From IMG/VR virus record IMGVR_UViG_3300027728_000041, positions 1-35,039 of that record: a DNA stretch of 35,039 nucleotides. One strand, written 5' to 3'. The stretch comes from a virus. A program made the translations under genes and the position numbers. The number at the start of each line of letters is the position of its first letter. The stretch's first letter is position 1. The notes beneath the pieces were generated by a model, which did no database searches, was not told where the DNA came from, and saw nothing but the letters and a program-made list of their open reading frames with translations. Positions 1-35,039 of this stretch are shown here, piece by piece.

Positions 1-1419
1 CTTGGGGTCGATACTCTGCATCATCTCCTGCAGGCTGACCGGCGGCTGACCCGCCTTCTGCCGAGCAATGTTGTACTTGTTGACAAGAGAGTTTTGCGCG
101 TCCCTGACTGCCTGGGCGTATTCCTTGGTGCCCATGGTTTGGGTGCCAAGTCGACCCATGGCGGCCTTGGCCTGTGCGCCTTCAGCCTCGGTGATCGCGC
201 CAGCGCCCTTAATCGAGTTGAAGGCGTTCAGGAAAATCTCGCCTTGTAGCTGGCTGATCCTGGACTGCACACCGGCACGCTTTTCGGACTGGATTATCTC
301 AGGCGTGCGCCCGCCGACAAATCCAGTCGCGAGGCCAAGGTTCTTGTCGGCCAGGAGCTTCTCGCTGTTGGCGAGGAATGCCAGCGTGTCCTCGTGGGCC
401 TTGGACAGCGCGACCTGGGCATCGCCAAGACCCTCGCCGCGCTTCTGGGCTGCCGCAAGCGCAGCCTTCTCCTCGGGGCTCGCGGCTTGTCCCGCGCGCA
501 CCTGCTCGGCCTGCTTCAAAACGATTTCATAGTTTTTGCGCGCCTGATCGTTGGTCTGGCGCGCGTTGTCTGCGGCTTTGTCGTCGCCATAAACCGACAG
601 CGCGGCGAGATCCTCGTCGCTGTAGGGCACCGTAAATGGCGGAAGCGCGCTCTGGTCGTACTTGCTGGTGACGCCGGTCTTCTGGGCTCCGCCGACTGCA
701 GCAGGCGCGGCTGGGGACCGCGGTGCCACCGGCTGGCCCGGCGCAGGCATGCCACCCATATCGACGGTCGTGCCCGGCAATTGGGGTGTGCCTCCAGGAG
801 TCCCGGAAACGGGCGCTGGAGGCCCGTTTGGGATTTTGGCACCTGGTACAGCGGGCGTCCTCTGGATCGCCGCAGGCGGTGCCGCCGTGCCAGCTGGGTG
901 CAGCTTCCCTTGGTCACCTGCCATCTCGCCGTACGTGTTGTAGATTTTGCCGCTCTTGATCTTCAGGGAAACAGCGAGGTTGTGCTGCTTCAGCGCCTGC
1001 AACTGCTGGTCGATCTTGGCCTTCATGTTGGACATCGCTGCCGGGCCGACGACTTTGTCGACAAAGTCGACGCCCTCGCTCTCGATCCCTGTGCGGCGCT
1101 TGTTCTCTTGATCGATGAATTGCTGGTTGTACCGCTGCGGATTGCTGTCACCAGCCCAGGCAAGCATACCAGCCGAGCCAGCACCGGCCAGGGCATGGAT
1201 CGGGCCATATGCTGGCTGACGGTTGGGGATGTTGTTTTTGGCATAGGTCATGCCATCGAGCAGCCGGAAGTATTCAGCGCTGGACGGGTCGTCGCGCTTG
1301 ATGCCCATCCGGCCCAGGGTTTCTTCCATCGCCTTGGTGTTGACGACCTCGGTCGGCTGCTGTTCTGGCAGTAGGCTGTCCTTGATCTTTTTGAAGATGT
1401 CATCCGAGCCGTCATCCAT
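1..1419 (-). CDS. Virion-internal / DNA-ejection-type protein, C-terminus cut by window edge
   Basis: The reading frame is open from the ATG at 1419 to the left edge (473 codons, no stop), so the 3' end is missing. The protein starts MDDGSDDIFKKI. A Pro/Ala-rich linker lies near residues 175-245, followed by a long charged, probably coiled helical part. Near residues 370-450 there is a segment with 'GFVGGRTPEI', 'RISQLQGEIFLNAF' and 'GAGAITEAEG', a pattern I associate with C-terminal parts of many phage structural or DNA-ejection proteins; that link is from memory and inferred. It overlaps the upstream hydrolase gene by 8 bases and is the last visible gene of the late block. Exact role in the particle is unknown. 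Confidence 0.75.
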   Translation of the reverse strand, partial: MDDGSDDIFKKIKDSLLPEQQPTEVVNTKAMEETLGRMGIKRDDPSSAEYFRLLDGMTYAKNNIPNRQPAYGPIHALAGAGSAGMLAWAGDSNPQRYNQQFIDQENKRRTGIESEGVDFVDKVVGPAAMSNMKAKIDQQLQALKQHNLAVSLKIKSGKIYNTYGEMAGDQGKLHPAGTAAPPAAIQRTPAVPGAKIPNGPPAPVSGTPGGTPQLPGTTVDMGGMPAPGQPVAPRSPAAPAAVGGAQKTGVTSKYDQSALPPFTVPYSDEDLAALSVYGDDKAADNARQTNDQARKNYEIVLKQAEQVRAGQAASPEEKAALAAAQKRGEGLGDAQVALSKAHEDTLAFLANSEKLLADKNLGLATGFVGGRTPEIIQSEKRAGVQSRISQLQGEIFLNAFNSIKGAGAITEAEGAQAKAAMGRLGTQTMGTKEYAQAVRDAQNSLVNKYNIARQKAGQPPVSLQEMMQSIDPK

Positions 1420-2317
1420 GGCGCTTCCTCGTCGCGATAAACGGTGTCAGGAACGCCTGCAGGGCTTTCTGGCCGCGCCGGGTCGGCTCCTTACCAGCCT
1501 CGACCTGGGCCGCCAGCGAGCGCGGGTCGCCCATCTCCTGATTTTGTCCTCCACCGGTTGTGGTATTCGCACCCCCCGTCAAGCCCTTGCCGAGGTCCGC
1601 CAGCGGCTTCGTGAACGGTACTTGGGGAAGCGAGGCCAATGCCGTGGGCTTGACTGCGGCAGCAGGTGGCGGCTCGGCGACGAACGGTGTGTTAGGCGCT
1701 GCCAGGGCTGCGCGGGCGTCGTCGGGTTCAGTGATCTGCGGCTTGACCTTGAAGTCGCCCGGCAGCAGCGAGAGCTTCACACGGGCGTCGTCGGGCTCCA
1801 TGCTAGAGCCCTTGTAGGCGACGCTGTGCAGGCCCTCAGGAGCCAGAAACGCGTGGCTGCCGTCCGTCATCGTCTGGTTTTTGTATTCCTTGGTGTCCCA
1901 GTTGTAGCCGGTCCACTTGGGCCAGGACCGGTACTTGTTGGGCTCGCGAGCGGTCAGCGCTTCCATAACCCTCGGGTGAGCCAGGAAGTGCGTCGCGCCA
2001 CCGACAGGGTCCTCATTCTCTCCAGCCGCACGCTGGCGTACCCAGTCGGTCAGCTGCTGGTGGTCCGGCTTGCCGACAATGCTCCGCAGGCGGCTCTGCT
2101 GGGCAGGCTCGATCGTGGGTTGATAGATCGCGCCGGAAACGTGCTGACCCAGCCCGACGCCCGCCTTGGCCGCGCGGTTCACCATTGCGCCAGCTGCGTT
2201 GCGTGCGTGCTCGGGATTGCGCCCGTCGGCCTCCATCAGGGCCATTACGGCAGCCTTCTGGTGGTCGTCGAGACTGTTCCACAAGTCGTCGCTGCCGGTC
2301 CAAGTTCTGTGCCCCAT
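1412..2317 (-). CDS. Cell-wall hydrolase-like (SleB-type) virion lysin
   Basis: This 301-residue protein has an N-terminal domain (about residues 1-165) that resembles phage cell-wall hydrolases of the SleB/transglycosylase-like kind. Visible signs are the 'ALMEADGR' helix with the candidate catalytic Glu near residue 29, 'AAGAMVNRA', a spacer with 'IYQPTIEPAQQ', then 'DPVGGATHFLAHP' and 'GSHAFLAPEG', which match the conserved Gly-Ala-Thr-His-Phe/Tyr block. The remaining C-terminal half is Pro/Ala-rich and probably flexible. The start overlaps the previous stop as TGATG at 2317-2319. Its position among late tail or ejection genes suggests a particle-borne enzyme that opens peptidoglycan during DNA entry rather than the lysis endolysin; no holin lies next to it. 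Confidence 0.7.
   Translation of the reverse strand: MGHRTWTGSDDLWNSLDDHQKAAVMALMEADGRNPEHARNAAGAMVNRAAKAGVGLGQHVSGAIYQPTIEPAQQSRLRSIVGKPDHQQLTDWVRQRAAGENEDPVGGATHFLAHPRVMEALTAREPNKYRSWPKWTGYNWDTKEYKNQTMTDGSHAFLAPEGLHSVAYKGSSMEPDDARVKLSLLPGDFKVKPQITEPDDARAALAAPNTPFVAEPPPAAAVKPTALASLPQVPFTKPLADLGKGLTGGANTTTGGGQNQEMGDPRSLAAQVEAGKEPTRRGQKALQAFLTPFIATRKRHG
1556..1584 (-). promoter_or_regulatory. Late-promoter-like motif, copy E (inside hydrolase gene)
   Basis: On the minus strand this reads TTGACG, seven bases, then CGAATACCACA, with the same spacing as the copies at 15849 and 21467. It lies inside the hydrolase coding sequence about 140 bases before the start of the ejection-type gene (1419), so it could give that gene its own transcript. 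Assigned by similarity to the other copies only. Confidence 0.4.
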
Positions 2318-3579
2318 CAGGCAGCCCTCTTTTTGCCGCCCTCAAGTTTGGCCAGCTTGGTGTCGATCGCCTGGACGGCCTGGGTGAGCATGCCGAGCTG
2401 CTCGCCCATGTCGTAATGCTTGTACCCACCGATCTCGGGCGCGGCATTGCCGGTCGCCTTTTCGAGGTCCTGGACCATAAAGCCGGTGCGGCGGCCCTCT
2501 GGTGCGCCCATGCGCCCCTTGGCGTCGTCGTTGTACTCCCAGGTCTTAGGCATCAGCTGGCGGATCGTCTTCAGCGCGTCTTCAGGGTCTGCGTCCTTGA
2601 TCTTTTCCTTCGACCGCTCGTCAGACAGGCCCATCAACGTCGGCAGCGCCGACAACAGCGACCCGCCGACCTGCCCCCAGATAGCGCCTGAACCCATGTT
2701 GCGGGTGCTGTTCTGAGTGGTCGAACTGGCCGGATTGAATCCATTCTGGGCTGCCAACAGCTGGGCGGCATAGGTCTCGTTGTCGCGCTGCGCGTTGAGC
2801 GCGGTGTCGCGCCGGGTTTGATCCATGCCCTGGATCTGCGAGCCGACACCCGCGAGCGCGTTGATGTCGTTGCCTGCGATTTTCTGGTCCTGCTCAGCAA
2901 GGTTGCCGAGCTGCTGCCCAGCCGCGCCCATGCGGGTGGCGTTGGCTTGGTCGTTCTGGTTGTTCTGGGCGATGTCAGACGCACCCATCTGGTGGAACTG
3001 GTTGGCCTGGGTCTGCGCCCGGCCAAAGGCGTCCTGCAGGTACGAGCCGACGTTCATGTCGTGGCCCTTGAGCGCGTTCGCCGAGGCGACCGCCTGACGG
3101 GATCCGCCATAACTCTTCGAGAACTTGTCGTTGATACCGTTCAGCTGTTGGCTGAAATTCATGTTCATCTGGTCGAGACCTGCGCCCACGAATGGGTTCA
3201 TCGCCGACTGCCTGGCCGTGTCGTAGTTGAAGGTGCCGTTATCCCAACCCATACCGGTCGAGGAGATGTTGGTTCCGGTCGGTGCGCCGCCCATGGCCGT
3301 CATGCCCTTGGCGAGGTCCATGGTCGGCTGCTGCGCGCCCTGCATATCGCGGGTCGTCTGGAATGCGTCGTTCTGATCCTGGCTGAACGGCGCGACGTAC
3401 GTGTCGGCCACGCCCTGACTGGCGCTGTCCCAGTTGAAATCAGGGCGTGCGTCTGGGGCGACCATGTTGTCGCCTGAGCCACCAAAATAGTGATTATTGA
3501 ACGCCGTCAGCGTATCGCGCTGCTCGGGGCTCAACTCTGTCTTGTTAGTGACTGTCTGACTACCGCCGCCGCTCGACAT
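2317..3579 (-). CDS. Structural protein with C-terminal S74 intramolecular chaperone domain
   Basis: 420 residues. The N-terminal two thirds are Asn/Gln/Ala-rich and low in hydrophobic core ('GSRQAVASANALKG', 'AQNNQNDQANATRMG'), as in phage ejection or tail-needle proteins. The last ~100 residues form a Peptidase_S74-type domain: 'LSDERSKEKIK', 'ALKTIRQLMPKTWEYN', 'GRRTGFMVQDLEKA'. Ser319 and Lys324 keep the Ser-x4-Lys spacing of the self-cleaving dyad known from endosialidase-type chaperone domains, so autocleavage just before Ser319 is expected. It lacks the long beta-helix spike that usually precedes S74. The ATG directly follows the TAA of the GNAT-like gene. Exact structural role is not known. 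Confidence 0.75.
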   Translation of the reverse strand: MSSGGGSQTVTNKTELSPEQRDTLTAFNNHYFGGSGDNMVAPDARPDFNWDSASQGVADTYVAPFSQDQNDAFQTTRDMQGAQQPTMDLAKGMTAMGGAPTGTNISSTGMGWDNGTFNYDTARQSAMNPFVGAGLDQMNMNFSQQLNGINDKFSKSYGGSRQAVASANALKGHDMNVGSYLQDAFGRAQTQANQFHQMGASDIAQNNQNDQANATRMGAAGQQLGNLAEQDQKIAGNDINALAGVGSQIQGMDQTRRDTALNAQRDNETYAAQLLAAQNGFNPASSTTQNSTRNMGSGAIWGQVGGSLLSALPTLMGLSDERSKEKIKDADPEDALKTIRQLMPKTWEYNDDAKGRMGAPEGRRTGFMVQDLEKATGNAAPEIGGYKHYDMGEQLGMLTQAVQAIDTKLAKLEGGKKRAA

Positions 3580-4074
3580 TTATGCCTCCTTCGGCTGGAA
3601 CAGATAGTTGCCGCCGACACGCGGAAAACCGGCGCGCTCCATCAGCCGCTCCTTGGCCTCCAGGCGGACCTCGCCCGAACCAATCCGGACCAGCAGCTGC
3701 AGCCCGGCGGCCTGCGCGCCCGACTTGGCTGCATTCAGGAGCGCCACGCCGACCGGCACGTTACCGGCAGACCGGCTGCGGTACTCCGGCAACACGTAGT
3801 AGTGGATACTCTCCAGATAGCTGACTTTGTGGTTCCAGTGCCACCTGGACAGGGCGAGGCAGAGCCCGCCGACGAGCTTCTGGCGCTTCGCGTCAACGTT
3901 TTCGGCGGCCACGAACACGAGACCCTGCGAGATCTGCTCCAGGCCGGTGCGGTAGGCGGTCTCGGGGTCGTATGGCGCAATGAGGCCGTTCGCCTCCTCG
4001 ATCCCGCGATGAAGCAGGCCCTCCAGGGCGTTTAGGTCAAAGAACTCGGCCTTGCGGATCTCGATCGTGGTCAT
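3580..4074 (-). CDS. GNAT-fold N-acetyltransferase-like protein
   Basis: 164 residues with a GNAT-like layout: an N-terminal 'IRKAEFFDLNALEGLL' strand-helix, a beta segment 'KLVGGLCLALSR', then 'SYLESIHYYVLPEYRSRSAGNVPVGVALLNAAKSGA' interrupted as in the acetyl-CoA loop (here R-S-R-S-A-G instead of a clean Q/RxxGxG/A), followed by 'AAGLQLLVRIGSG'. Such GNAT-like proteins are common among phage late genes, where they may modify a virion or host protein; substrate unknown. The weak cofactor loop means it could be a non-catalytic relative. It sits between low-complexity and S74 protein genes, with one base after the preceding TAA. Confidence 0.65.
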   Translation of the reverse strand: MTTIEIRKAEFFDLNALEGLLHRGIEEANGLIAPYDPETAYRTGLEQISQGLVFVAAENVDAKRQKLVGGLCLALSRWHWNHKVSYLESIHYYVLPEYRSRSAGNVPVGVALLNAAKSGAQAAGLQLLVRIGSGEVRLEAKERLMERAGFPRVGGNYLFQPKEA

Positions 4075-4075
4075 G

Positions 4076-4501
4076 TTACCTCATCGGGCGCGGCAGCCCG
4101 TTTGACCCCAGCAACGTCTTGTTGATTGGCGGCTGGGTCTGCGGCTTTCCTGGCATTGTCGGTTGGGTCTGCTGGGGTGGAGTGCCGTAAGGCGAGATCC
4201 CGCCGCGCGGCGGCTGGGTCTGCGGCTTTCCGGGCATGGGCTGCTTAGCCTGCTGGGGTTGACGTCCAGGCCGAGCGAATAGCGATTGCAGCTGGCTCAT
4301 CCAGTTTCGCATGCCGTTCATGCCGCCCGCCATGCCGCCACCGGCAGCAGGTGTCATCGGCATCGACTGCGGCGCACCAGACTGTGGAGCAGGCATAAAC
4401 GGCGACACGCCGCCCCCGGGAGCGGTCGGCGAGGTCTGCGGTCCGGTCGGCTGGGATGGCTTTGCACCCCCACCCATCGCTGCAAACGGCGGCATGGTCA
4501 T
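4076..4501 (-). CDS. Pro/Gln/Gly-rich low-complexity late protein
   Basis: 141 residues from the ATG at 4501, chosen because it forms a TGATG overlap with the stop of the previous gene; a TTG at 4513 would add four residues. The protein is mostly Pro, Gly, Gln and Met, with a short helix 'RNWMSQLQSLFARPG' in the middle and a repeated 'MPGKPQTQPP' block. No known domain. Together with the next two genes it forms a group of small disordered late proteins, perhaps structural linkers or ejected proteins (inference). Confidence 0.65.
   Translation of the reverse strand: MTMPPFAAMGGGAKPSQPTGPQTSPTAPGGGVSPFMPAPQSGAPQSMPMTPAAGGGMAGGMNGMRNWMSQLQSLFARPGRQPQQAKQPMPGKPQTQPPRGGISPYGTPPQQTQPTMPGKPQTQPPINKTLLGSNGLPRPMR
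4128..4231. repeat. 23-bp direct repeat pair in the Pro/Gln-rich gene
   Basis: An identical 23-base unit occurs at 4128-4150 and 4209-4231. It encodes the GKPQTQPP repeat on the minus strand and probably arose by local duplication. Confidence 0.85.
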
Positions 4502-5004
4502 CAGCCCCCCCAAATCTTTTTGCGCGGGTCAGCTGCGAACGGCGATTGCGGCATGCCGTTCGCCATCTTGCCCGGCATAGCCGCAGCCTCCGGCCCACCC
4601 AGTGCGCCTGTGCCGCTACCCGGAAGTCCGCCGCTCATGGGGCGGCCACCGGCAGCCATTTGGCCGATTGCCTGCGTTGGGTCGTTTGGTTTGCCGCCGG
4701 TTGCGGGTGCGCCGCCGCCAGATGGCAGTCCGGCTTGATCTGTGAAACTTTTACCAATGCTGGACCCCATCTGCTTTAGGGCTGCGCTCTGGTTTTTGGG
4801 ATCCATGGCGCTGGTCTGGAGCCTGTCCAGCATACCGGGCGGACTCTTTGGGTCGAGCGCATTTAGACCCTCCATGCCGGGCGGTGGCGCGGCAGCGCCC
4901 ATGGGTGCCGCCTCTCCTCCAGCACCCGCCTGCGGAAGCGCGGCAAATGGAGATTGCACGCCACCCTGACTTCCCATCAGGAGCTTGAGCATCTCTGCAT
5001 CCAT
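4501..5004 (-). CDS. Gly/Pro/Ala-rich low-complexity late protein
   Basis: 167 residues, start MDAEMLKLLMGSQGG. The sequence is dominated by Gly, Ala, Pro and Met, with one likely helical piece around 'GMLDRLQTSAMDPKNQSAALKQMGSSIGKSF'. It contains 'QSPFAA' twice, near the N-terminus and near the C-terminus (MPQSPFAADPRKK); the same short motif appears in two other late genes here. The start overlaps the preceding stop (TAATG at 5002-5006). No function can be assigned. Confidence 0.65.
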   Translation of the reverse strand: MDAEMLKLLMGSQGGVQSPFAALPQAGAGGEAAPMGAAAPPPGMEGLNALDPKSPPGMLDRLQTSAMDPKNQSAALKQMGSSIGKSFTDQAGLPSGGGAPATGGKPNDPTQAIGQMAAGGRPMSGGLPGSGTGALGGPEAAAMPGKMANGMPQSPFAADPRKKIWGG

Positions 5005-5195
5005 TATGGCAGCACTCCCCTTGTCGTCAGTGTGGCGATGAGTGTGTTGAGGGTAGTGGTATTCGTTTCGATGTCACGATTGATTTGCGCCAGCGCACCC
5101 TCGATGTCGCTACGCGTGCGCTGCTCGTTGCTGCGCTCGTATGCGCTGGGCGCAATCGGCAGCGTCTTGGTCGTCTTTTTGCGGTCGGGACTCAT
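5004..5195 (-). CDS. Small helical late protein, unknown function
   Basis: 63 residues. The N-terminus is basic (MSPDRKKTTKTL); the rest looks like one helix or coiled coil with a Thr/Asn-rich stretch (DIETNTTTLNTLIATL). It is tied to both neighbours: its ATG overlaps the stop of the tail protein (ATGA) and its stop overlaps the next ATG. The Thr/Asn stretch is encoded by promoter-like motif copy D, so sequence here may serve two purposes. Confidence 0.6.
   Translation of the reverse strand: MSPDRKKTTKTLPIAPSAYERSNEQRTRSDIEGALAQINRDIETNTTTLNTLIATLTTRGVLP
5053..5078 (-). promoter_or_regulatory. Late-promoter-like motif, copy D (inside small gene)
   Basis: Minus strand reads GTGACA, six bases, then AACGAATACCACTA. 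The CGAATACCAC core is identical to copies B and E; the spacer is one base shorter and the TTGAC part has one change. It would serve the gene starting at 5004. Confidence 0.4.
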
Positions 5196-6736
5196 TCGCG
5201 GCCCTCCGTGGGTGCGTAGTAGATCTGAACACTGCCCATCCTAAAATCACCCTCTCCAGTCCACCGAAACGAGAACCACCTGCCCCGGGCGCGAGGGTTA
5301 AACTGCTCTGTCTCTGGCCTGATGGGGTATGGTCCCTTGATGCGCGGAGACTGGTCACGGGGGCGGCTATAGACCTCGATGGTCAGAGCGTGGTCGCCCT
5401 CGACATAGCCGAAGTCAGGTTCTACGCGTCGCAGCCTGACGTGCTGGCTCGACGCGGATTCGCCTGCCTGCGGAATGATTTCAATCCCGCCCGACTGGAG
5501 GAAGTAGTTGATTGGCACACCATCTGCTGTGGTGCCGGTCTCGTGCTGATAGACCGTCCCATCAATCCCTGTCGCCAGCGGCGCATTAGAGACATTGGTC
5601 TTGTCGATCCAGGTGGTCCGCACAAGTTGGCCAGTGGTCCAGCCCTGGGTTTTGCTGTAGGTTACATAGGAGTCGTTCTCGTCACTGCCTTGTGACGGAT
5701 AAAACCACATAACCTCATTGTACGCTTTGTTGATACAAGCAAATATCTTGTGGGCCTGCGTGCGGTTGACGCCGACCGCTTTGTTTTCGTAGCTGCCGCC
5801 CCAGGGTCCAGCGCCCCAACCATCTCCGCCCCACCCTCTATCGATGGCTGCGATAAGGTCAGACCGAGATCCACCGAACACAAACTCATTCACATCACAC
5901 TCAATCCGAGCAACGACGCCGTCACTCATGTAAAAGCCGTCAGTACCCATCCAGATCGAGGTGCCATCGTAGTCGACACCACCGTTGGGCGAGATTGCGC
6001 CGACGCCAGTGCCCTGCCGGTCAAGGTCGAACACGCTGTCACCACCAACCCACACAAAATTATGGGTGGAGTTGTCAGTCCACAGTGTCCAGCCGCCACG
6101 TGTCTGCACACTGCCGACAAGCTCGTTGCCGTTTTCGACCAGCAGGTCTCCAGCCTTATTCGTCAGTGACGGTGTCCAGTCGGTAAAGACCTCCTGGTCC
6201 GACCACGCGACGCGCAGCGGGCTGTCTGCGCCGAGCGCCACCAGGAAGCGCAAGTCAGTGACAATAATTGAGAGACACACAGCAGGCGCACCTGAGATCG
6301 CAGCAGCACGCACGCCGACGCCAGTGGCGAACACCCACTGAAAGATGGTGCCGCCACGCGGATTGGCAATCAAGTCATCGCCCGCCTTCTGCAGCGTCCA
6401 GGTACGCGGCGCGATCCCGTTAGCGCCAGTGACGAGCCCTGGCACGAGGCCGACCGGCGTGATGTCGTAAATGACGCCGTCCTTGAGGATGTAGAGCCCA
6501 GCAGCAGTCCCCCAGGCAACGAGTCTGGTCCCGTTTGTTGTTGTCCAGGCGAGCGCTGCGCGCGGAGGGTCCACTATCGGGTTGGGTGGAATATAGGTCT
6601 CCCACCCACGCCACTTTTGTGGTTGGCCCTGCCAAAAGCGCACAAGGTTACAGTCGTACCAGCGGCTCCTCGTCGCAAATAGGCTATCTTTTTTTACGAT
6701 GCCCGGCGGCATGGAGAGCGACAGTCTCTGGTCCAT
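5192..6736 (-). CDS. Tail / DNA-stabilisation-type beta-propeller virion protein
   Basis: 514 residues. The opening 'MPPGIVKKDSLFATRSRWYDCNLVRFWQGQPQKWRGW' has the pattern (RWYD.NLVRF..G.P...GW) of a widespread podovirus protein usually annotated as packaged-DNA stabilisation or tail-nozzle protein. The rest is beta-rich with repeated Trp/Gly turns ('GRGWGGDGWGAGPWGGSYENKAVG' type segments, 'KTQGWTTGQLVRTTW'), fitting a beta-propeller. The expected role is closing the portal/adaptor channel at the tail end; this is inferred from the family pattern and from its place after the tail-fibre genes. ATGA overlap with the downstream small gene; 14 bases follow the stop of the DUF4376-type gene. Confidence 0.65.
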   Translation of the reverse strand: MDQRLSLSMPPGIVKKDSLFATRSRWYDCNLVRFWQGQPQKWRGWETYIPPNPIVDPPRAALAWTTTNGTRLVAWGTAAGLYILKDGVIYDITPVGLVPGLVTGANGIAPRTWTLQKAGDDLIANPRGGTIFQWVFATGVGVRAAAISGAPAVCLSIIVTDLRFLVALGADSPLRVAWSDQEVFTDWTPSLTNKAGDLLVENGNELVGSVQTRGGWTLWTDNSTHNFVWVGGDSVFDLDRQGTGVGAISPNGGVDYDGTSIWMGTDGFYMSDGVVARIECDVNEFVFGGSRSDLIAAIDRGWGGDGWGAGPWGGSYENKAVGVNRTQAHKIFACINKAYNEVMWFYPSQGSDENDSYVTYSKTQGWTTGQLVRTTWIDKTNVSNAPLATGIDGTVYQHETGTTADGVPINYFLQSGGIEIIPQAGESASSQHVRLRRVEPDFGYVEGDHALTIEVYSRPRDQSPRIKGPYPIRPETEQFNPRARGRWFSFRWTGEGDFRMGSVQIYYAPTEGRE

Positions 6737-6750
6737 TTAGGCCCACCCAG

Positions 6751-7452
6751 TTAAGCTGCAAAAGCGGCGTCGATCTGCGCCTTCGTTGTGACAGTACCGC
6801 CTGCGATGCCAGCACTTACGGTCGCCTCCAAGTTAAACGCGTTTGAGATGTGTGACCGAGCCAAGCCGATCACCGTCAGCATTTGAGCGTTGGTCAACAT
6901 TACGAACTCGCCGCGCATCTTCCATCCAGACGGGTCTGTGCGAAGGCCAGCACCGATCGCCACCATCTCAGCGATCAGCTTAGATTGACTGTCGCGGTCC
7001 GTATTGATGATCTGATCATCAAAGCTCGCGCACCCGCCCGTTTCGAGCTGCCAGCGCTTTTCGGCGGCGTATTCGATCAATATTTGAGCTGGTATTGCCA
7101 AAATTCCAACCGCCCCGGCATCCCAGTCCACGGCCCACCGCTTGGGTGGCACGTCAGGGAGGGTTGTTGGTGGTGAGGTCAGATAACGCGCACCTGATGG
7201 CACGACGCCTGTAATGAGCCGTGCAATGCACTCCGCTTCCGTCTCGGCTGGAGTATCGATGACCGTCTCGACGCCGGTCTGCATTTCCTGCTGGTTCGTC
7301 GTCGGATTGCCGTCCGCGTCCGGATCTCCGGGCACGTCAACCATCCCCATGACGGGCAAATCGTGTGTCACGGCTGGGCGTGGCTCAACGGCAATTCCCG
7401 CCGTCCGCACCTGACCGTTGTCGTCGTAAATGATTAGCATGCTGAGGCTCAC
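6751..7452 (-). CDS. DUF4376-type tail-fibre accessory protein
   Basis: 233 residues. The last ~85 residues ('RDSQSKLIAEMVAIGAG', 'LTNAQMLTVIGLARSHI', 'TTKAQIDAAFAA') match the DUF4376 pattern found in phage tail-fibre accessory or assembly proteins. The N-terminal part is Pro/Thr-rich and acidic. The gene lies directly after the tail-fibre gene, with a GTG start overlapping its stop (GTGA at 7449-7452); an ATG four codons later (7440) is also possible. Neither start has a strong ribosome-binding site, which suggests translation coupled to the fibre gene. Likely role: fibre chaperone or fibre-tip partner (inference). Confidence 0.7.
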   Translation of the reverse strand: MSLSMLIIYDDNGQVRTAGIAVEPRPAVTHDLPVMGMVDVPGDPDADGNPTTNQQEMQTGVETVIDTPAETEAECIARLITGVVPSGARYLTSPPTTLPDVPPKRWAVDWDAGAVGILAIPAQILIEYAAEKRWQLETGGCASFDDQIINTDRDSQSKLIAEMVAIGAGLRTDPSGWKMRGEFVMLTNAQMLTVIGLARSHISNAFNLEATVSAGIAGGTVTTKAQIDAAFAA

Positions 7453-8933
7453 AAAATGAAGAATGAGAAGAAGTCATCAGCCGCCGCGTGTTGGTTGTTC
7501 ACCACAAAAATTCGTATGGTGTTGCCAGAGCGCAGCGAGGCGTCCTCAAATGCGATTTGCGCGTTATTCGCGCTGCGAGATGCTGTGGCAAATACCTCAA
7601 AATTAGTCGGCAACGTGCCAGCGATCACGATGTCATAGACACCAGCCGCAACGCGGGTGCACGATATGACGTTAGCCGAGCGGAGCAGTGCACCCGTCGA
7701 ACCGTTCACGCGAGCGTGTGCGAGGATCTGGTTTGGCTGCGGGTTGCCTGGGTGATAGACCGACTGCCCATTGATCCTGTAGCCACCGTGTACGTCCCAT
7801 GTGCCGGTTCGGAAATTGTAGACCCCGTGGACTGTGTTGGTATGATCTGAGAACCCGATCCCATGCCACCCGCGAAGTCGATAATTGTGCGTCGCGTAAG
7901 TCACCCCGTCGCCTGTGCCAATTTCAAACCCATTGAAACCGCCCGCAGCCGTTGAAAAATATAAAGGCCCCCACAACGTATCTCCAGACTTGTTGACCGG
8001 CGTGTAACCAAGGACCGCCTGTTTTGTGGCGGGGTCAAAATTACTAGAGTTCCAATAGCTGGCGAGATGGTTGTCGAATACAACGTTGCCCATGTCCACA
8101 ACGTCGACAGTCACTTTTAGACGTTCGCCGGACCAGCCAATTTTAATAGCGTTGGAGATTTGACCGACCCCAGTGCCCTGCTGGACTGGGGTGTATCCAA
8201 GAGAGCTGATGATCTCGGTGGACGAAACCGCGCCTTCCCAGCGTTCCCATGAGGTGCCGTTGTAGACAGCCTTGTCGCCGACATCCCACTGATTGATGTC
8301 ATTGAGGCTGGTCGATCCAGCCGTCGTGACGAGGTAGTAGAAGCCTTTTGTGCCGACGCTCGATGTCAGAGCGGGACTGTTGGTTGAGGCATTCCAGCCG
8401 CTTTGGTAGCTGAGCGCGCCAGCAGACACACCAGCCGTGAGGTCAGCCTGGACATCGGCGGCAAGGGCAGACCGGGGGATCTTGGCTGATCCGTAGGCAA
8501 GTGGGTCGATGCCTAGAGTTTTACTAAAGGCTGGGGTGGTAGCGAACAACCCGCCATTGTTGCCGGTGTAGAAAAGCTGAAAGTAACCTTGGGGGATGAT
8601 CAGAATCTGCGGAAGAGTCGATTGAATCGTGACGCTAAATGCGCCAGATGTGTCGTTGAATACAAGGTATGCTTTTGCGTTATAGGGCAGGATAATCGTC
8701 GCGTTTGATGTCAGCGCACCGGTAATGCGGACGATTGGGCTGCGGCCCTCATCAGCCACAAGGTCGTTTTTGGTAAGTGTATACGTTCCCCCGGTCGTGA
8801 CGATGGCAGCTGTGGCCATAATGGCTTCTTCGAGCCGATCAAAAATGCCATGCGCGACCGTGTCCCAGGTGCCGACGTTGTCGTTGCGTCCCTGGCGGGC
8901 TGTGCGCAGGAGCGTTGAGGGGGTCGTTACCAT
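7449..8933 (-). CDS. Tail fibre protein
   Basis: 494 residues with typical fibre signs: 'LGYTPVQQGTG' and 'LGYTPVNKSGDTLWGPL' repeats, 'VGQISNAIKIGWSGERLKVTVDVVDMG', and a C-terminal beta-rich tip (about residues 400-494). The N-terminal ~150 residues include 'TGGTYTLTKNDLVADEGRSPIVRITG' and 'IILPYNAKAYLVFND', a fold often seen at particle-proximal ends of fibres. It should determine receptor binding at the host surface. The C-terminal tip ends in a hydrophobic 'FFSFFIL'. There is no S74 domain on this protein; the DUF4376-type gene follows it. The start lies one base after the preceding stop. Confidence 0.85.
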   Translation of the reverse strand: MVTTPSTLLRTARQGRNDNVGTWDTVAHGIFDRLEEAIMATAAIVTTGGTYTLTKNDLVADEGRSPIVRITGALTSNATIILPYNAKAYLVFNDTSGAFSVTIQSTLPQILIIPQGYFQLFYTGNNGGLFATTPAFSKTLGIDPLAYGSAKIPRSALAADVQADLTAGVSAGALSYQSGWNASTNSPALTSSVGTKGFYYLVTTAGSTSLNDINQWDVGDKAVYNGTSWERWEGAVSSTEIISSLGYTPVQQGTGVGQISNAIKIGWSGERLKVTVDVVDMGNVVFDNHLASYWNSSNFDPATKQAVLGYTPVNKSGDTLWGPLYFSTAAGGFNGFEIGTGDGVTYATHNYRLRGWHGIGFSDHTNTVHGVYNFRTGTWDVHGGYRINGQSVYHPGNPQPNQILAHARVNGSTGALLRSANVISCTRVAAGVYDIVIAGTLPTNFEVFATASRSANNAQIAFEDASLRSGNTIRIFVVNNQHAAADDFFSFFIL

Positions 8934-8934
8934 A

Positions 8935-9366
8935 TCAGATCACCTTAATGAGATGAGGGTCGCCGCTGGAGTTGCTGAGAACGAGGTCGCCGTCGATCAC
9001 GTTGACGTCGACACCGCGATCCATGATCTGGATGACCTTGTTGCCCTTGCTGGCGTTGTAGATCACGATCCCCCGGAAGGTGACGGTGCAGTTTGTGATC
9101 GTGGCTGGACCGAAATCGACGACGCCATAGCCGGTTGCCGCGTCAACTTTGGGGAAGGTTGCTTTCAGCGGAAGCGTGACGCCGCCCGCCGTGTAATTGG
9201 TCCCCGCCGCCTCTCCGTTGCCGTTGGTGTAGATAGTGGCGGTCGCTGGGTCGTAGTTGGCTGCACTCGTGACGAGCGCTGCCTTTATGGTGTCTGTCGA
9301 AAAATCATGGACCCCAAGTAGCAGGTCGCGCTTGTAGGTTGAGGTAACGCCGCTTGAGATGGTCAT
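8935..9366 (-). CDS. Small virion structural protein, family of unknown role
   Basis: 143 residues, beta-rich. 'YKRDLLLGVHDFSTDTIKAALVTSAANYDPATATIYT' and 'GTNYTAGGVTLPL' match a pattern I know from small structural proteins encoded among tail or head genes of many phages (the 'F...LL.G.H.F..DT.K.AL.TS' opening). No catalytic motif. ATGA overlap with the adaptor-like gene upstream. It may be a decoration or fibre-attachment protein; not resolvable here. Confidence 0.65.
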   Translation of the reverse strand: MTISSGVTSTYKRDLLLGVHDFSTDTIKAALVTSAANYDPATATIYTNGNGEAAGTNYTAGGVTLPLKATFPKVDAATGYGVVDFGPATITNCTVTFRGIVIYNASKGNKVIQIMDRGVDVNVIDGDLVLSNSSGDPHLIKVI

Positions 9367-10010
9367 GCTGATGTCCCTGGATTGAGAGTGGGCCTAGCAG
9401 CAGCACGAACGGGCGTGTATCGCGTCCGTTCAGATCCTCGCAGCTCGTTAACCGCAGACTGCAGGATCATTTGGTAGAGTGCGGTGAACTCTTGCACTCG
9501 ACCGGGTCCGACGAGGTACACCTCACAACCAATCAGGCTCGCCAGGAGCAGGAGATCAGCTGCGTTGTCGGTGATCCAATTCGTTTGGCTTGACAAGTCC
9601 AGAGCTGGGAGTTTTTTCAGCACCTCAATATCGGCCACATAGGCGCGATCCGGCACCGGCGCGATCCGGATCGCGCCCTCGTCAACCTCGGCCCAATAGC
9701 GCGGTACGCCGGTCGCAGTGCCGTAGGTGCGGACCCAGTCTAGGTGGCGCTGCTCGATCATACGGCCCTCAGATGGCACGAAGATCGAAAAGATCTGCAA
9801 CGCCCCATTTGGCCGGTTGTACGACACTACCCCAGAGGAGATGTTTAGGCTGGTGAAGCGCCGCCAGATTGCCAAGCCGAGGTCGCGCTGCACGACGTCG
9901 AGCGCGCGGTTGATGATCTTGGGCAGGTTGGCGACGAACTCCGCATTGGTGTCGTCGACAATATCCTGCAGCTCTTCAACGAGGAGCGCGTAGTTGGTTG
10001 TGTAGGCCAT
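9363..10010 (-). CDS. Head-tail adaptor-like protein
   Basis: 215 residues. The helical N-terminus 'TNYALLVEELQDIVDDTN', the 'LPKIINRALDVVQRDLGL' helix, a beta middle with 'PRYWAEVDEGAIRIAPVPDRAY', and 'NWITDNAADLLLLASLIGCEVYL' are characteristic of podovirus adaptor proteins (SU10/T7 gp11-like) that bridge portal and tail. Position after the capsid genes agrees. The C-terminus is a short basic, Pro-rich tail. Its ATG overlaps the preceding stop as TGATG. Function by family resemblance. Confidence 0.65.
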   Translation of the reverse strand: MAYTTNYALLVEELQDIVDDTNAEFVANLPKIINRALDVVQRDLGLAIWRRFTSLNISSGVVSYNRPNGALQIFSIFVPSEGRMIEQRHLDWVRTYGTATGVPRYWAEVDEGAIRIAPVPDRAYVADIEVLKKLPALDLSSQTNWITDNAADLLLLASLIGCEVYLVGPGRVQEFTALYQMILQSAVNELRGSERTRYTPVRAAARPTLNPGTSA

Positions 10011-10624
10011 CAGGCGACCTCATCAGATTGTGTCGGGCTCACACCCCAGCCGCCACTGCCCCAGCCGCCACCGCCCCAACCATAATCGACCGTTGCATAG
10101 ATCGAGGCCTTAGTGGCATTCACACTCGCTGATGGCAGAACGATACAGGATCCTGCAAGAAGTGAGGATGGATTGAATGCTGCCTCGACAGTGCCGTTGA
10201 TCGAAAGTCGGGTTTGAATGTTCAAGAGTGGCCCGACCTGCACTGCGGTCACAAAGATGCTCGCCGGGATGTTGACTGTCGGGTGTACGGTGATCGGAAA
10301 GCCGATGCAGACGCAGGCGGCGAATGGACTCGGCGCACGCTGGAGCGCGAGCCGTGACGACTGATTGCCAGACCGGCCCACGGAAGCGACGCAGTATGAC
10401 AAATCGATGCGCGCGCCCATTGCGTCGCGCTGCGGCGGTCCTGGGCGGTAGTTCATGCCGTCAGGAGGCGGGACGCGAACGAACCGCTGTGGGTGGACCG
10501 GATCGGGATCGGTCGTCAGGATTCCGCGCTCGCCGTCCTGGCGCAGGCGGCGACCCTTTTCCTTGAAGCCCGTGCGTTCGTCGAACGCAACCCCATTGCG
10601 CAATGCTCTGCCGCGACCTGCCAT
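10010..10624 (-). CDS. Structural protein with Gly/Trp-rich C-terminus, unknown
   Basis: 204 residues. Basic N-terminus (MAGRGRALRNGVAFDERTGF), a Pro-rich stretch, a beta-rich centre, then a glycine/tryptophan repeat 'YGWGGGGWGSGGWGV' just before the end. Similar GWG repeats occur in the tail protein at 5192-6736. The gene overlaps both adaptor-like neighbours by one base (TGATG and TAATG), so it is probably a head-tail joining component, but I do not recognise the family. Confidence 0.6.
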   Translation of the reverse strand: MAGRGRALRNGVAFDERTGFKEKGRRLRQDGERGILTTDPDPVHPQRFVRVPPPDGMNYRPGPPQRDAMGARIDLSYCVASVGRSGNQSSRLALQRAPSPFAACVCIGFPITVHPTVNIPASIFVTAVQVGPLLNIQTRLSINGTVEAAFNPSSLLAGSCIVLPSASVNATKASIYATVDYGWGGGGWGSGGWGVSPTQSDEVA

Positions 10625-11397
10625 TAGTGCCTCCTCGGACGTGACCAGCCAAACGCCCTGAAGCCGACCTGCACCGGCCCGTGGTTCTCGTCCTGGAAAC
10701 GGCTGCGCAGCGTCCGCATGAATTTAGCCTCCAGCGGCCCAGCAGCAGGCTGGTTCCACTTCGCGGCAAGCTGGGCCGCTAAGCCCTGGCAGTACGTCTC
10801 CCACCAGTTGCGGCGAGCATCGATTGCGTCTCCCATGCCGACCGGCATGGCGATGTCGCGAAGGCGCGTAACCTGTACCGATACGCCCGATAGACCATTC
10901 TGCGGCCACAGCACCAACACCTTCTTGCCAGCCAGTGAGGTGACGTTGCCGCCAGCCGCCTGCGAGAACGCGGCTGCTCCCCAGCCAGAGACGAGGGTGG
11001 GCTCGAACAGCGTTAGCTCGCCGGGCAGCGACTTCGACACCCAGAATAGGCTGGGGCTGCCGAGGTGGGTCGGTCTGGCAAGTGTGAAGTAATCCTCCCG
11101 CGTGGTGCGGGCCAGCGGCAGCGGCAGGCTGTTCGGGAACAGGAGCTGGCAAGCCATGACGTCGATCGTGTCGTCAGGCAATGTCACCGCGCCGCGCCCG
11201 GTCGGCAACGGGATCACAACGGTGTCTTCGCGGTACTCAGCAGTCGCCCGGCCTCCGCCTTCGTTTTCGATGATCGTGTTCAGCAGCAGGAGCGATCTGC
11301 GGGCCGAGTTGAGGTGGCGATGGCTGATCGATGCCGGGTCGAGACCGGCGCGTTCAAACGCCTCGTCCAACAGGTCACCAAAGTCAAAACCATCCAT
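10624..11397 (-). CDS. Head-tail connector / P22 gp4-like adaptor protein
   Basis: 257 residues from the ATG at 11397, chosen because AAGGAGG lies 8 bases upstream; a GTG at 11403 sits too close to it. 'FGDLLDEAFERAGLDPASISHRHLNSARRSLLLL' and 'GRGAVTLPDDTIDVMACQL', 'RTTREDYFTLARPTHLGSPSLFWVSK' match the pattern of the phage adaptor family that docks below the portal. The C-terminal helix 'WWETYCQGLAAQLAAKWNQ' fits too. Lies directly after the capsid gene, with an operator-like dyad in the short gap. Confidence 0.65.
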   Translation of the reverse strand: MDGFDFGDLLDEAFERAGLDPASISHRHLNSARRSLLLLNTIIENEGGGRATAEYREDTVVIPLPTGRGAVTLPDDTIDVMACQLLFPNSLPLPLARTTREDYFTLARPTHLGSPSLFWVSKSLPGELTLFEPTLVSGWGAAAFSQAAGGNVTSLAGKKVLVLWPQNGLSGVSVQVTRLRDIAMPVGMGDAIDARRNWWETYCQGLAAQLAAKWNQPAAGPLEAKFMRTLRSRFQDENHGPVQVGFRAFGWSRPRRH

Positions 11398-11412
11398 CGC
11401 CACGCCCTCCTT

Positions 11413-11429
11413 GTCAGCTATCGGTCGAC
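11413..11429. promoter_or_regulatory. Operator-like dyad, site 1
   Basis: GTCAGC-N5-GTCGAC, one mismatch to the dispersed dyad GTCARC-N5-GYTGAC. It fills the gap between the capsid stop (11434) and the ribosome-binding site of the adaptor gene, so a bound protein would lie at the translation start or block transcript extension. Confidence 0.5.
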
Positions 11430-11433
11430 AGGC

Positions 11434-12348
11434 TCAGATCGGCGACCCAGTCGACCCAAAAAGGCAACGTGGATCTCCAAAACTGAAGCCAAATCTTTCT
11501 GATGTCTTATACAACATATTACCAGTCCGGAAGTCCGTCTCCATGCCCTTCTTGACCGCCTTCCGCTGCCAGAACATCAGGCCAAGGTCACAGTCGGTCT
11601 TGAGAAACCATGCGTCAGGGTCGACCATGTAGTGGCTGACCATGAAGCCGTCGGGGATGTAGTCGCCGTCCTTGATCGCGTTGATGTCGTTGTTGGCCGT
11701 GCCGACGCGCCCCGTAGTCTTCAGGATGCGCTGCGTGGTGAACGTCTGCTGGCGTGGGATGATCAGCTTCTTCGGCTTGACCACGATCGGGCGGTTGCGG
11801 TCGTTCACGTAGCCAGAGATCTGGATGCACGCGTCCTCCAGGGCCTCTTCGGAGATGTCAGCAGGCGTCGCCAGCGTGTTGCTGTAGACGCCGCCGGAGT
11901 AGAGCGGGTGCGTGGGCGAGCAGAGCGCCTGTTGATCGCCGCCAGTGTAGTTCGAATTGAACGCGTTGTTGAACAGCCCGGCCCCACGAACTTCCTTGGC
12001 ATGCTGCAGGGCCTTGCCCAGCTCCTTGCCGTAGATTTCCGAAAGATCCGCGTAGAGATTATCGTCGATAGCCTCTTCGGTGATCGCGAACGCCAAGGCG
12101 TATGTATAAAAGTCGACACGCGAGGTGTAGCCTTCCGCGCCCTGGTCGAACGTGATCATGCCGCCTTCGGATTTCTCCTGGGCTTCGCCCAGGCCGACGC
12201 GCAACACCATTTCTTCATACGCACGCTTGGACGTGCGCTTCTCAGTGAACTTCGTGTATTCGGGTTCCCAGGTGTCGTAGGCCATGCCGAAGTGGGCATT
12301 AATTCCATCTTGAAGGTCTCGCGCGAATTGCGCACGGGTCATAACCAT
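11434..12348 (-). CDS. Major capsid protein (HK97-fold, Mu gpT-like group)
   Basis: 304 residues. 'RAQFARDLQDGINAHFGMAYD', 'SKRAYEEMVLRVGLGEAQEKSEGGMITFDQGAEGYTSRVDFYTYALAFAITEEAIDDNLY' and the C-terminal 'KTDCDLGLMFWQRKAVKKGMETDFRTGNMLYKTSERFGFSFGDPRCLFGS' are the conserved blocks of phage major head proteins of the Mu gpT-like type (described here in interrupted pieces). It builds the icosahedral shell. AAGGAA lies 7 bases before the ATG at 12348. Neighbours agree: decoration protein upstream, adaptor downstream. No N-terminal protease-cleaved delta domain is evident, consistent with a separate scaffold. Confidence 0.88.
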   Translation of the reverse strand: MVMTRAQFARDLQDGINAHFGMAYDTWEPEYTKFTEKRTSKRAYEEMVLRVGLGEAQEKSEGGMITFDQGAEGYTSRVDFYTYALAFAITEEAIDDNLYADLSEIYGKELGKALQHAKEVRGAGLFNNAFNSNYTGGDQQALCSPTHPLYSGGVYSNTLATPADISEEALEDACIQISGYVNDRNRPIVVKPKKLIIPRQQTFTTQRILKTTGRVGTANNDINAIKDGDYIPDGFMVSHYMVDPDAWFLKTDCDLGLMFWQRKAVKKGMETDFRTGNMLYKTSERFGFSFGDPRCLFGSTGSPI

Positions 12349-12363
12349 TTGAGTGTTCCTTGT

Positions 12364-12380
12364 GTAAGCTGTTGGTTGAC
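12364..12380. promoter_or_regulatory. Operator-like dyad, site 2
   Basis: GTAAGC-N5-GTTGAC, one mismatch to the dispersed dyad. It lies in the 44-base gap before the capsid gene, directly upstream of its ribosome-binding site. Confidence 0.5.
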
Positions 12381-12392
12381 AGGCTGGCGCGA

Positions 12393-13040
12393 TTAGACCG
12401 CGATGGCCATCGCGGCCCCGCCACGCTCATGCTTGACCATCCGCAGCTGCACCAAGGCATACCGCCCCTCACCCGAGAGCGAGTAGCCGATAGTGTCAGC
12501 GGTGTAGGCCGGGTTCACGTTGCGCATTGGTTGCTCCAGGACCTTCTCGATCCGGAACTGGCTGGCCGTGCCGCCAGGGGTGCCGACCGTCTGGTTGGAG
12601 CGGCCAAACACCGTGTCGGGGACTGCGTCGACGAGATCGACGAAGCTGCCGATGTCGGCGCGAGTGATCGTCTGCGAGCACTGGGCTTCGATCAGGATGT
12701 TGGGGTCGTCGTGCACCTGACAGCGCAGCGAGGAGCCGGGCGGGAGAAGGACCGAGCCGGGGATCCAGACCTTGAAATACGGGATCTGGCCATTGGCCGC
12801 GAAGTTCTGGCTGCCGCCGAACTGCCCGCGCGTGGTAATCCAAGCGCCAGCAAAGAAGCCGAGGAGCGCGTCACCGGCTGCGGCCTTCGTGATGCCACCG
12901 GCACCATCTGATTTGACGGCATCGCCGACCGCGATCGAGACAGCGGTGGCGGGGTTGAGAGCGTAGTCATTCAGCTCCTGACCGAGCGCCGACATATGGC
13001 GCGCGATCCGGAAACCAAACGGGTAAAGAGCGTTAGCCAT
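12393..13040 (-). CDS. Capsid decoration / stabilisation-like protein
   Basis: 215 residues. The start 'MANALYPFGFRIARHM' and the following 'ATAVSIAVGDAVKSDG', 'AAAGDALLGFFAGAW' match the N-terminal pattern (PFGF..VRH...G, VGDPVK, D.ILGV..G) of proteins encoded next to the capsid gene in many podoviruses and siphoviruses and usually called decoration or capsid-stabilising proteins. The rest is beta-rich ('PYFKVWIPGSVLLPPGSSLRCQV'). A GAGG sequence lies 11 bases before the ATG. Directly upstream of the capsid gene in the same transcript direction. Confidence 0.65.
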   Translation of the reverse strand: MANALYPFGFRIARHMSALGQELNDYALNPATAVSIAVGDAVKSDGAGGITKAAAGDALLGFFAGAWITTRGQFGGSQNFAANGQIPYFKVWIPGSVLLPPGSSLRCQVHDDPNILIEAQCSQTITRADIGSFVDLVDAVPDTVFGRSNQTVGTPGGTASQFRIEKVLEQPMRNVNPAYTADTIGYSLSGEGRYALVQLRMVKHERGGAAMAIAV

Positions 13041-13066
13041 TTGTCTGGTCCTCTGTGTTCAGATTT

Positions 13067-13642
13067 TTATTCAACCATGGTGGGGGCACGACCCCGCAGG
13101 CTCTTCACCTTGTCGGTGACCTCAAGGTCCCCAACGCGGTTCCGCTTCCGCTCCCTCTCACGCAGCGCATCCGTGCTTTCAGGCAGGGACGCGCCGAGCC
13201 GGTCGACCGAGTCGCCCATAGCGTGGTAGCGCTGCAGGGCGACTTGGCGTGGCATCTCGCACAGCACCAACCCGGCGACACCGATGACGCCTTGGCCGGT
13301 GCTCAGCTTGGCCGACGCGTAGGTCTGGCGAAGCTGGCTTGGAATTGTGTTGGGGTCGCGCGGGGCCCAGCCCTCGCGCAGCTTCTTGCCCCAGGTGGTT
13401 TTGGCGTTCTTGTCGGCACTCGGGTCGGTGCCGTCGACGACCCAACGCTGGACGTAGCCGGGGCGCGGCTCAGGCGCATCCAGTGAGCTGGGGTTGATCC
13501 ACCTCGCCGGGTTGGTCTCGACCCGCTGATCGACGCGGGTCGCCTCCGCGTCACGCGTCTCGTGGGTGGCGTGCCGGATAATGGTTGGGCGTGCGCGCTC
13601 GAAAACGTCGATCTCGCCAGTGCGCTCATAAACTCGTGCCAT
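13067..13642 (-). CDS. Capsid-region structural protein, unknown
   Basis: 191 residues. The middle 'RPGYVQRWVVDGTDPSADKNAKTTWGKKLREGWAPRDPNTIPSQL' follows a pattern (Y.QRWV......D..N...K..EGW.PR.P.T) seen in proteins encoded beside scaffold and capsid genes of many phages; the role has no firm description that I know. The C-terminus is highly charged ('LRERERKRNRVGDLEVTDKVKSLRGRA'). GAGGGA lies before the ATG in a context (GAGGGACTGA) also used by the genes starting at 15794 and, similarly, 21382. Confidence 0.6.
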   Translation of the reverse strand: MARVYERTGEIDVFERARPTIIRHATHETRDAEATRVDQRVETNPARWINPSSLDAPEPRPGYVQRWVVDGTDPSADKNAKTTWGKKLREGWAPRDPNTIPSQLRQTYASAKLSTGQGVIGVAGLVLCEMPRQVALQRYHAMGDSVDRLGASLPESTDALRERERKRNRVGDLEVTDKVKSLRGRAPTMVE

Positions 13643-13655
13643 GTGTCAGTCCCTC

Positions 13656-14690
13656 TTAGCGCTGCATGGCGCGTTTGTTGCCTTCGATGCGGGCCTTCGC
13701 GAAGGCCTTGCGGTGGATTGGGTTCTTGGGGTCCAGGTTGGCCCGCTTCATCGCGGCCTGATCAGGGACCGTGAGCGTGTAGGTTTTGGTCCCGTTCTGC
13801 GCCTGCCGCTGAGAGACGCCCCCGCCGGACGAGGAGCGGGTCGGGGCGACTGGCCCACGTGACGCCGTGCGGTTGCCCGGCGTCTTTTTGGGGGCCTGGA
13901 TGGTGCCCACCTTGAGTTTGGGGAAGGCGTTCTGCACGCGGCGCGACAGCTCGCTGTAGAATCCCGGCGTGTTGGGATCCCAGCCGTCGCGGGTCAAGAC
14001 GCTCGACTGGCTGATGACGAAGTCGTTGGCTCGCTTGTTCGTCGTCATCCAGGTCTTGTTTGAGGTAGCCCACCGCTCGGCCAATGGGTGCCGCGCCTGG
14101 ATGCCGTTCCCGACCCGCTTGCCCTGTGCCTCTTGCGCCAGGATGCCGCGCGCCTTAGCCTCGCCCTCCTGCATGACTTGGCCGGGATCGGGAATGTTTC
14201 TCGCCGTATGCTCAATCTGAGACCGCAGGGTCTTGATCTCGTCGATCATGTTCTGCGCGCGGATCTCAGCGTTGACGTCGCCGTTTTCGCGGGCGTAGAC
14301 CAGCTGCTGCTGGGCCTCGGACAACTTAGTGCCGACCGTCTCCAGCGCTACCTTGGCGGTATCACGTTGCTGGGAGTAGACGGCTGCGCGGGCGCGGGCC
14401 TCCGTGTATACCGCGTTCGCCTCAGCGGTGCGGGCGCGGTTCTCGGCCTCCACGACCCGCTGATTGCCGTCGTAGTCAAAGTCACCGTCGTCATCGACGA
14501 CTTGCTGGCGACCTTGGCGCGCGACGGGGGCCTGGGACTCCTCATTCAGACCGTCAGGAAGCTCGTCAACCTCAAGCTGGCCCTGTCGCAGGTCTTCAAG
14601 CTGTAGCGGGCCATCATCGTCGCCAAAACTCTCCTCAAGATCGTCCTCAAGATCGACGAGCAGGTCATCATCATCAGCAATAGGAGGCAT
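13656..14690 (-). CDS. Scaffold-like capsid assembly protein
   Basis: 344 residues from the ATG at 14690 (GGA seven bases upstream); a GTG at 14702 would add four residues. The protein has the layout of phage scaffolds: a very acidic N-terminus (runs of Asp/Glu, residues 1-75), a long helical coiled-coil region rich in Ala, Glu and Arg (about 80-200), and a basic Gly/Ser/Arg-rich C-terminus that could bind capsid protein. 'HPLAERWATSNKTWM' lies in the middle. It sits two genes before the capsid gene, the usual scaffold place. No sequence-level family proof, so function is inferred from layout and context. Confidence 0.65.
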   Translation of the reverse strand: MPPIADDDDLLVDLEDDLEESFGDDDGPLQLEDLRQGQLEVDELPDGLNEESQAPVARQGRQQVVDDDGDFDYDGNQRVVEAENRARTAEANAVYTEARARAAVYSQQRDTAKVALETVGTKLSEAQQQLVYARENGDVNAEIRAQNMIDEIKTLRSQIEHTARNIPDPGQVMQEGEAKARGILAQEAQGKRVGNGIQARHPLAERWATSNKTWMTTNKRANDFVISQSSVLTRDGWDPNTPGFYSELSRRVQNAFPKLKVGTIQAPKKTPGNRTASRGPVAPTRSSSGGGVSQRQAQNGTKTYTLTVPDQAAMKRANLDPKNPIHRKAFAKARIEGNKRAMQR

Positions 14691-14774
14691 CTGCTTTTCC
14701 ACTCATAGGGGCACACCGGCCCGTTGGTTTTTTGAAGCAGCAGCAGTAGTGCCCATAGAAGCCCCGTCAGGGGA
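14691..14774 (-). promoter_or_regulatory. Leader of the scaffold gene with GCTGCTGCTTC element
   Basis: This short gap holds, on the minus strand, a weak CCCC-TGAC-GGGG hairpin just after the cold-shock gene and a GCTGCTGCTTCAAAAAACC stretch. The GCTGCTGCTTC core recurs in the leader of the portal gene (around 21402-21417). GGGCAC near 14752 and GTGCCC near 14711 could pair around it. Role unknown. Confidence 0.3.
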
Positions 14775-15062
14775 TCAGGCGAGCGCGATAGCGAGTGCCT
14801 CGGGGCGTGCGCCCCGGGGTGCATCATCGAGCTTGAAGCGGACCTTGACGCCCTCGACCAGCTGGCGGGGGTTGACGCCGTATTTCTTGAGTACAGAGAA
14901 GTGCAGGAACACGTCGGTACCGCTCGGCGTTTTGATGAAGCCGAAGCGCTTGTCGTCGTCGAACCACTTGATGGTGCCTTGGCGGTCCATGTCACCGATA
15001 TGGACGCGCGCGACGCGGGGAGGTGGTGCCCGCCGACGGTCTTGCTGGTGCGTCATGCTCAT
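14775..15062 (-). CDS. Cold-shock-domain (CspA-like) nucleic-acid-binding protein
   Basis: 95 residues. A cold-shock domain follows a basic, Pro-rich N-terminal extension of about 27 residues: 'QGTIKWFDDDKRFGFIK' (RNP1 at RFGFI, residues 39-43) and 'DVFLHFSVLKKYG' (RNP2 at VFLHF, residues 51-55). The family binds single-stranded RNA or DNA and opens RNA structure. GAGGGGG stands just before the ATG. Its place between the co-chaperonin and scaffold genes is unusual; it may help translation of structured late mRNA, whose leaders here contain GC-rich hairpins (inference). Confidence 0.9.
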   Translation of the reverse strand: MSMTHQQDRRRAPPPRVARVHIGDMDRQGTIKWFDDDKRFGFIKTPSGTDVFLHFSVLKKYGVNPRQLVEGVKVRFKLDDAPRGARPEALAIALA

Positions 15063-15072
15063 GTCAGCCCCC

Positions 15073-15528
15073 TCAAAGCTCGATGCCGTTGAATTTCAAA
15101 TTCTCGACGTCCGATGGGTCAACCCTGACGTTGAGACTGTCGTCAGTAATCACCACGAAGGTGTGGCCCTTGTACTGGAACCGGCGCGGCTGCTTGCTGT
15201 CGATGATCCAGAGGTCACCGATCTGGGGCCGCTCGTCTTCGGTGATGTCGTAGCTCTCGTAGGCCTTGCCACGGAACACGTGATTGCCGACCGCGACGAT
15301 CTTATAGAGCTGGTGCGTCCAGTTCTGAACGTCGATGGTCTCGTCGGGCAGCATGATGCCGCCCCGGGATGTGCGGCGGATGCCGACCGGCATGGCCATG
15401 ATCTTCCACAGTGGCACCCTGAGCTTGTGCTCCGGGACCGGCGTGTCGATATCGTGGATCAAGCCCTCGGTGTTGATGGCGCTGGCGGTGGCGAGGTGCC
15501 CGGCGGCACGGATGATCTGCTGATTCAT
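15073..15528 (-). CDS. GroES-like co-chaperonin
   Basis: 151 residues. The chaperonin-10 pattern is visible: 'PLWKIMAMPVGIRRTSRGGIMLPDE' with the mobile-loop hydrophobic tripeptide in GGIML (residues 56-60), then 'LYKIVAVGNHVF', 'PQIGDLWIID' and 'GHTFVVITDDSLNVRVDP'. It is longer than bacterial GroES (~97) because of an N-terminal extension of about 35 residues. Phage GroES analogues (T4 gp31-like in role) cap host GroEL so that the capsid protein can fold. No GroEL gene is in the window. ATGA overlap with the gene upstream; capsid genes follow in the same direction, fitting a folding role. Confidence 0.82.
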   Translation of the reverse strand: MNQQIIRAAGHLATASAINTEGLIHDIDTPVPEHKLRVPLWKIMAMPVGIRRTSRGGIMLPDETIDVQNWTHQLYKIVAVGNHVFRGKAYESYDITEDERPQIGDLWIIDSKQPRRFQYKGHTFVVITDDSLNVRVDPSDVENLKFNGIEL

Positions 15529-15794
15529 ACGCGTGCCCCCAGACGGCGGTTGCCGGGCGCGTGGATGCCGTTACGCGAGATCGGCGCACGGGCCTCGTCG
15601 TCCTCGTGGTTCTTGTTGTACTTCGTGTCGAACAGGTCCTTGACCATGATCTCGATCTGCTGTGCCGCAATGATACGGCCCCGCAGGTGCTCGTGACGTC
15701 CGTCACCGCCCTGGCAGGCGATAAGTGCACTGATCTCGGCGTGACGGAACGCCTCGATGGATTTTTTCAGGTCGGCAACAAAGTCTTCCAACAT
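15525..15794 (-). CDS. Small conserved-type phage protein, unknown
   Basis: 89 residues, first gene behind promoter-like motif A. N-terminal helix 'EDFVADLKKSIEAFRHAEISALIACQGGDGRHEHLRGRIIAAQQIEIMVKDL' (given only to show the helical part) followed by a charged, Pro/Gly C-terminus. GAGGGA stands eight bases before the ATG. The 'QGGD..R.EHLRGRI' segment recalls small phage proteins encoded near capsid genes; no function known. Confidence 0.6.
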   Translation of the reverse strand: MLEDFVADLKKSIEAFRHAEISALIACQGGDGRHEHLRGRIIAAQQIEIMVKDLFDTKYNKNHEDDEARAPISRNGIHAPGNRRLGARV

Positions 15795-15848
15795 CTCAGT
15801 CCCTCATTTTTCGGGGACGTCTGAGCCGGATCGTGCGGGTCCATTCTC

Positions 15849-15877
15849 GATGTTGGTATTCGTTTGGATCGTCAACC
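15849..15877 (-). promoter_or_regulatory. Late-promoter-like motif, copy A (capsid block)
   Basis: Minus strand: GGTTGACG, seven bases, CGAATACCAACATC. It ends 55 bases before the first gene of the capsid block (ATG at 15794), the same distance as copy C to its gene. No sigma70 -10 is present at 17 bases, so a phage-specific polymerase or factor is suspected. Confidence 0.55.
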
Positions 15878-15913
15878 ATTCAGTGCAAAATTTATTGTCC
15901 ACTGATGGTTGAC
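15871..15913. promoter_or_regulatory. Operator-like dyad, site 3, within a larger inverted repeat
   Basis: GTCCAC-N5-GTTGAC at 15897-15913 (one mismatch to the dyad). Together with 15871-15885 it forms an imperfect inverted repeat of about 15 bases around a 14-base AT-rich loop; the left arm is the GGTTGAC part of motif A. So operator and promoter-like element face each other in the gap 15795-15938. No T-run follows, so a simple terminator is unlikely. Confidence 0.5.
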
Positions 15914-15938
15914 ATCAGCTGAATGACTATGTATCGAA

Positions 15939-18368
15939 TTAGTCCTCGTCAGTGAAGCCCATCCGCCGGAGGATCTTTGCAGCCTCCCGCGTGTTGGTTT
16001 TAACCCCTTCAAACCGGTCCCCATGGCTGGCGCGCAGCTCGGCTGCCAGCCGGTGCGGGGAGACGATCTTGTTCTGGTCGACAATTCTTTGTACCGCTTC
16101 GGAGATAACCGGATGCCCCTCAGTATCGAGTTTCTGGTGCAGTGCCGACCGAGCCTTGGCGTGCTCTGCCGAGTGTCCAGCAGCCTCGTGGCCGCGACCC
16201 CCAAACAGGCCTGCGCGTGCCTCGCTGGTATCACTGCCGGTCGCCGCTGCCGTCGTTGCGCCAGCTGCCGCAGCTGTGATCTTGCCAAGACCGCGATCTG
16301 CGGCAATCGCCTTTTTAGCCTCCTCGACATCGCCGCCCGATCGGTTGAGGTAGCCCTGCGTCTTCTTGGCTACTTTGCCGACGGTCTCATCGGCCATCGG
16401 GCCAGCCGGGATACCGGCGCGCCGACGCACCTCCTCGATGGCCTGGGCGCGACCTGGGCCGCCCTTGACATTCAGGGCGTGGTTCAGGGGCGACATGCCG
16501 TCGATGTGGCGCAGTTTGTCGCCAATGCTCGACAGGAGGTCGTCCTGCGCACTGTGGCGACCTGCGGCCTTGTCGAACAGGCTCTTGGACATGGTCTGGC
16601 TCGGGTCGCGCGTGAACTCCCCGGACGAGGTTTTCGGTTCAAATAAATCGCGCCCCATGGTCTGGCTCGGGTCGCGCGTGTAGGGTTGTGTTTGGTCTGC
16701 TTTTGCGAATGGAGGCTTAGATGACGACGTTACCAGATCCGATCCGGTTGCACCCCTTGGGACTGGCTGACCAAAGGCAGCCATTATCTCCTCAGGAGAA
16801 CGCGCCTGTCCTTGAGGCGGAAGTGGCGGAGGTCCCCGAAGCCCGCCGTCAGGGCTTGATCGAGTGGCTTCTGCGCCAGTATCTGCCGTACGATTGGATG
16901 CCTCGCCAGTGGCAACACGAGCACGATCTCCTGGAGCATCGCCGTTTCGAGGAGTTTGTGCAAAGCCTTGACCCCCCGACTGATATTGCGAGCCGCCGCC
17001 GGGCGTACGAGTTTCGTCACGGACAGAAAGCGCCGTTTTAGGCTGATCTGCCGCAAACGGCGGGATCTGCTTGCGCTGAATGGGCACTGGCTCGTAGGGA
17101 ACGTCCTCTGCCTTGAGCTTGCGGATCGGCATGGCCGGGCGCTGCTCTGGGTCAAACCCGTCTGCACGAAGCTTGTCCTCAGCTGCGTTACGTTTGGCGT
17201 TCCTTGCCATATCCTTTGCCGATGTCGGCTGGATGGGTGCCCGCGCGGCGTTGATGAGCTTTTGTCCGCCCACGGCCATTAGCGAGCCACCAAGAAACGA
17301 TGGCAGCGACTGATGTAGCGGGTCGTCAATCATGCCGGTCAAATTTTTAATGGCCTGATCGCGCGCCCGGGTGCCCGTGTCGTAGACGGCAGCATCCCAC
17401 TCATCGGGCAGGGCCTTGCCTTCTAGCGCCATGCCGCCCCCAATGGCTCCGCCGGTCAGGTAGTCCTTGGTCTTGAGGGTTTGGCCTGCTGCCGTCTTTC
17501 GCACAGCGCCAATGGCAGGGATCGCAGTCCCAAGCGCGGTGAAGCCAACCATGGCTGCGGGAGCCGCCCATGGTAGCCGATCGCGAATGGGGGCCTGGGC
17601 TTGCCATTCGTCGCCCACGCGGGTCTCTTCGTCGGCAAGTGCCTTGCGCGCAGCTTCTTTGGCTTGTGCCAGCGGCCCGCTGTTGCGGTACGTTTCGATT
17701 TGCTGAGTCAGGGTCTTGACTTGGCCACCGGCGTCTTCGCGGATTTGCTTGGCTTGCCCAGCCCTCACGCCGTTGGGCTTGTCCAGGTCCCGCAATCTCT
17801 GCTGCTGCGCATCGCGCTGCTTGATGAGGTCGTTCAGCCCCGGGTCGGTCCTATCGAGGTCCTCCAGGCTCTTGCGCATCTTTACAATTTGCGGGTTGGA
17901 TGAAACAGCATCCGACCGGCGTGTGGCTGCGCCCTGTACGCCATCGGCTGCCTCTGCCGCCGTCGTGAGGGTAGCCGAAGCCCCTGCTGCGCCAATTGCG
18001 CGTGCGCCACCAATGGCGCGCAGTATGGCTGCGGTCGGAAGCAAGCCAGCAATGGCGTTACCGGCTGAATTTGCTCCGTGCTTAGCCATGTCGCCGTATT
18101 CGCCATTTTGATATGACGTGTACGCATCACCACCTGACTCGACGGCACGACCCAGGGACGGGATCCCCGTCAATTCAGCCCCAACGTTCCCAGCTGTCCG
18201 CGCGAAGTTGCCCGCAGTCGATTGGACAGCTGCCCACTGCTCTGGAGACAGCTCGCCGGTCATGTTGCCGCTGCCGTCGCCATAGTCCATCCCGGCAGAT
18301 CCAGGGATTGGATTGCCCATGGCGTCGTACAGCTGTTCATCGCGCACAAAGGGGGACTGGGCCGCCAT
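15939..18368 (-). CDS. Large internal-type phage protein, unknown function
   Basis: 809 residues from the ATG at 18368 (AAAGG seven bases upstream; the TTG just before is ignored). Visible parts: an Ala/Gly-rich N-terminus starting MAAQSPFVRDE; hydrophobic Ala/Gly stretches near residues 105-140 and 265-345 that may insert in or lie along membrane; a charged coiled-coil around 155-245; a disordered Pro/Gly/Ser region about 420-560 with a tandem 'TRDPSQTM' repeat; and a helical C-terminus ending 'NTREAAKILRRMGFTDED'. No enzyme motif seen. Size, composition and late position suggest a virion protein ejected with DNA (inference). Another Gly/Ala hydrophobic patch lies near 690-700. Confidence 0.7.
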   Translation of the reverse strand: MAAQSPFVRDEQLYDAMGNPIPGSAGMDYGDGSGNMTGELSPEQWAAVQSTAGNFARTAGNVGAELTGIPSLGRAVESGGDAYTSYQNGEYGDMAKHGANSAGNAIAGLLPTAAILRAIGGARAIGAAGASATLTTAAEAADGVQGAATRRSDAVSSNPQIVKMRKSLEDLDRTDPGLNDLIKQRDAQQQRLRDLDKPNGVRAGQAKQIREDAGGQVKTLTQQIETYRNSGPLAQAKEAARKALADEETRVGDEWQAQAPIRDRLPWAAPAAMVGFTALGTAIPAIGAVRKTAAGQTLKTKDYLTGGAIGGGMALEGKALPDEWDAAVYDTGTRARDQAIKNLTGMIDDPLHQSLPSFLGGSLMAVGGQKLINAARAPIQPTSAKDMARNAKRNAAEDKLRADGFDPEQRPAMPIRKLKAEDVPYEPVPIQRKQIPPFAADQPKTALSVRDETRTPGGGSQYQSGGQGFAQTPRNGDAPGDRARVATGEASNRTADTGAEATRSSPDGGLRGPPPLPPQGQARSPEEIMAAFGQPVPRGATGSDLVTSSSKPPFAKADQTQPYTRDPSQTMGRDLFEPKTSSGEFTRDPSQTMSKSLFDKAAGRHSAQDDLLSSIGDKLRHIDGMSPLNHALNVKGGPGRAQAIEEVRRRAGIPAGPMADETVGKVAKKTQGYLNRSGGDVEEAKKAIAADRGLGKITAAAAGATTAAATGSDTSEARAGLFGGRGHEAAGHSAEHAKARSALHQKLDTEGHPVISEAVQRIVDQNKIVSPHRLAAELRASHGDRFEGVKTNTREAAKILRRMGFTDED
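16590..16680. repeat. 25-bp direct repeat pair in the 809-residue gene
   Basis: Identical 25-base units at 16590-16614 and 16656-16680, 66 bases apart (22 codons), encode the repeated TRDPSQTM segment. The repeat keeps frame. Confidence 0.85.
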
Positions 18369-18384
18369 CAAACACCTTTATCGA

Positions 18385-18654
18385 TTACTGTGGAGGCATG
18401 CCGCCAGGAGGCGGGCCACCTGGGCCTTCTATCATTGGATCCTGGGGCTGCTCATCGCCACCAAGGGCTGCCGCCAGCTCCTGGATCATCTGGGTCACCT
18501 GGGCGAGTGCCTCGGCGATAGCGGCGAGGATCTCCATGGGATCGCCGCCAGGGCCTTCAGGCATGCCGCCAGGGGCTGGACCGCCTGGGGGCATGCCTCC
18601 ACCTGGAGGCATTGGTCCGCCTGGAGCGGCTGCAAACGGGCTCTGAGGAGGCAT
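18385..18654 (-). CDS. Pro/Gly-rich small protein between portal and large internal protein
   Basis: 89 residues: Pro/Gly/Met-rich ends around one predicted helix 'DPMEILAAIAEALAQVTQMIQELAAAL' (listed as its core only). The N-terminal 'QSPFAA' motif is shared with the genes at 4501-5004 and 15939-18368. It starts one base after the portal stop (TAA-G-ATG). Could be a small head protein; function unknown. Confidence 0.65.
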   Translation of the reverse strand: MPPQSPFAAAPGGPMPPGGGMPPGGPAPGGMPEGPGGDPMEILAAIAEALAQVTQMIQELAAALGGDEQPQDPMIEGPGGPPPGGMPPQ

Positions 18655-18655
18655 C

Positions 18656-21382
18656 TTACTGTCCTTGTGATGGATCGTTGCGGAGGTGGTTGAGTTTGTT
18701 GCCGCGCGGCTGCTGCGATTGCTGCTGCTTGATCTGCATGTCCTGCTGAGCCGACTGGGCCTTCATTTGCCCCTCCTGCTCCATCTGCTGACCCTCCATG
18801 GCCATCTTCTGCTGGCCCATGGCTTGTTCCTGCTCCATTGACTGTGCGTCCATGTGCATCTGCTGTTCGGACTGCACGCGCTGCATTTGCATGTCGGTCT
18901 GCATCTGCTGCTCTTGCATCTGAGCCTGACGCTGCTGGGTCTGCATCTCCAGCTCGCTCTTCTGCTGGTCGATCTGCGCCTTCATCTGCGCCTGCATATG
19001 AGCGGTCTCGGCTTTGAGCCGCGCCATCTGCTGCTCGGCCTGTAGCTTGGCCTGCTCGCGCTGCAGCTCGAACTGGTGCTTCTCCTGCTGCATCTGCATG
19101 CCCTGCTGATGCTTCTCGCGCTCGATCTGGAGCTTTTCGCGTTCGATCTGGATCTCGTTCTGGCCCTTGCCGTCTTTGCCCTCCTCGGCTGGAACCGGTA
19201 GCCCAGCCACCTGAGCGAGCGCAGGAGCCATCTGGGCGACAGCCTCCGCGATCTGCTCTGGCGGCGTGTTGCCAGACATCTGACCGCTCTGTGGGTCCAT
19301 ATAACCAGCAGGCGCGCCAAGGCCACGGGCGTGGGTCGCCCAGGCGTAGGCCATATGTTGGCCGATAATCGCAATCGCTGCCGGGCCGACTTGCTTCTGG
19401 ACCTCGGGATTTCCCCCATACTGCGGGTTAGACATAAATGCCCACAGCACCTGAAGGTGCGCGACATGGTTCTGCTCCGGCGTGACCATCACTGGCTTGC
19501 CCAGCATGATCGCCTGGACCTCGCCGATCGGGTCGTAGCTGATTGGTTTGGGGTCTGCTGGCAGCAGCTCGTCGATGTCGGGTACGCGCATCGCCTGCAG
19601 CATCCGCCGGGCAGCGATCTTGATCGGCACCACGCCGGTCTCGACCGCCATCTGGAACACGCCCTGCGCCTGCGCCATGCGCTGCTGCGTCGAAAAGATG
19701 TTTGGGTCCGACACCGGAATAACCGACACGCCGGGCGCGAAGTCGTCGACGTAGACCGTGCGCTGCTGGCCCGACACCTCGTAGGGGTAGCCGCCCTCCG
19801 GCACGTACTTTTGGCACAGCTCGTAGCGCAGGCGCAGCTCGCGCCCGAGCGACGCGTGAGCCATCCGGTGGATAGTCGACATCACCTTCCCACCCTGCTC
19901 GATCATCTGCTGGGTTGTGCCGACCGGCGCGTTTTTGGGGCTCTCGTCGCCGGTCATCAACTCAGTGGTCGCCGTAAACCGCTGCGCGGCTCCCTCAAGG
20001 TGGGCGACCATCTGCATCAGGACCGGAGAGGGCTCCTTGACCGGCAGCGGGAAGAAGGCGTTTTTGAGGTCCTCGGTGGTCGCGTCGACCGGGATCCACT
20101 GGCCCGGCGTCGAGATAAGCCGCTGCCCCTTGATGTTGGCGTTTTTGCTGATGAAGCCGCCCGAGAGCGACGCGGACGCCGCGCTGTCGAGGAGGACGCG
20201 GATCGCGCCGGTCGCTGCCGTCTGAAGTCCGCCGATGCAGTGAAACAGGCCGAGGCCATAGAAGCCCGGCCCGGGGATGTAATCATATTTTTCGATGTAG
20301 ACCTTGCGGTTGCACATCGGGTCGTCTTCGTCCCAGGCGCGATAGATCGCCAACACCTTGCGGCTGGCGCGCTCGATCGACACGACGTAACTGCGTTCCA
20401 AGCCGGTCGGCTCGCCGTTCTCGTCGACGTGGTCGTCGCCCTCCAGGTCGATGTCGATGCAGGTCTCAAAGATCTCGTAGCGGTTCGACTTGTCGTCGCC
20501 ATCGGGTGCGGCGTCGCTCATCTCGTCGTTCGCCGTCATGATCTCGTCGCGCGTCTCGTCGGTCGGCAGATCGATGTCAGCCTTGCGATAGTGCTTGACA
20601 ATCTGCAGGCGGGTCAGCTCGTTTTTCGACTTGAACATGCGGTGCGTGAAGCGCTGCGCAGTCTTGAGGCTGGTGGCCTCGGCAGGCACGATCAGATCAT
20701 TGGCCGACACGTAGATGCCAACGTTGCGCTGCAGGATCGGGTCGCGGTAGGTCTTGCGGAAGCTGTTGCCGTGGAACGGGACATGCCAGAGCAGACGCGA
20801 GGTCTCCTGGATGTAGGCCTCGTCCTCGATCGTCATCTCGTAGTTCATGTACTCGGCGACGCGCTCGGCCCGGGCGTTCTTGTCCTCCGTCTGCGCCCCC
20901 ATCACCTTGCCCTTGCATGGGCCTTCAGGCGGGAACAGCTCGCCCATGGCACGCGCCCAGAACTGGGTGACAGCCTCGATCAGCAGGGGGTGGACGGCAT
21001 TGGACGCGCCAGGGAAGGGGCCGTCGTCGATGTCGCTTTCGATTAACCCCATCATCTCAAGGCCGCGCTCAAATCGCTCACGCCACGGACGCCGCTCCTC
21101 GATGTCGTCCTCGACCATCATGGCGATGTCCTGGCCGAGTTTGTCGAGGTGGTCCTCGTCGAGCACAAGGGCGAGGTTATCGCCGTGGGTTTCGGGGGTG
21201 TCCATCAGGCTCGGCGCATTGAAGCCAGCCTCGTCGACGTTGCCGTCGGCGTCCATCTCAAACGTCGAGTGCAGTGGGTTCTCGCCCTCGCCCAGGTCGA
21301 CCATGATGTCGTTGTCAGGCATCGGCATGCCGAGATCGGCTGCCGTATAGGATTGCTGACGTGTTTGGCCGAGGCGCGGCAT
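18656..21382 (-). CDS. Portal protein with long Gln/Met-rich coiled-coil tail
   Basis: 908 residues, large for a portal. The central part is portal-like: 'RRPWRERFERGLEMMGL', 'FPGASNAVHPLLIEAVTQFWARAMGELFPPEGP', 'RVAEYMNYEM', 'DLIVPAEATSLKTAQRFTHRMFKSKNEL', 'GPGFYGLGLFHCIGGLQTAATGAIRVLLD', 'APVGTTQQMIEQGGKVMSTIHRMAHASLGRELRL'. These fit P22/podovirus-type portals that form the DNA-entry ring and bind the terminase. Residues from about 725 to 890 are an almost uninterrupted Gln/Met/Glu coiled coil, which could extend as a barrel inside the capsid, as in P22. GAGGGA precedes the ATG. Confidence 0.85.
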   Translation of the reverse strand: MPRLGQTRQQSYTAADLGMPMPDNDIMVDLGEGENPLHSTFEMDADGNVDEAGFNAPSLMDTPETHGDNLALVLDEDHLDKLGQDIAMMVEDDIEERRPWRERFERGLEMMGLIESDIDDGPFPGASNAVHPLLIEAVTQFWARAMGELFPPEGPCKGKVMGAQTEDKNARAERVAEYMNYEMTIEDEAYIQETSRLLWHVPFHGNSFRKTYRDPILQRNVGIYVSANDLIVPAEATSLKTAQRFTHRMFKSKNELTRLQIVKHYRKADIDLPTDETRDEIMTANDEMSDAAPDGDDKSNRYEIFETCIDIDLEGDDHVDENGEPTGLERSYVVSIERASRKVLAIYRAWDEDDPMCNRKVYIEKYDYIPGPGFYGLGLFHCIGGLQTAATGAIRVLLDSAASASLSGGFISKNANIKGQRLISTPGQWIPVDATTEDLKNAFFPLPVKEPSPVLMQMVAHLEGAAQRFTATTELMTGDESPKNAPVGTTQQMIEQGGKVMSTIHRMAHASLGRELRLRYELCQKYVPEGGYPYEVSGQQRTVYVDDFAPGVSVIPVSDPNIFSTQQRMAQAQGVFQMAVETGVVPIKIAARRMLQAMRVPDIDELLPADPKPISYDPIGEVQAIMLGKPVMVTPEQNHVAHLQVLWAFMSNPQYGGNPEVQKQVGPAAIAIIGQHMAYAWATHARGLGAPAGYMDPQSGQMSGNTPPEQIAEAVAQMAPALAQVAGLPVPAEEGKDGKGQNEIQIEREKLQIEREKHQQGMQMQQEKHQFELQREQAKLQAEQQMARLKAETAHMQAQMKAQIDQQKSELEMQTQQRQAQMQEQQMQTDMQMQRVQSEQQMHMDAQSMEQEQAMGQQKMAMEGQQMEQEGQMKAQSAQQDMQIKQQQSQQPRGNKLNHLRNDPSQGQ

Positions 21383-21396
21383 TGCTGTCCCTCAAA

Positions 21397-21454
21397 CTGG
21401 GTTTGGAAGCAGCAGCAGCAACGAGTTGTCAGTCCGGGAGCCGCCTTTCGGCGG
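21397..21454 (-). promoter_or_regulatory. Portal leader: GCTGCTGCTTC element and GAAA-loop hairpin
   Basis: On the minus strand the leader between motif B and the portal start contains CCGCC-GAAA-GGCGG (21441-21454), a five-pair GC stem closed by a GAAA tetraloop, with an alternative outer pairing GTCCG/CGGAC (21432-21436 with 21452-21456). Nearer the start is GCTGCTGCTGCTTCCAAACC, like the scaffold leader. Could affect mRNA stability or portal translation; no T-run, so not a terminator. Confidence 0.4.
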
Positions 21455-21466
21455 ACAAGGTCAATG

Positions 21467-21495
21467 GATGGTGGTATTCGTTTTGGGCGTCAACC
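21467..21495 (-). promoter_or_regulatory. Late-promoter-like motif, copy B (portal)
   Basis: Minus strand: GGTTGACG, seven bases, CGAATACCACCATC; 85 bases before the portal ATG. Best match to copy A. Its TTGA contains the stop codon of the small ORF at 21490-21648. Confidence 0.55.
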
Positions 21496-21648
21496 CCGGC
21501 GCAGGAACCACTCGTGCGCGTTCTTGGTCAAGATCGCGTCCTCCAGGGCGTGGTGCGGGCTCGGGTTGAGGATGTGGTCGACACGCACGTCGCCAACCAG
21601 CTGCTTCAGGTCCATAACCATCATTGGCCACCCTTTCGGCAGGTCCAT
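21490..21648 (-). CDS. Small protein resembling the C-terminal motif of DnaQ-like exonucleases
   Basis: 52 residues with a strong ribosome-binding site (AAAGGAG, then nine bases to the ATG at 21648). 'MDLKQLVGDVRVD' and 'NPSPHHALEDAILTKNAHEWFLRRG' resemble the last motif (HxALxDA) of DEDDh 3'-5' exonucleases such as the exoribonucleases found in phages. The first two catalytic motifs are absent, so it is either an exonuclease remnant or a small protein with another role. An in-frame TGA lies ten codons before the start, so it does not extend upstream. Clean initiation signals argue it is still translated. Confidence 0.5.
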   Translation of the reverse strand: MDLPKGWPMMVMDLKQLVGDVRVDHILNPSPHHALEDAILTKNAHEWFLRRG

Positions 21649-21675
21649 CGTGATCTTCTCCTTTTTTTGATGGGG

Positions 21676-21771
21676 TCAGGCCAGCCCCAGACACACGGTC
21701 GCCCAAGTCCACACAGCAAGCACGTCCTGGGGCATGTCTTGGCCCCGTGCATGATCAGGCGGTTGCGGCAT
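21676..21771 (-). CDS. Possible 31-residue ORF
   Basis: Starts with an ATG at 21771 two bases after the stop of the previous gene and encodes MPQPPDHARGQDMPQ followed by a hydrophobic 'VLAVWTWATVCLGLA' end. Initiation signal is weak (GTGAG). It would fill the gap between two better supported small genes; doubtful. Confidence 0.25.
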   Translation of the reverse strand: MPQPPDHARGQDMPQDVLAVWTWATVCLGLA

Positions 21772-21772
21772 C

Positions 21773-21964
21773 TCACTTTTCGATTTCCATAATTCGGTCA
21801 GCTATCGTGCCGAGCTGCAGGTGGACGACGCCGTTCGGAGCCAGCTCCAAGACGTTGATGACGACGACGCCGTCACCTCGATCAAAGCAGCCACACTGAT
21901 CACGCAACGCGTCAGCGAGAATTGCCTCCAGCTGTCTCTTGCGTGTGATGTCCGGCCTCTTCAT
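21773..21964 (-). CDS. Small accessory protein, unknown
   Basis: 63 residues from the ATG at 21964, which overlaps the preceding stop as ATGA; a GTG at 21976 is less likely. Begins MKRPDITRKRQLEAILADAL, a basic helix, followed by beta-like 'GDGVVVINVLELAPNGVVHLQLG'. No family recognised. It belongs to a run of four tightly overlapped genes (21773-22289). Confidence 0.5.
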   Translation of the reverse strand: MKRPDITRKRQLEAILADALRDQCGCFDRGDGVVVINVLELAPNGVVHLQLGTIADRIMEIEK

Positions 21965-22119
21965 AGGCGCACCCACTTGCGCTGCTGCGCGTACAGGGCG
22001 ATGGGCGAGGCCCGGCTCATCATCGGGTGCGGACGGATCCGCAGGCTCATACGCAGGACCTCAAGGGTCGCCCGTGCCATCGGCGTCAGCCCTGTGGGTG
22101 GCTTCCAGGTGCCTGTCAC
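21961..22119 (-). CDS. Small basic protein, unknown
   Basis: 52 residues, start GTG at 22119 overlapping the stop of the gene before it (GTGA), end overlapping the next ATG (ATGA). The sequence (VTGTWKPPTGLTPMARATLEV..., ending YAQQRKWVRL) is basic and Met/Arg-rich. Perfect tiling with both neighbours is the main evidence. No function visible. Confidence 0.45.
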   Translation of the reverse strand: MTGTWKPPTGLTPMARATLEVLRMSLRIRPHPMMSRASPIALYAQQRKWVRL

Positions 22120-22289
22120 TTTTGCACTACCTCCTCACCATTCGTCACGTCAATCAACATGGCGGTGCATTTGTCCCTCAGCCGATCCAAATCCACCCGC
22201 AGAGCAATTGGCAAACCGCTCTTGTTGGTCGCCTCAGTAAGCGCGACGGCGACGGCCTCGACGACAGCATTGATGTTAATTTTCAACAT
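22116..22289 (-). CDS. Small accessory protein, unknown
   Basis: 57 residues from the ATG at 22289, chosen because AAGGAG lies nine bases upstream; an upstream in-frame ATG at 22334 would run into the previous gene. N-terminal helix 'LKININAVVEAVAVALTEATNKS', then 'ALRVDLDRLRDKCTAMLIDVTNGEE'. Unknown family. Confidence 0.55.
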   Translation of the reverse strand: MLKININAVVEAVAVALTEATNKSGLPIALRVDLDRLRDKCTAMLIDVTNGEEVVQK

Positions 22290-22305
22290 ATTGTAAATCT
22301 CCTTT

Positions 22306-22603
22306 TTAGCCCAATGCCTCCTTGACCCGGTCATGGCGATCTTTTGGCAGGTAACAGATCAGGGTTTTGATCAGGAAGGCGGCGGCGCTTTCGGCCATCT
22401 TGTCCCCAAGCTCCAGCTTGATGTCGAGCAGGAACCGCGCCATCGCCTCGTCGAGCACGCGGCATCGACACCAGCTTGTTGCCAGCCGCCATGGTCTCGA
22501 TGCCGGTCAACATGGCGTGGACGAGATGCGTTGCGGCCTCTTCGGCTCCACGGACCTCGTCCACCGACATCTTGCGCGGCTCGGGGATGGCAGGCTGGCT
22601 CAT
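22306..22603 (-). pseudogene. Frameshifted small gene (about 98 residues if restored)
   Basis: The frame from the ATG at 22603 begins MSQPAIPEPRKMSVDEVRGA and reads well to 'AGNKLVSMP'. It then degenerates to an Arg/Pro-rich stretch ending at 22331. From the GTG codon at 22458 the +1 frame takes over with a normal-looking helical sequence, 'VLDEAMARFLLDIKLELGD' and 'AAFLIKTLICYLPKDRHDRV', ending in TAA at 22306 right before the next ribosome-binding site. One extra base near 22456-22461 explains both. It may be a true mutation, a programmed shift or a sequence error; there is no clear slippery site. Function unknown. Confidence 0.6.
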
Positions 22604-22666
22604 TTATCGTCCCATCAAAATAAATAGCGCGGCCAGGATCGGCACATAGATCAGCAGGTCAAGCAC
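22604..22666 (-). CDS. Possible 20-residue membrane peptide
   Basis: GTG at 22666 lies just before the stop of the upstream gene; the ORF ends at the TAA one base before the next ATG. It encodes VLDLLIYVPILAALFILMGR, a single hydrophobic helix. Without it this 55-base gap would be empty in an otherwise gapless run. Small size keeps confidence low. Confidence 0.3.
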   Translation of the reverse strand: MLDLLIYVPILAALFILMGR

Positions 22667-22994
22667 TGGTGTCGCCCTCGCGGTAGTGTTCGGTAGGCTG
22701 ATCGGGGATCTGGTTGATCAGGGGTGGCCAGCGGCGCGAGCGGTTCAGCGTCTGCTTGTTGACCAACGCCTGGGCGACCGCCAGCGGGGTGTGACCGGCG
22801 CGCAGTGCGCCGTCGATGCCGAGCGTGATGATGTCGACCCACTGGCCGAGCGCGGCATCTGGCGTGTGCGCCTGCCGCACCTCGTCGCTTTCGCGCTCGA
22901 TGTGGCGCAGCAGGCCCTCGGTGCGGTCGCCCTCGCCGAACGTTCTCTTGGACCACGCCCAGTGGTCATGGATGAAGGTGACGAGGTTGATCAC
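22659..22994 (-). CDS. DUF550-type dATP/dGTP pyrophosphohydrolase (MazG-like)
   Basis: 111 residues from the GTG at 22994, which overlaps the stop of the Acb2-like gene (GTGA). A longer frame from 23072 only adds out-of-register Pro-rich sequence. The pattern 'FIHDHWAWSKRTFGEGDRTEG', 'HIERESDEVR' (acidic metal ligands, residues 32-39), 'QWVDIITLGIDGALRAGHTP' and 'NKQTLNRSRRWP' fits the DUF550 family of all-alpha NTP pyrophosphohydrolases. These split dNTPs to dNMP and pyrophosphate. Some MazG-like phage enzymes serve purine-analogue DNA synthesis (Z genomes) or lower alarmone/dNTP signals; no purZ-like gene is in the window, so its purpose here is open. Confidence 0.75.
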   Translation of the reverse strand: MINLVTFIHDHWAWSKRTFGEGDRTEGLLRHIERESDEVRQAHTPDAALGQWVDIITLGIDGALRAGHTPLAVAQALVNKQTLNRSRRWPPLINQIPDQPTEHYREGDTSA

Positions 22995-23293
22995 TGGCTG
23001 TCCTCTGGCTGGTTGATGCGGTCCTCTGGCGGGTTGATGCGGGTCGGCTGGAACACGGCGCGGTTTGCCCACATAAAAGCTTCCTGGATCTTGGTGCGCG
23101 CCAGGGCCAGCATGCGCGGGTCGATTGGAAGATTAGCTTGCCCGGGGACGTGCGTGCCGTTCAGGCTGCCCATCTTATCGAGCTGGCGCAGCACGCGCTC
23201 CTCCAGATCCTTGTTCTCGTTCACCAGGGCGACCTTATCGGTCGACTGGGCAGTGTAGCCCTGCACCGGCAGCGGCTTAAGGTCTTCTGTCAT
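22991..23293 (-). CDS. acb2: Acb2-like anti-CBASS cyclic-nucleotide sponge
   Basis: 100 residues. 'VQGYTAQSTDKVALVNENKDLEERVLRQLDKM' (residues 10-41) and 'IDPRMLALARTKIQEAFMWANRAVFQP' (57-83) match the Acb2/Tad1 helical-hairpin pattern (QGY..L....I.LVN..K..E......D / DPR...I..T....GF...NRA...P). Acb2 oligomers bind cyclic di- and trinucleotides and so stop CBASS effectors from being switched on. The tail carries a short tandem repeat (RINPPED-RINQPED) not typical of the family core. The ATG overlaps the previous stop (TGATG) and the DUF550-type gene overlaps its end. Identification is from memory of the family, without a search. Confidence 0.72.
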   Translation of the reverse strand: MTEDLKPLPVQGYTAQSTDKVALVNENKDLEERVLRQLDKMGSLNGTHVPGQANLPIDPRMLALARTKIQEAFMWANRAVFQPTRINPPEDRINQPEDSQ

Positions 23294-23631
23294 CAGGCTC
23301 TCCCAAGGGTTTTGGTGTCTTCTAGCGCTACGTCATCGAATGCGATGGCGAGCATGTTCATGGCGTCGTCGAGCGGGACGCGCGTCTCACACTCCCCACA
23401 CAGACACTCGCCGTGGAACGGCACGAGGAACCGCGTCGCGGCCCGCGCCGTTATGACCGCACCGACGTACATCATGCCGTCAGGCGACATTTTCTCCTGG
23501 CCCATCATCACCCGTTCGAACTGCGCCGCCAGATCCCGCGCTTTCGTCGTCTCCTCGCGGGCCAGTTCCAGGCAGCGGGCCTCCATCGCCGCCCGGGCCA
23601 TGGCTTTGGCGATCCCCTTGGTGATCTGCAT
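23293..23631 (-). CDS. Accessory protein with CxCxxC cluster, unknown
   Basis: 112 residues. An N-terminal helical part (IAKAMARAAMEARCLELAREETTKARDLAAQFERV in outline) leads to a small domain with 'HGECLCGECETRVPLDD', where three cysteines and a histidine could bind zinc. The following 'AMNMLAIAFDDVAL' is helical. Its stop overlaps the Acb2-like ATG, so the two are likely translated together; a shared anti-defence role is possible but not shown. Confidence 0.6.
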   Translation of the reverse strand: MQITKGIAKAMARAAMEARCLELAREETTKARDLAAQFERVMMGQEKMSPDGMMYVGAVITARAATRFLVPFHGECLCGECETRVPLDDAMNMLAIAFDDVALEDTKTLGRA

Positions 23632-23666
23632 GTGTCGGCCTCCTGGTGATCAATGACGGAATGCGC

Positions 23667-24206
23667 TTAGCGGGGGCGCGCCCCGAGACGGCCACCCGCC
23701 GGTTTGGTGGGGGCGACCCGGCCTTGCTGGGTGCGGGTTGCGGCTGGGGCGGCGACGGGGGCGCGAAACGAGTTTGCGAGCGTACCGATGAACTGCTGTA
23801 GGCTCTGCAGGGTCGGCACGTCGCCCTTGCCCTCAGCATCCCGGATCGCGTTGGTGATCATGGTCTGCAGGTTCCAGCAGGCGCGGAACGGTGCCGCCTG
23901 CGAACTGGCGTCGAACACAAAGCACAGCCTGCCGTCGATCGCGGCGATGTCGCCATAGCCGTTGCCGACGTAGTCCATAACGGCCTGTTTGACCTGCTCG
24001 GCCCCGTAGGCGTTCATCTCGGCACTGACCTGCTCGCGCATGCTCTCCAGCGCTCGCTGGATCAGCTCATCAAGCGTTGCGGAGTTGTCGCCATTGTCGG
24101 CCCATGACTGGGTGGCGTCGTGGGCGCGGTACTCGTCCTCGCCCAAAACAAAGTCAGGCCGCTGCCCGGCGTAATACTGGATCGCTTGTGATACGGGTGC
24201 TCGCAT
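23667..24206 (-). CDS. Accessory protein with basic disordered tail, unknown
   Basis: 179 residues from the ATG at 24206 (GAGGGA just upstream); a TTG at 24227 would add seven residues. The first ~150 residues look folded and alpha/beta ('TLDELIQRALESMREQVSAEM', 'GRLCFVFDASSQAAPFRACWN'), followed by a Pro/Ala/Arg-rich C-terminus ending GGRLGARPR that could touch nucleic acid. First gene after promoter-like motif F and operator site 4, and probably the start of the Acb2/DUF550 transcript. No family recognised. Confidence 0.6.
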   Translation of the reverse strand: MRAPVSQAIQYYAGQRPDFVLGEDEYRAHDATQSWADNGDNSATLDELIQRALESMREQVSAEMNAYGAEQVKQAVMDYVGNGYGDIAAIDGRLCFVFDASSQAAPFRACWNLQTMITNAIRDAEGKGDVPTLQSLQQFIGTLANSFRAPVAAPAATRTQQGRVAPTKPAGGRLGARPR

Positions 24207-24239
24207 TGTTCCCTCTGAGTTGATCAATTGCGGCGACCG

Positions 24240-24276
24240 TGAGGTTATTCGCTCAAAACGTCAACTCTTGGCTGAC
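24240..24276 (-). promoter_or_regulatory. Promoter-like motif copy F overlapping operator site 4
   Basis: Minus strand: operator GTCAGC-N5-GTTGAC (24260-24276, full match to the dyad) whose right half continues as GTTGACG, seven bases, CGAATAACC (24240-24265), a divergent copy of the late-promoter-like motif. The operator covers the stop codon of the upstream gene (AGT-TGA). The motif ends about 33 bases before the ATG at 24206. This is the clearest place where operator and motif share sequence. Confidence 0.5.
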
Positions 24277-24584
24277 TTTGGTCGTGGAAAACGCACCCTC
24301 AGTTGTTTCTGCCGCATGTAGACTTGATCAATTTGCGCCCGCAACAGCTTGATGATGGGGCCGGTCCCACCGAGCGATACCATGGCTGCCGCACAGGCAA
24401 GGCGAGCGGCCAGCTTAGCCTCGGCGATGGCCTTGGCCTCGGTCGGGTGGACACGGCCAGATCTGATGAGGGCGTCACAGACGTCCTCCAGCTCGTACAG
24501 CAGCGAGTTGACGACCGTCGTTGGCGTCACCACGCGCAGGAGAGAGCGTAGCCTGTCTACCTGGGGCTGTGTTTTATTCGTCAT
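24261..24584 (-). CDS. Small helical accessory protein, unknown
   Basis: 107 residues, largely helical: 'RLRSLLRVVTPTTVVNSLLYELEDVCDALIRSG' in outline, 'HPTEAKAIAEAKLAARLACAAAM', and a basic end (RQKQLRVRFPRPKSAKS). Its ATG overlaps the end of the preceding membrane peptide gene by 11 bases. The basic tail suggests binding to nucleic acid, but no family is recognised. Confidence 0.6.
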   Translation of the reverse strand: MTNKTQPQVDRLRSLLRVVTPTTVVNSLLYELEDVCDALIRSGRVHPTEAKAIAEAKLAARLACAAAMVSLGGTGPIIKLLRAQIDQVYMRQKQLRVRFPRPKSAKS

Positions 24585-24678
24585 CTGGTGCCCTCGCGAG
24601 GCCTTGCGCCAGAAGCCAGAGGAGGGTGTGGGCGGCTGGCGCGCCTACACCGATGAGGATAAGGAGGCCTGTGATCAT
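24574..24678 (-). CDS. 34-residue membrane peptide
   Basis: The ATG at 24678 overlaps the stop of the upstream gene (ATGA) and the ORF runs into the start of the next gene, so it tiles the gap exactly. It encodes MITGLLILIGVGAPAAHTL followed by LWLLAQGLARAPDDE: one hydrophobic helix with a charged C-terminal end. It may be a small membrane protein (holin-like or superinfection-type), but size alone prevents assignment. Confidence 0.5.
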   Translation of the reverse strand: MITGLLILIGVGAPAAHTLLWLLAQGLARAPDDE

Positions 24679-24989
24679 CTGGCGTACGCGCCCCCGTAAG
24701 CCGTGATCCCCTTGCCGATGGAGTAGTTCGTGTCGGCGATGTTGCCGCGCACGCCCTTGGCTGGCGTCGTCCAGCCGGACGCCTTCAGAATGTTGCCGGT
24801 CGACAACTCGATGAAGCAGAACACCGAACGATGGTGCTCGCCCTCGCTTTCGACGACTCGCAGGTACTTCTTGCCGCCCTTGTCGAAGGACAGGTTGAGC
24901 GTTTTGCTGCGGTGCTGGTGAACGTGGGTCTGAACGGCCTCAAGCCATGCGTTGAGCAGGGTTTGGGCGATGGTGCAATCTACTGTCAT
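24675..24989 (-). CDS. Conserved-type small phage protein (YGA.Y-ending family), unknown
   Basis: 104 residues. 'LNLSFDKGGKKYLRVVES', 'RSVFCFIELSTGNILKASGWTTPAKGVRGNI' and the ending 'ITAYGGAYAR' follow a pattern shared by small proteins of many unrelated phages, all without known function. AAGGGGA precedes the ATG. It is the first gene after a strong-looking promoter with two operator dyads (25017-25062), so it should be expressed early or under repressor control. Confidence 0.7.
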   Translation of the reverse strand: MTVDCTIAQTLLNAWLEAVQTHVHQHRSKTLNLSFDKGGKKYLRVVESEGEHHRSVFCFIELSTGNILKASGWTTPAKGVRGNIADTNYSIGKGITAYGGAYAR

Positions 24990-25016
24990 GATCTTTTCCC
25001 CTTGATCTTATGTGAT

Positions 25017-25062
25017 GTCAGCTCATAGCTGACTATCTGACGTGTGTCAACCATTAGTTGAC
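25017..25062 (-). promoter_or_regulatory. Sigma70-type promoter overlapped by two perfect operator dyads (sites 5 and 6)
   Basis: Minus strand: -35 TTGACA (25045-25050), 17 bases, -10 TATGAG (25022-25027), preceded by C as in alphaproteobacterial promoters. Dyad GTCAAC-N5-GTTGAC (25046-25062) covers the -35 and dyad GTCAGC-N5-GCTGAC (25017-25033) covers the -10; their centres are 29 bp apart. Both are exact palindromes in their arms. A repressor dimer on each would close this promoter. It reads into the gene starting at 24989. Confidence 0.7.
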
Positions 25063-25094
25063 TAATTCAGATCGCTTTATTCCTGACGGTCACT

Positions 25095-25292
25095 TCAGCG
25101 TTGTAAAACGCTGTCTGGAGGGGTCGCCCTGAAGTCACCGGACTCTTCGTCGCCAGCCATGACGACAAGCACCGCCAAGTCCCGTCCCGTGTGTGCGCAT
25201 TTCGTCTGCACAAGGCCAAGGGTGCCATCGATCGCGGCGAGGATCAGCTGCGCAAACATCCGCTTGCTTAGTTCGCTGGGTTGCTTGCTCAT
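25095..25292 (-). CDS. Small accessory protein, unknown
   Basis: 65 residues from the ATG at 25292, which overlaps the previous stop (ATGA); the longer frame upstream is Arg/His-rich and lies antisense-like over the neighbour. 'SELSKRMFAQLILAAIDGTLGLVQTKCAHTGRDLAVLVVMAGDEE' (outline) shows two helices with a hydrophobic strand; resembles short phage proteins of unknown role. Ends 'RATPPDSVLQR'. Confidence 0.55.
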   Translation of the reverse strand: MSKQPSELSKRMFAQLILAAIDGTLGLVQTKCAHTGRDLAVLVVMAGDEESGDFRATPPDSVLQR

Positions 25293-25489
25293 AGTGCCCC
25301 CACAGTCAGGCCGTCGCCTTCGATGCCGTCGATGATGTTGCCGATGTAGCGAGGCTCGACGACGATGCCGTTTCGGCCCCACGTCTGCGCGTCACTGGGG
25401 ATGTGCTCGTCGACCCAGTCCTCTGCGGCCTCCGTGAGCGCCTGCAGGATGCGGATCGAGCCATGGTTGGTGACAGTAAAGTCGGCCAT
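25289..25489 (-). CDS. Small conserved-type phage protein, unknown
   Basis: 66 residues: 'FTVTNHGSIRILQALTEAAEDWVDEHIP' and 'WGRNGIVVEPRYIGNIIDGIEGDGL'. The pattern NHGS..LL..LTEAA..WV.EH......WG....VEPRY...I is familiar from small phage and prophage proteins with no known role. GGGAG precedes the ATG. Thirty bases separate it from the MarR-like gene, so the two probably share a transcript. Confidence 0.65.
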   Translation of the reverse strand: MADFTVTNHGSIRILQALTEAAEDWVDEHIPSDAQTWGRNGIVVEPRYIGNIIDGIEGDGLTVGAL

Positions 25490-25519
25490 TTTGTCGTCTC
25501 CCAGTTTTGATGCTACCGA

Positions 25520-25921
25520 TCAGGCGGCAATCTTCAGCTCGTCGGTGCGATTGACGCCCTTGGTGAGGTCGATCACCTTTTTGGCGATCTGGTCGATCTT
25601 TCCGGCCTCGGCCTTGCCCTTGTCGGTCAGCGCGACGTCCCAGGCGCGATCGTCGGCCTTGCGACGGACGCGCTTGACGATGTCGTACTCAACCAAGCGG
25701 CGGATGACGTTCGATACCGTCGAGCGGTCGATGCCGGTCGCCTGGATCAGCTGGCGCTGGTTGGGCTTGACGCCTGCCGCCTCATAGTCGGCGATGGCTG
25801 CCACCACGATCGCCTGTGTGTCGGTCAAAACGCAGCGGTGGGATGCCGCCACAAGCTTCCAGGCGAGCGTCGTGACCTGGGCGCGGTTGTGGCGAGCTTG
25901 GATTTCCTTGAATGCAGTCAT
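25520..25921 (-). CDS. MarR-like winged-helix transcription regulator
   Basis: 133 residues with a MarR layout: N-terminal helix, 'LTDTQAIVVAAIADYEAAGVKPNQRQLIQATGIDRSTVSNVIRRLVEYDIVKRVRRKADDRAWDVALTDKG' (outline, about residues 32-105: helix, HTH recognition helix at STVSNVIRRL, wing with R-K-x-D-D-R) and a C-terminal helix for dimer formation. Such dimers bind 16-20 bp palindromes. An operator-type dyad and promoter lie just upstream, so it may control itself and the other dyad sites. AGGAG eight bases before the ATG. Confidence 0.78.
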   Translation of the reverse strand: MTAFKEIQARHNRAQVTTLAWKLVAASHRCVLTDTQAIVVAAIADYEAAGVKPNQRQLIQATGIDRSTVSNVIRRLVEYDIVKRVRRKADDRAWDVALTDKGKAEAGKIDQIAKKVIDLTKGVNRTDELKIAA

Positions 25922-25956
25922 ATTCGTCTCCTGTGAGTTGATCTAATGCATGATCA

Positions 25957-25997
25957 TCCATACAGGACCAACTCCGGTCTGTCAACCGTCAGTGGAC
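25957..25997 (-). promoter_or_regulatory. Promoter of the MarR-like gene with operator dyad (site 7)
   Basis: Minus strand: dyad GTCCAC-N5-GTTGAC (25981-25997, one mismatch) whose right half supplies the -35 TTGACA (25980-25985); 17 bases on is TATGGA (25957-25962). The start site would fall about 30 bases before the ATG. Fits autoregulation of the downstream regulator. Confidence 0.6.
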
Positions 25998-26005
25998 AAA
26001 AAAGA

Positions 26006-27997
26006 TCAGAAGTCGTCGCCGTCGTCGTCATCGACGTCCGAGGCATTGGTGACCGAGCGCCCATAAAGCCTGGGCACATGGCGCGTTTTCTTGTTGGTGC
26101 TGCGCCCGTACAAGCCACGGCCCTCGGTGCGGCGGTCAAATTCGCCGCGCTCAAGGTCTTCTTTTTCGTGCTTGTCCAGCTTGTCGCTGGGCCTATCGAG
26201 CAGGTTGACGTTGCGTGACCAGATCAGGGAGCTGGTGACCGTGTCGGTCCAGTCATCGTGCTTGCCGTTCGGGAATGCGGCGCATTCTTTGATCACGCCA
26301 GCCGTCATTGGGCCGGGCAGGTACCAGACAGAGCCGGAGGCGAGCACCACGGACGCGGCGTGAGCGCGCGGCACCTTGCCGTTGGCCCCAGGCGGGAACG
26401 GCGGCAGCCACTCGACGATGGCCGGGTAGTGGAGACCCTGCTCATCGACGTACCGCGACCGCTCGCGCCGCAGCTCCTGCAGCAGCTGGATGCCGGACGC
26501 TTTCTTCTCGACGATGACCCATTCAGGTCGAAAGAACTTGACGTGTTGCTTGACGATGTCGAACAGGTCGACCGCCTTCACCTTGCCACGCCACGCCCCA
26601 AGCATGATCACCTGCTGCTGAATCGGGTCGGTCTTATCGTCGCTGTCCTTGAGGCGGATCTGGCGCTTGCCCGGTTTCTCCTTGGTGAAGCTGACCCAGG
26701 CCGTCATAGCTGAATAGTCGTTGTCTTGACCATCCTCAAACGCCGTATCGTAGACCAGCCAGCACTGCGCCCAATGCTCTGGGGGCTCGACGTCGCCGGG
26801 TCGGTCCTTCTGCTGTTGCGTTGGATCCGGCTTGCCGTGCGGCCAGCACTTCCAATATTTGCGCAGGAGGATGATACCCTCGCTGGCCGCTGGCTTCTGC
26901 TGGTACAAGCTGTTCCAGGCACGCTCGCCCATGGCGCGGGCCAGCTCGACATAGCGGTCAGTGAACCACTGCGGCCACATCCGCTCGCCCAGGCGGCGAT
27001 TGAGCGGGTCGTCGAGTGCGTCGCAGATCAGCGGGCAGCAGAACACCAACCACCAGCGACCGTCAGTGCCCCTCCAGAGCCCGCTCTGACCCTCCCACTT
27101 TTCGCCAAGTAGGTGACCGGCGGGATCGTCTTCGTGCCACCGCGTCTGGATCAGCAGCACCTTGCCGCCCGGCTTGAGACGGGTGAACAGGTCGTCCTTC
27201 ATCGCCGCGTTGGTCTTCTCGCGGATGATCTCGCTCTCGGCCTCCTCACGGCCCGCGATCGGATCGTCGATGATCAGCAGGTCAGCACGGTTACCGGTGA
27301 CGCCGCCCAGGATACCGACGGCGCGGTAGGTCGAGCCGTTCATCAGCGACCATGCGTCGACCGCTTGGTTATCGCCCGTCAACTGAGTATCCCATTGCGC
27401 GGCATACTTGTCTGACCGGCAGATCGAACGCACCCGGCGACCGAACCGCTTGGCCAGCTCGGACCCATAGCTGGTGCCAATCACGTCGGTGCCAGGGAAG
27501 CGCCCCATGACGTAGGTCGGCGCGATCACGCTGGCGTAAGTCGACTTGGCTGAGCCCGGGCTGAAGAAGAACATGATGCCGTCGGGGACGATGCCCTGGT
27601 GGCCATTGGTGAGCGGCCCCTCGACCGGCATCTCCTCCATCATCCCCTGGACGGCAGACAGGATCATTGCGCCGTGCTCGGGGATGTCGAGTTGTTTGGG
27701 ATAGAACTCCCCCTCGTCGACCTCGTCCTTCTCAAAGTCGTATTCGGGGATCTCGACCTTGACCCCGCTGTTGATCTTCAGCATGTCGATCTGGGCCTTG
27801 CGGGCCAGCATCTTCTGCCGGTCATTCAAGTTCATCTTGCTGGGCGCGCCGGGCACCTCGATGTGCGCCGCGTACTCGACGATGTCGCCCTTGCGCTTGT
27901 CCTTGTGCATCACCTCCAGCGCCTGGATCAGGTCGCGACGCTCCATAGGCGTTAGCTGGCTCAGATCGGCGTTTTCGATGTCGTCGAGGTCCAGCAT
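26006..27997 (-). CDS. terL: Terminase large subunit
   Basis: 663 residues from the ATG at 27997 (one base after the preceding stop; a GTG at 28018 is an alternative). ATPase part: Walker A-like SPGSAKST (about residues 146-153), Walker B LLIIDD (240-245), coupling motif 'TRWHEDDPAG'. Nuclease part: 'VYDTAFEDGQDNDYSAMTAW' with the first Asp, 'VIVEKKASGIQLLQEL', and 'HDDWTDTVTSSL' with the last acidic pair. Together these are the packaging motor and headful or cos nuclease. The end is acidic (DVDDDDGDDF). No small terminase is recognisable nearby. An extended ~100-residue N-terminal region precedes the ATPase. Confidence 0.92.
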   Translation of the reverse strand: MLDLDDIENADLSQLTPMERRDLIQALEVMHKDKRKGDIVEYAAHIEVPGAPSKMNLNDRQKMLARKAQIDMLKINSGVKVEIPEYDFEKDEVDEGEFYPKQLDIPEHGAMILSAVQGMMEEMPVEGPLTNGHQGIVPDGIMFFFSPGSAKSTYASVIAPTYVMGRFPGTDVIGTSYGSELAKRFGRRVRSICRSDKYAAQWDTQLTGDNQAVDAWSLMNGSTYRAVGILGGVTGNRADLLIIDDPIAGREEAESEIIREKTNAAMKDDLFTRLKPGGKVLLIQTRWHEDDPAGHLLGEKWEGQSGLWRGTDGRWWLVFCCPLICDALDDPLNRRLGERMWPQWFTDRYVELARAMGERAWNSLYQQKPAASEGIILLRKYWKCWPHGKPDPTQQQKDRPGDVEPPEHWAQCWLVYDTAFEDGQDNDYSAMTAWVSFTKEKPGKRQIRLKDSDDKTDPIQQQVIMLGAWRGKVKAVDLFDIVKQHVKFFRPEWVIVEKKASGIQLLQELRRERSRYVDEQGLHYPAIVEWLPPFPPGANGKVPRAHAASVVLASGSVWYLPGPMTAGVIKECAAFPNGKHDDWTDTVTSSLIWSRNVNLLDRPSDKLDKHEKEDLERGEFDRRTEGRGLYGRSTNKKTRHVPRLYGRSVTNASDVDDDDGDDF

Positions 27998-27998
27998 C

Positions 27999-28901
27999 TC
28001 AGTCGATCTGCTCGTCACGCGTGAATGGAAGCTGTGTCGGCATGGGGACGCCAGACATGTCTAGGTGAGCCCGTCCATTGATGACGTCGTCGAGCAGCTC
28101 CTCCGGCGACTTGTTCATCGCCAGGGCATTCTCGCGTAGGCGCTGCTCAAACAACTCGTTGAACGTGTGTGGGGTCGTCTTGACGCCGGTCTTGTCGGCG
28201 TTGCCGTACCACGCAGCCGCCTGAGCCTGCCCTGGGGCGAGCCCGAACTTGTCTGCTGCCTTGTGATAGGGCTTTGCCGCGAGGCCGTAGGCAGCGTCTG
28301 TAGGGGCCGACATCCACATCGTTGGGCGCGTCAACAGCTCCTTCATCGACGTCTCGCCATTGGCCAGTAGGTCGCGTGGGCTGTAGTTCTCGTACCCACC
28401 GTGGTCGGCTTGGTAGCGGATCGAGTTGGTCAGGTAGCGCGGATCTTTCTGGGCCATAGACAGCGTCCGCATGGCGTGTGCGTCGACGACGGCCTTAGAT
28501 TGATCGCCTGCCAACGATCGCCCGAAGTGCTCGGTCTTCTGGCTGTCTTTGACGTTGTAGCCCCCCTCCTGGCCGAACTTCTTGCGGCTCAGGATGGCGC
28601 GTGTGTCGGCAGCAACGCCTGAGAAGCCTGCCTCCTTGCCGGATCGGGGTATCTCCTTGCCCTGAGCTAGCATCTTCATGATCTTGGTGGCCTCAGACAC
28701 GTTATTCATGACTGTGTTCTGCGGGCTAGTCGTGCCGACAGCCTGCATGAAGCGAAGGTAGGCGTCGTCCGAGCTGCCTGGGCCTCGATAGAGGTCACCG
28801 AACCGCTCACGGAGTGGTTCGGTGTTGTACCAGTTCATCGAGGCGTTGCGGTTCTCGCCCGACAGCCCACGCTCGACCGCGCGATTGACCTCGTTCTGCA
28901 C
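27999..28901 (-). CDS. C-terminal part of a frameshifted phage protein (DUF7178-like)
   Basis: The open frame of 300 residues starts inside what looks like one longer gene; the coding-like sequence continues upstream of its ATG ('KIGELASSRKVQNEV'). Features: 'LRFMQAVGTTSPQNTVMNNVSEATKIMKMLAQG', 'KTEHFGRSLAGDQSKAVVDAHAMRTL', 'FGLAPGQAQAAAWYGNADKTG' in outline. This recalls the DUF7178 phage family (TSPQ...N...A, ...F...L.GD....VD.H..R, ..QAQAA.W), a helical domain of unknown role. TGA-G-ATG links it to the terminase. Joined with the upstream fragment the protein would have about 500 residues. Confidence 0.6.
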   Translation of the reverse strand: MQNEVNRAVERGLSGENRNASMNWYNTEPLRERFGDLYRGPGSSDDAYLRFMQAVGTTSPQNTVMNNVSEATKIMKMLAQGKEIPRSGKEAGFSGVAADTRAILSRKKFGQEGGYNVKDSQKTEHFGRSLAGDQSKAVVDAHAMRTLSMAQKDPRYLTNSIRYQADHGGYENYSPRDLLANGETSMKELLTRPTMWMSAPTDAAYGLAAKPYHKAADKFGLAPGQAQAAAWYGNADKTGVKTTPHTFNELFEQRLRENALAMNKSPEELLDDVINGRAHLDMSGVPMPTQLPFTRDEQID

Positions 28902-29505
28902 CTTCCGGCTCGATGCCAGCTCGCCGATCTTTTTCCGTGTCGCTGTCTGGTTTCACCTTCACGCGCGACTTGAAGTAGTCGACCTCGGGCAGATTAAGCA
29001 GGTTGTCCGGCGCGACGTCTCGGTGGTGCCCGTAGTCGAAGATCTCGCCGTCCGCCCTCTTGATGGCTGGGGCTGCGACCGACTTGGGTGCCGGGATCGG
29101 GCTGTGGTTACCCATCGGCAGGTCCCAGGTGTCCCCCAGGTCGAATGTGGGCATGTCGCGCCGGGCTGCAGACATGGCGACCGAGCCAGCGGGTGCCTTG
29201 ATGAACGGACTGGCCCCACCAACCAGCTGCGAGATCGCCCCGGAAGCCCGCTCACCGTTTTCGCGCGTTGGGTTGGCATAATACTCGTCAGTGAACCGCC
29301 CGGGCTCCGTCAGGATGCCGGGGATTGCGGGCACGAACTCGCTGTTGTCGCCTCTGCCGTCTGGATTCGCGTATCTGCCGATCGGCAGGACATTCAGCGG
29401 GAACGGTGGCGTCTCGTAAATTTTACCCTCACGACCGCGCGCGCTCTTGGTCCTCTGGTTGCCCTCCAGAAGGCGATTGAAGTCGTCGTAATACGGATCG
29501 CTCAT
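28807..29505 (-). CDS. N-terminal part of the same frameshifted phage protein
   Basis: 232 residues as read, starting MSDPYYDDFNRLLEGNQRTKS. Sequence is normal up to about residue 190 ('NLLNLPEVDYFKSRVKVKPDSDTEKD'); the last ~45 residues are an Arg/Gly/Glu-rich stretch typical of an out-of-frame read and overlap the next frame by 95 bases. Removing one base from the five-base A run (plus-strand T run 28930-28934) joins it to the downstream ORF. The N-terminal part is Pro/Gly-rich with few motifs ('VPAIPGILTEPGRFTDEYYANP'). Operator site 8 lies 10 bases before the ATG and motif C 55 bases before it. Confidence 0.6.
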   Translation of the reverse strand: MSDPYYDDFNRLLEGNQRTKSARGREGKIYETPPFPLNVLPIGRYANPDGRGDNSEFVPAIPGILTEPGRFTDEYYANPTRENGERASGAISQLVGGASPFIKAPAGSVAMSAARRDMPTFDLGDTWDLPMGNHSPIPAPKSVAAPAIKRADGEIFDYGHHRDVAPDNLLNLPEVDYFKSRVKVKPDSDTEKDRRAGIEPEGAERGQSRGRAWAVGREPQRLDELVQHRTTP

Positions 29506-29515
29506 CGCCGTCTCT

Positions 29516-29532
29516 GTCAGCTATGGGTTGAC
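29516..29532. promoter_or_regulatory. Operator-like dyad, site 8
   Basis: GTCAGC-N5-GTTGAC, full match to the dyad. It lies 10 bases before the ATG at 29505, between promoter-like motif C and the gene, where a bound protein would stop a transcript just before the start. Confidence 0.55.
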
Positions 29533-29559
29533 AAGCGCACGCAGCTGTGCAAGCTTGAC

Positions 29560-29587
29560 GCTACTGACATTCGTTTGCTAATCAACC
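29560..29587 (-). promoter_or_regulatory. Late-promoter-like motif, copy C (divergent)
   Basis: Minus strand: GGTTGATT, six bases, CGAATGTCAGTA. It keeps the AAACGAAT core and the GGTTGA part and lies 55 bases before its gene, as copy A does. Its TTGA contains the stop codon of the ORF at 29582. Confidence 0.4.
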
Positions 29588-29791
29588 CGAGAGATCGATG
29601 TGCACCCTGCTGCGCGCACCATACTGCTTTACACGTTCGTCCCCTATCGCCACACGCTGGAGCTTCTCAGGGTGGACAACGAAGGCAGACAGACGGTCAT
29701 CAAGACCTGGGAAAAGTGCGACATCCGCCCCCTCAACATCATCGAAAACCAGCTGCGCATAAGCGGCATAGTCACTGAGCCAGCTGTGCAT
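29582..29791 (-). CDS. Small acidic protein, unknown (uncertain)
   Basis: 69 residues, MHSWLSDYAAYAQLVFDDVEG... ending RSRVHIDLSG. It fills most of the gap between the upstream protein gene (stop 29807) and operator/motif C. First codon positions are rich in G, which supports coding, but third positions are less GC-rich than in neighbours and the ribosome-binding site is weak (AGG nine bases upstream). A plus-strand ORF on the same bases (from 29600) competes. No family recognised. Confidence 0.4.
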   Translation of the reverse strand: MHSWLSDYAAYAQLVFDDVEGADVALFPGLDDRLSAFVVHPEKLQRVAIGDERVKQYGARSRVHIDLSG

Positions 29792-29806
29792 GTCAGGCAG
29801 CCTGTG

Positions 29807-30967
29807 TCAGTCCTCCCTCCACGCAGCGAACGGGTTGACGAAGGCATTCTCAAGAGCCCCAACGTAGGGATCTCCGTGTGGGCGCAGCTTGGGCGCGCCT
29901 TCAAACTGGGCAGCAGGTGACATCCCGATCATTTTTTGGTCTGCGAAGTGCGTCTCAGCGCCTGAGGCCTTGGCGTTGGCCTCTGCGTGTGGCCCGCTGT
30001 TGACCCAACTGTTCTGTCCGCGCGTCTCGGCTGTCATGGTTGGTCTGGCCTCGGGCGAATACATCGCCGAATGGGCACCCCATGCACGCTCCTCGCCGGG
30101 CGCGCGAAAGAACGCATTGCCATGGCCGAAGTGCCCATAGGCGTCGTGCACGGCGCGGAACAGGTCGTTGTAGGTTGCTGGCTGATCGCCGAATGACCGG
30201 CCTGATTGCTGCAGCAAGGGGTGATCGGCGAACGCGGCATCGGTGCCATAACCACCCTCGGTCGGGAAGATCTGGAGCCGCTTATTCTCAGCCAGATCCT
30301 TGTACCCCATCGCCGGGTTCTTGGCGTACGGGTCGATAATGCCGCCGTCTGGCCCCTGCTTCATGAAGTCGAACTCATAGCCCCGGCCCTTGAGCGCATC
30401 AAACTGTCCGAGCGTCTCGTCCGCGAGCGCCTTGTAAGACGCTATGGCTGCTGGGTCATACATCGGCGCAACGTCATACTCATTGGCGATCTGCTTGGCG
30501 CGGTCGCGGTCTAGCGGCTCGAACCGCTCCGGCACCATCGCCTTCTGGCCCCGGCTCTTCGCATAGTCGTCCATTGCATCGATAATGCCGGGGATCGGCT
30601 TGGCCTGGATCGTCTCGCCCGACGGCAGCGTGAACTCCTTGGGCATTCCTGGCACTCGCTCGTAGGGTGCGTGTCCAAGGATCGCCCGCTCCTTGGACAA
30701 GTGCGAGAATGGCGCGCCCAGGCCGCCCAGCATGCCCAGGCCGCCCTCGATAGCTGCCGTCTTGAAGTCGCCGCGCTCAGCTGCCCTCTGCCCGCGATTG
30801 GCCCCCATCGCCGCGCCAACGGGCGGGATCATCTCAGCTAGGTTCCCCAGCTTGCGGCCCCACTCAGCCGTGCTGCGCGTCTCGTCGCCCCCGCCAAGCC
30901 CTTTCGAGATCAGCTCGGCGAACTTCTCACTCCAGCTTGGATCGTAGTTGCGCAGCTCGGCAGCCAT
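29807..30967 (-). CDS. Phage protein with HDxxGH ... ETRGQNSW domain
   Basis: 386 residues from the ATG at 30967 (AAAGG six bases before); the longer frame to 31027 would run through the promoter region. The C-terminal half has a striking conserved-looking block: 'LQIFPTEGGYGTD', 'DLFRAVHDAYGHFGHG' (HDxxGH at 274-279), 'GEERAWGAHSAMYSPEARPTM' (His299) and 'TETRGQNSWVN'-like 'AETRGQNSWVN' (313-323). Spaced His/Asp/Glu residues suggest a metal site. I know the block from large virion or polyvalent phage proteins, function unknown. The N-terminus has an Ala/Gly-rich hydrophobic stretch (about 48-85). Confidence 0.65.
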   Translation of the reverse strand: MAAELRNYDPSWSEKFAELISKGLGGGDETRSTAEWGRKLGNLAEMIPPVGAAMGANRGQRAAERGDFKTAAIEGGLGMLGGLGAPFSHLSKERAILGHAPYERVPGMPKEFTLPSGETIQAKPIPGIIDAMDDYAKSRGQKAMVPERFEPLDRDRAKQIANEYDVAPMYDPAAIASYKALADETLGQFDALKGRGYEFDFMKQGPDGGIIDPYAKNPAMGYKDLAENKRLQIFPTEGGYGTDAAFADHPLLQQSGRSFGDQPATYNDLFRAVHDAYGHFGHGNAFFRAPGEERAWGAHSAMYSPEARPTMTAETRGQNSWVNSGPHAEANAKASGAETHFADQKMIGMSPAAQFEGAPKLRPHGDPYVGALENAFVNPFAAWRED

Positions 30968-30979
30968 CTCAAACCTTTT

Positions 30980-31025
30980 GTCAGATAGCAGTTGACAGCG
31001 TAGTGAATGTCCACTATGAGTTGAC
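30980..31025 (+). promoter_or_regulatory. Divergent control region: promoter with two operator dyads (sites 9 and 10)
   Basis: Plus strand: -35 TTGACA (30992-30997), 17 bases, -10 TATGAG (31015-31020) preceded by C. Dyad GTCAGA-N5-GTTGAC (30980-30996) covers the -35 and GTCCAC-N5-GTTGAC (31009-31025) covers the -10; centres are 29 bp apart, exactly as at 25017-25062. It reads into the plus-strand cluster beginning at 31068. The opposite gene starts at 30967; a weaker minus promoter (TGGACA-N17-TGCTAT) may use the same operators. Confidence 0.7.
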
Positions 31026-31067
31026 ATACACGCTGATCAATCATGCTGATATTCGAAGGAGACTGCA

Positions 31068-31277
31068 ATGCCGAAAGCGACCAGGCCTCGCGTTCTCTAT
31101 CTGGACCAATACGGCAACAAGTTTTTCGCCCGCACCGTCAAGGAGCTTCACCAGCAGATCGGCGGCAAGATCTCCAAAATGTATGTCGACAAGACAGACG
31201 GCACCACCAAGCACGTCGGCTACGTCATCGGCCAACGTTGGTTGACAGCCTACGCCCCAATCGAACGCCCAGCCTAA
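31068..31277 (+). CDS. Small conserved-type early protein, unknown
   Basis: 69 residues, AAGGAG seven bases before the ATG. 'RPRVLYLDQYGNKFFARTVKELHQQIGGKISKMYVDKTDGTTKHVGYVIGQRWLTAYAP' (outline) is a compact alpha/beta protein with basic surface, of a type found in several phages without known role. First gene behind the divergent repressible promoter, so probably expressed early. Confidence 0.7.
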   Translation: MPKATRPRVLYLDQYGNKFFARTVKELHQQIGGKISKMYVDKTDGTTKHVGYVIGQRWLTAYAPIERPA

Positions 31278-31287
31278 GGAGCCTGAC

Positions 31288-31587
31288 ATGAGCAACACTA
31301 AAACTATCGAGATCACCGACTACACCCTAGGCAACCGCTTCCAGACCGCGATCGACGCCCAAGACGCCTGCAACCTGCGTGCCCTGGCCCGCCAATTCGT
31401 GTTCGTCGTCGACGCAGCCATGGAAGAGCTGAGGGACACCAAGGGCACCTGGGATGACCCGGCTGTCGTCCTGTTTGTCAACAAGCTGGAGAGCCTGTGC
31501 CGGTCAGATGACCGCTTCAGCGCCGCGTACAGCGCCTGCATCGAGCGGGCCGAGAAGGTCGCTCAAGACAAATGGGAGGCCGCGTGA
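31288..31587 (+). CDS. Small helical early protein, unknown
   Basis: 99 residues. AAGGAG precedes the ATG. Almost entirely helical: 'LGNRFQTAIDAQDACNLRALARQFVFVVDAAMEEL' and 'DDRFSAAYSACIERAEKVAQDKWEAA' in outline. Its stop overlaps the next start (TGATG). No family recognised. Confidence 0.65.
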   Translation: MSNTKTIEITDYTLGNRFQTAIDAQDACNLRALARQFVFVVDAAMEELRDTKGTWDDPAVVLFVNKLESLCRSDDRFSAAYSACIERAEKVAQDKWEAA

Positions 31588-31844
31588 TGACTTTCCACAG
31601 CAAGACCAAACCGAACGTCGTTTGGAACAAGGAGCGCGGCCTACTCCATATCGAGGTGCCGGGCGGGATCGTGAACATCAACGTCGGGCTCTCACTCAGC
31701 ACCGGCAACAAGGTCACGCGCGTCGAGATCCTGGCCGATGGCGACCGCTACGCAGGTGAAACCCCTTGGTGGATCGAGGGCGAGAAGTGCGTCGTTGCAG
31801 GCGCATGGCGCATCATTCAAGAGCTGGAGAACACAGATGCTTAA
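31587..31844 (+). CDS. Small early protein, unknown
   Basis: 85 residues from the ATG at 31587, which overlaps the stop of the gene before it; GGGAGG lies upstream. An ATG at 31572 is in frame but inside the neighbour. Beta-rich: 'VVWNKERGLLHIEVPGGIVNINVGLSLS', 'KVTRVEILADGDRYAGETPWWIEGEKCVVAGAWRII'. No known motif. Confidence 0.65.
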   Translation: MTFHSKTKPNVVWNKERGLLHIEVPGGIVNINVGLSLSTGNKVTRVEILADGDRYAGETPWWIEGEKCVVAGAWRIIQELENTDA

Positions 31845-32514
31845 AGAACGATACGCTCTGCTGGAGCCCTTCAAGGGCGTCAACGAGCTGGTCAAGGCCT
31901 GGGCACGTGACGTCGGCGAGGATGTCGGCAGCCACGACGCTAACGGGGTCTACAACGGCTACGACTTTGAGGTCGAGGACGTCGAGAACCAGCACCGATC
32001 GGGCTTCATCCCGTTCACCAACGGCGGTGTCGAGGTCGTGCTCTGCGCCACGCTTAGCGCCTGCGATGGCCACGGCAGCGCGCCAACCATAATCCAGCCT
32101 TATCTCGACAGCGCCTACAAAGATGCTGTTGCGGACTGGGATCGACAGCACCATGAGGCGACAGTCGAGCAGATTTACGCCAGCGACCGCGACCACCCGC
32201 TGCGCGAGGACTGGCACGAGCTTCAGTCCGTGTGGCTCCAGGAGGGCGGCACGTTCTTCTTCAAGATCCGTGCGCTGTACTACCACCCTGCCAACAGCTC
32301 GAATGAGAGCGGCGAGGAGGAGGTATTTTTCATGGTCGGCATCAACACCGACTTTGGGTATGGCCGCGACACCATCCCCTGGCTGCGCTGCTATGGCACT
32401 AATCCTCAGCAGACCGAATGGGTCTGGGAGGCGACCGTTAAGGTCGCCGACCTCGACGAAGACCTGATTAAGCAACTGACCGAAGCTGCAATCTTCAACC
32501 TGAACAACGCATAG
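31837..32514 (+). CDS. Early protein of unknown function, acidic
   Basis: 225 residues from the ATG at 31837 (GGAG ten bases upstream), overlapping the previous gene by 8 bases; the longer frame from 31738 lies inside that gene. Acidic and alpha/beta: 'LLEPFKGVNELVKAWARDVGEDVG', 'FIPFTNGGVEVVLCATLSACDG', 'EEEVFFMVGINTDFGYGRDTIPWL', 'ATVKVADLDEDLIKQLTEAA'. The largest protein of the plus-strand cluster. I do not recognise the family. Confidence 0.65.
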   Translation: MLKERYALLEPFKGVNELVKAWARDVGEDVGSHDANGVYNGYDFEVEDVENQHRSGFIPFTNGGVEVVLCATLSACDGHGSAPTIIQPYLDSAYKDAVADWDRQHHEATVEQIYASDRDHPLREDWHELQSVWLQEGGTFFFKIRALYYHPANSSNESGEEEVFFMVGINTDFGYGRDTIPWLRCYGTNPQQTEWVWEATVKVADLDEDLIKQLTEAAIFNLNNA

Positions 32515-32521
32515 GTGACAC

Positions 32522-32824
32522 ATGGCGAGACGATGGAAAAGCATCCAAGACGTGATCGCGGCCAATAGGCAGATCGGGCACCACTGGTTTGACGGCAGCA
32601 CGATGCGCTTTTTCGAAAGCACTATCGAGACCGGCATCCTCAGGGGCTGCTACTTCATCACCAGCGAGACCGGACCAAGCCGCCAGACGCTCTACTCGAT
32701 CCGTGTGGTGCGCAACAATGGCGCGATTGGAACGATCGGCAACTTCAACAGCCACGAAACCGTCGACGACGCAAAGGAAGCCTTGCGCCAACACTTACTT
32801 GAGTTAGAGTCAACTGAGGGTTGA
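32522..32824 (+). CDS. Small conserved-type phage protein, unknown
   Basis: 100 residues. 'SIQDVIAANRQIGHHWFDGSTMRFFESTIETGIL' and 'YFITSETGPSRQTLYSIRVV' follow a pattern (IA.N...G.HWF...TMRFF.S......G.YFITSE) common to small phage proteins of unknown role. AGGTG just before the ATG. Its last codons and stop (GGT-TGA) are part of operator site 11. Confidence 0.7.
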   Translation: MARRWKSIQDVIAANRQIGHHWFDGSTMRFFESTIETGILRGCYFITSETGPSRQTLYSIRVVRNNGAIGTIGNFNSHETVDDAKEALRQHLLELESTEG

Positions 32825-32825
32825 C
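32809..32825. promoter_or_regulatory. Operator dyad, site 11, ahead of the Cro-like gene
   Basis: GTCAAC-N5-GTTGAC, perfect palindrome arms. It ends 19 bases before the ATG at 32845. A TTGACA with TATGAC 17 bases on is present but the -10 would cover the start codon, so the dyad is more likely an operator than a promoter here. Confidence 0.65.
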
Positions 32826-32844
32826 ATTATTGAAGGGGGTGACT

Positions 32845-33045
32845 ATGACGATCAGGTTTTTAGACGTGCTGGAACGCATCGAGGCCCAGACCGGCCTGTC
32901 TGGCCACGAGGTGGCGAAGGTGATCGATGTCCGGCCAAGTAGTTATCATGAGCTGAAGTCGGGGCGGATGACACCATCGGCACTCACCATTCAGAAAACG
33001 AAAGAGTTCACGGATCGACTGCTGGCGGCGAGGAGGGGTAAATGA
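32845..33045 (+). CDS. Cro/C1-type helix-turn-helix protein
   Basis: 66 residues from the ATG at 32845 with GGGGG upstream (the TTG at 32821 is inside the operator). One HTH domain: 'GLSGHEVAKVIDVRPSSYHELKSGRMTPSALTIQKTKEFTDRLL' in outline, with the turn at VIDVRP and recognition helix SSYHELKSGR. No protease or oligomer domain, so it resembles Cro or a truncated repressor. A perfect operator dyad directly upstream makes it a prime candidate for the protein that binds the dispersed dyads. Confidence 0.72.
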   Translation: MTIRFLDVLERIEAQTGLSGHEVAKVIDVRPSSYHELKSGRMTPSALTIQKTKEFTDRLLAARRGK

Positions 33046-33212
33046 GTAAGCCACACACCATCACCAAGGATGACGTGAAGAAGTGGCGCGCCAGCTTCCA
33101 ACACATCGCCTCCTCACACGGCTGCGACGGTCGGCCCAGTAAGCGGATCGAAGGCAGCGCGCGGGGCGAGTACAAGATCACCATCGACGGGCGGATAGTG
33201 TGCCAGACATAG
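33042..33212 (+). CDS. Small basic protein, unknown
   Basis: 56 residues, MSKPHTITKDDVKKWRASF..., ending DGRIVCQT. ATG overlaps the stop of the Cro-like gene (ATGA) and GGAGGGG lies upstream, so translation is well supported despite the size. Basic, one N-terminal helix, then 'GEYKITIDGRIVCQ' as a likely beta hairpin. No family recognised. Confidence 0.6.
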   Translation: MSKPHTITKDDVKKWRASFQHIASSHGCDGRPSKRIEGSARGEYKITIDGRIVCQT

Positions 33213-33215
33213 GAC

Positions 33216-33284
33216 ATGGATGAGGCATTGGACTTCTACAACGGGGACGGCCCGAGAAAATACGAGAGTGACGATGACGACTGA
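33216..33284 (+). CDS. Possible 22-residue acidic peptide
   Basis: ATG three bases after the previous stop, AGGA close upstream. Encodes MDEALDFYNGDGPRKYESDDDD. It bridges the gap to the next start, which it overlaps. May only serve translational coupling. Confidence 0.3.
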   Translation: MDEALDFYNGDGPRKYESDDDD

Positions 33285-33681
33285 ACAAAGCGGCTACTGG
33301 CTGATCGATATCTATGCGGGCCGGATCGCGTGGCAGGGTCACTGGCTGACCTTGCCTGACGACTGGGTCGCCCTGGCATGGCAGTGGCAGCCGAATGGCT
33401 ATCGCGTCTACGTGCGGCGCACACAACTCAACGACCCTAGCTTTAGTCTCGTGAGCGCTCTGACCGGAAACTCGCTCGATAGCGACCTGTCCGTCGGCAA
33501 TCGTTATGTGCGGACCATCCCCGGTGTCGTCATCGGTCCTGAATTGACCGTCGAGGAGCGCCGGGCGGCGCGCGTGGTGCGTTTTGGCCGCGTAGGCCGA
33601 GCCCAGGCCTTGCGCGTACCAGAGTGTCCTGCCAGGATCTTCGACGACTTGGATAACCTCAAGGAGCTGGCTGAGCTATGA
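33274..33681 (+). CDS. Early protein, unknown
   Basis: 135 residues from the ATG at 33274; the frame upstream to 33220 is shadow sequence over the acidic peptide. Trp-rich N-terminus ('GYWLIDIYAGRIAWQGHWLTLPDDWVALAWQWQPNGYRVYVRR' in outline) followed by a charged part ('LTVEERRAARVVRFGRVGRAQALR'). No motif recognised. ATGA overlap with the next gene. Confidence 0.6.
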   Translation: MTTEQSGYWLIDIYAGRIAWQGHWLTLPDDWVALAWQWQPNGYRVYVRRTQLNDPSFSLVSALTGNSLDSDLSVGNRYVRTIPGVVIGPELTVEERRAARVVRFGRVGRAQALRVPECPARIFDDLDNLKELAEL

Positions 33682-33881
33682 CCTGTGAAGTCCCGCCCAT
33701 CATCACGCCCTGCTGGTGCGGCTCTGGCTGGCCGATGAAGCACAGCGTGTACGAGGTGCCCTTCGACCCCAAAAGCCCGCAGATTTCCAAAATTGAGGTC
33801 TGCAACGCATGTCACGATACGGTGCGGGATGCGCTGGTTAGCGTGCGTGAGCTGATCAGTCTTTCTCGAACGGCGGGATGA
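33678..33881 (+). CDS. Small zinc-ribbon-like protein
   Basis: 67 residues. Two cysteine pairs, CWC (residues 12-14) and CNAC (42-45), about 28 residues apart, with a His in 'CHD' after the second, suggest a small zinc-binding fold. The C-terminal helix is 'TVRDALVSVRELISL'. Last gene of the plus cluster; its 3' end overlaps the convergent minus-strand gene by 26 bases, so there is no room for a separate terminator. Confidence 0.6.
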   Translation: MTCEVPPIITPCWCGSGWPMKHSVYEVPFDPKSPQISKIEVCNACHDTVRDALVSVRELISLSRTAG

Positions 33882-35039
33882 CCTTGTAGGGCCGCATATC
33901 CCACGCGAAACCATCTTGTGGATAGTGATGCCGCAAGTCGTAGGGCTCGATGTGGCTGAACTGACGCGGCGTGTCGATGCCGATCTTGGGGTTGCGCAAC
34001 ATCATGTCGCGCAGCTCCTGCTCACCTCGCGCAATCACCTCACCGTGGTCGTTAAAGTAGCGCTCCAGGTTTCCATGTCGATAGATATCGTCATACCGCG
34101 AGTTGAGGTCAGTGTGTTTGCCATATGACCAATCTTTCGGCATTCCGCTAGGGTGCAGCTCACCAACATCACGACCGCCTGCATCCCTCTTAAAGCGGGT
34201 CATCGCATCGCTGGCCTCTGGCGAGTTGAATGAAAATTTGTCTTTTGGGCCATCCCGCATGAATGTACCGAACGGCAGTCCGCTTTTTGCTGCGGCTCCA
34301 TGCCCAGCAACTTCATGCGTGATCAGCGACTCCAGCTGGGGGATATTGGCGGCGTGCGCGCTTAGTGACGTGATCGGCCTGTTGGCCTCATGAATGCCGA
34401 TGCTCGCGTTGACTGTGGTTGTGTCTGATCCGCGACCCAGGTTGCGGTCGGTCTTGATTGCCCCAGGCGCGACTGGAATGCGGGACAGGGATGGGTACGC
34501 ATCAAAAAGCTCGGGATGGTCAATGACGTCACCGGACTGCAATCGATGGATTGTTTGCGTTATGTTGGGCTTATCGGTCTCATGCAGTGCCTCAGGCTTA
34601 AGTTTGAGCTGCGTGTCGTCCAGCGCCGTGTACCACTCTGGCGTTTCTCGCCCATAGGCGTTCTTGGACCAGCCGAACTGCTTGAACGCGTCGTCGTGTG
34701 ACATGCCGTTCGCCACGGCCTCCTTGGCCTTCGCTAGGCTCGCCTCGCTGCCCCAGTCAGGATGCGGCGCGCCGCGCCTGGAAGCGCCCTTCAGGCTCTC
34801 CGTGAGGTTCTGGACGCCCATCAACCCGATCAGGGCATTAACGCCGTCACCGGCAGCCCTGGCGAGGTTGCGCGACACACCGTCGGCCACCACGCCCGGC
34901 GTCATGTCCATGGCGATACCCGCGCCGACCATGGGATTGATCCCGCCGCTCGGGTTCCACTCGCTGGGCCTTGCATCCTCCATCACGCGGTTGATGCGGG
35001 TGCCGACGTCGATGAGACCCCCACCGAAGATCGAGGGCA
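33856..35039 (-). CDS. Metallopeptidase-like phage protein, N-terminus cut by window edge
   Basis: The frame is open to the right edge ('SIFGGGLIDVGTRINRVMEDARP' continues before the ATG at 34983), so the start is missing; at least 394 residues. Key part: 'QLESLITHEVAGHGAAAKSG' followed about 100 residues on by 'YFNDHGEVIARGEQ'. This resembles zincin-like domains found in large polyvalent phage proteins (HExxH, later GE.EAR), but the spacing here is HEVAGH, i.e. HExxxH, so catalysis is uncertain. N-terminal part has an Ala/Gly-rich hydrophobic stretch near 'DGVNALIGLMG'. Convergent with the plus cluster. Confidence 0.6.
   Translation of the reverse strand, partial: PSIFGGGLIDVGTRINRVMEDARPSEWNPSGGINPMVGAGIAMDMTPGVVADGVSRNLARAAGDGVNALIGLMGVQNLTESLKGASRRGAPHPDWGSEASLAKAKEAVANGMSHDDAFKQFGWSKNAYGRETPEWYTALDDTQLKLKPEALHETDKPNITQTIHRLQSGDVIDHPELFDAYPSLSRIPVAPGAIKTDRNLGRGSDTTTVNASIGIHEANRPITSLSAHAANIPQLESLITHEVAGHGAAAKSGLPFGTFMRDGPKDKFSFNSPEASDAMTRFKRDAGGRDVGELHPSGMPKDWSYGKHTDLNSRYDDIYRHGNLERYFNDHGEVIARGEQELRDMMLRNPKIGIDTPRQFSHIEPYDLRHHYPQDGFAWDMRPYKVIPPFEKD

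Follow-up and report, generated by a model that had tools for sequence, protein, structure and literature searches.

The 35,039-nt window analysed here (the whole stretch, positions 1–35,039 of IMG/VR record IMGVR_UViG_3300027728_000041) derives from an uncultured phage whose host is probably alphaproteobacterial and which is best read as temperate and related to podoviruses such as CRP-901. Cultured roseophages of the CRP-901/HTVC027P kind are described as strictly lytic. Eleven copies of a 17-bp dyad, with the consensus GTCARCY-N3-RGYTGAC over the sites, are dispersed across the window (Table 1). A pattern scan recovered every copy listed in a preliminary description of this DNA, and the mismatch counts given there (five perfect sites and six with one mismatch) also agree. 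A near-identical 60-kb contig provided an independent test; together, window and contig form a 67-kb composite, of which 32 kb lie outside the window and 9.6% is noncoding.

Table 1. Dyads, putative promoters and regulator-like genes in the window
Feature	Position	Strand	Remarks
Dyad, 1 mismatch	11413..11429		16 bp before gene 10624-11397(-), just past capsid gene; promoter not found; putative roadblock class
Dyad, 1 mismatch	12364..12380		16 bp before major-capsid-protein gene 11434-12348(-); putative roadblock class
Dyad, 1 mismatch	15897..15913		103 bp before gene 15525-15794(-)
Dyad, perfect	24260..24276		54 bp before gene 23667-24206(-); overlaps last 16 bases of gene 24261-24584(-)
Dyad, perfect	25017..25033		Centre is putative -10 TATGAG; partner -35 in site 25046
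Dyad, perfect	25046..25062		Outer arm is putative -35 TTGACA; 57 bp before gene 24675-24989(-)
Putative promoter TTGACA-N17-TATGAG	25022..25050	-	Under two dyads 29 bp apart; missed by strict consensus scan
Dyad, 1 mismatch	25981..25997		Between terminase stop (26006) and start of MarR-like gene (25921); TTGACA, TATGGA 17 bp on
Dyad, perfect	29516..29532		11 bp before ATG of ORF 28807-29505(-); putative roadblock class
Dyad, 1 mismatch	30980..30996		Divergent control region; arm is putative rightward -35, centre putative leftward -10 (TGCTAT)
Dyad, 1 mismatch	31009..31025		Centre is putative rightward -10 TATGAG; arm putative leftward -35 (TGGACA)
Putative rightward promoter TTGACA-N17-TATGAG	30992..31020	+	Built like 25022-25050; missed by strict consensus scan
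Dyad, perfect	32809..32825		20 bp before HTH_3-like gene 32845-33045(+); overlaps last 16 bases of gene 32552-32824(+)
66-aa HTH_3-like protein	32845..33045	+	Candidate Cro-like regulator or target; 20.2 bits, Pfam cut-off 23
133-aa MarR-type winged-helix protein	25520..25921	-	MarR_2 7e-9; candidate regulator or target; 60 bp past site 25981

The abundance of the dyad is far above chance. With up to one mismatch allowed, the window contains 13 matches against 0.42 expected; none of 100 dinucleotide shuffles reached at least 13, the maximum being 2, and the reversed pattern, run as a control, gave none. The two matches beyond the eleven, at 14565 (within a gene) and 22506 (where no gene is called and a 90-aa ORF covers the position), have background-like matrix scores of 8.2 and 7.1 bits, compared with at least 17.1 bits for the 25 sites of the composite. 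A matrix built from the 11 window sites and applied to the 32 kb outside the window identified 14 further sites scoring at least 15.4 bits, separated by a gap from the next best at 10.4 bits, which brings the total to 25 dyads in 67 kb. The pattern scan of the composite returned 26 matches, 13 of them outside the window, and a de novo search ranked GTCAACT-N3 as its top dyad with 7-bp arms (19 copies against 0.12 expected).

The placement at gene boundaries noted earlier is borne out: nine of the 11 window sites touch no called gene, and for those at 24260 and 32809 the overlap is limited to the final 16 bases of the gene upstream. This count takes 30967 as the start of gene 29807-30967; a longer reading from the ATG at 31027 would cover the sites at 30980 and 31009. 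Nor is the pattern equally frequent inside genes in a genome-wide scan, since 20 of the 26 match centres are noncoding (10 of 13 outside the window) against a background of 9.6%. For the held-out sites the figure is 12 of 14 (binomial 5e-11), an intergenic enrichment of the kind that characterizes dispersed operators; the remaining two overlap solely the last 16 bases of an upstream gene, so that all 14 lie at gene boundaries. Half of the 28 served orientations (14/28) place the site 42–72 bp from the start codon, as a -35 box needs. Another set of sites, at 11413, 12364 and 29516, lies 11–16 bp ahead of start codons with no recognisable promoter.

Both arms of the dyad are conserved equally: position by position, the upstream arm matches in 28, 28, 27, 23, 28 and 25 of 28 cases and the downstream arm in 28, 28, 24, 23, 28 and 26 of 28, with the GT and AC ends present in all 25 sites. 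The A reported to follow GAC towards the gene served is indeed found in 22 of 28 served orientations from the 25 sites, compared with 10 of 22 unserved ones. In the served direction the outer arm often matches a -35 box (TTGACA); counted by orientation, TTGAC forms the outer arm in 15 of 28 served cases and in 13 of 22 unserved ones. Exactly 17 bp past the TTGACA-like arm, a TA is found in 10 of the 28 served orientations, but in none at 16 or 18 bp and in a mean of 0.89 of 28 at other spacings (binomial 8e-9; 9e-8 on leaving out 32809, where the TATG contains the start codon); the corresponding figure for unserved orientations is 3 of 22. We infer that these dyad-associated TTGACA/TA elements are promoters. 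Only two paired putative promoters are present in this phage, each with two dyads 29 bp apart that cover the -35 and the -10. A strict sigma-70 scan of 24000-33100 with an E. coli-type consensus placed no promoter at any dyad and gave two matches elsewhere, where 2.2 were expected, and the final T is absent from most of the proposed -10 boxes; it is therefore solely the phasing from which the promoter calls derive.

A candidate for the cognate repressor is encoded outside the window. The gene at 62124-62795(+) of the composite specifies a 223-aa lambda-type CI-like protein with an N-terminal HTH_3 domain (2.9e-13) and a C-terminal Peptidase_S24 domain (1.3e-10), both above the Pfam cut-off, and a match to the phrog_4 transcriptional repressor (1.5e-28). 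Of the S24 catalytic pair the serine is kept, and the lysine position is occupied by arginine in a weak alignment (E 0.04–0.2), which makes SOS induction uncertain. Divergent from this gene lies a weakly Cro-like gene, 61585-61923(-), whose YdaS/Cro matches fall below the Pfam cut-offs and which resembles a phrog_35 repressor (2e-5). The region between the two contains the site at 61954 plus a weaker one at 61972, and an operator-like element is thus found between divergent cI-like and cro-like genes, the Cro-like match being weak. No dyad occurs in the 135 bp ahead of the CI start, and CI could consequently be made while the rest of the genome is shut. An integrase gene is likewise present outside the window, and a ParB_N protein, in which no DNA-binding domain was matched, is encoded at 38359-39015 of the composite. 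The products of 32845-33045 and 25520-25921, proposed initially as repressors, are less likely in this role than the CI-like protein, and each gene sits just downstream of a site in the manner of a target; the HTH_3 score of the former was taken on the longer ORF 32821-33045, and further family searches assigned its product to no family. Other phage proteins could also be the binder.

Two relatives harbour related 17-bp dyads in which the inner letters differ while the outer letters and the length are kept. The first, G002 (terminase 50% identical), carries a dispersed dyad of distinct sequence, GTCWRTT-N3-AAYWGAC; the second, G029 (portal 65%), has a few dyads. In both, some lie at matching boundaries. 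Conservation at matching positions, anticipated in the preliminary description, holds in part. Dyads occur just past the terminase stop in both relatives holding that place, at 34419 in G002 and at 13625/13653 in G029, where one site of the pair supplies TTGACA and the centre of the next supplies TATACC 17 bp on. Comparisons of homologous genes revealed a site in three of seven cases: ahead of the homologues of gene 23667-24206 by 62 bp in G002 and 52 bp in G029 (site 14318, 13.7 bits, added to the list by hand), and 14 bp ahead of the homologue of gene 10624-11397 in G002. The four cases lacking one are the latter gene in G031, the place before the major-capsid-protein gene (12364) in G002 and G031, and the 15897 place in G002. 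G031 (L088), the closest relative by capsid protein (75%), has no dyad array in its 19 kb; its noncoding matches are just two, at 16598 (13.1 bits) and 3030 (11.3 bits), the latter being a perfect dyad with different letters. A blastp search of the called genes of G002 and G029 with the CI of this phage found no homologue, and a Pfam scan covering 10 G002 genes found no CI.

On sequence grounds, the dyads probably serve as operators in a dispersed, operator/stoperator-like immunity system run by a single dimeric repressor that the phage itself encodes, for which the lambda-type CI is the likeliest candidate (a probability of roughly 0.7). In a lysogen, all of the roughly 25 sites, which span at least 67 kb, would be occupied by a CI dimer each. 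At sites whose outer arm doubles as the -35, CI would block host RNA polymerase from the promoter, and at the two paired putative promoters the second dyad, over the -10, would be occupied too. Sites 11–16 bp ahead of start codons within gene runs would probably act, in the manner of L5 stoperators, as roadblocks to polymerase arriving from upstream. A site stands just ahead of each of the Cro-like, HTH_3-like and MarR-like genes, which would be among the silenced targets, and silencing would extend to the whole prophage. The lysogeny-like or timed shut-off state suggested earlier gains partial support from the temperate functions found (the CI-type HTH and S24 domains, the integrase and the weakly Cro-like gene) and from the dispersed operator-like sites, putatively those of a single dimeric regulator. 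A broader proposition is that some 25 sites, part operator and part roadblock, allow an S24 repressor of lambda type to silence the whole of a podovirus genome of the CRP-901/HTVC027P kind, and that relatives keep some of the places and re-letter the inner half-sites as specificity shifts with the repressor; this is tentative and somewhat short of even odds.

Palindromes are bound by MarR proteins and small HTH dimers as well, and the binder might mainly be another regulator (MarR-like 25520-25921, HTH_3-like 32845-33045 or Cro/YdaS-like 61585-61923) that times an early/late shut-off in lytic growth rather than lysogeny. A dyad stands immediately ahead of all three genes (60, 20 and 31 bp away, respectively), as for an autoregulated repressor, but regulator genes would also be expected to have a site in front of them if a master repressor were encoded elsewhere; a site is also present in the CI/Cro-like intergenic region of a phage that encodes both CI and integrase, and this alternative is judged unlikely. 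Less probable still is a reading in which a host factor recognises the dyads, or in which they are simply similar strong promoters with no phage repressor. The TTGACA outer arm and the TA at 17 bp are what a sigma-70 promoter would offer; however, the upstream arm, superfluous for a promoter, is as well conserved as the downstream one, the GT/AC ends are invariant, the sites at 11413, 12364 and 29516 show no promoter, and among relatives the inner letters vary around constant outer letters and length.

KorB of RK2 binds dispersed operators, and a ParB/KorB-like global regulator serving partition or plasmid-style regulation could be sought in the ParB_N protein, whose G029 homologue has a dyad upstream of its gene. 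This is very improbable given the -35-like distances from start codons, a dyad that does not resemble parS, and the match to ParB_N alone. The lowest probability is assigned to RNA hairpins (terminators or stability elements), a disfavoured reading to which the dyad symmetry at gene ends lends itself, four sites overlapping a gene by its final 16 bases. Full complementarity across the six arm pairs is seen in just 5 of 25 sites, which fits protein half-sites rather than a hairpin, and the G002 halves GTCTGTT and GTCAATT pair incompletely. No run of five T occurs within 30 bases past the dyad in the 28 served orientations, and terminator scans of 11300-12500 and 24000-33100 placed none at a dyad.

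To our knowledge, dispersed-operator immunity is known mainly from mycobacteriophages, P1, phiC31 and SPbeta; as far as we could find, scattered repressor switches are known in a few other viruses and have not been reported for this phage group. In phiC31, the repressor binds 17-bp inverted repeats (CIRs) at many early intergenic places, phage and repressor being unrelated to those described here. Classical CI proteins act on a few clustered operators, whereas about 25 sites are dispersed here; shared with lambda and P22 is the arrangement in which a CI-like HTH-S24 gene and a weakly Cro-like one diverge from a region that contains a site. Cluster A phages (L5/Bxb1) carry 20–30 repressor sites genome-wide, at promoters and in short intergenic gaps, with specificity varying among relatives; these are asymmetric 13-bp sites, oriented with transcription, mostly off promoters and bound by a monomer (PMC6550527, PMC9283540). 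The likeness to L5 drawn in the preliminary description extends to the number of putative repressor sites and their dispersal at promoters and between genes, but not to the site, which is a symmetric 17-bp dyad often at the -35 position, nor to the repressor family, the candidate here being HTH_3 plus S24 (phrog_4). The 22 dispersed operators of P1 C1 are also 17 bp long, but are asymmetric and differ in sequence (PMC8546580). The cluster O (Corndog) repeat, TGTTCGG-N3-CCGAACA, has the same geometry (17 bp, 7-bp arms, 3-bp spacer) and other letters; it is present in 34 copies, about one-third in coding regions and most away from predicted promoters. A dimeric binder has been suggested, the authors deem transcriptional regulation unlikely, and stable lysogens were not recovered (PMC4351075). 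In SPbeta, the master repressor MrpR, of tyrosine-recombinase fold, acts on SPBRE, a 15-bp motif repeated at the promoters of ten named genes (PMC10516654).

The present case combines putative dispersed operators with a CI candidate of lambda type, and does so in a phage whose relatives include some described as lytic. The dyads mark a set of promoters that could be tested, in a phage that is uncultured and probably alphaproteobacterial, and the relatives, with some places kept and letters changed, offer a natural series for studying how a repressor and about 25 sites shift specificity together. No array of this sort was seen in 50,000 bases of each of four named related phages, nor in five related contigs that come from bacterial genomes. 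A clustered set of four TTCAGT-N3 sites occurs in a contig of a Parvibaculum MAG whose portal is related.

All eleven copies of the 17-bp dyad listed in the preliminary description were recovered in a window scan for GTCARC-N5-GYTGAC with at most one mismatch, which returned 13 matches compared with 0.42 expected (100 dinucleotide shuffles: maximum 2, 0/100 reaching 13). The reversed pattern gave no match in the window. The two extra matches, 14565 (within a gene) and 22506, are background by matrix, scoring 8.2 and 7.1 bits. The window is an IMG/VR entry of 35,039 bases. A second viral record, IMGVR_UViG_3300028571_001115 (60,313 bases), covers window positions 6707–35039, differing at 8 of 28,333 bases, and extends 32 kb past the window end. 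The two were merged into a composite of 67,019 bases, numbered in window coordinates, in which everything past 35,039 had been unseen when the sites were first listed and constitutes a clean test set.

In this held-out stretch the pattern has 13 matches, ten with a noncoding centre. When only the 11 window sites are used to build a matrix, it retrieves 14 sites of at least 15.4 bits here, the next best reaching 10.4. Noncoding centres characterize 12 of these 14, against a noncoding fraction of 9.6% in the composite (binomial 5e-11), and the remaining two, 41287 and 52660, touch the upstream gene only at its end. The wider matrix scan suggested in the preliminary description adds 14 sites, and the dyad is not equally common inside genes. 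A 23-site matrix yields 25 sites of at least 17.1 bits in the composite, including 40325 and 62984, which had been left out of that matrix; the next score is 12.2. Positions of at least 12 bits number 26; 30 Markov sequences averaged 0.6 such positions and never exceeded 3. The pattern match at 39057, outside the window and within a gene, is excluded from the 25-site set. Genes were called by a simple custom codon model and individual start codons may be off; an alternative longer start for gene 29807–30967 (ATG 31027) would enclose sites 30980 and 31009.

The symmetrised consensus of the sites is GTCARCY-N3-RGYTGAC: the ends GT and AC are present in 25/25 sites and the two arms are conserved equally. 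Taking start codons no more than 200 bp away, the 25 sites provide 28 cases read in the direction of the gene served and 22 in the opposite orientation. An A follows GAC in 22 of the 28 served cases versus 10 of the 22 opposite ones. A TA lies exactly 17 bp past the TTGACA-like hexamer in 10/28 served cases (binomial 8e-9); none has TA at 16 or 18 bp, the mean at other spacings is 0.89, and the opposite orientation shows TA at 17 bp in 3/22. At site 32809, one of the ten, the TATG is shared with the start codon, and without it the count is 9/27 (9e-8). The distances from site to start fall into two main groups, 42–72 bp (14/28) and up to 28 bp (9/28), and the former is as expected if the outer arm provides the −35 box. 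Two putative promoters span pairs of dyads (see table), and the pair 30980/31009, located between divergent genes, might serve both strands. A strict sigma-70 scan of 24000–33100, which demands a final T in the −10, recovers none of the proposed dyad promoters and has 2 matches elsewhere (2.2 expected).

Putative promoters within dyad pairs and selected predicted genes (composite numbering)
Feature	Coordinates	Strand	Remarks
Putative promoter	25022–25050	-	−35 in arm of one dyad; −10 TATGAG centred in second dyad 29 bp off
Putative promoter	30992–31020	+	−35 in arm of one dyad; −10 TATGAG centred in second dyad, 29 bp apart
Second, weak tyrosine-recombinase match	51587–52603 (L003)		
GcrA-like cell-cycle regulator gene	61031–61543 (L003:14012–14524)		adjoins Cro-like gene
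Cro-like gene	61585–61923		divergent from CI; weak Cro/YdaS matches
CI-like protein	62124–62795 (L003:15105–15776)		phrog_4 repressor 1.5e-28; HTH_3 and Peptidase_S24 over cut-off
Integrase	65445–66950 (L003)		C-terminal MUG113/T5orf172 (GIY-YIG-like) domain

Sites 11413, 12364, 29516 and 41287 are found 11–16 bp ahead of start codons within co-directional gene runs; no promoter is visible at any of the four, and promoter scans of the first three are also empty. At several gene ends the putative operator and the stop region are fused: dyads 24260, 32809, 41287 and 52660, and likewise 43980 of the related viral fragment G002, start one base from a gene end and cover the final 16 bases of that gene. 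An RNA hairpin is disfavoured, and half-site reading by a protein favoured, since all arm pairs are complementary in only 5/25 sites and no T-run follows the sites.

The simplest account is that a dimeric phage repressor, most likely the CI-like protein, occupies the sites in the lysogen. Repressor bound to a dyad over the −35 (and −10) would block the putative promoter, and on dyads with no visible promoter it would act as a roadblock. The sites, their phasing and the gene content are established, whereas promoter status, which protein binds, the roadblock action and the silencing of the whole prophage are inferred. As many as 97 of the 99 genes follow a site within an uninterrupted gene series, a weak figure because most genes share one direction. 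The genes 48279–48734 and 49035–50381 were considered as a pair that lacks operators and would be active in the lysogen, an idea that was dropped: the intervening sequence partly reads as coding by eye, so the start call there is probably wrong. For this pair, padloc yielded a single match (E 0.023), and searching plasmids yielded none.

The gap separating CI from the Cro-like gene contains site 61954 and a weaker one at 61972 (9.7 bits), and sites 62871 and 62984 stand between CI and the next rightward genes. No dyad is found in the 135 bp ahead of the CI start among the best 40 matrix scores of the composite. A weak alignment to lambda CI (E 0.04–0.2) shows the S24 serine kept and the catalytic lysine position occupied by arginine; CI is thus possibly not SOS-cleavable, and induction may bypass self-cleavage.

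The preliminary description had likened the sites to the operator/stoperator systems of L5-like phages. The layout bears this out: cluster A stoperators likewise number 20–30 sites, comprising operators and promoterless sites (PMC6550527, PMC9283540). Membership of the L5 family does not hold, given the symmetry of the site and a candidate repressor of a different type. The layout also works like that of the P1 C1 operators, which are dispersed (22) and 17 bp long but asymmetric (PMC8546580), and of SPbeta MrpR/SPBRE (PMC10516654). In geometry the dyad equals a 17-bp repeat in cluster O phages that is as yet unexplained (PMC4351075). The CtrA sites of alphaproteobacterial phages, TTAA-N7-TTAA, differ from it (PMC9437464). 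Among the open-literature matches listed, none of the titles and abstract openings describes dispersed operators for this phage group.

Of the related viral fragments, G002 (44,848 bases; terminase 50%, portal 55%, capsid 71% identity) carries a different dyad, GTCWRTT-N3-AAYWGAC, with 11 matches at up to two mismatches, a count that is not blind as the pattern was drawn from its own first sites. Nine of the 11 have noncoding centres (8.3% of G002 is noncoding); the others are 43980 and 39025, the latter within a called gene. G030, a full-length identical copy of G002, did not enter as a separate lineage. In G029 (19,404 bases; portal and terminase 65%) the window motif is matched perfectly at 13625, with a partner at 13653; the pair repeats the promoter build, as TATACC sits in the middle of the second site, 17 bp past TTGACA. 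The further dyads of this fragment are of the form GTCAGG-N5-CCTGAC, with three matches against 0.07 expected, all noncoding. G031, the closest by capsid (75%), shows no array and only two noncoding matches (13.1 and 11.3 bits). The latter, at L267:3030–3046, is an isolated perfect 17-bp dyad, GTCAAGTCGGACTTGAC, at a gene boundary and may be one more letter set.

The expectation that sites recur at matching positions in relatives was borne out in 3/7 comparisons of homologous served genes (G030 left out) and at the terminase end, and failed in the other four. The counterpart of 11413 in G002 lies 14 bp ahead of the homologous gene versus 16, and those of 24260 lie at 62 bp in G002 and 52 bp in G029 versus 54, the G029 site (14318, 13.7 bits) having been entered by hand. 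No counterpart is present for 11413 in G031, 12364 in G002 and G031, or 15897 in G002, and the remaining served genes have no homologue in the relatives' fragments at E 1e-4. A dyad occurs just beyond the terminase stop in the window phage (25981), G002 (34419) and G029 (13625). Generic 17-bp GTCA...TGAC dyads are noncoding in 18/26 cases in the composite, 4/5 in G029, 4/9 in G002, 1/2 in G031 and 1/20 across five related contigs of bacterial origin; in the composite, each of six control sets of outer letters gives 0–1 noncoding among 1–11 matches. The empty strict promoter scan, the 3/22 count in the opposite orientation and the hand-entered G029 site do not alter the strength of the interpretation, whose weight is carried by the held-out sites together with the TA phasing.

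Among 20 further viral contigs whose terminase is related, 12 have 1–5 dyad matches, a background-like level (reversed control 0–1 each), and this survey says little because most of those contigs are distant. Megablast of window 20000–34000 against phages matched nothing, and the five bacterial contigs (94, 80, 60, 60 and 53 kb) hold no dyad set of this form. De novo dyad searches found no comparable set in 50,000 bases each of phages CRP-901, HTVC027P, RW and DSL-LC04, where the best scorer was a GC-rich dyad in RW (10 vs 0.56, coding and noncoding copies taken together), and nothing similar among the top dyads listed for loci of at least 9,000 bases. A capsid-alignment scan gave 80 loci at 43–48% identity. 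A scan of viral contigs for the paired-promoter pattern returned three stretches: two are the window phage, and the third (L268) carries a single 17.1-bit dyad but lacks genes related to those of the window phage.

The capsid and portal proteins are 29–45% identical to those of Roseobacter phage CRP-901, Pelagibacter phage HTVC027P, Caulobacter phage RW and phage DSL-LC04, a distant relationship as judged by identity. CRP-901 and CRP-902 are described as strictly lytic and without lysogeny genes (PMC10149686), unlike the composite phage with its predicted CI-like gene and integrase. The GcrA-like gene and a contig of a Parvibaculum MAG (portal 41%) suggest an alphaproteobacterial host. This Parvibaculum contig (C158, L163–L167) has clustered TTCAGT-N3 dyads at 58455, 58471 and 58489 and a further one at 56358 (region 56358–58505), and a Rhizobiales MAG contig accommodates ten TGCGCAG-N3 dyads in ∼400 bp (L156:5830–6250). 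In the composite, an outer-membrane-efflux (TolC-type, PF02321) gene adjoins an HlyD-type membrane-fusion gene at 42965–45860 (L002:15260–18155), flanked by sites 42943 and 46861; to our knowledge, such a gene pair is unusual for a phage.
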